Positions 1-64,000 of a DNA stretch of 64,000 bases are shown in pieces. Source of the stretch: an alpha proteobacterium U9-1i (GTDB taxonomy: Bacteria; Pseudomonadota; Alphaproteobacteria; Caulobacterales; Aquidulcibacteraceae); NCBI GenBank assembly GCA_000974665.1, contig BBSY01000002.1, positions 1,860,001-1,924,000 on the forward strand, in the 5' to 3' direction. The notes under the pieces are model-generated. The model had not been told where the DNA came from, searched no databases, and was given only the letters and a program-made list of their open reading frames with translations. How positions within the stretch are numbered: the first letter of the stretch is position 1; each line of letters starts with the position of its first letter. A program made the translations under genes and the position numbers.

Positions 1-870
1 CGGGTTAAAGCGGCATTGGCGGCGTTAGGTGGGGCGACCCTCCTCGGGCTGTCGCCGATCGGCGTTCGGCTCTCGGAGCTGGGTCCGCAGGCCACCAACC
101 TATGGCGATTCCTCATCGCGCTGCCGATTCTGGCGGTATGGGCTGCCTCAACAGGCCGAGCGATTCCCGCGACTCAGCCGTTGGGCTGGCTTTTGTTCGC
201 TGGATTGCTGTTTGGCGGCGAACTGGCGCTGTGGGCGGCCGCTCTCAGCCACACCACAGTCGCCAACGCGACTTTGATGTCCAACATGACGCCGATCTTC
301 GCGGCCTTGTTCGGTTGGTTCGTCCTGAAGGAGCGGCTGAAGCCATCGATCTATTGGGGCGGCGCGGCGGCCCTCCTGGGCGCGCTGACTTTGTCGGTCG
401 CGCGCGCGCAAGCCGGCGCCGGCCCCGCATCGACCCCGGAGGAGGGCTGGCTCGGCGATCTGCTCGGGTTCTCCTCGGCCATTGGCTATGCGGGCTATCT
501 GTTGATCGTCCGCACGCTCGGCAATCGGGTCAGCACAGGCGCGGTGATGTTTTGGGCGACGTTAAGCGCCGCCGCTGTTGCTTTCGCGCTTAGCCTTGCA
601 TTTGGAGAAGCACTCTTCCCATCGACGCTGCGCGGTTGGGCAGTGCTCATTGTGCTCGGTGTTGTGGTGCAAGCGGCGGCGCAAGGCCTCATCGCTTACG
701 GCGTGCAGCGGCTGCCGATCGTCGTGTCCACGATCCTGCTTTGGATGCAGCCGCTCTCGGCGGCTGTGATCTCCTGGTTCCTGTTCGGCGAACACCTGGG
801 CGCGCTCGCCTTCGTCGGCGCGTCGCTGATCTTGTTCGGCGTTTTCGTGGTGCAGCGCGCGCGGGCTTAG
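1..870 (+). CDS. EamA/DMT-family exporter (5' end outside window)
   Basis: This is a multi-pass inner-membrane protein of the drug/metabolite transporter superfamily, which usually exports small metabolites. Nearly the whole reading frame is hydrophobic helices in two EamA-like halves, and the pattern GPQATNLWRFLIA followed by a late PLSAAVISWFLFGE segment is typical. The frame is open back to base 1 with no stop, and the family normally has a short cytoplasmic leader, so the true start lies upstream of the window. The TTG at 16 is only the first start-like codon visible. The gene ends four bases before the convergent lepB stop. The substrate cannot be told from sequence. Confidence 0.85.
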   Translation, partial: RVKAALAALGGATLLGLSPIGVRLSELGPQATNLWRFLIALPILAVWAASTGRAIPATQPLGWLLFAGLLFGGELALWAAALSHTTVANATLMSNMTPIFAALFGWFVLKERLKPSIYWGGAAALLGALTLSVARAQAGAGPASTPEEGWLGDLLGFSSAIGYAGYLLIVRTLGNRVSTGAVMFWATLSAAAVAFALSLAFGEALFPSTLRGWAVLIVLGVVVQAAAQGLIAYGVQRLPIVVSTILLWMQPLSAAVISWFLFGEHLGALAFVGASLILFGVFVVQRARA

Positions 871-874
871 AGGC

Positions 875-1609
875 TCAATCGTGCAGCGGCTTCAGCCAGC
901 GTGACCGCGCACAGCTCACCGTTGGATCGCCGCTGCAATTGCGCGGCGCGAAGAACACTGTTTCCGCGCGCCCGATCAGATTGTCGATCGGCACCGGCCC
1001 CATGCCGTCCCAGCGGCTGTCGAGCGAATTGTCGCGATTGTCGCCCATGAAGAACACGTGGCGGGGCGGCACTGTGTAGGGGCCGAACGTATCGAAATCG
1101 CTTTCGCCACGATCATGCACGACGTGGCGCACGCCGCCGGGCAGCGTCTCGAAGCTGCGCGTGATCCATTCGCGGCCTTCGTCGTGCGCCTCGCGCACCA
1201 TTTGCTGGGCGCCGTCCACCGGCAGCATCTCGCCGTTCAGCATCAAGCGCCCAGAGCGCACTTCGATCACGTCGCCGGGCAGGCCGATCAAGCGTTTGAT
1301 CATCACCTTGCCGTCCATCGGATGGGTAAACACCACCACATCGCCCCGGCGCGGCATCTGCTCGAACAGACGCCGCTCGCCCGGCGAAAACAGCGCGCCG
1401 ATGTTCAGTGGCAGCGATTGACGGCTATAGCCGTACGCGAATTTCGAGACGATCACGCGGTCGCCGACTTCCAAAGTCGGCACCATGCTTTCGGACGGAA
1501 TGGAATATTGCGCGAATGCGACAGTGGTGATCCCAAGATACACCACAAGCGCGCCGGCGATGACCCGCACCCACTCGACGATCTCGGCGCGGATTTTCTG
1601 CATGTCCAT
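875..1609 (-). CDS. lepB: Signal peptidase I
   Basis: This membrane-anchored serine protease removes signal peptides from secreted proteins. One transmembrane helix (about residues 13-33) is followed by box B with SIPSESM, where Ser41 is the expected nucleophile. Box D (VMIKRLIGLPGD) holds the general-base Lys105, and box E reads GDNRDNSLDSR. The length of 244 residues is normal for the family. An ATG at 1603 could also serve as start, losing two residues. The gene diverges from the EI24 gene and converges on the DMT exporter. Confidence 0.95.
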   Translation of the reverse strand: MDMQKIRAEIVEWVRVIAGALVVYLGITTVAFAQYSIPSESMVPTLEVGDRVIVSKFAYGYSRQSLPLNIGALFSPGERRLFEQMPRRGDVVVFTHPMDGKVMIKRLIGLPGDVIEVRSGRLMLNGEMLPVDGAQQMVREAHDEGREWITRSFETLPGGVRHVVHDRGESDFDTFGPYTVPPRHVFFMGDNRDNSLDSRWDGMGPVPIDNLIGRAETVFFAPRNCSGDPTVSCARSRWLKPLHD

Positions 1610-1673
1610 GGCGCCAAGCCTTGAAGCGCTGCGGATTTTCGGTCAAGGCCCGGACGTGTAGGAGGCGAGTGGC

Positions 1674-2342
1674 ATGCGACCAGCGCCAGTGTCGGCCATC
1701 GGCGGCGGCTTGAAAGACGTGCTCGGCGGACGCCTTGGCGGGCTTGCCTTTCTCTGTTTCGTATTCGCGCTGGCGGCGACGATTGCGGCGGCGTGGGCCG
1801 CTTTCCGTTACCTGGTGCCGATGATCCCGGAAGGCGAGGGCTGGCTCGCGTGGGTCTACAATGCCAGCGAATGGCTCGCAGGCGCGGGCATCGTCATCTT
1901 GTCGATCGTGCTTGCGCCTGGCCTTTCCATGTTTGTCGGCGGCGTGCTTTTCGACGTGGCGGCGGCGCGCGTGGAGAAAAGCGTGGGCCTTGGCGAAGGC
2001 CGCTTGGTCCCGTTGCACGAAGGCTTGCTCAACGGCTTGCGCATCGCTTGGCCCGCGCTCGTTCTCAACCTCATCTCGCTCCCGCTGATCTTCGTGCCCG
2101 TGGTGAACATCGTCTGGTTCTTGGCGCTCAACGGTTATCTGATGGGCCGCGAGTATTTCTCGCTCGCCGCCGTCCGCCGCATGACGTGGCCCGAAGCGCG
2201 CGCTTTGCGTGCGCGGCATGCGCCCGCGATCTTCTTGGTGGGCGTCGTAGCCGCCATCGTTCCATTCTTCGCGCCGCTCTTCGGCGCCAGCGCCATGACG
2301 CGCTTGATCAGCTCGCTTTCCGCCAGAAGCGGTAGGTCGTGA
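1674..2342 (+). CDS. EI24 domain (CysZ-like) membrane protein
   Basis: The 222 residues contain about four to five long hydrophobic segments, and the middle (LVPLHEGLLNGLRIAWPALVLN, then LISLPLIFVPVVNIVWFLALNG) has the look of the EI24 family. That family includes the sulfate transporter CysZ, but the substrate here is unknown. The start is supported by GGAGGCGAG a few bases upstream. The last 35 bases overlap the 3' end of the convergent GNAT gene, the longest convergent overlap in the window. Confidence 0.75.
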   Translation: MRPAPVSAIGGGLKDVLGGRLGGLAFLCFVFALAATIAAAWAAFRYLVPMIPEGEGWLAWVYNASEWLAGAGIVILSIVLAPGLSMFVGGVLFDVAAARVEKSVGLGEGRLVPLHEGLLNGLRIAWPALVLNLISLPLIFVPVVNIVWFLALNGYLMGREYFSLAAVRRMTWPEARALRARHAPAIFLVGVVAAIVPFFAPLFGASAMTRLISSLSARSGRS

Positions 2343-3054
2343 GCTTGGTGAATCCTTCGGTCTCGTAAAGCGCGATCGCCGGCCAATTCTCCGCGTCCAC
2401 TTGTAGGAACGCGTGCTCGGCGCCGTGTTCACCCGCCCAATGCAGCAACGCGCGCAGAATGTGCCGCCCATGCCCGCGCCGCCGCGCGTCAGGTACGGTG
2501 CGCATCAGAAACACGCCCGCCAGCTTGTCCGCCAGGGCACTCATGCCCACCGCCAAAGGCCGCGCGCCATCCGACCGCGCCGCGAACGCAGCCGGCGCCG
2601 GCGCACGCGCCGCGATGGAGCGGCGCTCTTCCAGTTCGTCCGGCTCCGGCGTTGAATCGCGCAACGCCTGGTCAAACACTGCGTTCAGAACCGGGCTCAC
2701 ACTGACGTCCTCGAACACACCCAAAGCGGCGCCGAACGGGCGCGCCATAATCAATGTCACCATCGTCTCGGAATAACCGCGCGCCGCGAGCCGCGCCGGC
2801 AAGTCGCCCGGCGCATAGGCGCCGTCGGTCAGCTTGAAGCGCGGCGCCAGTTTGCGCGCGGCGTACCAGCGTTCCGCATCATCGATCGCCGCGTCCACAT
2901 CGCCGCCGCGCCAGTCCAGCGGCCAGACCGCATTCACGCGCCCTGTGACGCCGCTCGCCGCCAGAAATAGCCAACCGTCGCGCGCTTCGGTTTCGGCAGC
3001 GGGCCAGGACTTGATCGTAGCGTGCTCAATATCAAGTGGCGTCGGCGCGTTCAT
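2308..3054 (-). CDS. GNAT family N-acetyltransferase
   Basis: The acetyl-CoA binding motif A appears late in the protein as TVPDARRRGHGRHILRALL, followed by ALYETEGFTKLTTYRFWRK, which is the usual GNAT C-terminal strand. The first 150 residues are a less conserved half, so the protein may be a degenerate double-GNAT. The acceptor substrate is unknown. It lies 25 bases downstream of ecm on the same strand and is probably the last gene of that transcription unit. Confidence 0.8.
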   Translation of the reverse strand: MNAPTPLDIEHATIKSWPAAETEARDGWLFLAASGVTGRVNAVWPLDWRGGDVDAAIDDAERWYAARKLAPRFKLTDGAYAPGDLPARLAARGYSETMVTLIMARPFGAALGVFEDVSVSPVLNAVFDQALRDSTPEPDELEERRSIAARAPAPAAFAARSDGARPLAVGMSALADKLAGVFLMRTVPDARRRGHGRHILRALLHWAGEHGAEHAFLQVDAENWPAIALYETEGFTKLTTYRFWRKAS

Positions 3055-3079
3055 GTCTGCGTGCTACCACATTAGAGTG

Positions 3080-5053
3080 TCACGTGTTCGCCTTTGCGAC
3101 CAGCTTCACAACGTCGCCCATGATGCTGGTGATTTTGAAATCCTTCGGCGTGTACACCGCCGCCACGCCCATCTGCTTCAGCGCCAAAGCGTCCGCCGGC
3201 GGGATGATGCCGCCGACGATCAGCGGCGCGTTCACGCCCTCCGCACGCATCAGCCGCACTACTTCCTGTACCAGGTCGAGATGCGAGCCGGAGAGGATGG
3301 AGAGGCCCACCGCATGCGCGCGCTTTTCCTTCGCCGCCGCGACGATCTCGGCCGGCGTCAGGCGAATACCTTCGTACACGACCTCCATGCCCGCCGCGCG
3401 CCCGCGCGCCGCGATTTGCTCAGCGCCGTTGGAATGTCCATCAAGCCCCGGCTTGCCGACCAAGAACGTGAGCTGCCGCCCCAGCTTCTCCGAGAGCGCC
3501 GCGACGTCGGCTTTCACCGCGTCCAAATCCTCGATGTCGCTTTCCACGATCAGCGCCACGCCCGTCGGCGCGCGATACTCGCCAAACACCTCGCGCAACG
3601 CGAACGACCATTCGCCTGTGGTCACGCCCGCTTTCGCGCACGCCAAAGACGCCGGCATCACGTTGCGCTCTTCTTTCGCCGCTGCGCGCAAGTCTGCGAG
3701 CGCTGCTTCAACCGCGCCGGCATCGCGCTGCGCGCGCCAAGCTTTGAGTCGCGCGATCTGCTGCGCTTCAACCGCGAAATCCACCGTCTGAATACTCTTC
3801 TCGCCCACCTCGAGCGGGGAGGGTTCGCCTTCGGTGTAGCAATTCACGCCGACGACCTTGATCGCGCCCGTCTCGATCGCCTCGGCGCGCTTGCGGTTCG
3901 ATTCCACCAGCGACGCTTTGAGATAGCCAGCTTCCACAGCCGCTACCGCACCGCCCATCGCCTCGATGTTCTTCAACTCGACCCGCGCGCCTTCCATGAG
4001 CTGCGCAACTTTGGCTTCGATCACCTTCGAACCATCGAAGATGTCCTCGTACTCCAGCAAATCGGTCTCATAGGCGAGGATCTGCTGCATCCGCAGCGAC
4101 CATTGCTGATCCCAAGGCCGCGGCAGCCCTAAAGCTTCGTTCCACGCCGGCAGTTGCACGGCGCGGGCGCGTGCGTCCTTCGACAGCGTCACCGCCAACG
4201 TCTCCAGCAAGATGCGATAGACGTTGTTCTCCGCTTGCTGCTCTGTCAGCCCCAGAGAGTTCACTTGCACGCCATAGCGAAAGCGCAGCGCGCTTGCGTC
4301 CGTGACGCCATAGCGCTGGCGGCCGATCTCTTCCCACAAGCGCCCGAACGCGCGCATCTTTGAAAGCTCAGTGATGAAGCGCATGCCGGCGTTCACGAAG
4401 AACGAGATGCGCGAGAACACCGCCGCGAAGCGTGCCTCCGGCACTTCGCCGCGCGCCTTCACCTCATCCAGCACCGCGATCGACGCCGCCAGTGCGAACG
4501 CCAGCTCTTGCTCCGGCGTCGCGCCGGCTTCCTGCAAATGGTAGGAGCACACGTTCATCGGATTCCATTTTGGAATCGCGTCGAGGCTCCAGGCGATCGT
4601 ATCGGCGGTGAGCTTCAGGCTCGGGCGCGGCGGGAAGATGAACGTCCCGCGCGAGAGATATTCCTTGATGATGTCGTTCTGCGTCGTGCCAGTGAGCTTC
4701 TTCGGATCGGCGCCTTGCTCTTCCGCGAGCGACACATAAAGCGCGATCAGCCACGCCGCCGGCGCGTTGATCGTCATCGACGTGTTCATGCGCTCAAGCG
4801 GAATGCCGTCGAACAGCGCCCGCATATCGCCCAGATGCCCAACCGGCACGCCGACTTTGCCAACCTCGCCTCGCGCCAGGATGTGGTCGCTGTCGTAACC
4901 GGTCTGCGTCGGTAGATCGAAGGCGACCGAGAGGCCGGTCTGCCCTTTGGCCAGGTTCGACCGGTAGAGCTTGTTCGACTCCGCCGGCGTCGAGTGCCCA
5001 GCGTAGGTGCGGAAGATCCAAGGCTGGTCCGGTGCGTGCTGAAAAGGAGTCAT
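3080..5053 (-). CDS. ecm: Ethylmalonyl-CoA mutase (MeaA/Ecm type)
   Basis: This adenosylcobalamin enzyme converts (2R)-ethylmalonyl-CoA to (2S)-methylsuccinyl-CoA in the ethylmalonyl-CoA pathway. The N-terminal catalytic TIM barrel carries RTYAGHSTPAESNKLYRSNL, GLSVAFDLPTQTGYDSDH and MNTSMTINAPAAW. Those residues are typical of Ecm/MeaA and differ from methylmalonyl-CoA mutase, which reads FDLATHRGYDSDH. The last 130 residues are the B12-binding domain, with GLDGHSNG as the DxHxxG cobalt-ligand motif. Fusion of both domains in about 660 residues is usual. The start is ATG 5053; a GTG at 5071 adds six residues, and neither has a clear ribosome site. The gene sits 42 bases after the MFS gene in the same direction, with ccr diverging 2.4 kb upstream, so pathway context agrees. 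Confidence 0.93.
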   Translation of the reverse strand: MTPFQHAPDQPWIFRTYAGHSTPAESNKLYRSNLAKGQTGLSVAFDLPTQTGYDSDHILARGEVGKVGVPVGHLGDMRALFDGIPLERMNTSMTINAPAAWLIALYVSLAEEQGADPKKLTGTTQNDIIKEYLSRGTFIFPPRPSLKLTADTIAWSLDAIPKWNPMNVCSYHLQEAGATPEQELAFALAASIAVLDEVKARGEVPEARFAAVFSRISFFVNAGMRFITELSKMRAFGRLWEEIGRQRYGVTDASALRFRYGVQVNSLGLTEQQAENNVYRILLETLAVTLSKDARARAVQLPAWNEALGLPRPWDQQWSLRMQQILAYETDLLEYEDIFDGSKVIEAKVAQLMEGARVELKNIEAMGGAVAAVEAGYLKASLVESNRKRAEAIETGAIKVVGVNCYTEGEPSPLEVGEKSIQTVDFAVEAQQIARLKAWRAQRDAGAVEAALADLRAAAKEERNVMPASLACAKAGVTTGEWSFALREVFGEYRAPTGVALIVESDIEDLDAVKADVAALSEKLGRQLTFLVGKPGLDGHSNGAEQIAARGRAAGMEVVYEGIRLTPAEIVAAAKEKRAHAVGLSILSGSHLDLVQEVVRLMRAEGVNAPLIVGGIIPPADALALKQMGVAAVYTPKDFKITSIMGDVVKLVAKANT

Positions 5054-5095
5054 AGCGTGCTCATGCTGCACTGCAAAAAGCCAGACGGCTAGACC

Positions 5096-6463
5096 CTAGC
5101 GTTGTTGAGGCGAAGCCTCGTCAATCGCGCGCGCCTGAGTGCGCGGCAGAGCCAGTAAAACTAAGGCGCCGATCAATGCCGCGGCCGCCAGCGCCAGCAA
5201 CGCTGGTTCGCTTGCGCCGTTATTGGCGGTGCGGATACGGCCGATGATGTCCGGGCCGAAATGGCCGCCAAGATTGCCGAAGGCGTTGATCCAGGCGATG
5301 CCTGCCGCAGCGGCAGTGCCGGAGAGAAACGCCGTCGGCAATGACCAGAACGTCACCACCCACGACAATGTGCCGGAGAGCACCAAAGCCAACGCCGCGA
5401 TCGCGGCGATCGCCGAATGGCCGAACGCCGCGAGCAACAAGAGCCCAACCATCGCCACCAACATGCCGCCGGCCGCGTGCCAGCGTCGTTCGCCCGTGTG
5501 GTCGGAGTGGCGGCTCCACAAGATCATAACGATAGCCGCCGTGCCCCAAGGGATCATGTTGATGAGGCCGATGCGAAGGAAATCGTCAGGCGCGAGCCCG
5601 AGTTCCTGAATGATCGTCGGCATCCAAAAGTTGGCGGCGTACAAACAGCCCGCGCCACAAAAATAAACCAGCGCCAGCGCCCACACGCGCAGATCGGCGA
5701 AGGTCTCCGCAAATCCGTGCCGCACGCCGAGCACGCTTTTGTGCGCTTCGTCCGCGTCCACGGCGGCGACGACAAAATCCTGTTCCGCCGCACTCAGCCA
5801 GCGCGCCGAGCGGGGACCGTCGGGCAACAGGAACAGCACGACCACGCCCATGAGCACGGACGGAATGCCTTCGAGCAGGAACAGCCATTGCCAGCCGCGC
5901 CAACCGCTCACGCCATCCATGTATTGCATGATCGCGCCCGAGAGCGGTGAGCCGATCAGGTTCGAGAGCGCAATCGCGCTCATGAAAAGCCCAACCATCT
6001 GCGCGCGGCGCCCCGCCGGAAACCAATAGGTGAGATAAAGGATGACACCTGGAAAGAAGCCGGCCTCAGCGACGCCCAGCAGAAAGCGCAAGAGGTAGAA
6101 CGTGAACTCCGCGTCGGTGCAACCGAACGCCGCCGCGATCGGTCCCCAATGCAATGCGCCGGTGAACATGAAGCATGACGAGATGACGCCCCAACTCACC
6201 ATGATGCGCGCGATCCAGCGCCGCGCACCGACCTTCTGCAGGATCAGATTGCTCGGCACCTCGAACAAAAAATAGCCGATGAAGAAAATTCCCGCGCCGA
6301 AGCCGTACATGGCGTCGCTCAGCGCCAGATCGCCCGCCATCTGCAGCTTGGCGAAGCCGACATTCACCCGGTCGAGGAACGCGGCGATGTAGCAAAGGAA
6401 CAGGAGCGGGATCAGCCGCCAGACCACTTTGGCGTAGAGCGTTGTCTCGGCCTTGGCGTCCAT
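5096..6463 (-). CDS. MFS transporter, anion:cation symporter (ACS) type
   Basis: The 455-residue protein has twelve predicted transmembrane helices and starts with a cytoplasmic leader followed by FLCYIAAFLDRVNVGFAKLQM. The DRVNVGFA signature is characteristic of the ACS family of organic-anion importers (tartrate, 4-hydroxyphenylacetate, phthalate and similar). A longer reading frame to 6592 exists, but ATG 6463 has a GGGGGA ribosome site and lies 11 bases after the upstream GNAT stop. The gene is directly upstream of ecm, which suggests uptake of an organic acid that feeds the ethylmalonyl-CoA pathway. That link is inference from position only. Confidence 0.87.
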   Translation of the reverse strand: MDAKAETTLYAKVVWRLIPLLFLCYIAAFLDRVNVGFAKLQMAGDLALSDAMYGFGAGIFFIGYFLFEVPSNLILQKVGARRWIARIMVSWGVISSCFMFTGALHWGPIAAAFGCTDAEFTFYLLRFLLGVAEAGFFPGVILYLTYWFPAGRRAQMVGLFMSAIALSNLIGSPLSGAIMQYMDGVSGWRGWQWLFLLEGIPSVLMGVVVLFLLPDGPRSARWLSAAEQDFVVAAVDADEAHKSVLGVRHGFAETFADLRVWALALVYFCGAGCLYAANFWMPTIIQELGLAPDDFLRIGLINMIPWGTAAIVMILWSRHSDHTGERRWHAAGGMLVAMVGLLLLAAFGHSAIAAIAALALVLSGTLSWVVTFWSLPTAFLSGTAAAAGIAWINAFGNLGGHFGPDIIGRIRTANNGASEPALLALAAAALIGALVLLALPRTQARAIDEASPQQR

Positions 6464-6474
6464 CGTGTCCCCCG

Positions 6475-6981
6475 CTATTCCTCTGCGCCCATCAGATCGA
6501 GGTGCATGATGTGAAGCCCCACATAGCCCTCGCGGGGATGATGGAACGCTTCCGGCACGGTGGCGATGATTTTGAATCCGATAGAGACCCATGCCTTCAC
6601 CGCAGCGTGGTTCGCTGCAACGACGGCGTTGAATTGCATGGCGCGATACCCTGCGTCCCGCGCCCAGGCGACCGCATGCGCCCCAAGCGCGCGCCCAACG
6701 CCTTTGCCGCGCGCATCCGGGTGAACGATGAAGCCGGCATTGGCGACATGCGCGCCCGGTCCCAATTGGTTCGGATTCACCTTCGCGCTTCCCACGACGG
6801 CGCCAGCGTCATCGACCGCGACGAACACGTGCGTCGGCGGCCGCGCAACCCAAATCGCGCGCGCCATCTGTTCGCTGACGTCGGTTGGATACGTAAACGT
6901 GTCGCCCGCCGCGGCGACAGCTCTTAGGATCGGCCAAACCTGCGGCCAATCGCTTTCGGAGAAGGGGCGGATCGAGGTCAC
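6475..6981 (-). CDS. GNAT family N-acetyltransferase
   Basis: This compact 168-residue single-domain acetyltransferase has motif A as VHPDARGKGVGRALGAHAV and a typical motif B with AAVKAWVSIGFKIIATVPEAFHH. The end of the protein resembles GNATs that acetylate small amines or antibiotics, but no substrate can be named. It starts at GTG, since no nearby ATG is in frame. It is the second gene of the presumed YeaQ-like, GNAT, MFS, ecm, GNAT transcription unit, with 47 bases separating it from the YeaQ-like gene. Confidence 0.85.
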   Translation of the reverse strand: MTSIRPFSESDWPQVWPILRAVAAAGDTFTYPTDVSEQMARAIWVARPPTHVFVAVDDAGAVVGSAKVNPNQLGPGAHVANAGFIVHPDARGKGVGRALGAHAVAWARDAGYRAMQFNAVVAANHAAVKAWVSIGFKIIATVPEAFHHPREGYVGLHIMHLDLMGAEE

Positions 6982-7028
6982 CGCCGTGCGCTACACGGCG
7001 GCAATCCTCAACGCAATTGCGCGGTTCG

Positions 7029-7286
7029 TCAGGCCGCTCGTCGGAAAAGCCCGATCACGAGCAGGAGGATGATTGCGCCGATAGTGGCGTAGACGATGGC
7101 CGTAATCAGCGGATTGACCACAACAAAAGCGACACCCAGTTGCGGCAACAACCAGCCGGCGATGATGGCGCCGATGACGCCGACAACAAGATTGCCGACA
7201 AGACCGAGCCCGTAGCCGCGCACGACTACGCCCGCGAGCCAACCGGCGACGATGCCGACGATGATCCAAATCAGAATGTCAGGCAT
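7029..7286 (-). CDS. GlsB/YeaQ/YmgE family small membrane protein
   Basis: This is an 85-residue, very hydrophobic protein with three transmembrane segments. It has the glycine-rich pattern IIVGIVAGWLAGVVVRG, then GLVGNLVVGVIGAIIAGWLLP, that defines the transglycosylase-associated (YeaQ/GlsB) stress membrane proteins. The biochemical role of the family is unresolved. A strong ribosome site (GGAGGGAGAC) precedes ATG 7286. The same frame stays open for another 780 bases upstream, but that part is antisense to ccr and not coding. The gene faces away from ccr across a 171-base regulatory region. Confidence 0.88.
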   Translation of the reverse strand: MPDILIWIIVGIVAGWLAGVVVRGYGLGLVGNLVVGVIGAIIAGWLLPQLGVAFVVVNPLITAIVYATIGAIILLLVIGLFRRAA

Positions 7287-7381
7287 GGACGTCTCCCTCC
7301 GCGAGCCCAAACGCCCGCCGGTACTGTAACGCCGCCGCCACGGTTTGGCTCCCAACGTGGTTGACGTAGCGCGGTCCGTGC

Positions 7382-7395
7382 TCGCACCTGCGAAA
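7382..7395. promoter_or_regulatory. Palindromic candidate operator shared with the mcd upstream region
   Basis: The sequence TCGCACCTGCGAAA contains the perfect inverted repeat TCGCA-CC-TGCGA. It sits 62 bases before the ccr start, inside the divergent spacer between ccr and the ecm-containing minus-strand run. The same 14 bases occur at 19770-19783, just before mcd. Regulators of this pathway in other Alphaproteobacteria (ScfR/RamB/PccR family, CcrR) bind palindromes. Assignment of this site to any of them is inference. Confidence 0.5.
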
Positions 7396-7457
7396 CAGGA
7401 CATTGACGCAGTGCAGCAAAAGCGCTCACTCTTGCAGCCCCTAAGGGAGGCCAGGGC

Positions 7458-8723
7458 ATGGCGCAGGCGAACTTGAAGTCGGTGAAGGACATTTACCCTA
7501 TCGGGGAGATACCGCCGCAATTCCACGTACCGCAGAAAATGTGGGCGTGGGCGATCCGCAAGGAGCGCCACGGCCGCCCCGCAACGGCGATGCAGCTGGA
7601 AGAAGTGCCTGTCCCCGAAGTCGGCGAAGACGAAGCGCTCGTGCTCGTGATGGCCGCAGGCGTAAATTACAATGGCGTGTGGGCCGCCTTGGGCGAGCCG
7701 ATGAGCGTGCTCGACGTCCACAAGCAGCCTTATCACGTCGCGGGCTCCGATGCGTCGGGCATCGTTTGGGCCGTCGGCTCCAAGGTGAAGCGCTGGAAGC
7801 CTGGCGACGAGGTCGTCATCCATTGCAATCAGGACGATGGCGACGACGAAGAATGCAACGGCGGCGACCCGATGTTCTCGCCCAGCCAACGCATCTGGGG
7901 CTACGAAACAACCGACGGCTCCTTCGCGCAATTCTGCAAAGTACAGGCGCGCCAAATGATGCCGCGCCCGAAGCATCTCACCTGGGAAGAGGCGGCCTGC
8001 TACACCCTCACGCTCGCGACCGCCTATCGCATGCTGTTCGGCTGGCGCCCGAACGTGCTGCGTCCTGGCCAAAACGTTTTGGTGTGGGGCGCGTCCGGCG
8101 GCCTCGGCGTATTCGCGACGCAGCTTTGCGCCGTGTCAGGCGCGCATGCGATCGGCGTCGTCTCCGATGAGAGCAAAAAAGATTATGTGCTCTCGATGGG
8201 CGCGAAAGCCGTGCTCAACCGTAAGGACTTCAATTGCTGGGGGCAGCTGCCGAAGGTCAACGGCGAGGGCTTCGCCGAGTACATGAAAGAAGTCGCCAAG
8301 TTCGGCAAAGCCGTGCGCGCCATCACTGGCGGCAAGGATCCCGACATTGTCTTCGAGCATCCGGGCGAAGCCACGTTTCCGGTATCGGTGCGCATCGTCA
8401 AACGCGGCGGCATGGTTGTGATCTGCGCCGGCACCACTGGCTACAATCTCACCATGGACGCGCGTTATCTCTGGATGCACCAAAAGCGCGTGCAGGGCTC
8501 ACACTTCGCGCACCTCTATCACGCCGCCCAAGCCAACCAGCTCGTCATCGATCGCCGCATCGACCCTGCCATGGGCGAAGTGTTCCCCTGGGACAAAATC
8601 CCCGACGCGCACGAGAAGATGCTCGATAACAAGCACACGCCCGGCAACATGGCCGTGCTGGTGAGCGCACCGCGCTCGGGGCTGCGCACCTGGGAAGACG
8701 TTGTCGAGGCGAGTGGGGGTTAG
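7458..8723 (+). CDS. ccr: Crotonyl-CoA carboxylase/reductase
   Basis: This NADPH-dependent enzyme reductively carboxylates crotonyl-CoA to (2S)-ethylmalonyl-CoA, the committed step of the ethylmalonyl-CoA pathway for acetate and C1/C2 assimilation. It is a zinc-independent medium-chain dehydrogenase/reductase of 421 residues. The N-terminal segment DIYPIGEIPPQFHVPQKMWAWAI, the internal VNYNGVWAALGEP and the nucleotide motif VWGASGGLGVFATQL are closely Ccr-like. FEHPGEATFPVSV lies in the region linked to CO2 and substrate binding. GGGAGG precedes ATG 7458. The stop overlaps the stop of the convergent protease gene by four bases (TTAG). Confidence 0.95.
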   Translation: MAQANLKSVKDIYPIGEIPPQFHVPQKMWAWAIRKERHGRPATAMQLEEVPVPEVGEDEALVLVMAAGVNYNGVWAALGEPMSVLDVHKQPYHVAGSDASGIVWAVGSKVKRWKPGDEVVIHCNQDDGDDEECNGGDPMFSPSQRIWGYETTDGSFAQFCKVQARQMMPRPKHLTWEEAACYTLTLATAYRMLFGWRPNVLRPGQNVLVWGASGGLGVFATQLCAVSGAHAIGVVSDESKKDYVLSMGAKAVLNRKDFNCWGQLPKVNGEGFAEYMKEVAKFGKAVRAITGGKDPDIVFEHPGEATFPVSVRIVKRGGMVVICAGTTGYNLTMDARYLWMHQKRVQGSHFAHLYHAAQANQLVIDRRIDPAMGEVFPWDKIPDAHEKMLDNKHTPGNMAVLVSAPRSGLRTWEDVVEASGG

Positions 8724-9511
8724 GGGCGCTCAATTGCGTCGACGGGAAGGGCGTTGTAATCGACGACTTCGGTCCCGTCCTGGACTGCGCGCAGGCCGTG
8801 AAGTGCGTATGCAATGTTCAGGTAGTGCAAAGTAGCGTCGAGGCCATCTATAGCGCCTCGCATGATGATGCCAGCAACACCTTGCTGGGTCTCATTGTAG
8901 ATCAACCCTCCGCTCAGCCCGGCAAGACTTCGAATATTTGGTTCCCGGCGCAGTCGGATTTTCGCGGTTCGGAGAGTGGTGTCTTCGAGTGTGTTGCCGC
9001 GGTCTTTGAAGGCCAGGGCGCTGTATGCGGCTGCGATACCGTCGCCTTCAATCCAAGTCGGTTCGTTGAGCACGCCGTGAGCCGTAAGGCTATCTCCGAT
9101 CCGACTGGTAACGATGGTGCGTTCGTCCAAGACGTATAGACCGTCGCCGTAGCGAGACAGCAATCGCTGTGGTCCTAGCTTGATGATCGCCAAGTCCACT
9201 ATATCGGTGTCTTGCGCGTGCCCCCAACACTCGACCGGGCAGTGCACAGCTTGGACGGTTGAACCGCCCTCCAACTCTTTACCGAAGACGACAACAAGGT
9301 TCGCCCAGGAGTGTCGTTCGATACCAGACCCTAGGATATGCCGGCACGTAAGCCCGTATGGTAAACCCTTATAGTAAAACAGCGAGATCGTTCCACCTGA
9401 GGTGCAATAAGGGTGCCCCTCAAAGTTTGTTTTGAAGATAGCTGGTCGAATGCACTCTGCAGCGTCTTGCCTAATCACCAGACCATTTGAGAGTTCATAA
9501 ACTCGCTTCAC
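8720..9511 (-). CDS. Trypsin-like serine peptidase-fold protein, A/T-richer insertion
   Basis: With a start at GTG 9511 the protein has 263 residues. His58 (LTCRHIL), Asp106 (DIVDLAIIKL) and Ser200 (AGLSGGLIYN) fall in the order and spacing of the chymotrypsin triad. GLSGG matches the GxSGG active-site motif. No signal peptide is visible, so it is probably cytoplasmic. The frame also opens to ATG 9625, but that start lies inside the GFA gene and adds a charged tail, and neither start has a good ribosome site. Base composition is visibly lower in GC than the flanks, with TTA and CTA codons, which suggests horizontal acquisition. No family closer than trypsin-like was recognised. Confidence 0.7.
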   Translation of the reverse strand: MKRVYELSNGLVIRQDAAECIRPAIFKTNFEGHPYCTSGGTISLFYYKGLPYGLTCRHILGSGIERHSWANLVVVFGKELEGGSTVQAVHCPVECWGHAQDTDIVDLAIIKLGPQRLLSRYGDGLYVLDERTIVTSRIGDSLTAHGVLNEPTWIEGDGIAAAYSALAFKDRGNTLEDTTLRTAKIRLRREPNIRSLAGLSGGLIYNETQQGVAGIIMRGAIDGLDATLHYLNIAYALHGLRAVQDGTEVVDYNALPVDAIERP

Positions 9512-9572
9512 AGACGCGAGATTATCACGATTCCGGGTGGTTTCGCGACGTTCGGCGGTCTTGGCGAGCGGC

Positions 9573-10028
9573 CTATAGATGGCGCGTTTCCCCCGGCGGA
9601 TTGAACCAATTGTCGCCGCGCCCATCGGCGTACGTGATCGTGCCGCTCAACAATTCCTCCGGCGTCGCATCGTCGATGCAGGCGACCTGGATGGCGACGT
9701 AATCGCCGCCGATCTCCGGGATGTTGCCGTACGAGTACGAGCGCACGCCACAGGTCGCGCAGAACGGCGCGTGGGCCTGCTTCGAGTTCCACTGATAATC
9801 GCTCACCGCGTCCTTGCCGCTTAGCAACCGAAACTCCGCCGGCTTGATGCCAACGCTCCAATTCCGCGTCTTCGTGCAGATCGAGCAATTGCACTTCAGC
9901 GTGCCGTTGGAGAAGTCGATGTCGGCTTCCCAACGCACTGCGCCGCAATGGCAAGAGCCGTAATTGTTTTGAGTGTCATGCGGGCCTCCTTTGTGCGTAG
10001 GACGTTCAGGCGAACGCTCATCCGACAA
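9573..10028 (-). CDS. GFA family (glutathione-dependent formaldehyde-activating-like) protein
   Basis: The protein has the zinc-cysteine pattern of the GFA/CENP-V fold: GSCHCGAVRW near the start, KCNCSICTK in the middle and FCATCGVRSYSYG later. Members bind zinc; many have no proven formaldehyde activity, so the function is open. The in-frame start is TTG 10028. A far better start signal (AGGAGG, five bases, ATG at 9979) lies just before the conserved region but is out of frame, and it would reach a stop after 27 codons. Either the TTG is used or a one-base frameshift has occurred. Confidence 0.78.
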   Translation of the reverse strand: MSDERSPERPTHKGGPHDTQNNYGSCHCGAVRWEADIDFSNGTLKCNCSICTKTRNWSVGIKPAEFRLLSGKDAVSDYQWNSKQAHAPFCATCGVRSYSYGNIPEIGGDYVAIQVACIDDATPEELLSGTITYADGRGDNWFNPPGETRHL

Positions 10029-10082
10029 ACGGTGACGCCATGCTCGGCTTTTCTTGCCGCAATAGCGCTCTACATGTGCAAA

Positions 10083-10114
10083 GCCAGCGCCCTCCCATGA
10101 CGGAGAGCGCTGGC
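10083..10114 (-). terminator. Hairpin terminator after the lipoprotein gene
   Basis: GCCAGCGC and GCGCTGGC form a perfect 8-bp stem, extended by partial pairing of the inner CCTCC/GGAGA, 35 bases past the stop of the minus-strand lipoprotein gene. No strong U-run follows, so factor-independent termination is plausible but not certain. Confidence 0.5.
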
Positions 10115-10148
10115 CTCGCCCAGTTTGCCCCCGGAGCTCAGGTCAAGC

Positions 10149-10484
10149 TTACGGAGTCGATGGCGCCGGTGTGGCCACGGTGACATTGCCGGTGCTGTCG
10201 ATCATCACGTTGACGCTGGCGCCGTTTTGCGTGGCGGTCGCCGTCCAATGGCCGTCGGCGTTCTGCGTCAGAGCCGTGACATTGGTGTAGCCGGCGGTTT
10301 CGATACGCGTGCGCGCGTCTGCTTCGGTAAGCGTGAGGCTTGGCGCCGGCGGCAGCGGATCGGTTGTGGTGATTTCCGCCGGAGGAGGCGCTTCGACTTC
10401 GGTTGTCTGTCCGCACGCGGCGAGGCCGGCTGCTGCAACAGACGCGACGGCGGCGATCAGAAGTATTCTCGGGTTACGCGACAT
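10149..10484 (-). CDS. Small lipoprotein of unknown function, PepSY-like layout
   Basis: A lipoprotein signal peptide ends in LAAC (Cys24) and is followed by a proline/threonine-rich linker. The C-terminal 60 residues (LTEADARTRIETAGYTNVTAL, then DGHWTATATQNGASVNVMID) match the general shape of a single PepSY-type or YpeB-like fold, in which a helix packs on a small sheet. This is a structural impression, not an identification. AGGAG lies before ATG 10484. The protein is probably anchored in the envelope. Confidence 0.75.
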   Translation of the reverse strand: MSRNPRILLIAAVASVAAAGLAACGQTTEVEAPPPAEITTTDPLPPAPSLTLTEADARTRIETAGYTNVTALTQNADGHWTATATQNGASVNVMIDSTGNVTVATPAPSTP

Positions 10485-10610
10485 GAGGGGCTCCTAGTGC
10501 GCGTTGACCCCCCACGTGGCGGGACGCTACGGCCTCTCGCGCGCGGCGCACGTGAATTTCCGTGCATGATTGCATTTGAGACGTAAAATTCGCGCGGTTA
10601 CGGAGCTTTC

Positions 10611-11336
10611 ATGCTGCACATCGGCATTCTCGCACACAGCGCCGACGGCGCCGGCCTCTGCTATCTCGAAATGTGTCGAGAAGGCGCCCGTAGAAGCGGC
10701 GCGCATGAGCATCCGGAAATCACACTGTCCATTCTGCCGATGGGTCCAACACTGCCGCTTTGGGAGCGCGGCGACCTCGACGCCATCAATGCGTACCTCA
10801 TGCGCAGCGCCCAACGCCTCGCCGACGCCGGTTGCGACTTCTTCGTCTGCCCCGACAACACCGCCCACATCGCCCTCGACGCCGCGCGATCGCCTTATCC
10901 GCTGCCTGGGCTGCACATCGCCGAGATTGTCGCGCAGCGCGCGAAGGCCGATGGCCGCGAGCGCGTCGCTCTGCTTGGCACGAATTGGACCATGAAGGGC
11001 CCCGCCTACGCCGCGGCGTTCGCGCGCGCCGGCGTTACGCTCGACATTCCGCACGAGGCCGAACGGGCGATGATCGATCGCGTCATCTTCGACGAATTGT
11101 GCCAGGGCGTGCTCAATGCGGCTTCGCGAGAAGCCTACCTGCGCGTCATTGCGCGCATGAAAGGCGAGGGCTGCGACGCCGTCGCGCTCAGCTGCACCGA
11201 GATTCCCCTCCTCATTACGCCGGAGGTTGCGCCGCTGCCGACGCTCGATTCCACGCGTCTTTTGGCGCGCGCGGCGGTCGCGGTCGCAAATGGTGAACGC
11301 CCCAAGCCGGTCTGGCGCGGGGGAGCCATGCTCTAG
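10611..11336 (+). CDS. Aspartate/glutamate racemase family protein
   Basis: This 241-residue cofactor-independent racemase-fold enzyme has two catalytic cysteine regions: FFVCPDNTAHIAL near residue 80 and ALSCTEIPLLI near residue 190. It interconverts amino-acid enantiomers or acts on a related substrate. The CPDNTAH and SCTEIP boxes fit the aspartate racemase branch rather than MurI. A CGGAG ribosome site precedes ATG 10611. The gene stands alone between the divergent lipoprotein gene and the cold-shock cluster. Confidence 0.85.
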   Translation: MLHIGILAHSADGAGLCYLEMCREGARRSGAHEHPEITLSILPMGPTLPLWERGDLDAINAYLMRSAQRLADAGCDFFVCPDNTAHIALDAARSPYPLPGLHIAEIVAQRAKADGRERVALLGTNWTMKGPAYAAAFARAGVTLDIPHEAERAMIDRVIFDELCQGVLNAASREAYLRVIARMKGEGCDAVALSCTEIPLLITPEVAPLPTLDSTRLLARAAVAVANGERPKPVWRGGAML

Positions 11337-11511
11337 AAGCGGCGTAAAGCGCTGGCATTGCTCGGCCAAAGCGCCTACATGAGCCCTATCGTTTTCGTCG
11401 CGTGACGCTCTCTGTCCCTCGCTGTCGCGCCGGATTGTCTGCCGTTTTCCTTCGAGTTCGAGCTCGCCGGGGCTGTCCTGGGCGGGCAACACGTCCATTG
11501 GGAGACGGTTC

Positions 11512-11718
11512 ATGGCTACTGGTACTGTAAAATTCTTCAATTCCACAAAGGGCTTCGGCTTCATCGCGCCGGAAACGGGCGGCAAGGACGTTTTCGTCCA
11601 CATTTCCGCTGTTGAGCGCGCTGGCCTCCGTGGCCTGGTCGATGGCCAGAAGGTCTCGTTCGAACTCGAGAAGGACCGCAGCGGTCGCGAGTCGGCGACG
11701 AACTTGAAGGTCGAGTAG
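11512..11718 (+). CDS. Cold-shock protein, CspA family
   Basis: This is a single 68-residue cold-shock domain that binds single-stranded nucleic acids and acts as an RNA chaperone. RNP1 (KGFGFIAP) and RNP2 (DVFVHISAV) are intact. GGGAGAC precedes the ATG, and a 175-base leader lies upstream, as is common for csp genes that are controlled after transcription. It opens a tight four-gene cluster that ends in a second cold-shock domain protein at 12424. Confidence 0.95.
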   Translation: MATGTVKFFNSTKGFGFIAPETGGKDVFVHISAVERAGLRGLVDGQKVSFELEKDRSGRESATNLKVE

Positions 11719-11724
11719 TCGGCC

Positions 11725-11937
11725 ATGTCGATCGATGAACGCATCCCGAACCTCTCCGACCAGGAGCTGACGCGCCTCCACGACAACGCTTTGCGTTTGC
11801 GTGACAGTGGCGCTGTGGGCCAACGGACGGAAGCGGAGCGCGTGCTGCCGTTGATCGACGCGGAACTTGCAGAACGGCGGGCGCGCGCACCAGCGCGTCC
11901 GCCACGCAAGGCGCCAGTGCGCAAGAAGAAAGCGTGA
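11725..11937 (+). CDS. Small basic-tailed protein downstream of csp
   Basis: This 70-residue protein begins six bases after the csp stop. The first 50 residues are predicted helical and acidic (NLSDQELTRLHDNALRLRDSG, then RVLPLIDAELAERR). The tail is rich in Pro, Arg and Lys (APARPPRKAPVRKKKA), suggesting nucleic-acid contact. I do not recognise a named family. Its tight spacing with csp argues for co-transcription and a linked role. Confidence 0.7.
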   Translation: MSIDERIPNLSDQELTRLHDNALRLRDSGAVGQRTEAERVLPLIDAELAERRARAPARPPRKAPVRKKKA

Positions 11938-11968
11938 CGCTGAAACGGCGTCAGCAGAAAGGGCCACA

Positions 11969-12418
11969 GTGCCAAAAAGCGCACCGAGAGATCTTATCGA
12001 AGCCGCGGCAAATGAAGGCGGTTTTGAAACATTCGTCGCATTGAGTGATCTGGCCGGCTTATCCGGCGTCTTGAAGGGCGCGGCGCGCCACACAGTGTTT
12101 GCGCCCACCAACCAAGCCTTTAACGCCATGGCGCCCGGCGCCCTTGAGGACCTTGGACGTCCCGAACGGCGCGATGCGCTCCTAGCGTTGCTCAAGCTCC
12201 ACATTGTCGCTGGCAAAGTGCGGCTCGACCGTTTCACGGGCCGGCGGATGCACGGCAAATCCATCGGCGGCGCGGCGCTGTCGATTGATGGCGTTGACGG
12301 CGTCCAGATCAACGGCGCCCGCGTCGTCCGCCCAGACATCGCCGCCGCCAATGGCATGCTCCACGGCATCGACAGCGTCCTTACGCCAAAGATCGCCGCG
12401 CGCGCGGTGAGAGGCTGA
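11969..12418 (+). CDS. Fasciclin (FAS1) domain protein
   Basis: One FAS1 domain fills almost the whole 149-residue protein. It shows HTVFAPTNQAFNAM (H1 box) and the late ANGMLHGIDSVLTP (H2 box). FAS1 domains usually mediate adhesion and are exported, but no signal peptide is present here if GTG 11969 is the start. The upstream frame is open to 11867 but overlaps the small basic protein. AAAGGG stands before GTG. Placement between two cold-shock genes is unusual. Confidence 0.82.
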   Translation: MPKSAPRDLIEAAANEGGFETFVALSDLAGLSGVLKGAARHTVFAPTNQAFNAMAPGALEDLGRPERRDALLALLKLHIVAGKVRLDRFTGRRMHGKSIGGAALSIDGVDGVQINGARVVRPDIAAANGMLHGIDSVLTPKIAARAVRG

Positions 12419-12423
12419 AGGCC

Positions 12424-12663
12424 ATGCCCGTTGGGGCGGTTCGCTCTTTCGATGGCAAACGCGGCGCTGGCTTCATCGCGCCTGACGACGGCGAACCCGA
12501 CATCTTCGTTCATTCCGCTGAAGTCGAACGGGCTGGCATCGCCCGGCTGAAAGCCGGCGATCGTGTAAGCTACGATGTGCAGACCGACCGCGCCCTAAAG
12601 CGGAGCTTCGCGACCAATCTGGTCCTGCTTCCGCCTTCAGAACATTTGCCCGGCGGCGTCTGA
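12424..12663 (+). CDS. Cold-shock domain protein, divergent
   Basis: The first 65 of 79 residues form a cold-shock domain, with RNP1 as KRGAGFIAP and RNP2 as DIFVHSAEV. The aromatic residue usual in RNP1 (GFGF) is replaced by Ala (RGAGF), and the N-terminal KWFN-type strand is VRSFD, so nucleic-acid stacking may be weakened. It begins five bases after the fasciclin gene and completes the csp cluster. Confidence 0.85.
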   Translation: MPVGAVRSFDGKRGAGFIAPDDGEPDIFVHSAEVERAGIARLKAGDRVSYDVQTDRALKRSFATNLVLLPPSEHLPGGV

Positions 12664-12699
12664 GCGCTAAACTCGCGGCCTGGGGAGAGGGAAGCGCAC

Positions 12700-14178
12700 A
12701 TGATCCGGCTTGTCCTGGCCGCCCTGGTGGTGGCGTTTCTGGCTGTGGCGGGGTTCGTGGCCTATCGCACGGCGACGTTCACAGCCCCGCCGCCGGCAGC
12801 TGAAGTCCCCGCACCGGACGTCAACACCTACGCCATCGACCCAAGCGCTGCCGCAATGCGTCTCGCTGAAGCGATCCGCTTCCGCACCGTCTCCCTCGTC
12901 ACTGATGGCGAAGACCGCGCCCAGTTCGAACAATTCCATGCCTGGATGCAGCAGCGTTACCCGGCGTTCCACGCCGCCGCCCGGCGCGAAATCGTCGGTG
13001 AGCTGTCGCTCCTGTACACGTGGGAAGGCACGGACGCCGCGCAGCCGCCGATCCTGCTCCTCGCCCACCAAGACGTCGTCCCGGCGCCGGACGACACCCG
13101 TGCCGCTTGGAGCGTCGATCCGTTTGGCGGCGTCATCCGCGACAACGCGATCTGGGGCCGCGGCGCTATCGACGACAAAAGCTCGCTCGTCGCTTTGCTC
13201 GAAGCCGCTGAATTTCTCGCCGCCAGCGGCAGGCGCCCGACGCGTACGATCATCTTCGCGTTCGGCCATGACGAAGAACTCGGCGGCGACACCGGCGCCA
13301 CGGCGATGGCCGCGCTGCTCGCGGAACGTGGCGTGCGCGCTTGGTTCGTTCTGGACGAAGGCCTGGCCGCGTTGGAGCGCCATCCGCTCACCGGCGGCCC
13401 CGCCGCTTTGATTGGCGTCAGCGAGAAAGGCGGCGCCACCATGCGTGTGCGCGCGGTCGGCCAGCCTGGCCATTCTTCGATGCCGCCACCAGAAACGGCT
13501 GTCTCGCGTCTCGCCGAAGCGATCACCCGCATCCACACCATGCCGATTGATCGCAGCCTCGAAGGCGGCCCAGCGCTCGACATGATGCGCGCGCTGTCGC
13601 CGGAGCTTTCGCTCACCAACCGCGCCGCGCTCGCCAACGAATGGTTGGCGGGCCCCTTGCTGCGCGCGCGCCTCGCTGCTGAGCCCGCGGCGCTCGCGCT
13701 TATGGGCACAACCGTCGCGCCAACGATGACCGAAGGCGGCATTCGCCCGAACGTGTTGCCCGGCGAAGCCATCGCGATGATCAATTTTCGCCTGCATCCC
13801 CGCGATTCCAGCGCCGACATCCTGCGCCGCGCGCGCCAAGCCGTCGCCGAGATCGAAGGCGTCACGGTCGAATGGGAAGGGGAGCCGCGTGAAGCGAGCG
13901 CCGTGTCAAGCGCCACCTCGTCCAGCTACGCCTTGATCGCCGCGCTCTCTCGCGCGACGTTGCCTGAAGCCGCCGTCGCGCCCGCCTTGGTGATCGCTGG
14001 CACGGATTCGCGCCTCTATGCCGACGTCGCTGAGAACGTCTATCGCTACCAGCCTATCTTGCTGACCGCCGAAGATCTCGAAGGCCCGCACGGCATCAAC
14101 GAGCACCTCACGATCGCCAATTTCGAGCGTCAAATCAGATTCTATATCGGCCTCCTGGAAGCAGGGGCGATGCAATGA
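12700..14178 (+). CDS. M20 family metallopeptidase, carboxypeptidase S-like, exported
   Basis: This 492-residue peptidase starts with an N-terminal membrane anchor or uncleaved signal (LVLAALVVAFLAVAGFVAY). The di-zinc catalytic domain has LLAHQDVVP (His ligand and catalytic Asp), GRGAIDDK (bridging Asp) and FGHDEELGGDTGA (catalytic Glu-Glu). A dimerisation lid with VGQPGHSSMPPPETAV follows, and GPHGINEHLTI carries the last His ligand. The size and internal order are like yeast CPS1-type carboxypeptidases and PM20D1. It probably works in the periplasm on peptides or N-acyl amino acids. A GGGGAGAGGGAAG ribosome region precedes the ATG. Confidence 0.88.
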   Translation: MIRLVLAALVVAFLAVAGFVAYRTATFTAPPPAAEVPAPDVNTYAIDPSAAAMRLAEAIRFRTVSLVTDGEDRAQFEQFHAWMQQRYPAFHAAARREIVGELSLLYTWEGTDAAQPPILLLAHQDVVPAPDDTRAAWSVDPFGGVIRDNAIWGRGAIDDKSSLVALLEAAEFLAASGRRPTRTIIFAFGHDEELGGDTGATAMAALLAERGVRAWFVLDEGLAALERHPLTGGPAALIGVSEKGGATMRVRAVGQPGHSSMPPPETAVSRLAEAITRIHTMPIDRSLEGGPALDMMRALSPELSLTNRAALANEWLAGPLLRARLAAEPAALALMGTTVAPTMTEGGIRPNVLPGEAIAMINFRLHPRDSSADILRRARQAVAEIEGVTVEWEGEPREASAVSSATSSSYALIAALSRATLPEAAVAPALVIAGTDSRLYADVAENVYRYQPILLTAEDLEGPHGINEHLTIANFERQIRFYIGLLEAGAMQ

Positions 14179-14209
14179 ATTTGTTTCTCCACACGTCAAA
14201 CAAAGCCCC

Positions 14210-14306
14210 GTCATTCCGGGATCGCGGAGCGATACCCGGAACCCAGGGGCCACAAGCTCGTCGTTGCCCCTGGGTCCCGGATCACGCTCCGCGTGTCCGG
14301 GATGAC
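14210..14306 (+). repeat. Dispersed palindromic intergenic element, copy 1
   Basis: The 97-bp element is bounded by GTCATTCCGGG and CCGGGATGAC. It holds a central hairpin (CCCAGGGGC/GCCCCTGGG) and a self-complementary arm on each side, so it could fold as a three-armed structure. Related copies lie at 27861, 41681 and 47769. This copy sits between the M20 gene and the chagasin-like gene. Confidence 0.9.
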
Positions 14307-14338
14307 GGAATGTGTTTGTCCCGCTTAAGGAGCCACCG

Positions 14339-14791
14339 ATGCGCATCATGATGTTCTCAGCAATTCTGTTCGCCGCCGCGTGCGCGCAGCCCGCAGAAGA
14401 ACCCGCCGCGCCAGCCGCGCAGGAGAATTCATCCGTTCCCGCGCCCACGCCAAGCGATGTCGCGCTTCGTATCAACGCCGCCCAAGCTGGGCAGACGGTT
14501 GAGGTCGCCGTCAATCAGCGCTTCGCCGTTGAACTCGTCGGCGTGCCGACGGCCGGCTATGTCTGGCAGCCCGCACAGATCCCCGCCTTCGTCACCCGCG
14601 CAGGCGAAACGTCTGGCAACACCACTCAAGCGCAAAGCCAGCCCGGCTTCACCGGCGGCAATCATTGGGAAGTGCTGATGTTCGCCGCGACTGGCCCTGG
14701 AACGGGCGAGCTCGTGCTTGAACAAAAGCGTCCCTGGGAAACCACCGAGCCGCCGAACCAAACTTTCCGCGTCACGATCGTCGCGCGTTGA
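14339..14791 (+). CDS. Chagasin-like (I42) protease-inhibitor lipoprotein
   Basis: A short signal with the lipobox AAAC is followed by a Pro/Ala-rich linker and a chagasin-type Ig fold. The three inhibitory loops can be read: GVPTAGYVWQ (the NPTTGYxW loop), GFTGGNHWEVLMF (loop with GG) and EQKRPWE (RPW loop). Such proteins inhibit papain-like cysteine proteases, so a periplasmic or outer-membrane role is expected. AAGGAG precedes ATG 14339. The stop overlaps the next start (TTGA). Confidence 0.85.
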   Translation: MRIMMFSAILFAAACAQPAEEPAAPAAQENSSVPAPTPSDVALRINAAQAGQTVEVAVNQRFAVELVGVPTAGYVWQPAQIPAFVTRAGETSGNTTQAQSQPGFTGGNHWEVLMFAATGPGTGELVLEQKRPWETTEPPNQTFRVTIVAR

Positions 14792-15015
14792 TCGTACTCG
14801 GCCAGCTGCTGATCTTCGGCCTCGCTTTCGCGGGCGTCACGGCGTCTTCGATCGGCCTCATCTATTTCGCCGGTCGGGCGGTGAACCGGGCGCAGGCGCG
14901 CGACAACCGCTGGCGTTACGGGGCGATCGCCGCCCTTTGCCTGTGTGGCATTGTCGCGTCGGCGGCGTTGGGCTTTGTCGGCATCGGCGCGATCATGTAT
15001 CTGGCGCAGCGATGA
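14788..15015 (+). CDS. Small two-helix membrane protein of unknown function
   Basis: This 75-residue protein has two strong transmembrane segments (about residues 4-28 and 44-70) joined by a basic loop (NRAQARDNRWRYG). The TTG start overlaps the chagasin-like stop (TTGA), and the stop overlaps the Rieske oxygenase start (ATGA), so translation of all three is probably coupled. No family was recognised. Confidence 0.65.
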   Translation: MIVLGQLLIFGLAFAGVTASSIGLIYFAGRAVNRAQARDNRWRYGAIAALCLCGIVASAALGFVGIGAIMYLAQR

Positions 15016-16070
15016 GCGAGCTTCTCCGCGATCTCTGGTACTTCGCCGCCACCTCCAAGGAGGTGACCGCCGGCAAGATGTTCCGCCGCGAAATCTTGGG
15101 CGAGCCGGTCGTGCTGGGCCGCGACGGGCAGGGCCGCGCCTTCGCGCTGCGCGACATCTGCCCGCACCGCGCCGTGCCGCTCTCGGCCGGCCGCGTCACC
15201 GAAACAGACGGCGTGCAGACAGTCGAGTGCCCGTATCACGGCTGGCGCTTCGGCACCGCCGATGGCGTCTGCAAGCAAATCCCGTCCCTGGTGGAAGGCC
15301 AAGCCTACGAAGCCAGTCGCATTCGCGTGCGCCACTATCCAACGCACGAAGCCAACGGCATCGTGCTCGTGTTCGTGTCGTCCGATCCGCGCTTCGCCGA
15401 TGCGCCGCCACCCGCGCCTGAGTTCGGCTTGGCCGAACTCAGCGAACCGAAATTCGTCATCGATCGCATCTTCGCCGCGAGCATGGACAACGCCGTCGTC
15501 GGCCTGATGGACCCCGCGCACGTGCCGTACGTGCATAATCAATGGTGGTGGCGCCCGCCGAGCACCGGCAAGAAGCTGAAGGAAAAGCGCTTCGTCCCGC
15601 GTGAGCGCGGCTGGGCGATCGAACGCCACGCGCCGGCGTCTAACTCGCTCGCCTACAAATATTTGTTCGGCGGCGCGGTGACGACCGAGATTTCCTTCAT
15701 GCTGCCGGGCTTCCGCTGGGAGGTGGTGGAGACGCCGAAATCGCGCCTCTTCACGCTCACCTGCCTCACGCCGGAAAACGAAAACTCAACCCGCATCACC
15801 CAAGTCACGTATTGGCGCGACGCCATCTGGCTCGATCTCATCAAGCCGATCCTCATCCCCGCCGGCCGCGAATTCCTCGATCAAGACGGCCGCATGGTCG
15901 ATCTGCAAAACAGCGGCCTGAAATACAGCCCCGCCATGCTGTGGATCGACGACATCGACGTGCAGGCAAAATGGTATCTAAAGCTCAAGCGCGAATGGGC
16001 CAAGAGCCGCGAAGAGGGGCGCGACTTCGTCAATCCAATCGAGCCGACGACGCTCAGGTGGATGAGTTAG
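15012..16070 (+). CDS. Rieske non-heme iron oxygenase, alpha subunit
   Basis: The 352-residue protein has an N-terminal Rieske [2Fe-2S] domain, with CPHRAVPL and CPYHGWRF giving the Cys-His/Cys-His ligands. A catalytic domain follows, in which MDNAVVGLMDPAHVPYVH provides the bridging Asp and the two His ligands of the mononuclear iron. Such enzymes hydroxylate or demethylate aromatic or polycyclic substrates and need a reductase, which is not encoded nearby. Sequence style is close to vanillate-demethylase-like oxygenases, but the substrate is not predictable. The stop shares TTAG with the convergent lipoprotein gene. Confidence 0.9.
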   Translation: MSELLRDLWYFAATSKEVTAGKMFRREILGEPVVLGRDGQGRAFALRDICPHRAVPLSAGRVTETDGVQTVECPYHGWRFGTADGVCKQIPSLVEGQAYEASRIRVRHYPTHEANGIVLVFVSSDPRFADAPPPAPEFGLAELSEPKFVIDRIFAASMDNAVVGLMDPAHVPYVHNQWWWRPPSTGKKLKEKRFVPRERGWAIERHAPASNSLAYKYLFGGAVTTEISFMLPGFRWEVVETPKSRLFTLTCLTPENENSTRITQVTYWRDAIWLDLIKPILIPAGREFLDQDGRMVDLQNSGLKYSPAMLWIDDIDVQAKWYLKLKREWAKSREEGRDFVNPIEPTTLRWMS

Positions 16071-16483
16071 GGCGTCAGCACCAGCTCAATCCGCGTTTCG
16101 CGCGGGGTTTCGCCTTCACCGGGCATGTCTTCTTGCAGCACCAATGTTGCCGGCGTGTCGGCCGTGACGCTGAAGTTCAACGTCGCGTCGAACACCTTGT
16201 CGCCTGGATCGGTCCAGCTCACACGCGGATGCGCCGGGGCTTCGGCCAGCACAGCGCCATCCGCGCCCACCAAGCGCACCGGAAACTGGTTCTCGAAATA
16301 CCAATTGCCCGGCGCGAGCCCCGTCACAGCGAGCGGGCTCGTGACCCGCGCGTCAGCGATGGGCGCTTCCACGGACGCAACGTCCAGAGCCGCAGCCACT
16401 TCGGTGGCAGGCGGCGCTGAGGACGGCGCAGGTGGCGAACACGCGGCGGCGAGCAGCGCCGTCAGAATCAATAATCTGTGCAT
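16067..16483 (-). CDS. Lipoprotein with Gmad2 immunoglobulin-like domain
   Basis: The lipoprotein signal ends at LAAAC. After an Ala/Pro-rich linker, one Ig-like domain reads VTSPLAVTGLAPGNWYFENQFPVRL, then SVTADTPATLVLQEDMPGEGE, matching the Gmad2 domain first noted in spore-germination proteins but widespread in Gram-negative envelopes. Its role is unknown. The gene is a single minus-strand unit whose stop overlaps that of the Rieske gene by four bases. Confidence 0.78.
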   Translation of the reverse strand: MHRLLILTALLAAACSPPAPSSAPPATEVAAALDVASVEAPIADARVTSPLAVTGLAPGNWYFENQFPVRLVGADGAVLAEAPAHPRVSWTDPGDKVFDATLNFSVTADTPATLVLQEDMPGEGETPRETRIELVLTP

Positions 16484-16523
16484 CCGGCGACGCTAGCTCA
16501 GCGCCGCCGCCGTGTCAGCTCAT

Positions 16524-18350
16524 TCAAGCCGCGTTGCGTTTTCCCGGCGTGCCTTCCGCGCCGCTCACCGTGAATTGCTTCACCAGACGCGCCAGGTCGT
16601 CGCTTTCGTCAGCGAGTGCGCGGCTGGCGGCGGTTGTCTGCTCCACCATGGCTGCGTTTTGCTGCGTCACCTGATCCATCTGATTGATGGCGACGTTCAC
16701 TTCTTTCAACCCAAGCGCCTGTTCCTGCGCCGACGCCGCGATCTCCGACACCAGGCCGTTGATCTCGGCTACCTTGGCGACAATGCCGGTGATCGCCGCG
16801 CCCGCATGGTTGATGCGCGACACGCCAGACGTGACTTGCTCGGAACTCGTCGCGATCAGGGATTTAATCTCCTTGGCCGCATCGGCGGAACGCTGCGCCA
16901 AAGCGCGCACTTCGCTGGCCACGACCGCGAAGCCACGGCCAGCTTCACCGGCGCGCGCGGCCTCCACGCCGGCGTTCAGCGCCAGCAAATTGGTTTGGAA
17001 GGCGATCTCGTCGATCACGCCGATGATCTGCGAAATTTGCTGCGATGATTGCGCGATCGCGCTCATCGCCGCCACAGCCTCGCTGACGATCTCGCCGCTT
17101 CGCGCCGCTTCCGTGCGCGCTTCGGCCACCGTGGCGTTGGCGTGGGCGGCGCCGGAGGCCGTCTTGGTCACGGTCGCCGTGATCTGATCGAGCGCCGCCG
17201 CGGTTTCCTCGAGCGAAGCGGCCTGCGTCTCCGTGCGGCGCGAAAGATCGTCCGCCGCGCGGCTGATTTCGCTGGTGCCGCTTGAAATGGAAAGCGTGCT
17301 GCTGGAAACCAGGGCCATGGCGTTATCGAGCTGACGGATCGCGGCGTTGAAATCGTCCTTCAGTTTCACGTAACGGCCCGCGAAGGCTGCGTTCACCTGG
17401 CACGTGAGATCGCCCTTCGCCACACGCTCCAGTGAGAACGCCAGCGCGTCGACGACGGCGCTTTGCTCTTTTTCCGCCGCAGCGCGCGCCGCGTCGTTGC
17501 GCGTGCGCTCAGCGGCGGCCTCTGCCTCAAGCCGTTTGCCTTCCTCGGTCGCACGTTCAAGCGCAATAGCGGCGTCCTTGAACACTTGAACGGCGTCCGC
17601 CATGGCGCCCACTTCATCCTTGCGGCCGATCGCCGGTACGTCGATGGCTTTGTCGCCGTCCGCCAAGCGGCGCATCGCGTCCGTCATCTGCGTCACGGGG
17701 CGTGCAATCATGCGCGTCAGCGCGAGCCCGACGCCGACCGAGAGGAGTGCGGAAATGAGCAGGCCGGCCAGCATCACCAGCTCGGCCATCCGCGCCGCGG
17801 ATTCCGAGGCGGCGGCGGCGGCGTTCATCGCGTCCTGCTCTGCGCTCAGCAGCGCATCGATGCCGTCCTCCGCAGGCGCAATCAATTGATCGGCGACGCC
17901 GTCATTACCAACCAACGCGCCCGCTTGAACGCGCGTCGCTGGATTGCGCACCATGCGCGTAGCCGCTGGCACGACGCCTTCGTACCAAGCATCCGCGGCC
18001 GCTTCGACCGCGTCGACGCGGGCGATCTGTTCGGTTTCGCCCGCAACCAGCGCGCGGATGTTGTTCAAGGCCTCCTTGAACCTGGCGCGGTGGCTTTCAA
18101 CCCGGCCCAGATAATAATCGTCGGTGCTGATGATCCATCCGCGCACAGAATTTTCTTGGCGGGCGAGCCGAAACTGGGCGTCGAAGATCGCCGTCAGCGT
18201 GGCGTTCGCTTCGGTGCTTTCCGCGCGCGCCTGGTTCATCGTGTTGATGTTGATCAATGCCGCGCCGCCAGTCGCGCCGATGACCGCGATCACCGCCGAA
18301 AAGCCCAGCAACAGCTTCCGCGAGATCTTGACGTTGTTCAAATTCATCAC
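16524..18350 (-). CDS. Methyl-accepting chemotaxis protein
   Basis: The 608-residue transmembrane chemoreceptor has TM1 at about residues 13-32, a periplasmic four-helix-bundle-like sensor, TM2 near 192-214, HAMP ([24 protein letters not shown]) and a second HAMP-like stretch. The signalling domain has the conserved tip [20 protein letters not shown] and an adjacent [19 protein letters not shown]. It signals through CheW/CheA, whose genes are not in the window. The ligand is unknown. AAGGGGATG lies before the ATG. Confidence 0.95.
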
Positions 18351-18516
18351 CGCGCATCCCCTTATGCGTGAAACGTTCTCGCTTCCGATGCCCGGTGCGC
18401 GTTAAACAAACCTCACCGCAGCTGCGCTTGAGTCGCATGCAGTTGTGGCAAGGTCCGATTAACCGCGAGGCCTCAGGTCTCCGCGTCGAACATTGTTCAA
18501 TTGGGGGAAGCAACAA

Positions 18517-19740
18517 ATGTTAGTCGTGTTGAAGCGCGCAGCGGGCGTGGCGGTCGGTCTCGCCGCACTTGGCGGCGTCGCGCGTGCGGAAGAAGCAAGC
18601 ACCATCGGCGACGCCATCACCGGCGGCGAGCTGATATTCGAACTGCGCCCGCGTTACGAGCACGTCGATCAAACCGGCATCGCCGACGCCGACGCTCTCA
18701 CCAATCGCACGCGCCTCGGCTGGAAAACCGGCACGTACCACGGCTTCACTGGTTTGATCGAATTGGAAGACGTGCGCGCCATCGTTGACGATTACAACGA
18801 CGGCATCCCGCCGGCCGAACCCTTTGCCACGATCGGCGATCCGGAAACAACCGAACTCAACCGCCTTCAACTGGCCTGGCGCGCCAACGCGCATTTCACC
18901 GCCACCCTCGGCCGTCAGAACGTGCAGTTTGACGATCAACGTTTCATCGACGGCTCCAACTCACGCCAGGACGCGCGCACGCTCGACGCATTGCGCGCCG
19001 ATGTGACGTTCGGCGATCTCAAGGGCAGCTATCTCTACGTTGACCAGGTGAACAACACGGCAGACGACTTCACCGATCTCGACACCGAGAGTCATCTGCT
19101 CAACGTCACCAACAAATTCGACGACGCCTTCAGCCTCACAGGCTTCATCTACGCTTTCGATTTCACGACGCCGACGGCGATCAACCAGTCGTCGGAATTC
19201 ATGGGCGTGCGCGCGAGCGGCAAGGTCGAGGCCATGGACACCGAGTTCAGCTACGCGCTGAGCTACGCCAATCAGCAGGACTACGGCAGCTCGCTGGTCG
19301 ACTTTAATCTCGACTACGGCATGGCGAACCTCACGGCGACGCACGGCCAATGGTCTGGCCGCTTGCAGTACGAGACGCTGGAAGGCGACGGCGTGCGCGG
19401 CCTGTTTTTCCCGATCGGCTCGAACACCAGCTTCCACGGCTGGGCCGGCGCCTTCAGCACCAAGCCCGCGAACGGCCTCAACGACTTCAATGCGTCGGTC
19501 ACCTATTCGCCCGGCTGGGACGCCCCGCTCATTGGCGATCTCGCATTCACGGCGCGCTGGTACGAGTTCGAAGCTGAGCGCACCGGCGTCGATCTGGGCG
19601 AAGAGCTCGATTTCGAGATCGCCGGCGATCTCACCGACAAGCTCGGCCTGTTGATCCGCTCCGGCGATTATCGTCGCGGCGATGCGGGTTCGCCGGTGGA
19701 GCGCCGGCGCTTCTGGGTTGAACTGACCTACAAACTCTAA
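18517..19740 (+). CDS. Alginate-export-like outer-membrane porin
   Basis: A signal peptide (LKRAAGVAVGLAALGGVARAEE) is followed by about 380 residues of alternating beta-strand sequence ending in the aromatic-hydrophobic motif ELTYKL, a typical outer-membrane beta-barrel terminus. The pattern LTNRTRLGWKTGTYHGFTGLIELED and LGRQNVQFDDQRFIDGS fits the alginate_exp/porin family, usually an 18-strand barrel. The substrate cannot be inferred. ATG 18517 is preferred over 18493 because GGGGGAAG lies just before it. A palindrome and the mcd start follow. Confidence 0.83.
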   Translation: MLVVLKRAAGVAVGLAALGGVARAEEASTIGDAITGGELIFELRPRYEHVDQTGIADADALTNRTRLGWKTGTYHGFTGLIELEDVRAIVDDYNDGIPPAEPFATIGDPETTELNRLQLAWRANAHFTATLGRQNVQFDDQRFIDGSNSRQDARTLDALRADVTFGDLKGSYLYVDQVNNTADDFTDLDTESHLLNVTNKFDDAFSLTGFIYAFDFTTPTAINQSSEFMGVRASGKVEAMDTEFSYALSYANQQDYGSSLVDFNLDYGMANLTATHGQWSGRLQYETLEGDGVRGLFFPIGSNTSFHGWAGAFSTKPANGLNDFNASVTYSPGWDAPLIGDLAFTARWYEFEAERTGVDLGEELDFEIAGDLTDKLGLLIRSGDYRRGDAGSPVERRRFWVELTYKL

Positions 19741-19762
19741 GCCCGGACCGCGCGACGGCTTG

Positions 19763-19787
19763 CCCTCTTTCGCACCTGCGAAAGGGG
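19763..19787. promoter_or_regulatory. Palindrome before mcd: candidate operator and/or terminator
   Basis: CTTTCGCACCTGCGAAAG is a perfect inverted repeat, extended outwards by CCCT/GGGG. It may end the porin transcript. Its central 14 bases (19770-19783) are identical to those in the ccr/ecm divergent region, and it lies 33 bases before the mcd start, so it is also a candidate regulator-binding site. Confidence 0.5.
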
Positions 19788-19816
19788 GCTAAAGTCTCCG
19801 CAACGTGCGAGGACTC

Positions 19817-21436
19817 ATGTCGGCAGAGCTGGTTTCCAAGCTTCAGGCGGTCGCGGACGCGGCTGGCGCCTATTCGGCGTCCGCCCGGTCGGCGGTGAAG
19901 GCGCGTGTCTCGAACGGTGGCAAGCTCGACCGCGCCGCCATCGACCGCGAACAGCACTTGGTTCACGGCCTCGCCTGGGTCGCCACCTACGCTGAGACGC
20001 TGCGCGAGGTCGCCGATTGGGCGCGGGCATTGAGCGAGAAGGGCGCCCTCAGCGACACCGACCAATCGCTGGCGAAGCTCGTCGCGTCCGAATACGCCGC
20101 GCAACTCGCCGGCGGCCTGCCGATGACGCAAGTCGAGAGCATTCGTCCGGCGGATTTCGGAATCGATGCGCCCCCGGTGCTGCTCACGATCAGCCAAGAC
20201 GAAAAATCCCGTCTCGCTGTGGCGCTGCGCGAAGCGCGCGGTCGCGCGACTTTGGAGAACACCAATCTCGACGAAGACTTCGAGATGATCCGCGATCAAT
20301 TCCGCAGATTCGCCGATGCTGAAGTCGTGCCGTTCGCGCACGGCTGGCACTTGAACGACGAACTGATCCCGATCGAAATCCTGGAACACATGGGCGAGCT
20401 AGGTGTGTTCGGCCTCACCATCCCGGAAGAATTCGGCGGCTCGGGCCTCGGCAAGACGGCGATGTGCGTCGTCTCGGAGGAACTCTCGCGCGGCTATATC
20501 GGCGTCGGCTCCCTCGGCACCCGCTCGGAGATCGCCGCGGAACTCATCCTCACCGGCGGCACGCCGGCGCAGAAGCAGCACTGGTTGCCAAAAATCGCCA
20601 GCGCCGAAATTCTGCCGACGGCGGTGTTCACCGAACCGAACACCGGCTCCGATCTCGCCAGCCTCAAAACCCGCGCCGCCAAACACGGCGAGACCTACGT
20701 TGTCACCGGCAATAAAACCTGGATCACCCACGCGGCCCGCGCAGACATGATGACTTTGCTTGTCCGCACCGATCCGCAAAGCACCGACCATCGCGGTCTT
20801 TCGATGCTGCTCGCGGAAAAGCCGCGCGGCGAGGGCGATACGCCGTTTCCCGCCAAAGGCATGTCGGGCGGCGAGATCGAGGTGCTCGGCTATCGCGGCA
20901 TGAAAGAATACGAGATCGGCTTCGACGGTTTCGAGGTCCCCGCCGCGAACCTGCTCGGCGGTGAAGAGGGGCAGGGCTTCAAGCAATTGATGGCCACGTT
21001 CGAAAGCGCCCGCATCCAAACCGCCGCGCGCGCCGTCGGCGTTGCGCAGTGCGCGCTTGAACTGGGTCTGGCGTACGCGCTCGATCGCAAGCAGTTCGCG
21101 CAGGAGATTTTCAATTTCCCGCGCGTGTCGAACAAGCTCGTGATGATGGCCGCCGAGTTGATGGCCGCGCGCCAGATCACCTATTTTGCCGCGCGCCGGA
21201 AGGATAGCGGCAAACGCTGCGATCTCGAAGCCGGCATGGCGAAACTGCTCGCCGCGCGCGTCGCGTGGGCGGCCGCCGACAACGCACTGCAAATCCACGG
21301 CGGCAACGGCTTCGCGCTCGAATACCCCATCAGCCGCGTGCTTTGCGACGCCCGCATCCTCAACATCTTCGAAGGCGCCGGCGAAATTCAAGCACAAGTG
21401 ATCGGCCGCCGCTTGCTGGAAGAGGGCGCGAACTAA
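19817..21436 (+). CDS. mcd: (2S)-Methylsuccinyl-CoA dehydrogenase
   Basis: This FAD enzyme oxidises (2S)-methylsuccinyl-CoA to mesaconyl-CoA in the ethylmalonyl-CoA pathway. It is an acyl-CoA dehydrogenase with an extra N-terminal helical domain of about 150 residues, and that size (539 residues) distinguishes Mcd from ordinary 380-residue dehydrogenases. The core shows FTEPNTGSDLAS, TYVVTGNKTWITHAARADMM, the C-terminal LQIHGGNGFALEYPISR and ILNIFEGAGEIQ. The start is ATG 19817 with GAGGA before it; a GTG at 19805 is possible. Two other genes of the same pathway, ecm and ccr, are in this window. Confidence 0.9.
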   Translation: MSAELVSKLQAVADAAGAYSASARSAVKARVSNGGKLDRAAIDREQHLVHGLAWVATYAETLREVADWARALSEKGALSDTDQSLAKLVASEYAAQLAGGLPMTQVESIRPADFGIDAPPVLLTISQDEKSRLAVALREARGRATLENTNLDEDFEMIRDQFRRFADAEVVPFAHGWHLNDELIPIEILEHMGELGVFGLTIPEEFGGSGLGKTAMCVVSEELSRGYIGVGSLGTRSEIAAELILTGGTPAQKQHWLPKIASAEILPTAVFTEPNTGSDLASLKTRAAKHGETYVVTGNKTWITHAARADMMTLLVRTDPQSTDHRGLSMLLAEKPRGEGDTPFPAKGMSGGEIEVLGYRGMKEYEIGFDGFEVPAANLLGGEEGQGFKQLMATFESARIQTAARAVGVAQCALELGLAYALDRKQFAQEIFNFPRVSNKLVMMAAELMAARQITYFAARRKDSGKRCDLEAGMAKLLAARVAWAAADNALQIHGGNGFALEYPISRVLCDARILNIFEGAGEIQAQVIGRRLLEEGAN

Positions 21437-21479
21437 CACGCGCGCTTTGCGGGCGGCATTTGCCGGCTATGATCGCTGG

Positions 21480-21917
21480 ATGAGAAAGCTCGCCCTCGCC
21501 GCTCTTGCTCTTGTCCTGACCGCGTGCGCCACAGCGCCGCCATCATCGTCATCATCGGCGGCGCCGGGCGATATCGTTGGCGATTGGCGGTTACGCGAAA
21601 TCGATAGCCGGCCGATCGCATCCGCCGTCCATGCGCACATGCGGCTCGATGCGAATGGACAAGTCAGCGGCAGCGGCGGGTGCAACGGCTATTCGGGCGC
21701 CTATCGCCGCGATGGCGCCGCCCTCGTTTTCACCGATGTGATCATCACGACCGCGTCCTGCGCCGGCAGGGATGGCGAAACGCGCATGCAGGTTGAGCGG
21801 CGTTTCGTGAACACCCTGACGGGCGCGGTGAGGATTGATACGCCAGCGCTGGATCATTTGCTGCTGACGGGCGAAGATGGCCGCACCTTGAGCTTTGAAC
21901 GCGGGCTGGCGCCATGA
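21480..21917 (+). CDS. META domain lipoprotein (HslJ-like)
   Basis: The lipoprotein signal ends at LTAC. The META domain is recognised by GDWRLREIDSRPI, SGSGGCNGYSGAYR and TTASCAGRD. E. coli HslJ, a relative, is linked to heat shock and novobiocin resistance, but no such function is shown here. ATG 21480 is chosen because it places the signal peptide at the N-terminus. The stop overlaps the next start (ATGA). Confidence 0.82.
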   Translation: MRKLALAALALVLTACATAPPSSSSSAAPGDIVGDWRLREIDSRPIASAVHAHMRLDANGQVSGSGGCNGYSGAYRRDGAALVFTDVIITTASCAGRDGETRMQVERRFVNTLTGAVRIDTPALDHLLLTGEDGRTLSFERGLAP

Positions 21918-22186
21918 AACCACTATTGCTTCTCTTTCCATCGCTGCTGCTCGCGGCGTGCGGCGCCGCGAATTCCTATCCTGCGGCGTATGAAACCAAT
22001 TTCGTGCAGGCGTGTCAGATGAACGGCGCGTCGAGCGCGCGTTGCGAATGCGTGTGGGCGAAGGTGGAGGCGGAGATTCCAGTCGCTGATTTCGAGGCCG
22101 CGGACGTTGCGTTGCAAGCCGGCCAAGAGCACCCAATTCGCGCGCAAATCCTCGGCTATCACCAAGCGTGCGAAGCAACGCCTTAA
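21914..22186 (+). CDS. Small cysteine-containing lipoprotein (paralogue 1)
   Basis: The 90-residue protein has a lipobox LAAC followed by SYPAAYETNFVQACQMNG, ARCECVWAKVEAEI and QACEATP. Four cysteines in the mature part could form two disulfides. The neighbour at 22275 has the same layout (YPAA, F..SC, C.C.W, final C), so the two are tandem duplicates. No named family was recognised. Confidence 0.72.
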   Translation: MKPLLLLFPSLLLAACGAANSYPAAYETNFVQACQMNGASSARCECVWAKVEAEIPVADFEAADVALQAGQEHPIRAQILGYHQACEATP

Positions 22187-22274
22187 CCGCGTTCGAGTGG
22201 GCGTCCTTTAACTGTACTCTGCCATAATCGCTTCATGGCCCGGCAAGATTTGCCGACCCGTAGGAGCAAGCCCC

Positions 22275-22538
22275 ATGCGCCTCGCGATCATCGCGGCGCT
22301 TCTGTTGGCGGGGTGTGGCGCTAGCGCGCCAAACCCTTATCCCGCCGCCGCAAAGGCGCGCTTCGAGGCGTCATGCCCGCCCGAAAGCGCGGTGTGCGCC
22401 TGCACGTGGGACCATCTCACGCGCACGATGACGTACGAGCAGTACGAAGCCGCACTCGCCCGCTTCCGCGACACCGGCCTGATGGAGCCCGAAGTGACGC
22501 GCGCGCGTACGCGGTGCCTCGAACGGCACCGCGAGTAA
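22275..22538 (+). CDS. Small cysteine-containing lipoprotein (paralogue 2)
   Basis: The 87-residue protein has a lipobox LAGC, then NPYPAAAKARFEASCPPES, AVCACTWDHLTRTMTYEQYEAAL and RTRCLERH. It mirrors the preceding gene residue for residue at the cysteines and at the Trp after CxC. GGAG precedes the ATG. An 88-base spacer separates it from paralogue 1, so it may have its own promoter. Function is unknown. Confidence 0.72.
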   Translation: MRLAIIAALLLAGCGASAPNPYPAAAKARFEASCPPESAVCACTWDHLTRTMTYEQYEAALARFRDTGLMEPEVTRARTRCLERHRE

Positions 22539-22544
22539 CCCGCG

Positions 22545-22943
22545 CTATTTTTTCTTGGCAAGCATCGCGTCTACGCCATAGGGCCCGCCGCCCGCCGCCG
22601 CGATGTAAAGAAACACGAAGCAGAACAGAATCGCCGCGTCGCCTTGGTTCTGGATCGGGTAGATGCTCTGCGGCGCGTGCGCCATCCAATAAGCCACCGC
22701 CATCATGCCCGACAGCACGAACGCGACCGGGCGCGTGAACAGGCCGATCAGCAACAACGCGCCGCCACCGGCCTCCAGCACGCCGGCAATCCACATGAGA
22801 TCACCGACCGGGGGCGGTGAGGCGAACATTTCAGTCGCAGGAAACTGGAACAATTTGGCTGTGCCATGCGCCATGAACAGCAGTGCCGATACGATCCGCA
22901 GCACACTCAGCAGCGGCCCGGAAAACCCATTCAGAAAACCCAT
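22545..22943 (-). CDS. DoxX family membrane protein
   Basis: The 132 residues form four transmembrane helices, with the typical start LLSVLRIVSALLFMAHGTAKLF and the motif WIAGVLEAGGGALLLIGLFTRP. DoxX proteins are linked to redox and thiol stress and to quinone-dependent oxidation, but this member has no proven substrate. ATG 22943 has GAGGGA upstream; a longer frame to 22973 is less likely. The gene converges on paralogue 2 with a six-base gap. Confidence 0.87.
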   Translation of the reverse strand: MGFLNGFSGPLLSVLRIVSALLFMAHGTAKLFQFPATEMFASPPPVGDLMWIAGVLEAGGGALLLIGLFTRPVAFVLSGMMAVAYWMAHAPQSIYPIQNQGDAAILFCFVFLYIAAAGGGPYGVDAMLAKKK

Positions 22944-23010
22944 GTGCGATCCCTCTTCGCTTTGCGCATACAAACCTGCACCAACGCGAAGCGGTACGCC
23001 AGTGTTCTAG

Positions 23011-23622
23011 CTAGGTCGGCCGGCGGCTTTGCAATGCAGCAAAGAGGGTTCCGTCATCCAGCAGATCAAGCTCGCCGCCCACAGGCACGCCATGCGAAAG
23101 CCGGCTCACGCTCAAACCTAAAGGTTGCAAGCGCTCTGTGAGATAATGCGATGTGGTTTGCCCATCCACAGTCGCCGCCAAAGCTAAGATCACCTCCCGC
23201 ACGCCAGGCGCGCTCGCGCGCTCCACCAATTTGGCGATGCGCAGATCCTCCGGCCGTACGCCGTCGAGGGCCGAGAGCACGCCGCCGAGCACGTGATAGC
23301 GCCCCTTGAACGCGCCCGCGCGCTCCAACGCCCAAACATCGCCCACCTCCGCCACCACGCAGATCAAGCCGTCGTCGCGATCATAGGCCGTGCAAAGCGC
23401 GCACGGATCGGCCGCATCGAGCGCGCCGCAATTGGAGCAGGCTTTCACCTTCTCCGCCGCTTCGCTCAATGCGCTCGCCAGCGGCAGCATCAGCGCGTCC
23501 TTCTTCTTCAGAAGCTGCAACGCCGCGCGCCGCGCCGAGCGCGGCCCAAGCCCTGGAACTTTCGCCAACAGCGAAATCAACGCTTCGATTTCCGGCGCGG
23601 CAATGGCGGTTTTTGAACGCAT
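23011..23622 (-). CDS. recR: Recombination protein RecR
   Basis: RecR works with RecF/RecO to load RecA at gaps. The 203-residue protein has the N-terminal helix-hairpin-helix ([18 protein letters not shown]), the zinc finger [16 protein letters not shown] and the Toprim domain ([21 protein letters not shown]), followed by the YHVLGG motif. The usual dnaX-ybaB-recR order is broken here: ybaB and dnaX lie 4.4 kb upstream on the same strand, with Msr, a hypothetical gene and PhoD between. ATG 23622 is taken as the start; an upstream start codon would add six residues. Confidence 0.95.
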
Positions 23623-23682
23623 CAGGACGGATGTAAGCACCGACTCGCGTCGGCGCTACGCCCGTCATTCGCCAGGCGAGCC

Positions 23683-24216
23683 TCAGGATGCAGGCGCGGG
23701 TTGGGGATTGTCGATCAGGTGCGTATAGGCGCCGTAACCTTGCGCTTCCATCTCCGCGCGCGGGATAAACCGTATCGCGCACGAATTGATGCAATAACGC
23801 TGGCCGCCGCGCTCGCGCGGTCCGTCGTTGAACACATGCCCAAGATGGGCGTCGCCCTGCTTGGAGCGGATTTCCACCCGCGTCATGCCGGCGCTGCTGT
23901 CCTCGCGCGCCGCCACAGCGCTGACATCGATCGGCCGCGTGAAGCTGGGCCAGCCGGAGCCGGAATCGAACTTGTCGGTGGACGCGAACAACGGCTCGCC
24001 AGTGCGCGCCTCGACATAAATGCCAGGCTCGTGGTGATCCCAATATTCATTGTCGAACGCGCGCTCAGTGCCGCCGAAATCCATCACGTATGTGCGCAGC
24101 GCCTCAAACCGGCTCTCGGCATTGGCGGAGGCGTCCCGTGGCTGGGAGAGGAACAACGCCGCCCCGGCTACAAGCGCCGCAACGGTTCCAGCAATGATCA
24201 AGGGCAGGGGCTTCAT
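23683..24216 (-). CDS. msrB: Exported methionine-(R)-sulfoxide reductase B
   Basis: This reduces methionine-R-sulfoxide in proteins. The catalytic domain has FDSGSGWPSF and RYCINSCAIRFIP with catalytic Cys142. The two CxxC zinc pairs of many MsrBs are missing; only APLF/LFAS-type residues occupy the first position. The N-terminus is hydrophobic (LPLIIAGTVAALVAGAALFLS), so the enzyme is probably anchored in or exported across the inner membrane. It diverges from msrA, which is also exported, over 93 bases. Confidence 0.93.
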   Translation of the reverse strand: MKPLPLIIAGTVAALVAGAALFLSQPRDASANAESRFEALRTYVMDFGGTERAFDNEYWDHHEPGIYVEARTGEPLFASTDKFDSGSGWPSFTRPIDVSAVAAREDSSAGMTRVEIRSKQGDAHLGHVFNDGPRERGGQRYCINSCAIRFIPRAEMEAQGYGAYTHLIDNPQPAPAS

Positions 24217-24309
24217 AAGGCGCTCCGGGGTTGCCCATCATATACGCGCGATCACCCCGCGCAGGTTACATCTTGAAACCATTCTCAGCCGTGCAACGTA
24301 TCACGCATC

Positions 24310-24909
24310 ATGATCCGCTTCATCCTCGCGTTCTTCGCCCTTGTTGCGGCCACAATTGCGCCCGCCGCCGCCCAGCCGGCGCAGCTCCCCACGCGTCAGG
24401 AAGCCGTATTCGCTGGCGGTTGCTTCTGGTGCATGGAATCCGACATGGGCGCGATTCCCGGCGTGATCAGCGTCATGAGCGGCTACACCGGCGGTACGCT
24501 CCGCAATCCGGCTTATGAGGACGTGCTCACCGAACGCACCGGCCATTACGAAGCCGTGCGCGTCGTGTTCGATCCGAGCGTGATCACCTACCGTCAATTG
24601 GTGGATCGCTACTGGCGCTTGATCGACCCTACCGACAATGGCGGCCAATTCTGTGACCGCGGCCCGTCCTACCGCGCCGCTATTTTTGTCACCCCGGCGC
24701 AGCGCCCAGACGCCACCGCCAGCCGCGATGCGGTGATCGCGTCAAACCGCGTGCGCGGGCGTGTGGTGACCGCGATCCTGCCTCTCGCGCGCTTCTATGA
24801 AGCGGAAGAGTACCACCGCAATTATGCGCGACGGAATCCGGAACGCTACGCCGCCTATCGCGCCGGCTGTGGGCGCACCGCGCGGCTGCGGCAAGTGTGG
24901 GGCGGCTAG
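24310..24909 (+). CDS. msrA: Exported methionine-(S)-sulfoxide reductase A
   Basis: The GGCFWCME motif holds catalytic Cys38. Downstream are SGYTGG, GHYEAV and the EEYHRNY segment, all standard for MsrA. A cleavable signal peptide (FILAFFALVAATIAPAAAQ) directs it to the periplasm. Candidate resolving cysteines occur at GQFCDRG and near the end (AGCGR). With the divergent msrB it would repair both sulfoxide enantiomers in the envelope. Confidence 0.93.
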   Translation: MIRFILAFFALVAATIAPAAAQPAQLPTRQEAVFAGGCFWCMESDMGAIPGVISVMSGYTGGTLRNPAYEDVLTERTGHYEAVRVVFDPSVITYRQLVDRYWRLIDPTDNGGQFCDRGPSYRAAIFVTPAQRPDATASRDAVIASNRVRGRVVTAILPLARFYEAEEYHRNYARRNPERYAAYRAGCGRTARLRQVWGG

Positions 24910-25055
24910 CAAAGCCGCTCGTCGAGTTGCGCTTGACGCGACTCGAATGCTGCACGATAGCGCAAAAATAAGGGATGTGCGTTGAGCGCATCAGGGCCGG
25001 TCCAAATAAGGCCACGCCGCCGCGCGTGGATGAGATTCGAAGCGCGACGAAGCCG

Positions 25056-25502
25056 ATGGCGATCACCTTTTTCGAGCACGCCGCCCTTGGCTTTCAGGTG
25101 GTGCGGATGGACGGCGTTCTGACCGACGCGCAACTCACCGCCCTCAGTCAGGCCCACGTTGGCAATCGTGACTGGGCGGCGGCGGATGCGATCCACATCG
25201 TCGACGAAGCGCTCGACGTGTCCGAGGTGACCTACGCGCATCTCGATAAGCTCCGCGCACTTTATCGCGTGCTGCAGGCAAGCCTCGATCTTCACCTCGT
25301 TCGCCGGGCCGCCTGGGTGTGCCCAAACCCAAGCGCATGGTCGTTGCTCGAATATTGGCTCGCCGATCGGCACTCGCGCGACGGCCAGGGTTCCGACGTT
25401 TGCCTGGTCGCGAGCCTCGCAGAAGCATCGCTGTTGTTCGACGAGGAGGAACTGGCGACCGTGAGCCGATGGCGGGGCTTCACCGAACTGCATCGGATTT
25501 AG
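25056..25502 (+). CDS. Conserved hypothetical protein, 148 aa
   Basis: This soluble protein has no signal or membrane segment. The sequence alternates short strands and helices (FFEHAALGFQVVRMDGVLTD, then VSEVTYAHLDKLRALYRVLQ, then DVCLVASLAEASLLFDEEE), which recalls the SpoIIAA/STAS-like small proteins common in Caulobacterales, though I cannot assign a family. ATG 25056 is the first start that leaves the conserved-looking part whole, but its ribosome site is weak. A 195-codon antisense frame covers the same bases and is rejected. Confidence 0.6.
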   Translation: MAITFFEHAALGFQVVRMDGVLTDAQLTALSQAHVGNRDWAAADAIHIVDEALDVSEVTYAHLDKLRALYRVLQASLDLHLVRRAAWVCPNPSAWSLLEYWLADRHSRDGQGSDVCLVASLAEASLLFDEEELATVSRWRGFTELHRI

Positions 25503-25715
25503 GCGTCGCGCGCGCCTGCGCGAAGCAATCCTTCACGCTGGATCATCTGGCTCAGCAAGAAAGGCTGCCCGCGCCCCCGCGGACGAGGCCGAATATCCGC
25601 CGCTTTAGGCGCTCTATCGATCTCTGCTTGCCCCCGCGCCCGCACGTGGAAACTCCTCCAGCCTGTTAGGCATGCGGCCCTTGCGGTTTCGCGTGGACGA
25701 AGCGGAGTGAGATCG

Positions 25716-27761
25716 ATGAGCGAACAGACAACGCGCAGATCGCTTTTGGCGCAAGCCGCCGCCCTTGGCGCTGCGCTGGCGTTCGGTCAAAGCTGCGCGC
25801 ACACGCCATCCGGCCCGCGCACCGAACGGCGAGACCTCTACCCGCAAGGCGTGGCGTCGGGCGATCCCGCGCCGGACAGCGTGATCTTGTGGACGCGGCG
25901 CGAGCCGGACGCGGGCGCCAGCGCGCACCGCCTGATGGTCGAGGTCGCCAGCGACGAAGCCTTCGCCAACATCACCGCGCGCGGCGACGTGGAGGTGAGC
26001 GCCGCCACCGACTGGACGTGCCGTTTCCTCGCGGCAGGCCTCAGGCCCGCGCGCGAATATTGGTACCGCTTCGTCGATGAGGCAGGGAACACCAGCCGCG
26101 TGGGCCGCACACTCACCGCGCCAGCAGCCAACGATGATCGCCCCGTGCGCTTTGCGTTCGTCAGCTGCCAGGACGTCACCATCGGCGCACTCAACGCCTA
26201 CCGGCGCATGATGTACGAGGACGCGCGCCGCCCGCGCGCCGAGCAGATGAGTTTCGTGCTGCACCTTGGCGACTTCATCTATGAGATCGTGAAATATCCC
26301 GAAGACGGGCGCGAGGGCAGGGATCGCGGCCGGCGTTTGCGTGAAGTCTTTCGCTATCCAAACGGCAAGAAGCTTCGCAATTTCCATTTCCCGGTCGATC
26401 TCGGCGATTATCGCGCGATCTACCAAGGCTATTTGAAGGATCCCGATCTGCAGGATGCGCGCGCGCGCTGGCCGTTCGTGTGCGTGTGGGACAATCACGA
26501 ATTCGCGTGGCGCGGTTTCCAAAGCCAATCGTGGCTGTTCAACGATCCGCCGGAGGATGCGCAGCAGCTGAAAGTCGCGGCCAGCCAAGCTTGGTACGAG
26601 TACCAACCGGCGCGCGTCACTAAGCCCGGCGCTGGCGATGTGTTCGAAGCGCCATCCGTGACCAACGGCCCGCTTGGCGAGGTTGACGCACGCGGCCTCG
26701 GCCAGAATCCCGACAACCTCACCGCCATCAACGCGCTGAAGATCCAGCGCGCTTTCCGCTTCGGCAAAAACGTCGACATGATTTTGACGGACAATCGGTC
26801 GTACATGGCGAAGCCCATCACCGGCGAGGGTTTGCCCGGCTTCGATTTCGGCGCCACGCCAGAAATGGCCAACGATATCCTTGAAGAAGGACGCGAATGG
26901 CCCGGCGGCGCGCCGGCCACAATCCGCTTCGGTGAAACCGAAGTGCCCAACCCGCAACGCAACGAGCCGCCGCAAGCCTATCTCGGCATCGAGCAAATGG
27001 CGTGGTTCAAAGAACGCCTACGCGCGGCGCAAGCGCCGTGGAAAATTTGGGGCCATTCCTTCGGCACGCTCTCGCTGCGCGTCGATCCGCAAAATCTGCC
27101 GCCCGAATTCGCGGATACGTGGCCGTGCACGGAATACGGCTATCAGAACCGCTCCTGGACGCTCGAGCACCGCGAGATTTTCTCCATGGTTCGCGAAGAG
27201 GGCATCACCGGCCTCGCCATTTGCGTTGGCGACAAGCACTCGTTCTGGGCCGGCTACCCAAGCGCGACTCTGCCGCCGCGTGCGTTCGAGCCCGCCGGCG
27301 TTGAATTTGTGACGGGTTCAATCACCGCGCAGAATGCGGGCGAAGTGCAGGCGTTGACCTTCCCGCGCGATGGCCGGCTGCGTCCGTTCTATGTGCACGA
27401 TCGGCCCGATGGCACGACGCAATGCGCCTACAACACCATGTTGCTGCACGGCGTGCGCGCGGCACTCGTGCTGCGCGATACCGACGACGTCGCCCAAGCG
27501 CGCGCGGCGCGCAATCCAGAGAACGCGCCGCACCTCACATTCATGGACCAAGGCGGTTACGGCTATTCCACCGTGCGCGCGTCGCCGGATGAATTGGAAA
27601 CGGAATTCGTCTGCATCCCGCCGCCCATGGAGCGCAGCGAAACCGAAGACGGCGGCCCGCTGCGCTACCGCGTCGTCCACCGCGTCCCACGCTGGGCGCC
27701 AGGCGCGCGGCCCGAGATGCGGCAGGAGATCGTGGAAGGGGATGTCGGCACTGCAATCTGA
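25716..27761 (+). CDS. phoD: PhoD-type alkaline phosphatase/phosphodiesterase, Tat-exported
   Basis: The N-terminus has a twin-arginine signal (TTRRSLLAQAAALGAALAFG). The mature part opens with the PhoD N domain (LYPQGVASGDPAPDSVILWTR). The metallophosphatase core follows, with FAFVSCQD, LHLGDFIYE, WDNHEFAWR and a later KIWGHSFGTL and GDKHSFWAGY. The family hydrolyses phosphomono- and diesters with Ca/Fe in the periplasm and is often induced by phosphate starvation; no Pho box was recognised. At 681 residues it is longer than Bacillus PhoD. ATG 25716 is preferred over GTG 25707. The 213 bases before the gene contain nothing I can name. Confidence 0.87.
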   Translation: MSEQTTRRSLLAQAAALGAALAFGQSCAHTPSGPRTERRDLYPQGVASGDPAPDSVILWTRREPDAGASAHRLMVEVASDEAFANITARGDVEVSAATDWTCRFLAAGLRPAREYWYRFVDEAGNTSRVGRTLTAPAANDDRPVRFAFVSCQDVTIGALNAYRRMMYEDARRPRAEQMSFVLHLGDFIYEIVKYPEDGREGRDRGRRLREVFRYPNGKKLRNFHFPVDLGDYRAIYQGYLKDPDLQDARARWPFVCVWDNHEFAWRGFQSQSWLFNDPPEDAQQLKVAASQAWYEYQPARVTKPGAGDVFEAPSVTNGPLGEVDARGLGQNPDNLTAINALKIQRAFRFGKNVDMILTDNRSYMAKPITGEGLPGFDFGATPEMANDILEEGREWPGGAPATIRFGETEVPNPQRNEPPQAYLGIEQMAWFKERLRAAQAPWKIWGHSFGTLSLRVDPQNLPPEFADTWPCTEYGYQNRSWTLEHREIFSMVREEGITGLAICVGDKHSFWAGYPSATLPPRAFEPAGVEFVTGSITAQNAGEVQALTFPRDGRLRPFYVHDRPDGTTQCAYNTMLLHGVRAALVLRDTDDVAQARAARNPENAPHLTFMDQGGYGYSTVRASPDELETEFVCIPPPMERSETEDGGPLRYRVVHRVPRWAPGARPEMRQEIVEGDVGTAI

Positions 27762-27860
27762 GCGGGATTGGCGGGCTTTGCGACTATCCATGCAGCGCAA
27801 GCGCCGGAGGTAGCAGGTCTGCTTTTCGCCGCGAACGGACGTCGTCATCGAGGAACCACC

Positions 27861-27961
27861 GTCATCCCGGCCGACCGAAGGGAGAGCCGGGACCCAGGGG
27901 ATCGAAGGGGTTCGTCGTTTGCCACTGGGTCCCGGATCACGCTCCGCGTGTCCGGGATGAC
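27861..27961 (+). repeat. Dispersed palindromic intergenic element, copy 2
   Basis: The 101-bp element is bounded by GTCATCCCGG and CCGGGATGAC. The right arm (GGATCACGCTCCGCGTGTCC) is identical to copy 1, while the left arm differs but stays self-complementary. It lies between the convergent phoD and ybaB genes, where it may also help termination. Confidence 0.9.
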
Positions 27962-28015
27962 GGACTTAGTTGTTGGAATGCGCATGTCCGCTCCCGGCCA
28001 GAAGCGGACGCGCAC

Positions 28016-28339
28016 CTAAAACGGCATTTTAAACCCAGGCAAAATCCCAAGCCCGCCGCTCAAGCCCTTCATCTCTTCGCCCTGCGCTTCGTCGAGCTTG
28101 CGGCGTGCATCGTCATGCGCGGCCTTCACCAGATCTTCGACGATCTCGGCTTCTTCCGGCTTCAGCAGCGACGGGTCGATGGTCAGGCCCAACATCGCGT
28201 TCTTGCCTGAAATGCGCACCTTCACCATGCCGCCGCCGGCCGAGCCTTCGACTTCCATGGCTTCCAGTTTTTTCTGCGCCTCGTTGATCTTGGCCTGCAT
28301 GGCCTGCGCCTGGCGCATGATCTGGGAGATGTCTTTCAT
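28016..28339 (-). CDS. YbaB/EbfC nucleoid-associated protein
   Basis: This 107-residue protein has the YbaB core: ISQIMRQAQAMQAKINEAQKKL, then VEGSAGGGMVKVRISG and DPSLLKPEEAEIVEDLVKAAHDDA. Members bind DNA as dimers with tweezer-like helices. The ATG overlaps the dnaX stop by one base, the classic dnaX-ybaB coupling. Confidence 0.95.
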   Translation of the reverse strand: MKDISQIMRQAQAMQAKINEAQKKLEAMEVEGSAGGGMVKVRISGKNAMLGLTIDPSLLKPEEAEIVEDLVKAAHDDARRKLDEAQGEEMKGLSGGLGILPGFKMPF

Positions 28340-30087
28340 CAGCTCTCGTCCTTCTTGGCCTGGTCCTTCACAGGTCGGGCGAGCGGCACGACGTCGGCGC
28401 CAGTGTTTTCTTCCTGCGGTTGGCGAACCTCGGAAATCTCCGCATTCGGAAAATGTTTCAACGCCTCCGCGACGAAAGGATGGCGCTTGAGTTCATCAAG
28501 CGCTTTTGCTTCGTCGCGCTTGCGCCGCTCAGCGAGGCTCTCGATCTGGCGTATGGGCGCGAGTTCGTCAGGGCGCACGCGCCAATCCTCGCCGGTTGCG
28601 TCGCGCAGGATCGTCATCAGCCGCTTCGGCACGTCGACCGGCATGTCGGGCGAGGGCGTGAACACAATTTCGCCGGTGGCGAAGCGTGTCACCCGCATAT
28701 GCCGCTCAATGGCGATCTGCAGATCAATCTGCCGCTCGCTCTCCACCAGCGCGACGACGTCGTCAAATCCACGCAGCGTGACGCCCTCTTGGACCGCCGG
28801 CGTCTCGCCGGCGACCGCTTGCTGAGCCGTGGCTGCGTTTTGAAGCCCTGAACCTGTTCGCTCCACGCTGGCGGGGACGCCGGCGCTCCGGGAAACGGCG
28901 CCGCCATCCCGCAGCAACCGCGCCGCATCTTCCGGCGGCGGCAAACCTTGCGCCGCGCAGAGGCGCACCATCGCCATTTCCACCGCCGCGATCGGGTCGG
29001 GCGCTTTGCCGGCTTCTTCGAGCGCCTTCAGCAGCATTTGCCACAGGCGCGAGAGCTGCGCCGGCGTCAGTCCATCGCCAAGCGCACGCACGCGCTTCAC
29101 CCAATCCGCGCCGCCAACAATACGCGCATCCTTGCCCAATGCCTGCGCACGCGCCGCATCGTGGCCGATGTCCAGCAGATCGCGCAGGATCAGAGCTGGA
29201 TCGGCGCCGCTATCATATTGGCTGCGCGCTTCGCTGATCGCGGTTTTTGCGTCGCCCTTGGCGATCGCCTCAAACAGCCCCAGCGTCCGCCCCCGATCGG
29301 CGAGCCCAAGCATGTCGCGCACTTGCTCGGCGCTGACATTGGCGCCTTGCACGATCGCCTGATCCAGCAACGACAGCGCATCCCGCGCCGAACCTTCCGC
29401 CGCGCGCGCGATCAACGTCAGCGCATCGGCCTCAACCTTCACGCCTTCCTTGGCGCAGATCGCGCCAAGGTGCGCCTCCAGCCGCTCGCCATCGATGCGC
29501 TTGAGATCGAAGCGTTGGCAGCGCGACAGCACCGTCACCGGCACTTTGCGGATTTCCGTCGTCGCGAAAATGAACTTCACGTGCGGGGGCGGTTCTTCGA
29601 GCGTCTTCAGCAAGCCGTTGAAGGCTTGCGTCGACAGCATGTGCACTTCGTCGATGATGTAGATCTTGTGCCGCGCCATCACCGGCGCGTAACGGACCGA
29701 GTCCAGAATTTCGCGGATGTCGTTGATGCCGGTGCGGGAGGCGGCGTCCATCTCGAACACGTCGGGATGGCGGCTCTCCATGATCGCCTGGCAATTCTCG
29801 CCCGGCGGGTCGAGATTGATCGTCGGCGCGTCGATCTCGCCGCGTTTGTAGTTCAGCGCCCGCGCCAGCAGCCGCGCCGTCGTCGTTTTGCCGACGCCGC
29901 GCACGCCCGTCAGCATCGTTGCGTGAGCGATCCGATTGAGCGCGAACGAATTGGCGATGGTGCGCACCATCGCCTCCTGGCCGATCAGATCCTCGAACGT
30001 TTTCGGACGATATTTCCGCGCCAGGACGAGATAACCCCCTCCGGAAGGCTCGTCGCCGAAAAGGCCGGGGGAGGGAGAGTCGCTCAC
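28339..30087 (-). CDS. dnaX: DNA polymerase III subunit gamma/tau
   Basis: This is the clamp-loader ATPase of 582 residues. Walker A is GVRGVGKTTTARLLA, Walker B with sensor context is IIDEVHMLSTQAFNGLLKTLEEPP, and the SRCQRFDLKR motif holds the SRC arginine finger. The usual zinc-module cysteines are mostly absent (one Cys remains at GENCQAI), as in many Alphaproteobacteria. Residues beyond 370 form the tau part that contacts polymerase and helicase. No slippery A-run suggestive of gamma frameshifting was noticed. The start is GTG, and ybaB follows directly. Confidence 0.95.
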   Translation of the reverse strand: MSDSPSPGLFGDEPSGGGYLVLARKYRPKTFEDLIGQEAMVRTIANSFALNRIAHATMLTGVRGVGKTTTARLLARALNYKRGEIDAPTINLDPPGENCQAIMESRHPDVFEMDAASRTGINDIREILDSVRYAPVMARHKIYIIDEVHMLSTQAFNGLLKTLEEPPPHVKFIFATTEIRKVPVTVLSRCQRFDLKRIDGERLEAHLGAICAKEGVKVEADALTLIARAAEGSARDALSLLDQAIVQGANVSAEQVRDMLGLADRGRTLGLFEAIAKGDAKTAISEARSQYDSGADPALILRDLLDIGHDAARAQALGKDARIVGGADWVKRVRALGDGLTPAQLSRLWQMLLKALEEAGKAPDPIAAVEMAMVRLCAAQGLPPPEDAARLLRDGGAVSRSAGVPASVERTGSGLQNAATAQQAVAGETPAVQEGVTLRGFDDVVALVESERQIDLQIAIERHMRVTRFATGEIVFTPSPDMPVDVPKRLMTILRDATGEDWRVRPDELAPIRQIESLAERRKRDEAKALDELKRHPFVAEALKHFPNAEISEVRQPQEENTGADVVPLARPVKDQAKKDES

Positions 30088-30211
30088 AGAGCCAAACCTA
30101 AGGATTTCGACCGGAATTGCGACCCCTAAGCACCGGCATTCGCGCCCCGTTTACCGCTTCGCCTTAGGGCTCGGCGTTTATGGCGCTTGAGACGCCAAGG
30201 GAGGCAGCCGA

Positions 30212-31630
30212 ATGAACGCAGCCGAGGGCCGGTCCCATCGCCTGTGGACGCTCACGGTGCGGCGCTTCGTGGAGGTGGCGTGGACCCGCCACGGCCCCAT
30301 CCGCTATGCCTCGGTGACGTTGACGCCGCTCCTGCTGGCCGTGCTCGTGCCGGGCCCCTGGTGGCTCATCTGCGCGGCCGGCGCGGCAATCGGCATCCTT
30401 CTCGACTTCCGCACCCGCGCCTCGCTCGCCAGCTTCGCCGCCGAAATGGACGCGCACGACACGCCCGCGGTCGAACGCGGCGTGCGCGCGCACATGATCG
30501 CGCTGTCGCTTATCACGGCCGCTTACATTCTGCCCTACGCCGCGCTCGCATTCGCACCGGCGCCGGCGTCCGTCATTGGTCTGCTGTTTTGCGCCGGCGG
30601 AGCGCTCATTTGCGCGACCTTGCACGTCATGACGCGCGCGATGGTTTTCTACACCATCCCGCCAGTCGTCATTGGCCTGGTCACCAACGCCGCAGCGCTC
30701 GGTGACGGGCTGAACGCAATCATACTCGCCACCATGGCGGCCTTGCTCGGCGTCAACGCCATCATCGCGGCCCGCGCCGGCGCCGCGAGCTTTGGCGAAC
30801 TCATCGCCGCACGCCTCAAGGCCGAAGAAGATTCCGAGGCGCTCGAACAGCGCGTGCAGGAGCGTACCGCCGAACTCGCAATCGCCACAAAGCGCGCCCA
30901 AGCCGCCAACCGCGCGAAATCGATCTTCCTGGCCAATATGAGCCACGAGCTGCGTACGCCGCTTAACGCCGTGATCGGCTATGCCGAGATCATCGAGGAG
31001 GATCTCGCCAGCGGCGAAACCGACCGCAGCGCAGATGACCTCGGCAAAATCCGCAACGCCGCCGGACATCTCCTGAGCCTCATCAATGAAGTGCTCGACC
31101 TCTCGCGCATCGAAGCGGGCAAGATCGAGCTCAACACCTCCGACTTCGGTCTGCAGGCGCTCCTCAAGAACGCACTCGACACCGTGGCGCCGCTTGCGGC
31201 GAAGAACGGCGTCCGCTGCGGGCTGACGCTGGCCCCGGGCGTCACGCAATTGCACGCGGACGAAACACGCGTGCGCCAGTGCGTGCTAAATCTATTGTCC
31301 AATGCGGTGAAATTCACCCATCAGGGCAATGTCAGCATCGTCGCGCGCCCGTGCCGCATTGGCGGCGCCGATGGCGTCGCCATCGCCGTGCGCGACAGCG
31401 GACAGGGCATCAGCGCCGAAAGCCTCGCGCGGCTGTTCCAGCCCTTCGTGCAGGCCGACAATTCCAAAACCCGCGCCCACGACGGCGCTGGGCTCGGTCT
31501 CGTCATTACGCGCCGGCTTGCGCGCGCGATGGGCGGCGACGTTGTCGCCAAGAGCGAACTCGGCCGTGGTTCGGAGTTTACGCTCTACCTGCCGCTCGAT
31601 GCGCGCGGCGCTCAGCGCGCCGCCGCTTAG
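30212..31630 (+). CDS. Integral-membrane sensor histidine kinase (orphan)
   Basis: The first 190 residues contain about six transmembrane helices and no periplasmic domain, suggesting that the membrane itself or an intramembrane ligand is sensed. A short coiled coil (EALEQRVQERTAELAIATKRA) leads to the H box NMSHELRTPLNAVIGYAE. The ATPase part has N (NLLSNAVKF), G1 (VRDSGQGIS), F (LFQPF) and G2 (GAGLGLVITRRL) boxes. No response regulator is adjacent. AAGGGAGG precedes the ATG. The stop shares TTAG with the convergent TetR gene. Confidence 0.9.
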   Translation: MNAAEGRSHRLWTLTVRRFVEVAWTRHGPIRYASVTLTPLLLAVLVPGPWWLICAAGAAIGILLDFRTRASLASFAAEMDAHDTPAVERGVRAHMIALSLITAAYILPYAALAFAPAPASVIGLLFCAGGALICATLHVMTRAMVFYTIPPVVIGLVTNAAALGDGLNAIILATMAALLGVNAIIAARAGAASFGELIAARLKAEEDSEALEQRVQERTAELAIATKRAQAANRAKSIFLANMSHELRTPLNAVIGYAEIIEEDLASGETDRSADDLGKIRNAAGHLLSLINEVLDLSRIEAGKIELNTSDFGLQALLKNALDTVAPLAAKNGVRCGLTLAPGVTQLHADETRVRQCVLNLLSNAVKFTHQGNVSIVARPCRIGGADGVAIAVRDSGQGISAESLARLFQPFVQADNSKTRAHDGAGLGLVITRRLARAMGGDVVAKSELGRGSEFTLYLPLDARGAQRAAA

Positions 31631-32250
31631 GGCTGAAACACCAGCCGCACATATGCGCGGTACTGCAAAATCTGCCGCGGCAGCACGCTTGGATCGTGCA
31701 GGCTCTTCGACAAAATGATGCCGCCATCCGCGACTGACGACAGCATGTCGGCCAGGTCGTCTAAGTTGATATCGATCTTCGGCGTGTAACGCGCAGCGAT
31801 CTTGTCGAGCCGTTCGCGGAAGCGCCGGCGCCAGATGCGGTGCCCCTCCGTCGTCATATCGCGCACGTCGCGGCTGAAGAGGTGGTCCTGGTAGATGTAG
31901 GACGACACCAGACAACCCGGATGGCCGTTTGGCAGGTCGCCCATGATGTCAGAGAAGAGCTTCAGGAAGATCAGAAAGCTGTGCAGCGGATCTTCGCTGA
32001 GTTCGTCGGCTTGCTTGAACAGCGCGTCAAACACCGACCATTCATTGTCGAGGTAACGCTGCAGCAGCGCCTTGGCGAGGTCGTTCTTGTCCTTGAAGTG
32101 ATAGAAGAAGCCGCTCTTGGTAATGCCGGCCTCGCAGATGATTTCGTCGATCGAGGTCGCGGCGAAGCCTTTGTGCAGCACCGCGTCCTGGGCGATATCC
32201 ATGATCCGCTCACGGGTCTGGCCGCCCTTGGAGAGAACCTTCACGCTCAT
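31627..32250 (-). CDS. TetR/AcrR family transcriptional regulator
   Basis: The N-terminal helix-turn-helix reads RERIMDIAQDAVLHKGFAATSIDEIICEAGITKSGFFYHFKDKNDL. The C-terminal domain has PNGHPGCLVSSYIYQD, a pattern of the TetR_C_33-like group. The ligand is unknown. ATG 32250 is taken as the start; a GTG two codons upstream is possible. The divergent partner is the TPR gene at 32602, with a 351-base spacer that contains inverted repeats. Confidence 0.88.
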   Translation of the reverse strand: MSVKVLSKGGQTRERIMDIAQDAVLHKGFAATSIDEIICEAGITKSGFFYHFKDKNDLAKALLQRYLDNEWSVFDALFKQADELSEDPLHSFLIFLKLFSDIMGDLPNGHPGCLVSSYIYQDHLFSRDVRDMTTEGHRIWRRRFRERLDKIAARYTPKIDINLDDLADMLSSVADGGIILSKSLHDPSVLPRQILQYRAYVRLVFQP

Positions 32251-32287
32251 TGCCACAATCGAGCCTCGTTCGCTGTACCGCAGGTGC

Positions 32288-32375
32288 GGTTTTCGCGGAC
32301 AACGCTTCGCAAAAACACCGCTGCGATGCCTGTGACCGCCGTAACGGGCTTAGTTTCCAAGGGAAAATAGAAACT
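32288..32375. promoter_or_regulatory. Inverted repeats in the TetR upstream spacer
   Basis: Two imperfect palindromes stand out in this A/T-richer spacer. One is GCGGTTTTCGC paired loosely with GCAAAAACACCGC (about 32288-32323). The other is AGTTTC and GAAACT (32352-32357 and 32370-32375), which enclose TTTCCAAGGGAAA. They are possible sites for the divergent TetR protein. This is inference from symmetry and position. Confidence 0.3.
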
Positions 32376-32480
32376 GCAGCCGCCGCACCACGAGTTTTCT
32401 ATCGGCTCTCGGCGTGCGGCTCTAGTTCTTTCTCCGTCGCGGACGCTGGTGTTCGCGTCGCTGGAAGAAGGACAAACAGG

Positions 32481-32573
32481 ATGTCGCGCGGTTTCTCGGT
32501 TTTGGTGTGCTTGGCCGTGTTCGTTCACAGCGCCATGACCGCCGCCGCCATTGCGCCCAGCCTATCCGCGTGA
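32481..32573 (+). CDS. Possible 30-residue hydrophobic peptide
   Basis: A short frame reads MSRGFSVLVCLAVFVHSAMT followed by AAAIAPSLSA, one hydrophobic helix that could be a membrane peptide or an isolated signal-like sequence. GAAGGAC lies about eight bases before the ATG. It ends 28 bases before the TPR gene and would be its leader gene. With no homologue known to me, support is weak. The rest of the 351-base spacer holds only the inverted repeats noted above. Confidence 0.3.
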   Translation: MSRGFSVLVCLAVFVHSAMTAAAIAPSLSA

Positions 32574-32601
32574 CCCTGCCTGCCCGATAAGGAAGCTCCC
32601 C

Positions 32602-33936
32602 ATGCAAGACCGTTACGGCAATTCCGCCTCCACCAAATCCGCCGCCGCCATGGCTAAATACAACGAGGCGCTCGACCTCATTCGCCTTTATCGCGGGGAC
32701 CCCATCGCCGCGCTCGATGCGGCGCTTGCGGAAGATCCTGATTTCGGCGGCGCTTGGGCCGCGCGCGCGGGCCTGCTCGTGCAGCAAACCGACAAAGCGT
32801 ACGCCGACGAGACATTGAAGAGCCTCCGCGCCGGCGCTGAAGCCAATCTCAACACGCGCGAGCACGCCCACTTGGCCGCCGCCAAGGATTGGGCCGAAGG
32901 TCGCTACCTCGACGGCACCATGCGCTACGCCCGCATCGCCCAGGAGAGCCCGCGTGACCTTCTGGCGCTGCAATACGCGCATGTCGGCTGCTTCTTCCTT
33001 GGCATGCAGAGCGAGCTGCGCGACTGGCCGTTGCAAACGCTGCGCGCATTCAAAGCCGGCGAGGACGGGCAGAGCTACATTCTCGGCATGGCCGCGTTCG
33101 GGCTTGAAGAGTGCGGCGATTACGCCACCGCCGATGCGTACGGGAAAGAAGCCGTGTCCATCGATCCGCGCGACGGCTGGGCCGTCCATGCGGTCGCGCA
33201 CGTCAATGAAATGCGCGGCGATCTCGCGCACGGCATGCCGTGGCTCGCCGCCAACGCGCAATACTGGGCGCCCGAAAGCGGGTTTGCGTATCATCTTTGG
33301 TGGCACCTCGCGCTGCTGCACCTCGATCGCGGCGATCACGCAACGGTGCTCAAACTGTTCGACGAGAAGGTGCGTCCCAACACCGAGGCGCAGGTGGTGT
33401 TGGAATGGATCGACGCGTCCGCTTTGCTGTGGCGCTTGCATCTTGAAGGCGTCGACACCGGCGATCGCTTCGCCAAACTCGCGGACTGTTGGGCGCGCGC
33501 TTCCGAGGATGCGTTCTACGTGTTCAACGATTTGCACGCGATCATGGCGTTCATCGGCGCGGGCCGGATGGCCGACGCCGAACGAACGCTGAGCGCGATC
33601 CGTCGCGCGGCCGGCGATGGCGGCGACAACGGCTACATCTCGCGCAAGGTCGGCGTGCCGTTGGCCGAGGGCTTCATTGCCTTCGGGCAGGGGCGTTACG
33701 CGGAAGCGGTCGAGAAGATCGCGGCCACGCGCGGCATCGCCCAACGCTTCGGCGGCAGCCACGCGCAACGCGACATCCTCTCGCTCACGGCGTTGCACGC
33801 TGCAATCAGAGGCGGGATGCGCGAAACCGCGGCCGCCTTCGCCACCGAGCGCCTCGCGCACAAGCCGACGAGCCCCTGGGCTAAGCGCCTGATGAACCGC
33901 GCCCAAACCTTCGCCGCGCCGGAATTCGTGACGTGA
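32602..33936 (+). CDS. Tetratricopeptide-repeat protein, TTC38-like
   Basis: This 444-residue soluble protein has an all-helical repeat architecture. The features KYNEALDLIRLYRGDPIAALDAALAEDPDFG, HVNEMRGDLAHGMPWL, and the histidine/tryptophan-rich AYHLWWHLALLHLDRGD are distinctive of the TTC38 (TPR38) family. No enzyme function is established for that family. AAGGAAG stands before ATG 32602. The next gene, an alpha/beta hydrolase, follows after 60 bases and is probably co-transcribed. Confidence 0.83.
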   Translation: MQDRYGNSASTKSAAAMAKYNEALDLIRLYRGDPIAALDAALAEDPDFGGAWAARAGLLVQQTDKAYADETLKSLRAGAEANLNTREHAHLAAAKDWAEGRYLDGTMRYARIAQESPRDLLALQYAHVGCFFLGMQSELRDWPLQTLRAFKAGEDGQSYILGMAAFGLEECGDYATADAYGKEAVSIDPRDGWAVHAVAHVNEMRGDLAHGMPWLAANAQYWAPESGFAYHLWWHLALLHLDRGDHATVLKLFDEKVRPNTEAQVVLEWIDASALLWRLHLEGVDTGDRFAKLADCWARASEDAFYVFNDLHAIMAFIGAGRMADAERTLSAIRRAAGDGGDNGYISRKVGVPLAEGFIAFGQGRYAEAVEKIAATRGIAQRFGGSHAQRDILSLTALHAAIRGGMRETAAAFATERLAHKPTSPWAKRLMNRAQTFAAPEFVT

Positions 33937-33996
33937 GCCGGAGCGCGCCGGCGGCGCAGGTCGCCGGCGCTCTGCCAGCCAACGGAAAGTGAAAAC

Positions 33997-34845
33997 ATGA
34001 AAGTACGCACGCATTTCGTGCGGCTCGCCAACGACTTGAGCCTGCATGTGCTGGAACAAACGCCCTCAAGCGTTGGCGTCAATGAGCCGCCGCCGCTCGT
34101 GCTTGTGCACGGCTTGTCCGACACATTGCACTCGTTCGATTTGGTTCGTCCGCACCTTCCTGCCAATCGGCGCGTCGTCGCCATCACATTGCGCGGCCAC
34201 GGCGCGTCAAACGCGCCGTGCGCGGGCTACCGGCTGTGCGATTTCGCCGAGGATATCGTTCTGGCGCTTAATGCGCTCAACATCCGCCGTGCCGTGATCG
34301 CCGGGCACTCGCTCGGCAGCGCCGTCGCGCTCCAATTCGCGGCTAGTTATCCGTCACGTTGCGCCGGGCTCGTCTTGCTGGCGACCTTCGCTGACACCGC
34401 CAACAGCGATGCTGTGAAAGAATTGGCCGGCGTCGTGAACGCCTTTCCGAACGGAGCAGTCGATCAGGATTTCGTGCGCGAGTTTCAGCTCAGCACAGCC
34501 GCGCTGCCGCTGCCGCGCGATTTCCTCGCCCTGGTGATTGATGAGAGTCTGAAAGCCGCGCCGCAAATGTGGGTCGAAGCCGTGCGGAATATGCAGGAGG
34601 TCGATCTCCCCAAGATCGCTGCGCGCTGCCAAGCGCCCGCTTTGATCGTTTGGGGCGATCAGGACGCCTATTGCCCGCGCGCCGATCAGGCGCGGCTCTG
34701 CGTGCTCATGGATGGCGCCGAACTCGTCGTGCTGCCGAAAGTCGGCCACGCCGTGCATTGGGAGCGCCCGGCGGAGGTCGGCCGCCAAATCGCGGCGTTC
34801 CTCACCCGGCTCGACGTCCGCGTCCGCGCCCCGGCCGACGCCTAG
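33997..34845 (+). CDS. Alpha/beta-hydrolase
   Basis: The 282-residue hydrolase has the oxyanion strand LVLVHGLSDTLHSFD, the nucleophile elbow AGHSLGSAVAL (Ser in GHSLG), an acid near IVWGDQDAYCP and the catalytic His in KVGHAVHWERP. It is likely a cytoplasmic esterase or lactonase; the substrate is unknown. GGAAAGTG precedes the ATG. Stop codons of this gene and the convergent acyltransferase share CTAG. Confidence 0.88.
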   Translation: MKVRTHFVRLANDLSLHVLEQTPSSVGVNEPPPLVLVHGLSDTLHSFDLVRPHLPANRRVVAITLRGHGASNAPCAGYRLCDFAEDIVLALNALNIRRAVIAGHSLGSAVALQFAASYPSRCAGLVLLATFADTANSDAVKELAGVVNAFPNGAVDQDFVREFQLSTAALPLPRDFLALVIDESLKAAPQMWVEAVRNMQEVDLPKIAARCQAPALIVWGDQDAYCPRADQARLCVLMDGAELVVLPKVGHAVHWERPAEVGRQIAAFLTRLDVRVRAPADA

Positions 34846-35939
34846 AGCGGCGCCACGCTGGCCGTACCGATCTGATCCGCTGACGCCACGCGTTTCGCAT
34901 TCGCGCGACGTTGGCGCCAGCGGTCTATCGGATGCTCAACCAGCACCAGCACAACGATCGAAAGCAGAATGGTGCTGACGATGGCCACCCACAGTGCGTA
35001 GGGCGGCTCGTACGTGAACACGAACCCGATCGTCAGCAGCTGCACGAGATAGATCGGATAACTCAGATCGCCCACCCAGCGATCGAGTGCATTGTCCTTG
35101 AACGCGTTGAAAATGAACGGCGTCGTCAGCGCGATGATGAAATAGGTGATCCACCGGCCCGCCATCGGCGGCATCTCGATCAAGGTGTAGCACACGATCC
35201 AAGCCAGAACCGCGATCCCCAGCGCATATCCAATCGCCTTCGGAAACCGCGCTGCGAACGGCAGCAGCTTGTGCGCCAGCATCCCAAACAGAAACAGGAA
35301 CAACGCGGTCGGGAACAAGCGGCCTTGCCACAGCAGATAATCCACGCCTTCGATTTGCGCGCCAACAAGTCGAAATGCGATGCTCGCCGCCGCGATGGCT
35401 GCGATCCATTTCCAGCCCGCGCGCGCCAGCCACGGCGCCAGCGCATAGAACATCAGCTCCATGCTGATGCTCCACGATTGCGGGATGAGCAGCCCTTGCC
35501 AGGCCATGGTGATGTCTTCCGTCGGCACCGCACCGTCGGCATTCCACACCAATGCGCCGTTCTGGTCGATCGTGAACCAGAACATCATCTCTTGGCCCAC
35601 CATGAAGATGTTCTCGAACACCAGCACAGCCGCCGTGACGGGATCGCTGAAGGCGCGCGCGAAAATCTCGGGCGTCGCGGTCGGGCTTGCGTTGAACACC
35701 CACAGCGCCACCGCGCCCAATGCGCAGATCAGCAGATAGGTTGGAAACAACCGCAGCAGCCGGTTCGAGTAGAAAAGACCAGGATCGCGATACTTTCCGT
35801 CGAGCACCAGCGCCATGTAGAAGCCAGAGACGATGAAGAAGCTCTGTACCGCCAGGCCGCCGCTCAGGAATTTGAACGTCGCCATCGGCAGGTGCGAAAG
35901 CAACACCGCCAAAGCTAATGAAACCCGCACCATGCCCAT
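34842..35939 (-). CDS. Acyltransferase 3 family membrane protein
   Basis: The 365 residues contain about ten transmembrane helices. The start (VRVSLALAVLLSHLP, then GGLAVQSFFIVSGFYMAL) matches the acyltransferase-3 family, which O-acylates cell-surface sugars such as O-antigen, Nod factors or peptidoglycan. The catalytic His usual in RxxA..HF/H is represented by the His near residue 16. The gene stands alone, so the acceptor is unknown. Confidence 0.87.
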   Translation of the reverse strand: MGMVRVSLALAVLLSHLPMATFKFLSGGLAVQSFFIVSGFYMALVLDGKYRDPGLFYSNRLLRLFPTYLLICALGAVALWVFNASPTATPEIFARAFSDPVTAAVLVFENIFMVGQEMMFWFTIDQNGALVWNADGAVPTEDITMAWQGLLIPQSWSISMELMFYALAPWLARAGWKWIAAIAAASIAFRLVGAQIEGVDYLLWQGRLFPTALFLFLFGMLAHKLLPFAARFPKAIGYALGIAVLAWIVCYTLIEMPPMAGRWITYFIIALTTPFIFNAFKDNALDRWVGDLSYPIYLVQLLTIGFVFTYEPPYALWVAIVSTILLSIVVLVLVEHPIDRWRQRRANAKRVASADQIGTASVAPL

Positions 35940-36060
35940 TGCGCACGCCCCTCAACCGCGAAGCCGGAAGATGCTAAGGCGTGCGCGCGCACGCCAACGC
36001 GTCGTCGCGGAGAAGTGGGCGTTCATAGCTTTGCGGGGGCGCTCGTCGCGCGAGCGAAGT

Positions 36061-36150
36061 GCAGACAGGACGACGACCCGAACGCAACCCGTTACGGCTG
36101 CTTCCTTCCGGACCTGACCGGGTTGGCGGGGCGACCGTCCGCCGCCTGCC
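36061..36150 (-). ncRNA. ffs: Signal recognition particle RNA (4.5S type)
   Basis: The minus strand contains GGTCAGGTCCGGAAGGAAGC, the universally conserved tetraloop and symmetric/asymmetric loop of helix 8, at about 36100-36119. Flanking arms pair as CAACCCG/CGGGTTG, CCCG/CGGG and GGACG/CGTCC (36140 to 36068), with a further GCAG/CTGC pair outside. The RNA binds Ffh for co-translational membrane targeting. The ends are estimated from pairing. A hairpin GCTCG/CGAGC at 36041-36055 lies just past the 3' end. Confidence 0.92.
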
Positions 36151-36240
36151 TGCGGGCGCTCATATCGCCGTCCGCGCGCGTCGAGGCAAGGGCCAACGCT
36201 GATTTGCCTTCCCTCGCGCCAGCGCGCGTAGCGTTCTCCC

Positions 36241-36681
36241 ATGAGCAACACACCGTACCCGTTCGCCGCGCCCGAGGAGGCGCTTGCCGCCTTCAAGGCG
36301 CGTGACCTCTCCGGCTTCTTCCGAACGCTCGCCGCCGAGCCCACGCACTGGTGGAAAGGTGAGGCGGAGCTGCTCATCCCGCTCAAGCCGGAATTGCTGC
36401 AGCACCACGGTTATGCTCACGGCGCCATCGTCGGCGCCGCAGCGGACAACGCCTGCGCCTGGGCGGCTGCTTCCGCAGTCGGTGATGTGGTCACCTCAAG
36501 CTACACCATCCAATTCCTGGCCCCCGCCAAGGGCGACCGGCTGAGGGCGCGCGGCATAGTGCTCAAAGCTGGCAAGCGCCAAGTCTCCTGCGAGGCGAAA
36601 GTCTGGTGCTCGCATGCGGGCGGCGAAGAAACGCTGGTGGCGGTAGCCCTGGCCCTCATTTCCCCGGTGACCAAGCCCTAA
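36241..36681 (+). CDS. PaaI-type hotdog thioesterase
   Basis: The 146-residue hotdog-fold protein has the signature HHGYAHGAIVGAAADNACAWAA, in which the Gly-rich helix and the acidic Asp correspond to the PaaI thioesterase active site. It is followed by SSYTIQFLAPAKGDRLRARG. Such enzymes hydrolyse phenylacetyl-, acetyl- or other acyl-CoAs; the exact substrate is not clear. The start ATG 36241 lacks a clear ribosome site. Confidence 0.88.
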   Translation: MSNTPYPFAAPEEALAAFKARDLSGFFRTLAAEPTHWWKGEAELLIPLKPELLQHHGYAHGAIVGAAADNACAWAAASAVGDVVTSSYTIQFLAPAKGDRLRARGIVLKAGKRQVSCEAKVWCSHAGGEETLVAVALALISPVTKP

Positions 36682-36707
36682 GCGGCCTCTCCGGAACCCT
36701 CCGGGGC

Positions 36708-36726
36708 CCGGGGCGTTTATCCCCGG
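36708..36726 (+). terminator. Hairpin after the thioesterase gene
   Basis: CCGGGG and CCCCGG pair around a seven-base loop, 27 bases past the thioesterase stop. No U-run follows. The region before it has further GC-rich short inverted repeats. Confidence 0.4.
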
Positions 36727-36768
36727 TACCGAAAGAGAAGGGGCCGCGCCCAGCGCGCGGAAACGCTC

Positions 36769-37113
36769 ATGTTGCGAACGATGACCTTTGCCCTGTTGCT
36801 GGCCGCCGCCCCGTGCGTAGCGCTGGCTCAGCCCGCGCAAACGCAATTTCCGCGATCGGCGATTGGCGCCGAAGTGCGTGGGTCGGACGGGACGCTTCTC
36901 GGCACGGTGACGTCAGCAGAGCGCAATGAGGCGGGCGAACTCGTTTCTGCGGAAATCCCAGGCCTGGAGCCAGCCGATGCGCCGCGCGCGCCTATGCTTG
37001 TGGCTGAGCGCAACGATGGGCGGTCCATCATCGGTCGCCGCGGCGGCGAGAATTTGATGATCACGCGCACGCGCGCCTCCAGCGGCGCGACTGCCGCGAT
37101 CCGCGCGCGCTAA
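36769..37113 (+). CDS. Exported small protein of unknown function, PRC-barrel-like
   Basis: A signal peptide (MTFALLLAAAPCVALAQ) is followed by about 90 residues. The core GAEVRGSDGTLLGTVTSAERNEAGELVSAEI recalls the beta-strand layout of PRC-barrel domains, and NDGRSIIGRRGGENLMITRTR ends the protein. The identification is tentative. The convergent membrane-protein gene overlaps by four bases (CTAA). Confidence 0.65.
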   Translation: MLRTMTFALLLAAAPCVALAQPAQTQFPRSAIGAEVRGSDGTLLGTVTSAERNEAGELVSAEIPGLEPADAPRAPMLVAERNDGRSIIGRRGGENLMITRTRASSGATAAIRAR

Positions 37114-37613
37114 CGCCGCAGCAAATCCCAGCCGGCCGCGACAAATCCAGCGCCAAACAGCGCACCTGCGGCCATGAAGCCGTAAGGCGCAGTGGCGGGC
37201 GCCCACCCGAGAACGCCCGCAGCGATCACGCTGCCAAACCACAACAGTGCGGGCGCCAGCGGCCTCTGCCCCGTCCGCACCCACGCGATCGATAGCCCCG
37301 CCATCGCGATCGCCAACGCCGCCGCGCCCTCTTGGTAGGTGGAGAAGCCGAACACGTCGGCGTCTGGCCCACCGATAAATGAAAGGGCGGCCATCGCCAC
37401 AACGAACGCGGCGAGCCCCAAGAACCCCAACGCTTCGGCCCGGACGAGGTAAATCCCAATGAGCCCGAGCGTGAAGAGGACGTCGATCCCCGTCCACAGC
37501 GCCTCCAGCGACGCCTGATCGAGCGGCAAAGGCAGCGCCGAGGCGATGCGTCCCAGCCCGCCCAATATGGCGGCAAGCCCGGAAAACCTGAGCAATTGCT
37601 GTGTTTTCACCAT
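37110..37613 (-). CDS. Integral membrane protein of unknown function
   Basis: The 167-residue protein has about six hydrophobic segments ([61 protein letters not shown] and others). GGGGGAG lies before ATG 37613. The style is like DUF4386-type bacterial membrane proteins, but I cannot fix a family. Confidence 0.65.
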
Positions 37614-37682
37614 TGCATGGCTCCCCCGCGCGGCAGGCGCGCTTCCTTGACGCAAAGCCCGGCGCTTAATACCTCAAAGGCC

Positions 37683-38195
37683 ATGGCCATCCGCGAAATC
37701 CTTACCGCACCGGACGCGCGTCTGAAGCAGAAATCCAAGCCCGTCGAGGGTCCGGTGACGGACGCCCACCGCAAGCTCATGGATGACATGCTGGAGACGA
37801 TGTACGACGCGCCCGGCATCGGCCTCGCCGCCATCCAGATCGGCGAACCGCTGCGCATCATCGTCATGGATCTCGCCAAGGAAGGCGAGCCACCGGCGCC
37901 GCGCTTTTTCGTCAATCCGGAAATTCTCTGGGCGTCGGAAGAGATGAAGCCTTGGGAAGAGGGCTGCCTCTCGGTGCCGGAATATTACGATGAGGTGGAT
38001 CGCCCGGCGCACGTGAAGCTGCGCTATTTGAACTACAAGGGCGAGAGCATCGAAGAAGATGCGCACGATCTCTACGCCGTCTGCATTCAGCATGAAATGG
38101 ATCACCTCGAAGGCGTGCTCTTCATTGACCACCTCTCGCGCTTGAAGCGCGAGACCGCGTTGCGCAAACTGAAGAAGCGCCAAGCGGCGCGCTAA
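37683..38195 (+). CDS. def: Peptide deformylase
   Basis: This removes the N-formyl group from nascent proteins. Motif 1 is [10 protein letters not shown] (family consensus GxGLAAxQ), motif 2 EEGCLSV holds a metal-ligand Cys, and motif 3 QHEMDHLEG holds two His ligands and the catalytic Glu. The length of 170 residues is standard. ATG 37683 is chosen because the family starts at [10 protein letters not shown]. The fmt start overlaps the def stop (TAATG). Confidence 0.97.
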
Positions 38196-39115
38196 TGGCG
38201 CTGCGCATTGCTTTCATGGGCTCTCCCGATTTCGCCGTGCCAACGCTCGCGGCGCTGATCGCGGCCGGCCACGACATCGCTTGCGTCTATTCGCAGCCGC
38301 CGCGTCCCGCCGGCCGCGGCAAGCAAGATCGTCCAACGCCGGTTCATGCCTTCGCCGCCCAGCGCGGCTTGCCCGTGCGCACGCCGAAAAGCTTGAAGCA
38401 GCCGGAGCCGCAGGCCGAATTCGCCGCACTTCACCTCGATGCGGCAATCGTCGTCGCCTACGGGCTGATCCTCCCGAAACCCATTCTCGATGCGCCGCGT
38501 CTTGGTTGCTTCAACCTGCACGGTTCGCTCCTGCCCCGCTGGCGCGGCGCGGCGCCCATCCAGCGTGCATTGATGGCCGGTGACCGCGTCAGCGGCGTGC
38601 AGGTCATGCGCATGGAGGAGGGGCTCGATACCGGCCCGATCCTCGCCACCGCCGAAACGCCGATCGAAGCCGACGACACAACCCGTACGCTGCACGATCG
38701 TCTCGCCGCGCTAGGCGCGCCCCTCATGCTGGAAACGCTGTCCGCGCTCGAACGCGGACAAGCGCACGAGACGCCGCAAGCCGAAGCTGGCGTCACCTAT
38801 GCGCACAAGATTACGCCAGCTGAAGCGCGCATCGATTGGACAGCGCCCGCCCGCGACATCGATCTCAAGATACGTGGTCTTTCGCCGGCGCCCGGCGCTT
38901 GGTTTGAGTTGAACGGCGCGCGCACCAAAGTGCTCGACTCGCGCATCGGCCAGGGCCGTGGTGAGCCCGGCGAAGCGTTGGATGACAATTTGCTCATCGC
39001 CTGCGGCGAGGGGGCGGTGCGGTTGCTCACAGTTCAGCGCGAAGGTAGGGCCGCCATGGATGCTGCCGATTTCTTGCGCGGTAACGCCATTCCGACGGGA
39101 TTTCGCCTTCGATAA
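38195..39115 (+). CDS. fmt: Methionyl-tRNA formyltransferase
   Basis: This formylates initiator Met-tRNA using 10-formyl-THF. The 306 residues include the start [19 protein letters not shown], the catalytic [20 protein letters not shown] (Asn/His) with a later TGPILA, and the C-terminal OB-type domain ([14 protein letters not shown]). It is co-transcribed with def, with a one-base stop/start overlap. Confidence 0.97.
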
Positions 39116-39192
39116 TCCAAAGCTGAGGCTTTTTAGTCGCTTCCATGGCGCGGAAATCGCACTAGTTTGGCGCCGCTTGGGAGGGACGCTTC

Positions 39193-39768
39193 ATGTTCGC
39201 ACGCGCCGCGTTGATCGCCGCCGCAATTTTCACGCTTGCGTCTTGTGACCAAGTCGCCGTGCAAACGCCAGAAGGCGGCGGCGACGCAGCCCAACTCGAA
39301 GCGCCAGCGTCCGGCGCCGAACCATCCCGCGTGTTCGCGCCAGTGAGCGACGCTGCGCGCGCCGCCAGCGGGGATCTCACCGTGGCGATGTCGCTCAGCC
39401 TGCCGGACGCCAGCGAACAATCCGGCAGCGCGCAAGAAACGCTGACGCTGACTGGCGCCAACGGTCTTGCGATCGAGGCCGCTGTCACCAGCGCTGTGTC
39501 GCCCGCCACGCAAGTACAGGGACAAACGCTTCGCGCGCTGATGTCACTTCCGGTGGAAGAACCTCAAACGCTCGTCTATCGCGTCTCCAGCCAAACCAAG
39601 CCGTCCAGCGGCCAAGGCATTTGCGGCGCCGATGATCCCGCCTTCGTTGTGGTGTGGGAGCCAAGCGCCCCCGGCGAGGAAACGTTGAAGGTGCTCGGCG
39701 TCACGGGCGGTGCGCCAGGCGCCGCCGGCGCACGCGCGTGTCCGCTGCTGGAGTATCGCCGCTCGTGA
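39193..39768 (+). CDS. Lipoprotein of unknown function within the def-fmt-truA unit
   Basis: The 191-residue protein has a lipoprotein signal ending in LASC, a Gly/Ala/Pro-rich linker, then a domain with SVAVQT and two late cysteines (GQGICGAD, GARACPLLE) that may pair. It starts 77 bases after fmt and ends six bases before truA, so an insertion of an envelope protein into a housekeeping operon is likely. No family was recognised. Confidence 0.7.
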   Translation: MFARAALIAAAIFTLASCDQVAVQTPEGGGDAAQLEAPASGAEPSRVFAPVSDAARAASGDLTVAMSLSLPDASEQSGSAQETLTLTGANGLAIEAAVTSAVSPATQVQGQTLRALMSLPVEEPQTLVYRVSSQTKPSSGQGICGADDPAFVVVWEPSAPGEETLKVLGVTGGAPGAAGARACPLLEYRRS

Positions 39769-39774
39769 GGCGCG

Positions 39775-40512
39775 ATGCGCTTTAAGCTCACCCTCGAATA
39801 TGATGGCGGACCCTTCAACGGCTGGCAGCGTTTGCCAGACGGCCCAAGCGTGCAAGGCGCGCTGGAAGACGCGGTCGCAAAGCTCACCGGGGGGGCGCGC
39901 AGCGATGTCATAGGCGCCGGGCGCACCGATTCCGGCGTCCACGCGCTCGCGCAAATCGCCCACGTCGATATCGAGAAGCCTTTAAGCGCCGACGTTGTGC
40001 GCGATGGCCTGAATGCGCATCTGCGTCCTGCGCCGATCTCGGTGCTGCACGCAGAGGAAGCCGCGCCGCATTTTCACGCCCGCTTCGACGCCGTGCGCCG
40101 CGCTTACCTCTACAGCATAATCAACCGCCGCGCGCCGCTCGCGATCGCCCACGGCTTTGCATGGCGCGTGTCCACCCCGCTCGACGTCGATGCGATGCAC
40201 GAAGCCGCCCAGCGCCTCGTCGGCAAGCACGATTTCACCACCTTCCGCGACGCGAATTGCCAAGCTAAAAGCCCGATCAAGACGCTCGATCAAATCACCG
40301 TCACGCGCGCCGGAGACGGCGTAGCCGTGCGCTGCGAAGCGCCAAGCTTCCTGCACCGCCAAGTGCGCTCGATGGTGGGCACGCTTGTCGAAGTTGGCCT
40401 CGGCAAGATGAGCGCCGACGATGTCGCTCGCATCCTCGCTGCCGTGGACCGCCGCCAATGCGGCCCCGTCGCGCCGTCCGATGGCTTGTTCCTCACGCGC
40501 GTCGATTACTAG
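39775..40512 (+). CDS. truA: tRNA pseudouridine(38-40) synthase TruA
   Basis: This modifies the tRNA anticodon arm. The catalytic Asp is in GAGRTDSGVHA, and the start MRFKLTLEYDGGPFNGWQ is the usual TruA N-terminus. HRQVRSMVGTLVEVGLG is the conserved C-terminal motif. The length of 245 residues is normal. The stop shares CTAG with convergent dapE. Confidence 0.96.
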   Translation: MRFKLTLEYDGGPFNGWQRLPDGPSVQGALEDAVAKLTGGARSDVIGAGRTDSGVHALAQIAHVDIEKPLSADVVRDGLNAHLRPAPISVLHAEEAAPHFHARFDAVRRAYLYSIINRRAPLAIAHGFAWRVSTPLDVDAMHEAAQRLVGKHDFTTFRDANCQAKSPIKTLDQITVTRAGDGVAVRCEAPSFLHRQVRSMVGTLVEVGLGKMSADDVARILAAVDRRQCGPVAPSDGLFLTRVDY

Positions 40513-41636
40513 GCGAAGTATTTCGCCAGCACAGCCTCGTAACACCGCGCCAATGTGCGCACGTCCTCGATGTCTGCGTGCTCGTCCACCATATGCGCGG
40601 TGGCGTTGCGCAAGCCCAGTTCCGCGACCGGGCACACATCCTTGATGTAGCGCGCGTCGGAGGTCCCGCCCGTCGTGGAGAGCACCGGCGCCACGCCAAA
40701 CGCCTCCGTCACCGCCGCCACGATCAAATCCGTGAACGGGCCCGGATCGGTGTAGAACGGCACGCTGCGCGAGGTAATCGCCAGTTCAACACGCGCCCCA
40801 TGCTCTGCGGCAGCTTCGTTGGCGGTTTGCCGGATCCACTCGAACAATGCTTCGGCGCTATGATTGGTGTTGAAACGGATGTTCAACTTCGCCACAGCCC
40901 GCGATGGGATCACGTTGTGCGCGGCATTGCCCACATCCACGCTCGTGACCTCAAGGTTCGATGGATCGAACCCCGGCGCGCCATCGTCAAGTTTCCGCGC
41001 CTTCAATGCGTGCAAGGCCTGCAGCAACGGCGTCACGGGGTTCACCGCGCGCTGCGGGTAGGCCACATGCCCTTGCTTGCCGTCCATCGTCACCACGACA
41101 TTCAGACTGCCGCGCCGTCCGTTCTTCACAACATCGCCAACGCGCGCTTCGCTCGTCGGCTCTCCCACCAGACAATGATCGAGCTTCTCGCCCTCCGCCG
41201 CCAAAGCCGCGAGCACAGCCTTGGTGCCATCCACAGCCGGGCCTTCCTCATCGCACGTCAGCAGAAACGAGATCGATCCCTTCGGCGCGCCCTTCGCCAG
41301 AAAGCTCTCGCTTGCGGCGATCATCGCCGCGATGGCGGTTTTCATATCCACCGCGCCACGGCCGACAATCTGTCCGTCCCGCAACGTCGCCGAGAACGGA
41401 TCGACGCTCCAGCCATCGCCCGGCGGCACCACATCCAAATGTCCCGCGAAGCAAAAATTCGGCGCCGCATCGCCAATGCGCGCATAGAGATTGTCGACCG
41501 CGCCGAACTTCATCCGCTTGGCGCGGAACCCCAATTTCTCCAGCGCGGCTTGCGCCACATCCATCACACCTGCCTCCACAGGCGTAACACTCGGGCAACG
41601 CATCAACGCCTGCGCCAACGGGATCGGATCGCTCAT
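40509..41636 (-). CDS. dapE: Succinyl-diaminopimelate desuccinylase
   Basis: This M20-fold zinc hydrolase of the lysine/DAP pathway makes LL-DAP from N-succinyl-LL-DAP. Motifs are FAGHLDVVPPGDG (His, Asp), GRGAVDMKTAIAA, and CDEEGPAVDGT (catalytic Glu pair). GGTSDARYIKD and the late HMVDEHADIE complete the family pattern. The start is ATG 41636. The partner gene dapD lies 1.8 kb upstream on the same strand; two plus-strand genes interrupt the usual dapD-dapE order. Confidence 0.95.
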   Translation of the reverse strand: MSDPIPLAQALMRCPSVTPVEAGVMDVAQAALEKLGFRAKRMKFGAVDNLYARIGDAAPNFCFAGHLDVVPPGDGWSVDPFSATLRDGQIVGRGAVDMKTAIAAMIAASESFLAKGAPKGSISFLLTCDEEGPAVDGTKAVLAALAAEGEKLDHCLVGEPTSEARVGDVVKNGRRGSLNVVVTMDGKQGHVAYPQRAVNPVTPLLQALHALKARKLDDGAPGFDPSNLEVTSVDVGNAAHNVIPSRAVAKLNIRFNTNHSAEALFEWIRQTANEAAAEHGARVELAITSRSVPFYTDPGPFTDLIVAAVTEAFGVAPVLSTTGGTSDARYIKDVCPVAELGLRNATAHMVDEHADIEDVRTLARCYEAVLAKYFA

Positions 41637-41680
41637 GCGCTTCTCGTAGAGGAAGTTTTGCGCGCACGAAACCACCGTTC

Positions 41681-41781
41681 GTCATTCCGGGGCTCGCGAA
41701 GCGAGAACCCGGAACCCAGGGGATCGTAGAGCAAGCCGTTGCCCCTGGGTCGCGGATCACGCTTCGCGTGTCCGGGATGAC
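41681..41781 (+). repeat. Dispersed palindromic intergenic element, copy 3
   Basis: The 101-bp element is bounded by GTCATTCCGG and CCGGGATGAC. The central stem is CCCAGGGG with CCCCTGGG. It lies between dapE and the DUF418 gene, which diverge, so it is in a shared upstream region rather than at a transcript end. Confidence 0.9.
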
Positions 41782-41824
41782 GATGGCGTTTGCTTTGCGC
41801 CAATGCGCTTGGCTAGGTGTGCGA

Positions 41825-43036
41825 ATGAACCACGCCGAGGACCGCGACCGCATTCCGAGCCTCGACGTGATCCGCGGCTTCGCCGTGCTTGGCATCCTTA
41901 TCGTCAACGCCGCCTATTTCGCGGCGCCTTGGCAAACGGCGATCAATCCAGCGTTGCCGCCGCTCGCCGTCACCGACGATACGCTTTGGGCGTGGCTGGC
42001 GATGCATGTCTTCTTCGAAGCCAAATGCATCACCTTGTTCTCGCTTCTGTTCGGCGCCTCGATTTATCTTGTCGGCGGAGAACGTGATGACGACGTGCGC
42101 GGCCGCGTGCTGCGGCGGCGCTTGCTTTGGATGGTTCTCTTCGGTCTGATACATGGCGCGCTCATCTGGAGCGGGGATATCCTGCTCACCTACGCGCTCG
42201 CGGGTCTGCTCGTCTCCTTCGCGCGCTCCTGGCCGCCGCGTCAGCTGATGGTCAGCGGCTTGAGCATCTACGCCATCACGTTCCTTCTCGATGCGCTCGG
42301 CGGCGCCTCGTTATCGGGATTGGGCGGCGATGATCTACGGGAAATCATCGAGAGCTATTGGTCGCCACCGCCGGAGGAGCTCGCGCGCGCCATCGTCGCC
42401 TACCAAGCCGGCGCGCTGTCGGCGCTCCGCGAGAACTTCAGCACCTGGATCGATTTCGTGTCGTTCGGTCTGGTTGGCCTGATCGCGCAAACCGGCGCGC
42501 TGATGTTGATCGGCCTCGCCCTGTTCAAATGGGGTTTCCTCAGCGGCCGCGCGCCCATCTGGCTCTACGTGCTGATGCTCGTTCTTGGCGCCGCCGCGTT
42601 CGCGATCATCGCCGCCCAGGCCTTGGCGAGCTACGCACACGGCTTCGACTTCACCTACATGCACGCCATCGGCCAGCGCGCCAATGATTTGGCGATTTTC
42701 GGTTCTCTGTTTTACGCAAGCCTCTTCATTCTGCTGGTCAAGACCGGCGCCCGCTTCATCACCGCGCCGCTCGCCGCCGTCGGGCGCATGGCGTTCACGA
42801 ACTACATCGCCCAGTCGCTCATCATGACGACGATTTTCTACGGCGGACGCGGCTTTGCTCTGTTTGGCGAGGTGGACCGGCCCGGCTTGTGGGCTATTGT
42901 GGCCGCCATATGGGCAGTCCAATTGGTCTGGTCGCCGCTTTGGCTGGCCAGATTCAAGATGGGCCCGTTGGAATGGGTGTGGCGCCGTCTGAGCTATGGC
43001 GCGCCGCTTACGATAAATAGGGGAAGAAACGCATGA
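41825..43036 (+). CDS. DUF418 family membrane protein
   Basis: The 403-residue protein has about ten transmembrane helices. The start RIPSLDVIRGFAVLGILIVN is the DUF418/DUF1624 family N-terminus, and LFSLLFGASIYL and the C-terminal MAFTNYIAQSLIMTTIFY, then PLWLARFKMGPLEWVWRRLSYG, are its hallmark. The function is not known. The frame stays open into the upstream repeat, but ATG 41825 fits the family N-terminus. The stop overlaps the next start (ATGA). Confidence 0.88.
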   Translation: MNHAEDRDRIPSLDVIRGFAVLGILIVNAAYFAAPWQTAINPALPPLAVTDDTLWAWLAMHVFFEAKCITLFSLLFGASIYLVGGERDDDVRGRVLRRRLLWMVLFGLIHGALIWSGDILLTYALAGLLVSFARSWPPRQLMVSGLSIYAITFLLDALGGASLSGLGGDDLREIIESYWSPPPEELARAIVAYQAGALSALRENFSTWIDFVSFGLVGLIAQTGALMLIGLALFKWGFLSGRAPIWLYVLMLVLGAAAFAIIAAQALASYAHGFDFTYMHAIGQRANDLAIFGSLFYASLFILLVKTGARFITAPLAAVGRMAFTNYIAQSLIMTTIFYGGRGFALFGEVDRPGLWAIVAAIWAVQLVWSPLWLARFKMGPLEWVWRRLSYGAPLTINRGRNA

Positions 43037-43377
43037 AGAAATTTGCCGCAACTTTGTTGGCCGTGGCCGCCTTCGGCGCGAGCGCCGCATTCGCCGATAC
43101 GATCGTGAACTCCTACACCAACACGATTGTCGTCACCTATCCGAACGGCGCGGTCGCGCGCTATCACTTCAACGCCGACAACACCTTCACGGCCACCACG
43201 CCGAGCGGCACGATCAACGGCACGTTCGATATGCAAGCCGGCCAAATCTGCCTGACGCCAGCCGGCGGCTCGCGCGAATGCACCGAAGTCGCCGCCGACA
43301 AGAACGTCGGCGACACCTGGACGCAGCAAGGCACCGATGGCTCCACGATCACAGTATCGTTGGAAGCCGGTCGCTAG
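43033..43377 (+). CDS. Small exported beta-rich protein of unknown function
   Basis: A signal peptide (KKFAATLLAVAAFGASAAFAD) leads to 93 residues rich in Thr, Asn and Gly. YPNGAVARYHFNADNTFTATTPSGTINGTFDMQAG looks like a small beta-sandwich or lipocalin-type fold with one possible disulfide (ICL and ECTE). The start overlaps the DUF418 stop, so the pair is coupled. A strong terminator follows. Confidence 0.7.
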   Translation: MKKFAATLLAVAAFGASAAFADTIVNSYTNTIVVTYPNGAVARYHFNADNTFTATTPSGTINGTFDMQAGQICLTPAGGSRECTEVAADKNVGDTWTQQGTDGSTITVSLEAGR

Positions 43378-43390
43378 ACGCAACGCGACG

Positions 43391-43425
43391 GAAGCCAGAA
43401 CGCCGGTTTTCCGGCTTCTGGCTTC
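43391..43425. terminator. Strong bidirectional hairpin terminator
   Basis: GAAGCCAGAA-C-GCCGG and CCGGC-TTCTGGCTTC form a 15-bp stem with one bulged C around a TTTT loop. It sits between the convergent stops of the exported-protein gene (43377) and dapD (43433) and can serve both strands. Confidence 0.85.
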
Positions 43426-43432
43426 CGCGCAC

Positions 43433-44269
43433 TCAATCGCGCAGCAATTCGTTCACGCCCGTTTTCGACCGCGTCTTCGCATCGACGCGCTTAACGATCA
43501 CCACGCACGCCAAACTCGGCCCGGTTCCACGCGGATCGGGCAGTGCGCCCGGCACCACCACCGAATAGGCCGGCACTTCGCCGAAGCTCACGTCGCCCGT
43601 GGCGCGATCGACGATCTTCGTCGATTGGCTGATGAACGTGCCCATCGCCAGCACCGCGCCTTCACGCACGATCACGCCTTCAGCCACTTCGCTGCGCGCG
43701 CCGATGAAGCAGCCGTCTTCGATGATGGTGGGGTTTGCCTGCAGCGGCTCCAGAACGCCGCCAATGCCCGCGCCGCCGGAGATGTGCACGTTCTTGCCGA
43801 TCTGCGCGCACGACCCAACCGTCGCCCATGTGTCCACCATCGTGCCTTCATCCACATACGCTCCGATGTTCACGAAGGAGGGCATCAGCACGGCGTTCTT
43901 GCCGATGAACGCGCCGCGCCGAACGATCGCGCCGGGCACGGCGCGAAAGCCCGCGGCGGCGAAGCTGTTTTCGCTCCACCCCGCGAATTTCGACGGCACC
44001 TTGTCCCACCAATTCGCGCCATCCGGCGCCCCAGCGATCGCCTGGTTCGCATGCGTGCGAAACGAGAGCAGCACCGCTTTCTTAAGCCATTGGTGCGTGG
44101 TCCATGCGCCATCGGCGCCGCGTTCCGCCACCCGCGCGCGGCCGCTATCGATCAGCTCGAGTGCTGCTTCGATCGCCTCAACCTCCGCGCCCTTGCTCTG
44201 CGGCGTCAGCGCATCGCGCTTGTCCCAAGCAGCTTCAATCGTGGCGGCGAGATCGGAATGTTGTGTCAT
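43433..44269 (-). CDS. dapD: 2,3,4,5-Tetrahydropyridine-2,6-dicarboxylate N-succinyltransferase
   Basis: This transfers succinyl from succinyl-CoA to tetrahydrodipicolinate in lysine/DAP synthesis. The C-terminal left-handed beta-helix shows hexapeptide-type repeats ([37 protein letters not shown]). The N-terminal half has the helical domain typical of DapD. The length of 278 residues is standard. It is the last gene of the rpmH-to-dapD minus-strand unit and is followed by a strong terminator. Confidence 0.95.
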
Positions 44270-44289
44270 CGGCCCTTGCTAGCGGCGCC

Positions 44290-44958
44290 TCAGGCAACCA
44301 GCAAGTCACGCAGGAACGGCTTCAGTTCGGCGGACCAGAAATCGACGTAAGGCGGGCGGGGCTCAGGATGCACCGCCCCCACCAGAACCGTGGCGAAGCC
44401 CATGTCGTGCGCCGGCTCCAGATTGCGCAGCGTGTCCTCAAACAGCACCGCGCGCGTGGGATCGACGCCGCACTCGGACACCAGCCGTTCGTACGCGCCG
44501 CGATGCGGCTTCGGCACAAATCCCGCACTCTCCAGATCGAACAGGTGCTCGAAATGGTGGGCGATGCCGATCTGGGCGACCACACGTTCGGCGTGGCCGC
44601 CGCCGCCGTTGGTGAACACGATCTTGCGTCCCGGCAGCGCCGCGATCAGCGTGTCGAGCTCCGGATCGGGATGCACGACGTTGGTGGGCACGTCATGAAC
44701 CTCGCGCATGAAATCGACCGCGTCGACGCCGTGTCGCTCGCGCAGGCCCACGACCGTCGCGCCATATTCCAGATGGTAGTGATCGCGCAGGCGCTCGGCT
44801 TCGGCTGCGTCGACGTCGACAACGCGCATCACGTACGCGGTCATTTTCTCGCCGATGAGGTCGTAGAGCTGCGGCGCGGGGTAGAGCGTGTTGTCGAGAT
44901 CGAACACCCAGTCGCGAACATTGGCCCAAATGCCGCTCTGGATGTTGGCGACCGTCAT
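44290..44958 (-). CDS. HAD-family pyrimidine 5'-nucleotidase-like phosphatase
   Basis: The protein has the HAD motif I WVFDLDNTLYP (nucleophile Asp), motif II IVFTNGGGGHAERV, a Lys at FVPKPH, and the motif IV acid at LFEDTLRN. This is the SDT1/pyrimidine 5'-nucleotidase branch, which in Alphaproteobacteria sits beside dapD and argB. Its physiological substrate is not proven. The start overlaps the DUF1036 stop (ATGA), and dapD follows after 20 bases. Confidence 0.9.
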   Translation of the reverse strand: MTVANIQSGIWANVRDWVFDLDNTLYPAPQLYDLIGEKMTAYVMRVVDVDAAEAERLRDHYHLEYGATVVGLRERHGVDAVDFMREVHDVPTNVVHPDPELDTLIAALPGRKIVFTNGGGGHAERVVAQIGIAHHFEHLFDLESAGFVPKPHRGAYERLVSECGVDPTRAVLFEDTLRNLEPAHDMGFATVLVGAVHPEPRPPYVDFWSAELKPFLRDLLVA

Positions 44959-46133
44959 CGGGACGGCCGGTCCTGCGTCGCGTCCGGCGCGCCCGCGGGC
45001 GGCGGCGGACGCCGCGCCCCGGCGGCGGGATCGCGCGTCGGCGTCGTCGCATCGGGTCCAATCTCGATCTCGCGCGGGGCGACGTTCAGATCAAGGAAAT
45101 CGGCTTCGCGCAAATCCAGCACCAAGCCTGGGCGGTCGCGCGAGGGAATGCGCGCAAACAGAGTGCGGTCGTAATAGCGCGCCTCACATTCGTCGCGGCC
45201 GAGGATCGCAAACCGTGCGGGGCTCGTGCAGAACGGCGCGCCGCCAGCCGCCAGGAAGCGCGGACCTTCGTCGGTCTGCATTGTCGCGTGCACGTAATAA
45301 TATTCCTGCAGCAGCGATTCATCGAGCGCGCGCACGCAACCTTGCGGGCCCAGCACCCACCAGCCGCGACTTTCCCAGCCTTCGCCGCGACGTCGCGCGA
45401 TCGCCGTCCAGATGCGCGCGTTGGTGCGGTTGCAAAGCGTGAGGCCAACAAGGTTCGAACGCCGCCGCGCCGCTGTTTCCAGCGCATCGATCAATTGGTC
45501 TTCGCTGGCGTTGGGTTGCAGCCGCGCTGACGCGCGAAACTGTGCAATCGCCGCCGCGATCGCGCGCGGATCGACGCCGCCACGCCCTTGCCGGATTTCG
45601 TAGCCGGCATCGACCAGCAAACGCTGGATGCCGGCCTGCCGCGCGCGCGTGACTGTGAAGTTAGTCGCTTCCGCGAACGATGTACGCCAGCTGTCGCGCT
45701 TGTTGATCTGCACGCGGCGGAAGCTGCGCTCTTCCAGCGCCATCGGCGCGCATTGCGGCGGGTTTTCGATCGTGAACTGGCGGCCCGGATCGACGCACAA
45801 CGTTGCATCGCCCGTCCATTGCCGCCGTCCGCCGCGATGGGCGGGGGAGGAGCGCGCGTAAAGATAATGCACGCCGCGCGCCAAGGGTTGGTTCACCGTG
45901 GTGCGGCACTCGCCTGGCCGAAGCCGCGTCCACCCTTGCACAACAACGGCGCGCCCATCCGGCCGCCCCGTCGCAGCTTCCAGTACGTAACTGGTCTCGT
46001 TGCACACTTGCCAGCCATTGCGCGCTTGTTGCTGCGCGTGCGCGCGGTCGCTCAGCGCGGCAAACGCCACGCCAAGCGCGCAGAGCGCGGCGGCGAACGC
46101 GCCGGCTTTAGTGAATGAGGGTGCCCGCGCCAT
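44955..46133 (-). CDS. Exported protein with two DUF1036 domains
   Basis: A signal peptide (about residues 1-34, ending AHAQ) is followed by a first DUF1036 (WQVCNETSYVLEAATGRPDG, then ARGVHYLYARS, WTGDATLCVD). A helical spacer comes next (GIQRLLVDAGYEIRQGRGGVD), like a degenerate peptidoglycan-binding helix. A second DUF1036 (GLTLCNRTNARIWTAIARR, then APFCTSPARFAIL) and a Pro-rich tail complete it. The function of DUF1036 is unknown. The start overlaps the end of argB by 26 bases, and HAD follows by ATGA, so it is embedded in a biosynthetic operon. Confidence 0.8.
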   Translation of the reverse strand: MARAPSFTKAGAFAAALCALGVAFAALSDRAHAQQQARNGWQVCNETSYVLEAATGRPDGRAVVVQGWTRLRPGECRTTVNQPLARGVHYLYARSSPAHRGGRRQWTGDATLCVDPGRQFTIENPPQCAPMALEERSFRRVQINKRDSWRTSFAEATNFTVTRARQAGIQRLLVDAGYEIRQGRGGVDPRAIAAAIAQFRASARLQPNASEDQLIDALETAARRRSNLVGLTLCNRTNARIWTAIARRRGEGWESRGWWVLGPQGCVRALDESLLQEYYYVHATMQTDEGPRFLAAGGAPFCTSPARFAILGRDECEARYYDRTLFARIPSRDRPGLVLDLREADFLDLNVAPREIEIGPDATTPTRDPAAGARRPPPPAGAPDATQDRPSR

Positions 46134-47040
46134 GCTCGGTGAACAATTCCATGAGGAGGACGTGAGGTTGGCGCCCGTCGAGGATAACAGCGGCTTCGAC
46201 GCCGTTCTCCAGCGCCGCGATACAGGTTTCGAGCTTCGGGATCATGCCGCCCGTGGCGACACCCGTCTCGATCGCCTTGCGCGCATCGGCGACCGACATT
46301 TCACGAATGAGTTCGCCGTTTGCATCAAGCACGCCTGGAATGTCCGAGAGCAACAGGAAACGCTTCGCGCCCAAAGCGCCCGCAACCGCGCCCGCTGCCG
46401 TGTCGGCGTTGATGTTGTACGTCTTGCCGTCTTCGCTCACGCCAATCGGCGCGATCACCGGCACATAATCTTCCGGCGCATTGATCAAGGCTTGCACAAG
46501 CGTCGGATCAACGTCCGTCGGCTCGCCAACCAAGCCAAGGTCGATCGCTTGCTCAATCATGGAGCCAGGATCCTTCTTGATCCGCACCGCTTTCTCGACC
46601 GTGATAAGGCGCGCGTCCTTGCCTGAAAGGCCGACGCCGCGCACATCCGCTTCACGCCCCGCTGCCGTGATCAAATGCGCCAGCTCCTTGTTGACGCTGC
46701 CCGAGAGAACCATCTCCGCCACTTCCATCGTGTCAGCATCGGTCACCCGCAGCCCGTCGATGAATTGTGACGTCACGCCGGCCTTCTCGAGCATGCGGCT
46801 GATTTGCGGACCGCCACCGTGCACAACGACAGGGTGGATGCCCACGAGCTTCAACAGCACAATGTCTGCGGCGAATTTGCGGGCGGTTTCGGTGTCGCCC
46901 ATGGCGTGGCCGCCATATTTCACCACCACCGTCTCGCGGTCATAAATTTGGATAAACGGCAGCGCCTCGGCGAGCGTCTTCGCTTGGGTCAAACCCGCTT
47001 CGAGCGCGGCGGCGAGGTCTTTCGGAGGCAGCTTGGTCAC
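46108..47040 (-). CDS. argB: Acetylglutamate kinase
   Basis: This is the second step of arginine synthesis. The 310 residues carry VVVKYGGHAMG (nucleotide/phosphate lysine), VVHGGGPQI, KRFLLLSDIPGVLD and GGMIPKLETC, all classic ArgB motifs. It starts at GTG 47040. It belongs to the minus-strand run from rpmH to dapD and overlaps the DUF1036 gene at its 3' end. Confidence 0.97.
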   Translation of the reverse strand: MTKLPPKDLAAALEAGLTQAKTLAEALPFIQIYDRETVVVKYGGHAMGDTETARKFAADIVLLKLVGIHPVVVHGGGPQISRMLEKAGVTSQFIDGLRVTDADTMEVAEMVLSGSVNKELAHLITAAGREADVRGVGLSGKDARLITVEKAVRIKKDPGSMIEQAIDLGLVGEPTDVDPTLVQALINAPEDYVPVIAPIGVSEDGKTYNINADTAAGAVAGALGAKRFLLLSDIPGVLDANGELIREMSVADARKAIETGVATGGMIPKLETCIAALENGVEAAVILDGRQPHVLLMELFTEHGAGTLIH

Positions 47041-47118
47041 GGCAGCGGCTTTACGGTGTTCCGTAGCCTACGCCAAGTGAGGAGGGCGCGGCTCCGCCGG
47101 CCCGCCCTTGTCCACAGC

Positions 47119-47757
47119 TTAGACAGTCAGACCCGCGATCGTCGCCCGCAGCAATTCAATGCCGAAGCCAGTTTCCGATGACGTCGCAAGCACTTCCGGA
47201 TGTGCGGCGGGCCGCTTCTTGATGCCGCCGCCGGTTTCGCTCACCCGCGCCGCCAATTCCGTCGGCTTCAGCTTGTCGCCCTTCGTCAGCACCAGCTGAT
47301 AATTCACCGCCGCTCCGTCGAGCGCGCTCATGACATCCTTGTCATGCTCCTTCAGTCCATGCCTGCTGTCGATCAGCAGAAACACGCGCTTCAAGCTCAC
47401 GCGGCCGCGCAGATAGTCGCGCGTCAAAGCGGTCCAGCGATTGATGTCTTCCTTCGGCGCCTTGGCGTAGCCATAGCCCGGCAAGTCCACGAGCCGCAGC
47501 CGCGAGGGTTCGCCGACGCGAAAGAAATTCAGCTCGCGCGTTCGCCCCGGTTCGTTAGAGGCGCGCGCCAACGTCTTACGTCCCGTCAGTGCATTCACGA
47601 GGCTCGACTTGCCAACGTTGGAACGCCCCGCAAAGGCGATCTCCGGCAAGTCCGCGTCCGGCAAGCCCTCAAGCGCGACCACGCCCCGCTCAAACTCCAC
47701 CGGTCCCGCAAACAGGAGCCGGCCGGCTTCAAGGAGATATGACTCCTCCGTCGCCAT
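47119..47757 (-). CDS. engB: Ribosome-biogenesis GTPase YihA/EngB
   Basis: This essential small GTPase acts in 50S assembly. G1 is [21 protein letters not shown]2 [11 protein letters not shown]3 [10 protein letters not shown]4 TKGDK and G5 TSSETGFG. The protein has 212 residues from ATG 47757. It lies between yidC and argB; the 139-base gap before it contains repeat copy 4. Confidence 0.96.
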
Positions 47758-47768
47758 CAAACACTTCC

Positions 47769-47876
47769 GTCATCCCGGACGCGCGGAGCGCGATCCGGGA
47801 CCCAGTGGCAAACGATGAGCCTTACGATCTCCTGGGTCCCGGCTCTGCGCCGCTGCGCGCCTCCGGCCGGGATGAC
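47769..47876 (-). repeat. Dispersed palindromic intergenic element, copy 4 (reverse orientation)
   Basis: The 108-bp element is bounded by GTCATCCCGG and CCGGGATGAC. Read on the minus strand it aligns with copies 1-3, including the conserved arm GGATCGCGCTCCGCGCGTCC. It lies inside the yidC-engB spacer of an operon, so it must be transcribed and could affect mRNA stability or processing. Confidence 0.88.
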
Positions 47877-47896
47877 GAAGGAGTTTTCGTGCGACC

Positions 47897-49750
47897 TCAT
47901 TCAGCCGCCGCCGGTTTGAGCCGGTCGCGCAAGAATTTGTCGAACTGCGTTTCGACGCCCTGGCGCCGGTAAATCGCGTACTGCTGCAACATCGAGAGAA
48001 TGTTCGACCACGTCCAATAGATCACCAAGCCAGCCGCGAAGCCCGCGAACATGAACGTGAACAGCACCGGCAACCAGCGGAACACTTGCGCCTGGATAGG
48101 ATCGGTCGGCGGCGGTGAAAGCGATTGCAGCAGCCACATCGTCACGCCGTAGAGGATCGGCCACACACCCAGCATCAGCACGCCGCCAATCAGCGGAATG
48201 GCGCTTGGATCGTAGGGCAGGAGCCCGAACAGGTTGAAGATCGAGGTGGGATCGGGCGCCGAGAGATCGCGAATCCAGCCGTAGAACGGCGCATGCCGCA
48301 TCTCGATCGTCACGGTCAGCGTTTTGTAGAGCGCGTAGAACACCGGGATTTGCAACAGCATCGGCAAACACCCGGCGACGGGGTTCACCTTCTCGGTCTG
48401 GTAGAGCTTCAGGATTTCCTGCTGCTGCTTTTGCTTGTCGGCCGCGTAGCGCTCCTGGATTTCCTTCATCTTCGGCGCGACGGCGCGCATCTTCGCCATC
48501 GATTTGAAGGATTGATAGACCAGCGGGAACAAGAGCAGCTTCACCGCGATCGTCGTCAGCAAAATGCCAAGCCCGAAATTGCCAGCGAAGATCGAGAGGG
48601 GATGCAGCAGCCATTTGAAGAATGGCCGCGTCAAGAACCAGAAATTCCCCCAATCCACCGCATCGTCGAAGCGGGGCACGTTGAGCTCTTCCTGGTAACG
48701 CTCCAGCAACTCAACGCGCTTGGCGCCGGCGAAGAAATGCTGCGTGTACGTCACCTCGCCGCCAGCCGGCGCTTCACGCCATTGGCCGCGATAGGCCGCG
48801 CGATAATTGTTGACGTTGTTATCGGTGCGCGCGTCGTAATAAGCCGAGATTTGCTCGCTTTGCGCTGGAATGATCGCCGCAAGCCAATAGTGATCGGTGA
48901 TGCCAAGCCAGCCGCCTTGGCCCGCTTCTTCCTGCAGCCGCTCGTTTTCACCAGCGCGCCCGCGCGCCTTGTCGCGCGCAAGCTTGTCGGCGTCGCGAAA
49001 GCTTGTCTGGTGCAGATGGTTCTCCGGCCCGAACGCACCCACCATGCCTTGATGCACAATCGGTTGGTTCTTGTAGTCCGCAGGCAACCCGTTGCGGCGC
49101 ACCGTGCCGAACGGGCGCACCTGCACAGCCGTCGCGCCGGCATTGCGCACAGTGTCGGTGATCGTGAACATGAAATCGCGGTCCACCGCGATCACGCGCT
49201 CAACCGTAAGCCCCGCGCCATCGTCGAACGTCAACGTCACTGGCGTGCTCGGCGTCAAAGTCGCGCCGGCCTCGGCCCGCCACAAGCTCGATGAATCCGC
49301 CAACGCCAGCGCGCTCTCGCCCTGTTGGCGTTCCCAGCCGAAGAACGCGTCATGCCCATGCTCGGCGCCGGCGGGCACAAGCAACGTCACTTCCGGCGCG
49401 GTCGGGTCCACATTCGTGCGATATTGGCGCAAGTTCAGATCGTCGAAGCGCGCGCCCTCGAGCGAGATCGAGCCGTCGACCATCTCGGTGTCGATGTCGA
49501 GACGTTGGATCGCGGTTTGCGCCAACACCGTTTCGCGGTCACGCGATGCGGGTGTGGCCGGCGCTTCGCCACGCGCGACGGCTTGGCTCTCGGCCTGCAC
49601 CTGCGCTTCAACGCGCGCACGCTCGGCTTGCAGCTCGCGGCGTTGCGGCGCGGTGAAGAAATAATCCCAGCCCAGCATGATCGCCAGCGACAATGCGATG
49701 GCGACGATGACGTTGCGGGTCTCGACCGGCCCCGGCCCTTGTTGTGACAT
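47897..49750 (-). CDS. yidC: Membrane protein insertase YidC
   Basis: YidC inserts and folds inner-membrane proteins. The 617-residue protein has an N-terminal transmembrane helix (VIVAIALSLAIMLGWDYFF), a large periplasmic beta-domain (about residues 80-350) and the C-terminal five-helix core. The core includes FGLGILLTTIAVKLLLFPLVYQS with the conserved hydrophilic-groove Arg context, KMRAVAPKMKEIQERYAADKQ and NPVAGCLPMLLQIPVFYALYK. ATG 49750 is used; a TTG at 49759 is also in frame. It is five bases from rnpA in the same operon. Confidence 0.96.
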   Translation of the reverse strand: MSQQGPGPVETRNVIVAIALSLAIMLGWDYFFTAPQRRELQAERARVEAQVQAESQAVARGEAPATPASRDRETVLAQTAIQRLDIDTEMVDGSISLEGARFDDLNLRQYRTNVDPTAPEVTLLVPAGAEHGHDAFFGWERQQGESALALADSSSLWRAEAGATLTPSTPVTLTFDDGAGLTVERVIAVDRDFMFTITDTVRNAGATAVQVRPFGTVRRNGLPADYKNQPIVHQGMVGAFGPENHLHQTSFRDADKLARDKARGRAGENERLQEEAGQGGWLGITDHYWLAAIIPAQSEQISAYYDARTDNNVNNYRAAYRGQWREAPAGGEVTYTQHFFAGAKRVELLERYQEELNVPRFDDAVDWGNFWFLTRPFFKWLLHPLSIFAGNFGLGILLTTIAVKLLLFPLVYQSFKSMAKMRAVAPKMKEIQERYAADKQKQQQEILKLYQTEKVNPVAGCLPMLLQIPVFYALYKTLTVTIEMRHAPFYGWIRDLSAPDPTSIFNLFGLLPYDPSAIPLIGGVLMLGVWPILYGVTMWLLQSLSPPPTDPIQAQVFRWLPVLFTFMFAGFAAGLVIYWTWSNILSMLQQYAIYRRQGVETQFDKFLRDRLKPAAAE

Positions 49751-49755
49751 TGAAT

Positions 49756-50112
49756 TCAATCGCTTTCGGCAGCGCGAGAACGCACGCGTTTGGCCCCGCT
49801 GGCAGGGGCGCCCATCAGTTCGGCGCGGAGCCTTATCAGCGCGTTTCCAACATCGTCAAGCAACGCGCCCCAGGGGGCCTCCACCGCGCTCTGGCGCGCC
49901 ACCAGCACGTAATCGACGCCGGGCAGGCCATGCTCGGGCAAAAGCGCCCGCGCCGCCTCCCGGAGCCGCCGTTTGGCCCGGTTGCGGGCGACGGCGTTGC
50001 CGACCTTCTTGCTGGCGGTAAAACCAAGCCCGGCCGGCCCATCGTCGGCGCGCCGGCGGGCCTCCACCAGCACGGCGCCGCGACGCGCCTTCGCGCCATC
50101 GCGGACGAACAA
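49756..50112 (-). CDS. rnpA: Ribonuclease P protein component (start uncertain)
   Basis: This is the protein part of RNase P, which matures tRNA 5' ends. The RNR motif reads KKVGNAVARNRAKRRLREAAR, and the later DYVLVARQSA fits the family. The annotated frame begins at TTG 50112, but the residues just upstream in the same frame (LEIVRLTRRAQFLFVRDG) form the usual RnpA N-terminus. That frame is open back to the rpmH TAA at 50193, with no ATG, GTG or TTG before 50112. A non-standard start (for example ATC 50142) or a frameshift is likely. The protein would then have about 128 residues. Confidence 0.88.
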   Translation of the reverse strand: MFVRDGAKARRGAVLVEARRRADDGPAGLGFTASKKVGNAVARNRAKRRLREAARALLPEHGLPGVDYVLVARQSAVEAPWGALLDDVGNALIRLRAELMGAPASGAKRVRSRAAESD

Positions 50113-50190
50113 AAACTGCGCGCGGCGCGTCAGCCGAACGATTTCAAGAGCTTGCGGGGGTTGTGAGGGGGCCGTGGACGGCCGCCGGAA

Positions 50191-50331
50191 TTAGGCCGAA
50201 AGCCGCTTGCGGCCCTTGGCGCGACGGCGCGCGAGCACCTTGCGGCCACCAGCCGTGGCCATGCGCGACCGGAAACCGTGGCGGCGCTTCCGCACGAGGC
50301 GGCTCGGTTGGTAGGTGCGCTTGGTGCTCAC
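50191..50331 (-). CDS. rpmH: Ribosomal protein bL34
   Basis: This 46-residue protein has the universal bL34 sequence [21 protein letters not shown], then [22 protein letters not shown]. It begins at GTG 50331 and ends in TAA. It opens the rpmH-rnpA-yidC-engB-argB block. A good promoter lies 43 bases upstream. Confidence 0.97.
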
Positions 50332-50373
50332 GGGGCGACGGGCCTCTGGCTAAGGTCTGATAAGAAGCCGGGG

Positions 50374-50402
50374 GCATTACCCCATGGGGCGAACCCGGTC
50401 AA
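50374..50402 (-). promoter_or_regulatory. Sigma-70-type promoter for rpmH
   Basis: On the minus strand TTGACC (-35, 50402-50397) and TAATGC (-10, 50379-50374) are separated by 17 bases. The distance from the -10 box to the rpmH GTG is about 42 bases. The placement fits the strong promoter expected before rpmH, which would drive the whole rpmH-to-dapD unit. Confidence 0.65.
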
Positions 50403-50414
50403 GGATGGGCTAGC

Positions 50415-50639
50415 CTAGGCTTCAGCCAAAACCGCCTTTCTGATGGAAGGGGTCAGTTCGATGTCCGAGAACAGCGCCGTTGGGTAGAGGTAGTCCTCGC
50501 CCGACTCGTCGATAACCCGGATTTGGCCGTCTTTGACCGCCTCGCGATCCGGCAGCGTTTGATAAATCTTGAGCCTTTCAAGCGAGGCGGGGTAGCCCTC
50601 GTTTGAAACGCACACCACGAAAGTTTTTTTCGCTGCCAT
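50415..50639 (-). CDS. Small conserved protein, second gene of an uncharacterised pair
   Basis: The 74-residue protein has the conserved-looking core FVVCVSNEGYPASLERLKIYQTLPD, then IRVIDESGEDYLYPTALF and ELTPSIRKAVL. It starts at ATG 50639, one base after the stop of the partner gene. I recall similar pairs in other Proteobacteria with no known function. The compact acidic beta-rich look would suit a partner-binding or antitoxin-like protein, but this is a guess. Confidence 0.7.
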   Translation of the reverse strand: MAAKKTFVVCVSNEGYPASLERLKIYQTLPDREAVKDGQIRVIDESGEDYLYPTALFSDIELTPSIRKAVLAEA

Positions 50640-50640
50640 A

Positions 50641-50874
50641 TCAGTCCAGATACGCCTTGATCTTGAACTCGAATTTGCCGAGCCCACTGGCTTCGTACCA
50701 ATGTAGCTCGACCCGGCGGACGGCGCCATCGGGCAGCCGCACTGAAGCCGTTCCTTTGCGCTTACGCCAATTGCCTTTGCCATAGACCCTGCGGAGCCGC
50801 GCGATCTCTCTGATCTGCGACCCTTTCGCGAATGTCTCCGCGTTTTCGACGAGCCCGATGATCTCCAAAGCCAC
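50641..50874 (-). CDS. Small basic protein, first gene of an uncharacterised pair
   Basis: The 77-residue protein is basic, with RRVYGKGNWRKRKGTASVRLPDGAV and VELHWYEASGLGKFEFKIK. The short strand pattern suggests an SH3/KOW-like barrel that binds nucleic acid. A helix (EIIGLVENAETFAKGSQIREIARL) leads the protein. It is followed directly by the partner gene (TGA, one base, ATG), so the two are co-translated. It diverges from the TVP38 gene across 50 bases. Confidence 0.7.
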   Translation of the reverse strand: MALEIIGLVENAETFAKGSQIREIARLRRVYGKGNWRKRKGTASVRLPDGAVRRVELHWYEASGLGKFEFKIKAYLD

Positions 50875-50924
50875 ACCCGACCTTCGCGAGGAGCAATTGC
50901 TCCGTCAATCGCTTGTGAGGCGCC

Positions 50925-51623
50925 GTGTCTGAGCGTTTGCGAACCCTTTTGCCGGCCGTGGCGCTAGCGGTCGCTTTGGCGGCCTTCCTGCTCGCCGGCG
51001 GCGGCGAGGCCGTGTCGGTCGATGCATTGCACGCCCGCTATGCCGATCTCGCCGCCTGGACTGCCGCGCACCCCTGGCTCGCCCGGGCCGGCTTCGTCGC
51101 CGCGGTCACCGCGCTCATCGCCATCGGTTTTCCGAGCGTCGCCGTGCCGATGTTTGCAGGCGGGGTGCTGTTTGGCCTCGCTTGGGGCGCCCCACTTGCC
51201 CTGATCGCGACCGCTGCCGGCAGCACGATCTTCTTCCTCGCCAGCCGCCACGCCCGCGCCGCCGCCGCCGACACCCGCCTCGGCGCTTTGATGCAGCGCC
51301 TTGAGGCGGGCGTGCGTCACGATGCGTTCTTCTACCTCTTGTTTCTGCGCTTCCTGCCGATCGTGCCCACCGTCGCCGCAACTTTGGCCGCCGCCGCCGC
51401 CCACGCGCCGCTGAGATCGTTCCTTGCCGCCACCTTCCTCGGCCTCATCCCGGCGAGCTTCATCTACACCGGCATCGGCGCCGCCGCCGTGGATGTGCTC
51501 GCGCGCGGCGGCGAGGTGACGCTCGCCGGCGCCATGTTGCGCCCGGAGGTGCTTTGGCCGCTCGGCGGCCTCATCGCGCTCTCGCTTGCCGCGATTGTGT
51601 TTCGCGCGCGGCTCGCACGCTAG
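50925..51623 (+). CDS. TVP38/TMEM64 (VTT domain) membrane protein
   Basis: The 232-residue protein has about five to six helices and the VTT/SNARE-associated core: FPSVAVPMFAGGVLFGLAWGAPLALIATAAGSTIFFLASR, then FFYLLFLRFLPIVPTVAATLAAA. Family members (DedA superfamily) are thought to handle lipid scrambling or export. No specific substrate can be given. The divergent gene pair lies upstream, and the kinase gene follows after 39 bases. Confidence 0.87.
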   Translation: MSERLRTLLPAVALAVALAAFLLAGGGEAVSVDALHARYADLAAWTAAHPWLARAGFVAAVTALIAIGFPSVAVPMFAGGVLFGLAWGAPLALIATAAGSTIFFLASRHARAAAADTRLGALMQRLEAGVRHDAFFYLLFLRFLPIVPTVAATLAAAAAHAPLRSFLAATFLGLIPASFIYTGIGAAAVDVLARGGEVTLAGAMLRPEVLWPLGGLIALSLAAIVFRARLAR

Positions 51624-51662
51624 CGACACAGGTTGGCCGCTGGGATAGAGCAATTTCAGTCC

Positions 51663-53123
51663 ATGCACGGCCCCCAGCCCCCGCGCGCCAACGCCTCGCC
51701 ACTTGAGGTGATGCGCGACCTATGGCGGCGCGCCCGCGGGCTCGCCGACACGTTGGCCGGGCGGCTCCTGGCGATCATCACCGTGTCGGTGCTCACCATC
51801 GAGGCTTTGGTGTTCGTGCCCGCTCTCGCGAACTTCCACGAAACCTGGGTGCGCGAACGCATCAACCTGTCCCAGGTCGCCGCCCTTGCGCTGGAAGCAG
51901 CGCAAGAGAGTGAGATCGGCGAGCAGCTCGAATACGAATTGCTCACCAACGCCGAAGTGCAACGCGTGGTGTTGCTTCGCGACGGCGAACGCCAGCTCTT
52001 GCTTGTCGGCCCAACGCCTATCCCGCCAGGCCGGCTCGTCACCTATGATTACACCCGTGCGCGCGGCGTCGTGCCCGCATTCTGGTCGCTCGAAACCTTC
52101 TTCGCGCCGGAAGGGCGCATTCTGCGCGTGCTGGCGCGGCCGCGCTACGAAAGCGGCGAGCTGATCGAGATCGTCCTCAACGAAGCCCCGCTCAAGCGCG
52201 CCACGCACGCTTTCGCCGGCGACTTCGTGCTGGCGTCGATGTTGATCCTCATCGCGGCGGCGGCGATCTCTTACGTCGTCCTCAGCTTCTTCATCGTCCG
52301 CCCGATGCGCGAGCTCACGCGCGCGATCATCCGTTTTCGCGACAAGCCCGAGGATGTGTCGGTCGCGTTCGTCCGCTCACGCCGCGGAGACGAAATAGGC
52401 CGCGCCCAGGACGCCGCCGCCGACATGGCCGAGCAAGTCCGCGCCGCCCTGCGTCAGCGCGAGCGCCTCGCCTCGCTCGGCGCCGCTGTCGCCCGTATCG
52501 GCCATGATCTCCGCAACATGCTCGGTACAGCGCAGATGGTGGCCGATCGTTTGGCCAAGAGCGAAGATCCCGCCGTCCGCCAAGTCGCGCCACGATTGGA
52601 GCGCGCCATCGACCGCGCCGCCGGCCTCGCGACCTCGACGCTCAAATACGGCCGCGCCGATGAGCGCGCGCCGGTGCTGGAACAGCTAAACCTCGCCGCC
52701 ATCGCGCAGGAAGCCGCTGACGATGCGCTCCTCGGCTTCGACGAAATCCGCTACCGCGCCGACATCGAGCCCGGCCTCAGCGTTCAAGCCGATTCCGAGC
52801 ACTTGCATCGCATCTTCGTCAATCTGATGCGCAACGCCGCCCAAGCTATGCGCGATCATCCGCGCGTCGATCGTATTGTCAGCGTGCGCGCGTTGGTGGT
52901 TGATGGTCGCTGCGATGTCGAGATCATCGATCGCGGCCCGGGCGTCGCCGAAAAATACCTCGATAAATTGTTCGATCCGTTCGTCTCCGCGGCGCCCGAA
53001 AGCGGCGGCACCGGGCTTGGCCTCGCCATTTCGCGCGAGCTTGCTCGCGCCATGGGCGGCGAACTCGCGCTCACCCGCACCGGCGCCGAAGGCGCGACGT
53101 TTTTGCTGACGTTGAAGGCCTAA
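51663..53123 (+). CDS. Membrane sensor histidine kinase, HDLRN type
   Basis: The 486-residue kinase has two transmembrane helices (about 30-50 and 185-208) flanking a periplasmic sensor of about 130 residues, then a HAMP-like segment (RPMRELTRAIIRFRDKPEDVSV). The H box is VARIGHDLRNMLGTAQ, with Asp-Leu-Arg-Asn after His rather than the common HELRTPL. The ATPase part has N (NLMRNAAQA), G1 (DRGPGV), F (LFDPF) and G2 (GGTGLGLAISREL). No response regulator is adjacent. The stop shares CTAA with convergent gtrA-like. ATG 51663 is preferred over TTG 51633. Confidence 0.9.
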   Translation: MHGPQPPRANASPLEVMRDLWRRARGLADTLAGRLLAIITVSVLTIEALVFVPALANFHETWVRERINLSQVAALALEAAQESEIGEQLEYELLTNAEVQRVVLLRDGERQLLLVGPTPIPPGRLVTYDYTRARGVVPAFWSLETFFAPEGRILRVLARPRYESGELIEIVLNEAPLKRATHAFAGDFVLASMLILIAAAAISYVVLSFFIVRPMRELTRAIIRFRDKPEDVSVAFVRSRRGDEIGRAQDAAADMAEQVRAALRQRERLASLGAAVARIGHDLRNMLGTAQMVADRLAKSEDPAVRQVAPRLERAIDRAAGLATSTLKYGRADERAPVLEQLNLAAIAQEAADDALLGFDEIRYRADIEPGLSVQADSEHLHRIFVNLMRNAAQAMRDHPRVDRIVSVRALVVDGRCDVEIIDRGPGVAEKYLDKLFDPFVSAAPESGGTGLGLAISRELARAMGGELALTRTGAEGATFLLTLKA

Positions 53124-53524
53124 GCGCGAAACACGAAATACCGCGCCGCCGCGAAATTGAAGACGAACACCAGCCCGGTCGCGATCACTTGGCCGACCAT
53201 GTAGTGTGCGCCCACCGACGTCGCGAGCCACACGATCATCGCGTTCAGCCCCGCTCCAACAACATTGACGAGCACAAACTTCGCCAGTCCACGCCCAAAC
53301 GCGGGCCGCGTCTCAAACGTGAAGCGCCGATTGAGCAAATAGCTCACGATCGTGCCCGTCGCATAGCCAATCACTGTGCCGATCACCGGATCGACGCCAA
53401 ACACTTCGCGCAACACGATCAGGACCGTGTAATGTGCGCTGGTCGCGATCGCGCCAACGATCAGGAAGCGCACGAATTGCGATCCGATGGCCTGTTTGGG
53501 TTTTGAAGCGGGCGTGTCGCTCAC
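53120..53524 (-). CDS. GtrA-like membrane protein
   Basis: The 134-residue protein has four helices and the GtrA pattern: FVRFLIVGAIATSAHYTVLIVL, then GTVIGYATGTIVSYLLNRRFTF and KFVLVNVVGAGLNAMIVWLA. Family members move polyprenyl-linked sugars across the membrane for surface-polysaccharide decoration. The start is GTG 53524, overlapping the stop of the KAS III-like gene (GTGA), so it is coupled to that gene. The longer frame to 53761 is inside that gene and is not used. Confidence 0.87.
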   Translation of the reverse strand: MSDTPASKPKQAIGSQFVRFLIVGAIATSAHYTVLIVLREVFGVDPVIGTVIGYATGTIVSYLLNRRFTFETRPAFGRGLAKFVLVNVVGAGLNAMIVWLATSVGAHYMVGQVIATGLVFVFNFAAARYFVFRA

Positions 53525-54639
53525 GCGCACTTCTGGACAAAGATTGAGCCCGCCGAATAGCCGGCGCCGAACGAGCAGATGAGACCCTTGTCGCCGGCGA
53601 CCAGATCGCTCGAATGATTGTGGAAGGCGATGATTGAGCCCGCCCCGGCCGTGTTGCCGTAGGTGTCGAGCACCGTCGGCGCTTCGTCCTGCGTCGCTTC
53701 GCGGCCCAGCACGCGCTCGGCGATCAGCCGGTTCATATTGGAGTTCGCCTGGTGCAGCCACATCCGCCGCATGTTCTCGGGCTTCAGATCAAGCTCGGCC
53801 ATGTGCTGGAGGATCATCTCCGACACCATCGGCACCACTTCCTTGAACACCTTGCGGCCCTGTTGGGTGATCAGCTTGTCGGGCATGTCGCGCCATTCCG
53901 GCGCACAGCGGTTCAGGAAGCCAAAATTGTTGCGGATGTTGTTGGAAAAACGTGTCTGCAGTTTTGAACCCAAAATCGCCCACGCGCCCGGCGGGGCGAC
54001 ATCGGCGCGCTCCACGAGCACCGCGATGGCCGCATCGCCAAAGATGAAGTGCGTTTCGCGGTCGCGCAGATTGAGGTGGCCGGTGCAAAGCTCCGGGTTC
54101 ACCACCAACACCGAGCGCGCGTGCCCCGCGCGCACGATGTCAGCCGCGTTCTGGATCGCGAACGTCGCCGACGAGCAGGCGACGTTCATGTCATAGCCGA
54201 AGCCGCCGGCGCCCAATTCGTTCTGCACTTCGATTGCCAAAGCCGGGTAGGGCCGCTGTAGCGATGAGCACGAGCAGATGATCGCGTCGATGTCGCTCGC
54301 CGCGCGTCCAGCCCGCTCCAGCGCCATCTTAGCCGCGTTCACCGCCGTCTCCGCCATCAACGACAACGATTCATTCGGACGTTCAGGAATGTCGGGGACC
54401 ATGCGGTCCACGTCGAGAATGCCCTTCTTGTCGAGCACGAAGCGGTGCTTGATGCCGGACGCCTTCTCGATGAATTCGCTGGAGGAGCTTTGCAGCGCCG
54501 GCAACGTGCCTGCCGCGATCTCGCTCGCGTGCTCCGAATTGTAGCGCTCCACGTACGCATTGTACGACGCGACGAGCTCGTCGTTGGAGATGGACTCAGA
54601 CGGCGTCCAAAGCCCGGTCGCGGAGATAACGACGGTCAA
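53521..54639 (-). CDS. Beta-ketoacyl-ACP synthase III-like (FabH family) condensing enzyme
   Basis: The thiolase-fold enzyme has the Cys-His-Asn triad: nucleophile in NVACSSATFAIQNAAD, His in WLHQANSNMN and Asn in TYGNTAGAGS. The family makes C-C bonds from acyl-CoA and malonyl-ACP; the sequence around the triad fits atypical FabH paralogues more than the essential FabH. The start is TTG 54639 (AGGGA upstream); a TTG at 54678 adds 13 residues. No acpP or fab neighbours are present. It is coupled to gtrA. Confidence 0.82.
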   Translation of the reverse strand: MTVVISATGLWTPSESISNDELVASYNAYVERYNSEHASEIAAGTLPALQSSSSEFIEKASGIKHRFVLDKKGILDVDRMVPDIPERPNESLSLMAETAVNAAKMALERAGRAASDIDAIICSCSSLQRPYPALAIEVQNELGAGGFGYDMNVACSSATFAIQNAADIVRAGHARSVLVVNPELCTGHLNLRDRETHFIFGDAAIAVLVERADVAPPGAWAILGSKLQTRFSNNIRNNFGFLNRCAPEWRDMPDKLITQQGRKVFKEVVPMVSEMILQHMAELDLKPENMRRMWLHQANSNMNRLIAERVLGREATQDEAPTVLDTYGNTAGAGSIIAFHNHSSDLVAGDKGLICSFGAGYSAGSIFVQKCA

Positions 54640-54708
54640 AGCGTATGTCCCTGAAGCCGGCCTTGCCGCCGGCGCCAATGTCGCGGTTACGCCTCGGCCC
54701 GGCGAGCG

Positions 54709-55533
54709 TCAATCTTTGGACGCCTCCCGCGAGGGAAGGATGAGCCACGCGGGCGGCGCGAGGCGAATTTCCACGCCGCACGCTTCCAAACGTTCCCCAG
54801 CGGCCTCGGCCTCCAGCGCGCGATCAAGCCTGAGCAGCGCGATGGCCCGCCCAGCTTCGCCCGAGCGGATCGATCCGATCCGCGCCGACCCGTTCTTGAT
54901 GTCGGCGGAAAATGGCAGGGCCGGGCCGTCGAACGTCACCGGGCAAAACTTCGTCCGCGTCGTCGCCCGCCGCTTCATGCGGCTCACGTTCTCCTGGCCG
55001 ACGAAACAGCCTTTCTTGAAATCGACGCCGTTTAATTCCTCAAGCAGCGCTTCCCCCGCGAACACTTCATCGCGTTCGGCGTCGCGCGCCAAATCAGGCG
55101 CGCCCTCGGCCAGCAAGCGCGCCCCGCACCACGCAAAGCCGTCCGCGCCGTCGCTGCGTGGCGCAATCGCGCGCCACCCAAGCGACGCAAGTCGTGGATC
55201 GGGCGACGCGCCTTCAAACGCCGCATCACTCACCAGAACCGCATGCGCGCTGCTCACATCGTCCAGCGTTACCGCCGCGCGCAATTTGTACATCGTGAGC
55301 CGCTTCAGCAGCGCTTCGCCGTTCTTCTCGTCCGCATCAAGCAGCAGCGCGTCCCCCAAGCGCCACACGAACATGTCGGCGCTCACCTTGCCCTGTGGAG
55401 AAAGCAGCGCCGCATAGACCACCGGCTCGCGGTCGAGCCGCCCCAAGTCCTGCGTCAGCAGATTGTCCAGAAACGGCCGGGCGTCCGGCCCGCCCACGCG
55501 GATCAGGGTGCGGTCAAGGCGCAAGGGTTGCAT
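54709..55533 (-). CDS. ygfZ: Folate-binding Fe-S cluster assembly protein YgfZ
   Basis: This is a tetrahydrofolate-binding, GcvT-like protein that helps repair or mature [4Fe-4S] enzymes such as MiaB. The signature KGCFVGQENVSRMKRR matches the K-G-C-[FY]-x-G-Q-E motif. The start MQPLRLDRTLIRVGGPDARPFLDNLLTQDL is the conserved N-terminus. ATG 55533 is used; the frame is open far upstream but into the divergent gene. The protein has 274 residues. Confidence 0.9.
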   Translation of the reverse strand: MQPLRLDRTLIRVGGPDARPFLDNLLTQDLGRLDREPVVYAALLSPQGKVSADMFVWRLGDALLLDADEKNGEALLKRLTMYKLRAAVTLDDVSSAHAVLVSDAAFEGASPDPRLASLGWRAIAPRSDGADGFAWCGARLLAEGAPDLARDAERDEVFAGEALLEELNGVDFKKGCFVGQENVSRMKRRATTRTKFCPVTFDGPALPFSADIKNGSARIGSIRSGEAGRAIALLRLDRALEAEAAGERLEACGVEIRLAPPAWLILPSREASKD

Positions 55534-55618
55534 CGCCACCACTTGGCCCGCCCCGCCGCCTCCCGCAAGCAGCGCGTTGACTTGGCATTTACCCGGCTCA
55601 CGCCTAACCCACCCCGCA

Positions 55619-56545
55619 ATGGCCTCGATCCTGTTCATCGCGCCCCCCGACCTGGGCGAGGCCGTCTTGGCCACGGGCGCGCTTGCGCACGTGCTCGCCG
55701 AGGGCGACGTGCTCACCATTTCCGCGGGCCCGGAAGCCGCGGCCCTGTTTCGCGCCGCCCCGGCGGTGCGCATCTGGCTCCCACGCCACGCCAGCCTGAG
55801 CTTTGCGCTCTTCGCGCGCTTCCGCGGCGCCCGGTACGACGTTCTCATCGACGGCGCCGAAAGTTTCGCCAGCCGGCTCGCGCCCGCGCGCTGCCGTGTC
55901 GCGCTTCAGCCCGCGCCGATTTTGCGTCATCGCGCCGAGGATTGGGCCGAAGCCGTCGGCGCCGATCGGCCGCTGGCGCCAAAACTCTGGATCGACGAGC
56001 AAGCCCGCGTCGCCGCCGCCAGCGCCGCGCCGGGCTCTGAGCCCTTGCTGGTGCTCGCGCCCGCCGGCGCCAATCGCGACAAAATCTGGCCGGCCGAACG
56101 GTTCGCCGCCGTCGCGCGGCGCCTGGCGTCCGGCCCGCTTGCCGGCGCGCGCATCGTCTTTGTTGGCGCAGGCGTTCGCGACGCTGAGATCGCGCGCGCC
56201 ATCGCACAAAGCCTCGATGCCGACGGCGTCCCCGCGCTCGACCTTACCGGCACGCTTGATCTACTCGCCGCCGCCGCACTTCTGGAGCGCGCCACGCTCT
56301 GCATCGGCAATGACAACGCCCTGACCCACATCGCCGCCGCCGTCGGCGCCCCGACGCTCACGCTCTTCGGCCCCACCGACGAGCGCGTCCGCGCGCCGTA
56401 CGGTCCGCGTGCGCGCTCGTTACGCGGGCGTTCGCTCGAAGAAGCACTGGCGCCGGGCGGCGCGTCGTCGTTGATGGAGGACCTGAGCGTCGATGCGGTG
56501 GAAGCTGCGGCGCTCGACTTGCTGCACGCCGGAGGCCTGAGATGA
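55619..56545 (+). CDS. Glycosyltransferase family 9 (heptosyltransferase-like)
   Basis: The 308-residue protein has two Rossmann halves. ASILFIAPPDLGEAVLATG starts the acceptor domain, and LAPAGANRDKIWPAERFAAVARRL with CIGNDNALTHIAAAVGAPTLTLFGPTD is the ADP-heptose binding part of GT9. It probably works in LPS core synthesis on the cytoplasmic face. ATG 55619 fits the family N-terminus. Its stop overlaps the dihydroorotase start (ATGA). Confidence 0.87.
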   Translation: MASILFIAPPDLGEAVLATGALAHVLAEGDVLTISAGPEAAALFRAAPAVRIWLPRHASLSFALFARFRGARYDVLIDGAESFASRLAPARCRVALQPAPILRHRAEDWAEAVGADRPLAPKLWIDEQARVAAASAAPGSEPLLVLAPAGANRDKIWPAERFAAVARRLASGPLAGARIVFVGAGVRDAEIARAIAQSLDADGVPALDLTGTLDLLAAAALLERATLCIGNDNALTHIAAAVGAPTLTLFGPTDERVRAPYGPRARSLRGRSLEEALAPGGASSLMEDLSVDAVEAAALDLLHAGGLR

Positions 56546-57870
56546 GTGCGTTTGATCTGATCGTCCGCGGTGGAACCATCGCCAATCATGCCGGCGAGGG
56601 CTTGGGCGATATCGGTGTGAAAGCCGGCCGCATCACCGCCATCGGCGATCTCGCAACCGCCAGCGCGGGGCAGGTGATCGACGCGAAGGGCCTGCACGTG
56701 CTGCCGGGCGTGATCGACACGCAGGTGCATTTCCGCGAGCCCGGCAACACGCACAAGGAAGATCTTGAAACCGGCACGCGTGCGGCAGCGCTCGGCGGCG
56801 TCACCGCCGTGTTCGAAATGCCGAACACCGCCCCACCGACGACAACAGTGGAAGCGCTCGCGGACAAGATCGCCCGCGCCAAAGGCCGCGCGCACGTGGA
56901 CCACGCCTTCTACGCCGGCGCTTCACCCGAAAATTTTGCCCAGCTTCCTGAACTGGAGCGCCAACCCGGCTGCTGCGGCGTGAAGACGTTCATGGGCTCC
57001 TCCACAGGCACGCTGCTGGTGGGCGACGATGACGGACTGGACAATGTCATGCGTCACATCACGCGGCGTGGCGCGTTCCATGCGGAAGACGAGCAACGCA
57101 TGAACGAGCGCAAGGCGCTCGCGCGCGAAGGCGATTGGACCTCGCACCCGGAAGTCCGCGACGATCAAGCCGCCTTGCTCGCCGTGCAGCGCCTGGTGAG
57201 AAGCGCGCGGAAGTTCGGCAAGCGCGTGCACGTGCTGCACGTCTCGTCCGCCATCGAGATGGAGTTCCTCGCCACCGCGAAGGATGTCGCGACGGTGGAG
57301 ACGCTGCCGCAATTCCTGACCTTCGAAGGCCCCGAGATTTACAAGCGCCTCAACGGCTTCGCGCAGATGAACCCGCCGATCCGCTATGCGAAGGATCGCG
57401 CCGCACTCTGGTCGCTCGGCATCGCACAAGGCGTGGTCGACGTGCTCGGCACCGATCACGCTCCGCACACGCGCGAGGAAAAAGCGCAAGCCTATCCGAA
57501 ATCGCCCTCCGGCATGCCGGGCGTGCAGACGCTCGTGCCGGTGATGCTCACGCATGTTGCCGAAGGCAGGCTCTCGCTCGCGCGTTTCATCGATCTCACC
57601 AGCGCCGGCCCGCAACGTGTGTTCGGCATCGCCAACAAAGGCCGCATCGCTTTGGGCTACGACGCCGATTTCACGCTCGTCGATCTCAAAGCCAAACGCA
57701 CGATCCGCAACGAAGACCAAGCCACACGCTGCGGCTGGACGCCGTTCGACGGCTTCGAGGCCAAAGCCTGGGTGATGGGGACTGTGATCCGCGGCCAGCA
57801 GATCATGCGCGACGGCGAACTCACCACGCCCGGCGCCGGCGCACCGATGCGGTTCCTGGAAGCACTCTAG
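56542..57870 (+). CDS. Dihydroorotase / hydantoinase-type amidohydrolase
   Basis: The TIM-barrel amidohydrolase of 442 residues carries GVIDTQVHFREPGNTHKED (the HxH metal pair with Arg), VKTFMGSSTG (probable carbamylated Lys), VLHVSSA and GTDHAPHTREEK (His/Asp ligands). Sequence style is the class that catalyses dihydroorotate formation in many Alphaproteobacteria, so pyrC is possible. Other cyclic amidases are hard to exclude, and I leave the symbol empty. It is coupled to the GT9 gene upstream (ATGA). The stop shares CTAG with the convergent macrodomain gene. Confidence 0.85.
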   Translation: MSAFDLIVRGGTIANHAGEGLGDIGVKAGRITAIGDLATASAGQVIDAKGLHVLPGVIDTQVHFREPGNTHKEDLETGTRAAALGGVTAVFEMPNTAPPTTTVEALADKIARAKGRAHVDHAFYAGASPENFAQLPELERQPGCCGVKTFMGSSTGTLLVGDDDGLDNVMRHITRRGAFHAEDEQRMNERKALAREGDWTSHPEVRDDQAALLAVQRLVRSARKFGKRVHVLHVSSAIEMEFLATAKDVATVETLPQFLTFEGPEIYKRLNGFAQMNPPIRYAKDRAALWSLGIAQGVVDVLGTDHAPHTREEKAQAYPKSPSGMPGVQTLVPVMLTHVAEGRLSLARFIDLTSAGPQRVFGIANKGRIALGYDADFTLVDLKAKRTIRNEDQATRCGWTPFDGFEAKAWVMGTVIRGQQIMRDGELTTPGAGAPMRFLEAL

Positions 57871-58370
57871 GCCAATCGCGCCCGATAAGGCGCGGCATCC
57901 GCCTCCGTGAAACAGCAAAACACCACGCGCATCTCCGGCGCACGCATCAGCGCCTTGCGCGCATGATCGATCGCGATGCCGCACGCCAGCTCACGCGGCC
58001 AACCGAAATTGCCCGTCCCCAAACACGGAAACGCAATACGCGTCACCGCGTGCGCCGCCGCCAGCGCGATGCAGCTTTCGTAGCAGCGTCCCAGCGCCGC
58101 GATCTTTTCAGCGTCATCGCCCGGCAGCACCCAGATCGGCGCGGCGGTGTGAATGATGTGACGCGCCGGCGCATCGAACCCCGGCGTGATCACCGCCTCG
58201 CCTTCGCCGATCGCCGCCATTGTCGCTGTAAGGTCCGTAAGCTTCGGCCCCGCCGCGCGGCGCAATGCGCCATCCACGCCGATTCCTGGCAGCAATTCGC
58301 GGTTCGCCGCGTTCACCACCGCGTCGATTTCGAGCGTTTCAATCCGGGCCACGCGCACATCGAACCGCAT
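57867..58370 (-). CDS. Macrodomain protein (MacroD/YmdB-like)
   Basis: One macrodomain fills the 167 residues: AVVNAANRELLPGIGVDGALRRAAG (the NAAN and GVDGA loops), EAVITPGFDAPARHIIHTAAP and AFPCLGTGNFGWP (phosphate loop). MacroD-like enzymes remove ADP-ribose from proteins or hydrolyse O-acetyl-ADP-ribose. No ADP-ribosyltransferase gene is nearby. The stop overlaps that of the dihydroorotase gene by four bases. Confidence 0.9.
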   Translation of the reverse strand: MRFDVRVARIETLEIDAVVNAANRELLPGIGVDGALRRAAGPKLTDLTATMAAIGEGEAVITPGFDAPARHIIHTAAPIWVLPGDDAEKIAALGRCYESCIALAAAHAVTRIAFPCLGTGNFGWPRELACGIAIDHARKALMRAPEMRVVFCCFTEADAAPYRARLA

Positions 58371-58443
58371 AGGCGGAGCCTACGCAGCGGCGTTCGCCGC
58401 GTCGCCCTTTTTTCGCCCGCCCGAACGCGCCACAATAAGCCTC

Positions 58444-58908
58444 ATGGAGCGGATGGGCCTGTTTGAGCGGCGGCCTTTGACGGCCGGCGAAATCGGCATC
58501 GGCAAACGCGTGTTTGGCGATGAGATCGATTGGCCGCGCGTGCGCGTGTTTCAGGGGCCTCCGCTCGGCTTCGGCGCGATGGTGCCGCGTGGACGCACCA
58601 TCGTGTTTTCCAAATGGCGCGCGGCGCGTGATTTCACCCGCGCCAACGCCAACGAGCAGGGTTGGCTCGTGCATGAATTGATGCACGTCTGGCAGGCCGC
58701 GCACGGCAAAGTGCTGGCGATCTCGAAGCTCGGCGCCTTGGGCTCAAAAGCGTACGCCTACTCGCCCAAGGCCGGCGTCTCGCTGCGCAAATTCAACATT
58801 GAGAGCCAAGCCGAGATCGCCCGCCATTTGTATCTCGCCCGCCTCGGCGCCCCGGAAAGCGGCGCGCCCGACAAGCAATGGCTGGAGCAAGTGTGGAGTA
58901 CGCGTTGA
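58444..58908 (+). CDS. DUF4157-like zinc-metallopeptidase-fold protein
   Basis: The 154-residue protein contains HELMHVWQ, an intact HExxH zinc-binding and catalytic motif, in GWLVHELMHVWQAAHGKVLA. The upstream part (LTAGEIGIGKRVFGDEIDW, then GAMVPRGRTIVFSKW) resembles the DUF4157 class, often labelled Vgr-related in Caulobacterales. A third ligand is not obvious (IESQAEIARH contains a candidate). No signal peptide is visible. It is a stand-alone gene with no type VI genes in sight. Confidence 0.75.
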   Translation: MERMGLFERRPLTAGEIGIGKRVFGDEIDWPRVRVFQGPPLGFGAMVPRGRTIVFSKWRAARDFTRANANEQGWLVHELMHVWQAAHGKVLAISKLGALGSKAYAYSPKAGVSLRKFNIESQAEIARHLYLARLGAPESGAPDKQWLEQVWSTR

Positions 58909-58927
58909 CGTTCGCAAATGCGTCCCG

Positions 58928-59083
58928 CCCTCCCTCGATGGGAGGGCCGCGCTGAGCGCGGGGAGGGTGAGGCCCGCGTTCATAAAGGGTGAGCCTCGTG
59001 TGGCTCATCTTCGACGTCGCGGGGCGCACCCCCTCAGTCGCGCGTTCCGCGCGACAGCTCCTCCATCGAGGAGGAGCGGGGCG
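58928..59083. repeat. Inverted-repeat intergenic element, second type
   Basis: Two arms of about 50 bp, arranged head to head, each hold two hairpins. The left arm has CCCTCCC/GGGAGGG (58928-58946) and CGCGC/GCGCG. The right arm has GTCGCGCG/CGCGCGAC and GCTCCTCC/GGAGGAGC. The arms are imperfect inverted copies of each other, so the whole can fold back. It fills the 180-base gap between the convergent DUF4157-like and 83-residue genes. Confidence 0.7.
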
Positions 59084-59088
59084 CCATG

Positions 59089-59340
59089 CTAGTTTCCGTC
59101 GCCACTTTCTTCTTCGCCCGCCAGCGTGAATTCGCCATTGCGCACGCGCTCGGGCAACGTTGCGCAGAAATCCGCCACCGCGCTCTCGCCAAACCGGTCG
59201 ATCATATCCACCAAAGTCGCGTAGAGCCCAACGGACGCCAGCACCTCCGGCTCAACGCCTTCGCCCAACGCTTTGTCCCAAGCATCGAGAATCAGGTCGA
59301 GCGCGCGCGCCTTCTGGCTGTCGGTGTCGGACAAGCTCAA
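59089..59340 (-). CDS. Small acidic hypothetical protein
   Basis: The 83-residue protein is helical and acidic (QKARALDLILDAWDKALGEGVEPEVLA, then LVDMIDRFGESAVADFCATLPERV). It starts at TTG 59340 with GGAGAC just before it, inside the end of the upstream TIGR02301 gene, so it is co-transcribed with that gene. The function is unknown; the layout resembles small alphaproteobacterial proteins linked to that family. Confidence 0.65.
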   Translation of the reverse strand: MSLSDTDSQKARALDLILDAWDKALGEGVEPEVLASVGLYATLVDMIDRFGESAVADFCATLPERVRNGEFTLAGEEESGDGN

Positions 59341-59341
59341 T

Positions 59342-59773
59342 TTAGTCTCCGTAGCGTGCGCTCAAGCCGCCGGCGACGCGCAATCCGCGCGCGCGCAATT
59401 CCGCTTCCGCTTGGGTGGCGGATTGGTTGCAATCGGAGAAGCGGGATTCCTCCTGCCGGTAGCCGCGATTGAAGCCTTCCACCAATTGGTCGTGATAGCG
59501 CGGCTCACGCGACAGCACCCCGCGCATGTAATCGCGCCAGCGTTGATCACGGCGTCCGTCGCAAAGGATGCGCAGATAATGCGATCCGCCCAACACCTCG
59601 GAGAGTTCGGAAAGCTGACCGCGATACCATTCCTCGGTGCGCGGCTGAGGCTCTTGTTGCTGCTGTTGTGGTTGCTGCGGCTGGCGGCGCGTCTGCGCAG
59701 CGGCGGGCGCCCCCAGCGCCAAGGTGACCTGGGCCAGAACCAAAAGTGCGACATAGGCGAAGCGCGGCTTCAT
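59342..59773 (-). CDS. TIGR02301 family exported protein
   Basis: A signal peptide (about residues 1-27) precedes a glutamine-rich segment (QPQQPQQQQQEPQ) and the family core, with WYRGQLSELSEVLGGSHYLRILC, then WRDYMRGVLSREP, and FNRGYRQEESRFSDCN. The family is restricted to Alphaproteobacteria, and its function is not known. The two conserved cysteines could form a disulfide. Confidence 0.85.
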   Translation of the reverse strand: MKPRFAYVALLVLAQVTLALGAPAAAQTRRQPQQPQQQQQEPQPRTEEWYRGQLSELSEVLGGSHYLRILCDGRRDQRWRDYMRGVLSREPRYHDQLVEGFNRGYRQEESRFSDCNQSATQAEAELRARGLRVAGGLSARYGD

Positions 59774-59842
59774 GCGTGCAATCTACTCCGAAACAGGGCG
59801 GGAGTGTGGAAACCCAAAGCGCCGTGGTCTCAGGCCATGGCC

Positions 59843-61342
59843 TCAACCGGCGTTCACCTGTGGCTTCCGCGCGCTCCAGGGCGCCGCTTGCTCCAATTCG
59901 TACGCCAGTTCAAGCAAACGCCGTTCCTGGCCCTGCGCCGCCCCGAAATGGGCGCCGATCGGCATGCCGCTGGGCGACCAGGAGAGCGGCACGCTCATCG
60001 CCGGCGCCCCGGCGACATTCTGGAGCGGCGTATAGCCCACATAGCGGACAACCCGGTCGAACGCCGCCATCCCCAAAGTAGGAGAGAGTTCTCCGATCGG
60101 CGGCGGCGTCCGCGCCAGCACCGGCGTCAGCAAAACATCGCTGTCGGCGAAGAAGGCGGCATATTGCTGCTCGGCCGCGCGCAGCCGCGCCAGCGCCGGC
60201 CCCAACGCCGGCTCGCCGCCTGCGGTGCGGAAGTGTTCCGCAAGCCCAAGCGTCAGCGGCTCGAACACCTGCTCAAGCGCAACCCCGCGCGGCAGCCGCG
60301 CCCGCACGCTGGCTACCACTTCCGCCGCGCTGGACGCCCACAGCAACACGAACGCGTCCACGAACGGCTGACCCTCGATCTCCATGCGCCGCTCGCGCAC
60401 CTCATGCCCAAGCGAACGGCAGAGCTGCGCCACGCTTTCGGTTGCGGCGCGTACTTCAGGATCGGGCGAATTGCCCATGGCGTCATCCATCGCCAGGGCG
60501 ATGCGCAAGCGCCTTTGGCTCGGACCCGTTACCACGCCAACGGCCGGGAACGCCGCGCCCGCGCCTTGTGCTTCCGTCACCGCAAGCCAAGCCGCCGTGT
60601 CGCGCACGCTGCGGCTCACGCAACCTGAGACGGAAATCGAGAATGGCTGCGGCCGATCCTGGGCAACGCTCCGCCCGCGCGACACCTTCAAACCGAACAA
60701 GCCATTGCACGATGCGGGAATGCGAATCGAGCCGCCGCCATCGCTCGCATGCGCGATCGGCACGGCGCGTGACGCAACCGCCACCGCCGCGCCGCCGGAT
60801 GATCCGCCGCTCGATTTCGTCGGATCCCATGGATTGAGCGTTGGGCCGCCGAGCAGCGGTTCGGTGGTCGCCGTTAGTCCAAACTCCGGCGTCGTCGATT
60901 TGCCGAAAGGATTGAGCCCCGACCCGAACAGCGCATCCGTGTAGGGCGGTTGTGCGTCGGGCACGAAATTCGCGAACGCGCGGCTGCCATAACGAGTCGG
61001 CACGCCGGTCCAGGGCAAGAGGTCCTTGATCAAGGTGGGCACGCCCGCGAACGGTCCACTCAACTGTTCAGCCGCACGCGCCCGGGCGCGTTCGTATTGC
61101 TTCTCGATCACGAAATTCAGTTCGGGGTTCAGCCGCTCCGTGCGCCCGATCGCGGCGTCCAGCGCCTCAAGCGCGGTGATCTCACGCGCACGAATGCGCG
61201 CAGCGATTCCCGTCGCGTCGAGATCGCCCAAGGCGTCGGACGTGTTCTCAACCGAGGCCGGCGCTGTCGCGCTGCTCGAGCATGCAGAAAGCGCCGCCAA
61301 TCCGGCCGCGTGGGCGGCGAGTGCGCGCCGAGAAATGTCCAT
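59843..61342 (-). CDS. Amidase-signature family enzyme, exported lipoprotein
   Basis: The N-terminus combines twin arginines (ISRRALAAHAAGLAALSAC) with a lipobox ending at Cys21, so the enzyme is probably a Tat-dependent lipoprotein. The amidase domain has the Ser-cisSer-Lys triad: Lys in PTLIKDLLPW, cis-Ser in TKSSGGSSGGAAVAVAS and nucleophile Ser in DGGGSIRIPAS. The 499-residue length fits the family. The amide substrate is unknown. Confidence 0.9.
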   Translation of the reverse strand: MDISRRALAAHAAGLAALSACSSSATAPASVENTSDALGDLDATGIAARIRAREITALEALDAAIGRTERLNPELNFVIEKQYERARARAAEQLSGPFAGVPTLIKDLLPWTGVPTRYGSRAFANFVPDAQPPYTDALFGSGLNPFGKSTTPEFGLTATTEPLLGGPTLNPWDPTKSSGGSSGGAAVAVASRAVPIAHASDGGGSIRIPASCNGLFGLKVSRGRSVAQDRPQPFSISVSGCVSRSVRDTAAWLAVTEAQGAGAAFPAVGVVTGPSQRRLRIALAMDDAMGNSPDPEVRAATESVAQLCRSLGHEVRERRMEIEGQPFVDAFVLLWASSAAEVVASVRARLPRGVALEQVFEPLTLGLAEHFRTAGGEPALGPALARLRAAEQQYAAFFADSDVLLTPVLARTPPPIGELSPTLGMAAFDRVVRYVGYTPLQNVAGAPAMSVPLSWSPSGMPIGAHFGAAQGQERRLLELAYELEQAAPWSARKPQVNAG

Positions 61343-61410
61343 GGGCGTTGCCCCCCTTGTTGTGGGCGCGGAGCCTTGCGCGCGCGCCCGTTTCGATCAA
61401 GGACAAAACC

Positions 61411-62133
61411 ATGAGCCGAATGCGGGCCGACCTGTTGATCGTGGCGCGTGGCCTGGCGGAAAGCCGCGCCAAGGCGGTTGCCGCCATCGAAGCCGGTGGC
61501 GTGCGGGCCAATGGCGCGCCTGTGACGAAAGCCTCCGAGCAGATCGATGCGCTGGCAGATTTGGAGGTCACGCCGCCGCACCCCTGGGTGTCGCGCGGCG
61601 GCGTCAAGCTCGCTTATGCGCTTGAGGCGTTCAGCCTCGATCCCTCCGGCCAAACCTGCCTGGACGTCGGCGCGTCCACCGGCGGCTTCACCCACGTGCT
61701 GCTCACGCACGGCGCACGCAAGGTTTACGCGGTGGACGTCGGCCAAGGCCAACTCCACGCTTCGTTGCGCGACGATCCGCGCGTCGTCTCGCTCGAACAC
61801 ACCGACGCGCGCATTCTGACGCGCGCGCTCATCCCAGAACCGCCAACTCTCGTCGTCTGCGACGTTAGCTTCATCGGCGCCGCCAAAGCGCTCGCCGTTC
61901 CGCTTTCACTCGCGGCGCCAAGCGCCGATCTCGTCACTTTGATCAAACCGCAATTCGAAGCCGGCCCACACAAGGGCGCCGTGCTCGACGAAGCAAAAGC
62001 CCGCGCTGCCGCGCAAACCGCCATCGACGCGCTCAATAGCCTCGAAGGTTTCGTACTCGTCACCACCAGCGACAGCCCCATCCGTGGCGGCGACGGCAAC
62101 CTCGAGCGCCTCGCGCACTTCAAACGCTCATAG
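61411..62133 (+). CDS. tlyA: TlyA-type rRNA 2'-O-methyltransferase
   Basis: This S4-domain/FtsJ-fold protein of 240 residues is related to the rRNA 2'-O-methyltransferase and putative hemolysin TlyA. The S4 domain reads RADLLIVARGLAESRAKAVAAIEAGGV. The methyltransferase has the SAM motif LDVGASTGGFTHVLLTHGARKVYAVDVG and the catalytic context LVTLIKPQFEAGPHKG. AAGGAC precedes ATG 61411. A terminator follows at 62138. Confidence 0.93.
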   Translation: MSRMRADLLIVARGLAESRAKAVAAIEAGGVRANGAPVTKASEQIDALADLEVTPPHPWVSRGGVKLAYALEAFSLDPSGQTCLDVGASTGGFTHVLLTHGARKVYAVDVGQGQLHASLRDDPRVVSLEHTDARILTRALIPEPPTLVVCDVSFIGAAKALAVPLSLAAPSADLVTLIKPQFEAGPHKGAVLDEAKARAAAQTAIDALNSLEGFVLVTTSDSPIRGGDGNLERLAHFKRS

Positions 62134-62137
62134 CAAA

Positions 62138-62163
62138 AGGGCCCCAGCTTTCGCTGGAGCCCT
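62138..62163. terminator. Bidirectional hairpin terminator
   Basis: GGGC-CCCAGC and GCTGG-A-GCCC pair around a short TTTC loop between the convergent ends of tlyA (62133) and the glycine-zipper gene (62191). An A-run on the tlyA side gives a U-run on the minus-strand transcript. Confidence 0.8.
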
Positions 62164-62190
62164 CGCAATTCCAGTTCGAACGCACCGAAC

Positions 62191-62784
62191 TCAGTATTGA
62201 TCTTCCTCGCGCCACACACCGTCGCGGCCGCGGCACATCACCACTTCATCGTAGTACCGGCGCCCACGGCGATCGTAGCGCACCACATCTTCGGTGCGGC
62301 ACTCTTGGCGGCCATACTCGCCGCGATAGCCATTGTCGCCGCGATAGCCGCTTTCCTGGTAGGGGCCGCCGTAGAGGTCGTCGTCCTCGCCGCGATAGCC
62401 GGGGCCCTGTTGGGGATATTGCTGCGGGTATTGCTGGCCGTATTGGCCTTGCGCATACGGATCGTACGAACCCTGCGGCGCCTGCGCGCAACGCGTGTTC
62501 GACCGTCCGATCATCGCGCCAGCTGTCGCGCCAACCACTGCGCCAAGCACGCTGCCGTCAGTCCGGTGACCGCGTGACGCAGCTTGGCTGCCGAGCACCG
62601 CGCCGGCGATGCCGCCGATCACGGCGCCGGCCGTGGTGTTGCCGTTTCGCCGTTGGGAACAATATTGCTGCTGTTGCACGTGCTGTTCGTGATAAGCGCG
62701 CTGCTCGTAAGTCTGGGCGCTGGCTGGGGTCGCCAGCGCGGCCGCCATAACGGCGCCGACGACGGCGAGAACTTGACCACGCAT
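62191..62784 (-). CDS. Glycine-zipper 2TM domain exported protein
   Basis: A signal peptide (ending ASAQ) is followed by a glycine zipper (AGAVIGGIAGAVLGSQAAS, then GSVLGAVVGATAGAMIG) that spans the membrane as two short helices. Then comes a long Tyr/Gln/Gly-rich low-complexity region (YGQQYPQQYPQQGPGYRG). The end holds RQECRTEDVVRYDRRGRRYYDEVVMC with two cysteines. Such proteins (Rick_17kDa/YMGG types) are envelope-associated; the exact role is unknown. Confidence 0.83.
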   Translation of the reverse strand: MRGQVLAVVGAVMAAALATPASAQTYEQRAYHEQHVQQQQYCSQRRNGNTTAGAVIGGIAGAVLGSQAASRGHRTDGSVLGAVVGATAGAMIGRSNTRCAQAPQGSYDPYAQGQYGQQYPQQYPQQGPGYRGEDDDLYGGPYQESGYRGDNGYRGEYGRQECRTEDVVRYDRRGRRYYDEVVMCRGRDGVWREEDQY

Positions 62785-62836
62785 GTGAGCCTCCTGTTTG
62801 TGGCGGCCAAGAAAGCAGAACCAAGCTGAACCGCGT

Positions 62837-64000
62837 ATGAAGCGCCAAAACCGCCTCGCCAGGGCCCGGCCAGCCCAAAACGGCGGACGGGCTCACCCCC
62901 CCGCTGCTGAGGAGCGTGAGCTTCTCATCGCCAGCATCGGTGCGCGCGGCGATGCGGTATCGGAAGGCGCCAAGGGCCCCATTTATGCGCCCTTCGCTTT
63001 GCCAGGAGAGCGGGTGCGCGCCCGCGTCACCGGCGAGCGGGCCGAGGTCCTACAGATCCTCGAACCCAGCGCCGAGCGCCGCCAAGCGCCGTGCAAGCAC
63101 TTTGGCCGCTGCGGCGGCTGCCAGCTTCAGCACTGGGAAGAGGGCGCTTACCTCGCCTGGAAGCGTGACCAGGTGATCGACGCGCTCGCCAAGCGCGGCA
63201 TGGGCTGTGACGTCGATCCCGCCATCAACGCGTGGGGCGAAGGCCGCCGCCGCGCGGCGTTTCATGCGGGGCGCGTTGGCGGCCAAGTGCGCCTGGGCTT
63301 CGTTGAACGCGGCGGCGCCAAGCTTACGCCGATTTCGATGTGCCCAGTGCTGACGCCACAGCTTGAAGCGATGCTGCCCAAGCTCGTGCCGATCGCCGAA
63401 TTGTTCACGCCGCAGCGGGGCGAGATCACGATGCAATGTCTGCAGACTGATTCCGGCGTCGATGTCGCACTGAAGGGCGCCGGCCGCGCCGGCGCTTTGC
63501 ATCGCGCCGGTTTGGAAGAAGCCGCCGCACTCGCCGAAGCCGCGGGCCTCGCGCGCCTTTCCATAGATGGCGACACATTGGTGGAGCGCGCCAAGCCATC
63601 GCTGCGTATGGGCAAAGCGCGCGTCTCGCCGCCGCCTGGGGCGTTCCTGCAGCCGACAGCCCAGGGCGAGGAAACACTCGCCCGCCTCGTGCTCGAAGCG
63701 CTCGCCGGCGCCGAACGCGTGATCGATCTGTTCTCCGGCATCGGCACGTTCGCATTGCGCTTGGCCGAACAAGCCGAAGTCACGGCCGCCGAGAGCGATG
63801 CTGCAATGCTGGCCGCTCTCAAGGCCGGGGCCGACGGTGCAGGCGGCGCGCTGAAGCAAGTGACGATACTGCGTCGTGATCTGTTGCGCACGCCGATCGC
63901 GAGCCTCGAAATGAAGAAGTTCGACGGCGCCGTGATCGATCCGCCGCGCTCGGGCGCGCGCCTGCAGGCAGAGCAACTCGCGCGCGCGCCGGTGCGCAAG
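62837..64000 (+). CDS. RlmD-like TrmA/RumA family 23S rRNA m5U methyltransferase (3' end outside window)
   Basis: Translation from ATG 62837 gives 388 residues with no stop before the window edge. A TRAM-like basic N-terminus is followed by the iron-sulfur cluster motif (PCKHFGRCGGCQLQHW, Cys-x5-Cys-x2-Cys), a central domain and the SAM motif VIDLFSGIGTFALRLAE. VIDPPRSGAR is the catalytic-base loop region. The nucleophile Cys motif near the end is outside the window. The enzyme forms 5-methyluridine in RNA, with 23S rRNA the likeliest target. The frame is missing from a stop-bounded list because it runs off the window. Confidence 0.87.
   Translation, partial: MKRQNRLARARPAQNGGRAHPPAAEERELLIASIGARGDAVSEGAKGPIYAPFALPGERVRARVTGERAEVLQILEPSAERRQAPCKHFGRCGGCQLQHWEEGAYLAWKRDQVIDALAKRGMGCDVDPAINAWGEGRRRAAFHAGRVGGQVRLGFVERGGAKLTPISMCPVLTPQLEAMLPKLVPIAELFTPQRGEITMQCLQTDSGVDVALKGAGRAGALHRAGLEEAAALAEAAGLARLSIDGDTLVERAKPSLRMGKARVSPPPGAFLQPTAQGEETLARLVLEALAGAERVIDLFSGIGTFALRLAEQAEVTAAESDAAMLAALKAGADGAGGALKQVTILRRDLLRTPIASLEMKKFDGAVIDPPRSGARLQAEQLARAPVRK

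Follow-up and report, generated by a model that had tools for sequence, protein, structure and literature searches.

The window, a 64,000-nucleotide stretch of genomic DNA, holds ccr with a divergent run of genes beside it and, further along, mcd preceded by a porin-like gene (Table 1). The fourth gene of the divergent run encodes an acyl-CoA mutase that scored 520.2 against the methylmalonyl-CoA mutase equivalog, under its cut-off of 876, a result that would fit ecm. Upstream of both ccr and mcd lies the same 14-mer, TCGCACCTGCGAAA, found exactly and on the + strand at 7382-7395 and 19770-19783, just as the original prediction had placed it. These are the only two exact copies in the 4.05-Mb genome, and two further places match with one mismatch. 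The mcd copy is embedded in an 18-mer of two 8-base arms around a CC centre, and its full palindrome TTTCGCANNTGCGAAA is the sole perfect one in this genome, in agreement with the earlier description of a perfect inverted repeat. The ccr copy lies in the ccr promoter region, and its symmetry is limited to the core.

Table 1 Genes and predicted control elements around ccr and mcd (positions in the window; start codon of mcd taken as ATG 19817)
Feature	Position	Strand	Basis or remark
Acyl-CoA mutase, presumed ecm	3080..5071	-	fourth in run divergent to ccr
MFS	5096-6592		third gene of run facing away from ccr
GNAT	6475-6981		second gene of run facing away from ccr
Transglycosylase-associated protein	7029..7286	-	PF04226; first gene of run divergent to ccr
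ccr copy GCTCGCACCTGCGAAA	7380..7395	.	holds the 14-mer; 2 mismatches to mcd palindrome
PhaR-type site CATTGACGCAGTGCAGCAAAA, 5′ of ccr	7401..7421	.	core exact, 7/8 flank positions of the S. meliloti PhaR motif (available text of PMC12542648)
ccr, crotonyl-CoA carboxylase/reductase	7458..8723	+	TIGR01751, 628.6 bits vs cut-off 378.55
Porin-like protein (Alginate_exp), 5′ of mcd in this genome	18493..19740	+	PF13372
Predicted mcd operator CTTTCGCACCTGCGAAAG	19767..19784	.	core TTTCGCANNTGCGAAA at 19768-19783; perfect palindrome, kept in genus
-10-like box TAAAGT	19790..19795	+	6 bp 3′ of predicted mcd operator
mcd, methylsuccinyl-CoA dehydrogenase, acyl-CoA dehydrogenase family	19817..21436	+	exact name from pathway context, no family model

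Identity of 14-mers within the window is weak evidence by itself, and the strength of the case comes from conservation: the window contains 170 same-strand and 143 opposite-strand pairs of identical 14-mers, and 14-mers are also shared by several further noncoding pairs. Genome-wide, palindromes within two mismatches numbered 16, fewer than the 33 of the reversed control, and TCGCANNNGCGAAA gave 17 matches against 8 for its reversed control, only about a twofold difference; these matches, like the motif's other places in this genome, fell mostly within coding sequence. Across the genus, by contrast with the reversed control (no occurrences), the exact palindrome occurred 17 times in 30 genomes, directly adjoining the start side of mcd in 10 of those cases, and 23 of the 29 genomes that could be scored had TTTCGCANNTGCGAAA, with up to one mismatch, directly 5′ of mcd. 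A box resembling TANNNT or TTTAGT follows the site by ~6–9 bp in the relatives displayed. A consensus scan for promoters found none here, and the TAAAGT box of this genome is a putative promoter element. Conservation thus lends good support to the mcd palindrome as an evolutionarily conserved, operator-like promoter control site, and, together with its position 5′ of the -10-like box, supports its prediction as the site of a dimeric transcription factor that would span the promoter.

The same type of site recurs beyond the pathway. A TTTCGCA-type site stands 5′ of the EIIA(Man)-HPr gene (manX) in 19 of 29 genomes and is therefore not specific to the ethylmalonyl-CoA pathway; manX is the second conserved target of this wider type of dyad in the genus, the mcd and manX dyads being built of half-sites TTTCGCA/TGCGAAA or TCTCGCA/GCGAAA around two central bases. 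The wider dyad also precedes valS-like, TenA/CADD-family, thiolase and TonB-receptor-like genes, in few genomes each. A place near phaA, with one mismatch, lies 13 bp 5′ of the start of the divergent phaR; it was rejected as a third pathway target, the site falling within a separate conserved block, T.TTGCGCCCGCGAAGG, and not being a clean copy. Of the 75 places with one mismatch, about 11 were likewise set aside as repeats of a single motif and not operators (one copy, in L159, lies within a Fur-like gene, and the context in L192 is identical). In the genome-wide scan proposed earlier, the 16 places within two mismatches, the one near phaA aside, included no copy at ecm and none recognised as belonging to epi, mch, mcl or propionyl-CoA genes (genes that were not themselves located), and a text search of the literature for the motif sequence gave no match.

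At ccr, a second dyad is the conserved one. A match to the published PhaR (AniA) motif was present at 29 of 30 ccr loci, compared to 6% of random 161-bp windows, and outside the genus at 17 of 27 ccr loci against 96 of 638 promoter-like regions. The element at 7401-7421 has both the core YGCRNYGCR and the AT-rich arms of this motif. The mcd-type site, by comparison, was found at one of the 30 ccr loci searched, that is, it is private to this genome (where it adjoins the PhaR-type dyad), and at one of 27 ccr loci outside the genus. The ccr promoter of this genome has a longer spacing, which depends on the alignment and which we do not read as an insertion. The mcd element at 19767-19784 does not have the core YGCRNYGCR, its dyad holding two central bases rather than one, and for this reason we describe it as PhaR-like and not as a PhaR site; canonical PhaR sites at mcd were at background level (2 of 26 loci, one of those outside the genus), and the AT-rich arms known from S. 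meliloti were mostly absent there (present in 4 of 26). Outside the genus, both spacings were enriched at mcd: TGCRNYGCA stood at 36 of 73 loci and at 51 of 558 other upstream regions, while for YGCANNTGCR the figures were 23 of 73 and 28 of 558, with flat reversed controls for both. None of the statistics given here takes account of relatedness. Of 26 Rhodobacterales-like mcd loci, 19 have the two dyads overlapping as TTGCGCTGCRNNTGCRAA, and in three Caulobacter mcd loci they stand side by side; the TGCAAA half in Rhodobacterales also resembles ScfR half-sites.

PhaR (AniA) is a storage-granule sensor that leaves DNA once PHB granules form, and the ethylmalonyl-CoA pathway and PHB have acetoacetyl-CoA and 3-hydroxybutyryl-CoA in common. 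The genome encodes PhaR (PF07879 and PF05233; TIGR01848, 162 bits versus a cut-off of 109.45), its gene adjoining phaA divergently; N3 sites at phaR-phaA are weak, since asking for just 5 of the 8 flank positions still gave only 11 of 26. Control of ccr by PhaR is the best reading of the canonical dyad, YGCRNYGCR with one central base, kept in the ccr region across nearly the whole genus. The most likely factor at the mcd palindrome would again be PhaR, which probably acts on mcd via the wider dyad. PhaR would then repress ccr and mcd when PHB is lacking and release both as PHB accumulates, a release that would couple the ethylmalonyl-CoA pathway to the carbon store; we infer the tolerance of wider spacing, as well as PhaR binding and its sign. 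The explanation by this one regulator, at ccr through its usual site and at mcd through the wider dyad, falls in our estimate slightly short of an even chance. The broader proposal, that in much of the Alphaproteobacteria PhaR exerts direct control over the pathway through ccr and mcd, and in Terricaulis reads a second operator form (half-sites 1 bp further apart) at mcd and manX, is offered more tentatively.

Known systems resemble this arrangement in part. The available text on PhaR/AniA operators of Sinorhizobium meliloti, Bradyrhizobium diazoefficiens and Rhodobacter sphaeroides (PMC12542648, PMC6201568, PMC10888616) describes sites that are like the ccr element in core and flanks and similarly promoter-proximal, with phaR lying beside phaA here; in S. 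meliloti, manX is listed as encoding a PhaR-regulated protein, its site predicted and not examined there (PMC12542648, available text). These systems differ in two ways. Neither ccr nor mcd figures among the targets reported in the text available, and the terms ethylmalonyl and crotonyl-CoA are absent from the main text of both PMC12542648 and PMC10888616. Their operators also have one central base, against two in the dyads of mcd and manX.

That difference in spacing also feeds the most serious rival, in which PhaR acts at ccr while TTTCGCANNTGCGAAA at mcd and manX is recognised by a second dimeric helix-turn-helix regulator; this genome's copy at ccr would then be a recent addition to the second regulon or a near copy. 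Canonical PhaR sites are at background at mcd yet kept at ccr, and the scattered further genes behind the wider dyad fit a separate regulon; against this, mcd in other orders is enriched in both dyads at once, which there overlap or adjoin each other, manX has been predicted as a target of PhaR elsewhere, and no candidate gene for a second regulator was recognised near the sites in the few loci read. A MarR-, TetR- or Crp-like protein is what we presume from operator shape alone. CcrR of Methylobacterium extorquens, a TetR-family protein, acts at ccr. Separately, a TetR gene of the window (31627-32256) was rejected as a neighbouring regulator, lying 10.2 kb past the mcd end (8.6 kb for its counterpart in L207) with no link found. 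Overall, a two-factor arrangement is a credible possibility that we would place somewhat below evens.

Chance resemblance of the ccr copy, with the mcd site alone functional and no co-control of ccr and mcd via the 14-mer, appears unlikely: its presence at a single ccr locus speaks for it, as does the finding that noncoding parts of the window share 14-mers not infrequently, whereas the core TCGCANNTGCGA, intact where a promoter element would lie and part of one of only two exact 14-mers genome-wide, speaks against it. An RNA hairpin ending or protecting the porin transcript is a very improbable reading of the mcd palindrome. Folding is strong here (-39.1 kcal/mol, z -3.71) and the porin gene lies 5′ on the same strand, but genes 5′ of the mcd site vary among genomes of the genus, differing from porin in most of the 19 loci listed with the nearest called gene on the opposite strand in 10, which argues against a porin terminator. 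Moreover, a scan of 19600-19900 gave no terminator-like match; in 7 of 23 sites the outermost bases no longer pair, though this set was chosen at ≤1 mismatch, so that its pair table is unable to reveal a compensated pair; and a best match with two mismatches, equal to one compensated pair, occurred in 0 of 28 loci. The combination of G+C stem, T-run and incoming transcript that marks an intrinsic terminator was not found, and the porin-terminator reading, raised earlier as a possible refutation, is itself largely refuted. Binding of both sites by an ScfR-family regulator (RamB, PccR), the group named originally, is highly improbable: in the available text on Paracoccus denitrificans (PMC10370305), RamB likewise serves acetyl-CoA assimilation and its loss alters the ccr, ecm and mcd transcripts, raising them, but its sites are two boxes with 18 bp between, not a single dyad, and a PF09856 search for the family (RamB, PccR, MccR; E ≤ 0.001) found no matches in this genome, while the control search was positive in 2 of 14 genomes, those of Caulobacter vibrioides and Corynebacterium glutamicum. 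For this genome the ScfR reading is refuted, unless a divergent member has escaped the family model.

The operator idea is supported at mcd, where the site is conserved and no terminator. Conservation of one site across the pathway is not supported, the ccr copy being private to this genome and ecm lacking a copy, and the mcd-type site is also kept outside the pathway, 5′ of EIIA(Man)-HPr. A common regulator may still act here, but PhaR, which the original prediction did not mention, would be the better candidate. To our knowledge, switching of the ethylmalonyl-CoA pathway is known in pieces only, through CcrR, RamB and PccR in single species. The PhaR-type site at ccr may mean that carbon storage steers the pathway. 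If PhaR controls both the committed step, ccr, and the late step, mcd, the amount of PHB would determine how acetyl-CoA flows between storage and biosynthesis, and the dyad with the two-base centre would show whether a known regulator family accepts a changed operator spacing.

The original prediction placed a 14-nt sequence upstream of both ccr and mcd, and the 14-mer was found at both positions (see table), the only exact copies returned by a genome-wide search of the 4,053,247-base genome. The perfect inverted repeat claimed at mcd is likewise present and is the sole perfect TTTCGCANNTGCGAAA of the host genome. Taken alone, 14-mer identity within the window is unremarkable: there are 170 same-strand identical 14-mer pairs, and several pairs of noncoding stretches have a 14-mer in common, by chance or via a dispersed repeat. 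The loose palindrome (up to two mismatches) is not over-represented in the host genome either (16 places versus 33 for the reversed control), and conservation was therefore needed to decide. The dispersed noncoding repeat, with blocks such as CTGGGTCCCGGATC and TCCGGGATGACGGA, explains most 14-mers common to noncoding parts of the window.

Coordinates of features in the window
Feature	Position	Sequence	Remark
14-mer before ccr	7382-7395		+ strand
PhaR-type site of host ccr	7401-7421	CATTGACGCAGTGCAGCAAAA	five bases after 14-mer
mcd palindrome	19767-19784		ahead of mcd
14-mer before mcd	19770-19783		+ strand
Dispersed noncoding repeat	14234-14310		
Dispersed noncoding repeat	27860-27964		
Dispersed noncoding repeat	41707-41751		
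Dispersed noncoding repeat	47765-47877		

Across 30 genomes of the host's genus (taken as Terricaulis), the exact palindrome occurred 17 times versus 0 for the reversed pattern, TTCGCANNTGCGAA 45 times versus 14, and the palindrome at no more than one mismatch 75 times versus 27 (column sums). Upstream of mcd, scored in 28 genomes plus G012 (29 in total; G003 had no mcd start), the site was present at no more than one mismatch in 23 genomes, exactly in 10, and was absent from the regions of G011, G012, G013, G021, G025 and G028. The possibility that the motif is a terminator stem conserved after the porin gene largely fell away: the upstream gene differs by genome (porin, opposite-strand KefB-like antiporter, Rieske protein, VIT-type protein and others, named by reading sequences, with a domain scan for porin only), the nearest called upstream gene lies on the opposite strand at 10 of 19 listed loci, and a scan of the mcd site found no terminator-like or consensus promoter element. 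Downstream (3′) of the site follow a TANNNT-like box after about 6–9 bp, a GAGG-like ribosome site and the ATG. An RNA hairpin at the site is strong in the host genome. Among the 23 sites, 11 of 14 arm positions are invariant (partly by construction, given selection at no more than one mismatch), with variation at positions 1, 4 and 15 plus both central bases, and none of 28 mcd loci had a best match of two or three mismatches, two being what a compensated pair would give; the palindrome thus looks more like a protein site than an RNA stem. Collectively, the predicted operator at mcd is well supported by its conservation. The naming of the genus as Terricaulis follows from a record with that title (L208), whose mcd and ccr upstream elements recur in G014, a genome given as belonging to the host's genus.

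At ccr, the idea of a pathway-shared site stood only in part: a near copy exists at the host ccr, but it is private to this genome, as only one of 30 ccr loci, drawn from 29 genomes of the genus (host included) and a further genome of its family, carries YGCANNTGCR (the mcd-type pattern); beyond the genus the pattern appears at one of 27. The element kept at ccr is a different dyad, CATTGTGCGYTGCAGCA, matching the motif of PhaR (AniA), a PHB-granule-sensing regulator, in Sinorhizobium meliloti (WNWDDNYGCRNYGCRNHHWNW; PMC12542648) and the Bradyrhizobium consensus (TGCRNYGCASMA; PMC6201568), each as given in the available text. When the core must be exact and no fewer than 6 of the 8 flank positions must agree, 29 of the 30 loci match, the exception (G012) retaining a loose core, compared to 6% of random 161-bp windows from the fetched loci. 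One genome of the genus also carries a second crotonyl-CoA carboxylase/reductase-like gene, 71% identical (G001, C160:523-1764).

Beyond the genus, 21 of 31 named or order-level ccr loci matched the PhaR motif (17 of 27 after removal of four near the genus), against a match rate of 4.4% in random windows and of 96 in 638 among promoter-like upstream regions. For mcd, the published 21-base PhaR motif was found at 43 of 80 named loci, seven of which were set aside as close to the genus on title and identity, leaving 73; strict TGCRNYGCA occurred in 36/73 mcd upstream regions versus 51/558 others, YGCANNTGCR in 23/73 versus 28/558, GCANNTGCRAA in 17/73 versus 7/558 and the strict Terricaulis core TCGCANNTGCGA in 4/73 versus 3/558. 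Reversed controls of the first two gave 0 and 2 of 80 at mcd versus 6 and 8 of 558 elsewhere. Twenty of 26 hand-picked Rhodobacterales-like mcd loci contain TTGCGCTGC, continuing as TTGCGCTGCRNNTGCRAA in 19, and three Caulobacter mcd loci carry a PhaR-type dyad with the core of TCGCANNTGCGAAA 8 bases further along. These statistics, for ccr as for mcd, take no account of relatedness, and Rhodobacterales are over-represented.

The mcd-type site is not private to the ethylmalonyl-CoA pathway, since a site of this kind is also kept ahead of the operon for EIIA(Man) (PF03610) and HPr (PF00381) and, in smaller numbers of genomes, near other genes. The operon is preceded by TCTCGCANNNGCGAAA, a close relative of the mcd site usually lying 3 bp ahead of a TANNNT box, within two mismatches in 19 of 29 scorable genomes including the host (TCTCGCAAGCGCGAAA); in the remaining ten the block was more diverged or none was found. 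Three genomes of the genus have TTCGCANNTGCGAA ahead of a valS-like (valyl-tRNA synthetase-like) gene (L099 and L109, around position 1501; L117 at 979), the distance to the called start being 46 bp for both L109 and L117, and three have a one-mismatch site between peptide deformylase-like and CADD-family genes (L180:2005, L181:2005, L193:1996; TIGR04305 shown for the L193 copy). Further sites precede a thiolase in G022 and TonB-receptor-like and alpha-amylase-like genes (names by reading). In a different family of the order, two genomes have exact TTTCGCATCTGCGAAA 75 bp ahead of a thiolase-like gene (L200:1501, L201:1501), and an exact site adjoins an ilvC-like gene in L204:1501, with apparently the same sequence context in L205:1501, from another genome of the L204 genus.

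As for the regulator, the proposed ScfR/RamB/PccR group found no counterpart: the ScfRs domain (PF09856) turned up in no protein of the host genome, which speaks against RamB, PccR and MccR. In P. denitrificans, RamB loss is described as raising ccr, ecm and mcd transcripts (PMC10370305, available part). The host does encode phaR (TIGR01848, 162 bits; PF07879 and PF05233), about 50 kb from ccr and divergent to phaA, an arrangement shared by all 26 phaA loci that were retrieved from the genus. The Terricaulis mcd and manX dyads carry two central bases, one more than published PhaR sites; in a set of 26 mcd loci, canonical PhaR sites are at background (2 loci, one of which lies outside the genus) and most lack the AT-rich arms of the motif. 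For these reasons we regard the mcd element as PhaR-like rather than a PhaR site.

A common regulator of ccr and mcd, as first proposed, is plausible, but its support differs from that envisaged, coming from the conserved PhaR-type element at ccr and the PhaR-like one at mcd. The available extracts of the literature on PhaR and the ethylmalonyl-CoA pathway do not state direct PhaR control of ccr or mcd; they do report an effect of M. extorquens PhaR on acetyl-CoA flux partitioning (PMC6520949) and list manX, which codes for EIIA(Man) in S. meliloti, as PhaR-regulated through a predicted PhaR site (PMC12542648). Given the presence of phaR, this manX listing and the PhaR-type sites, PhaR may connect ccr (through a canonical site), manX (a predicted target elsewhere) and mcd (through canonical sites in other orders).
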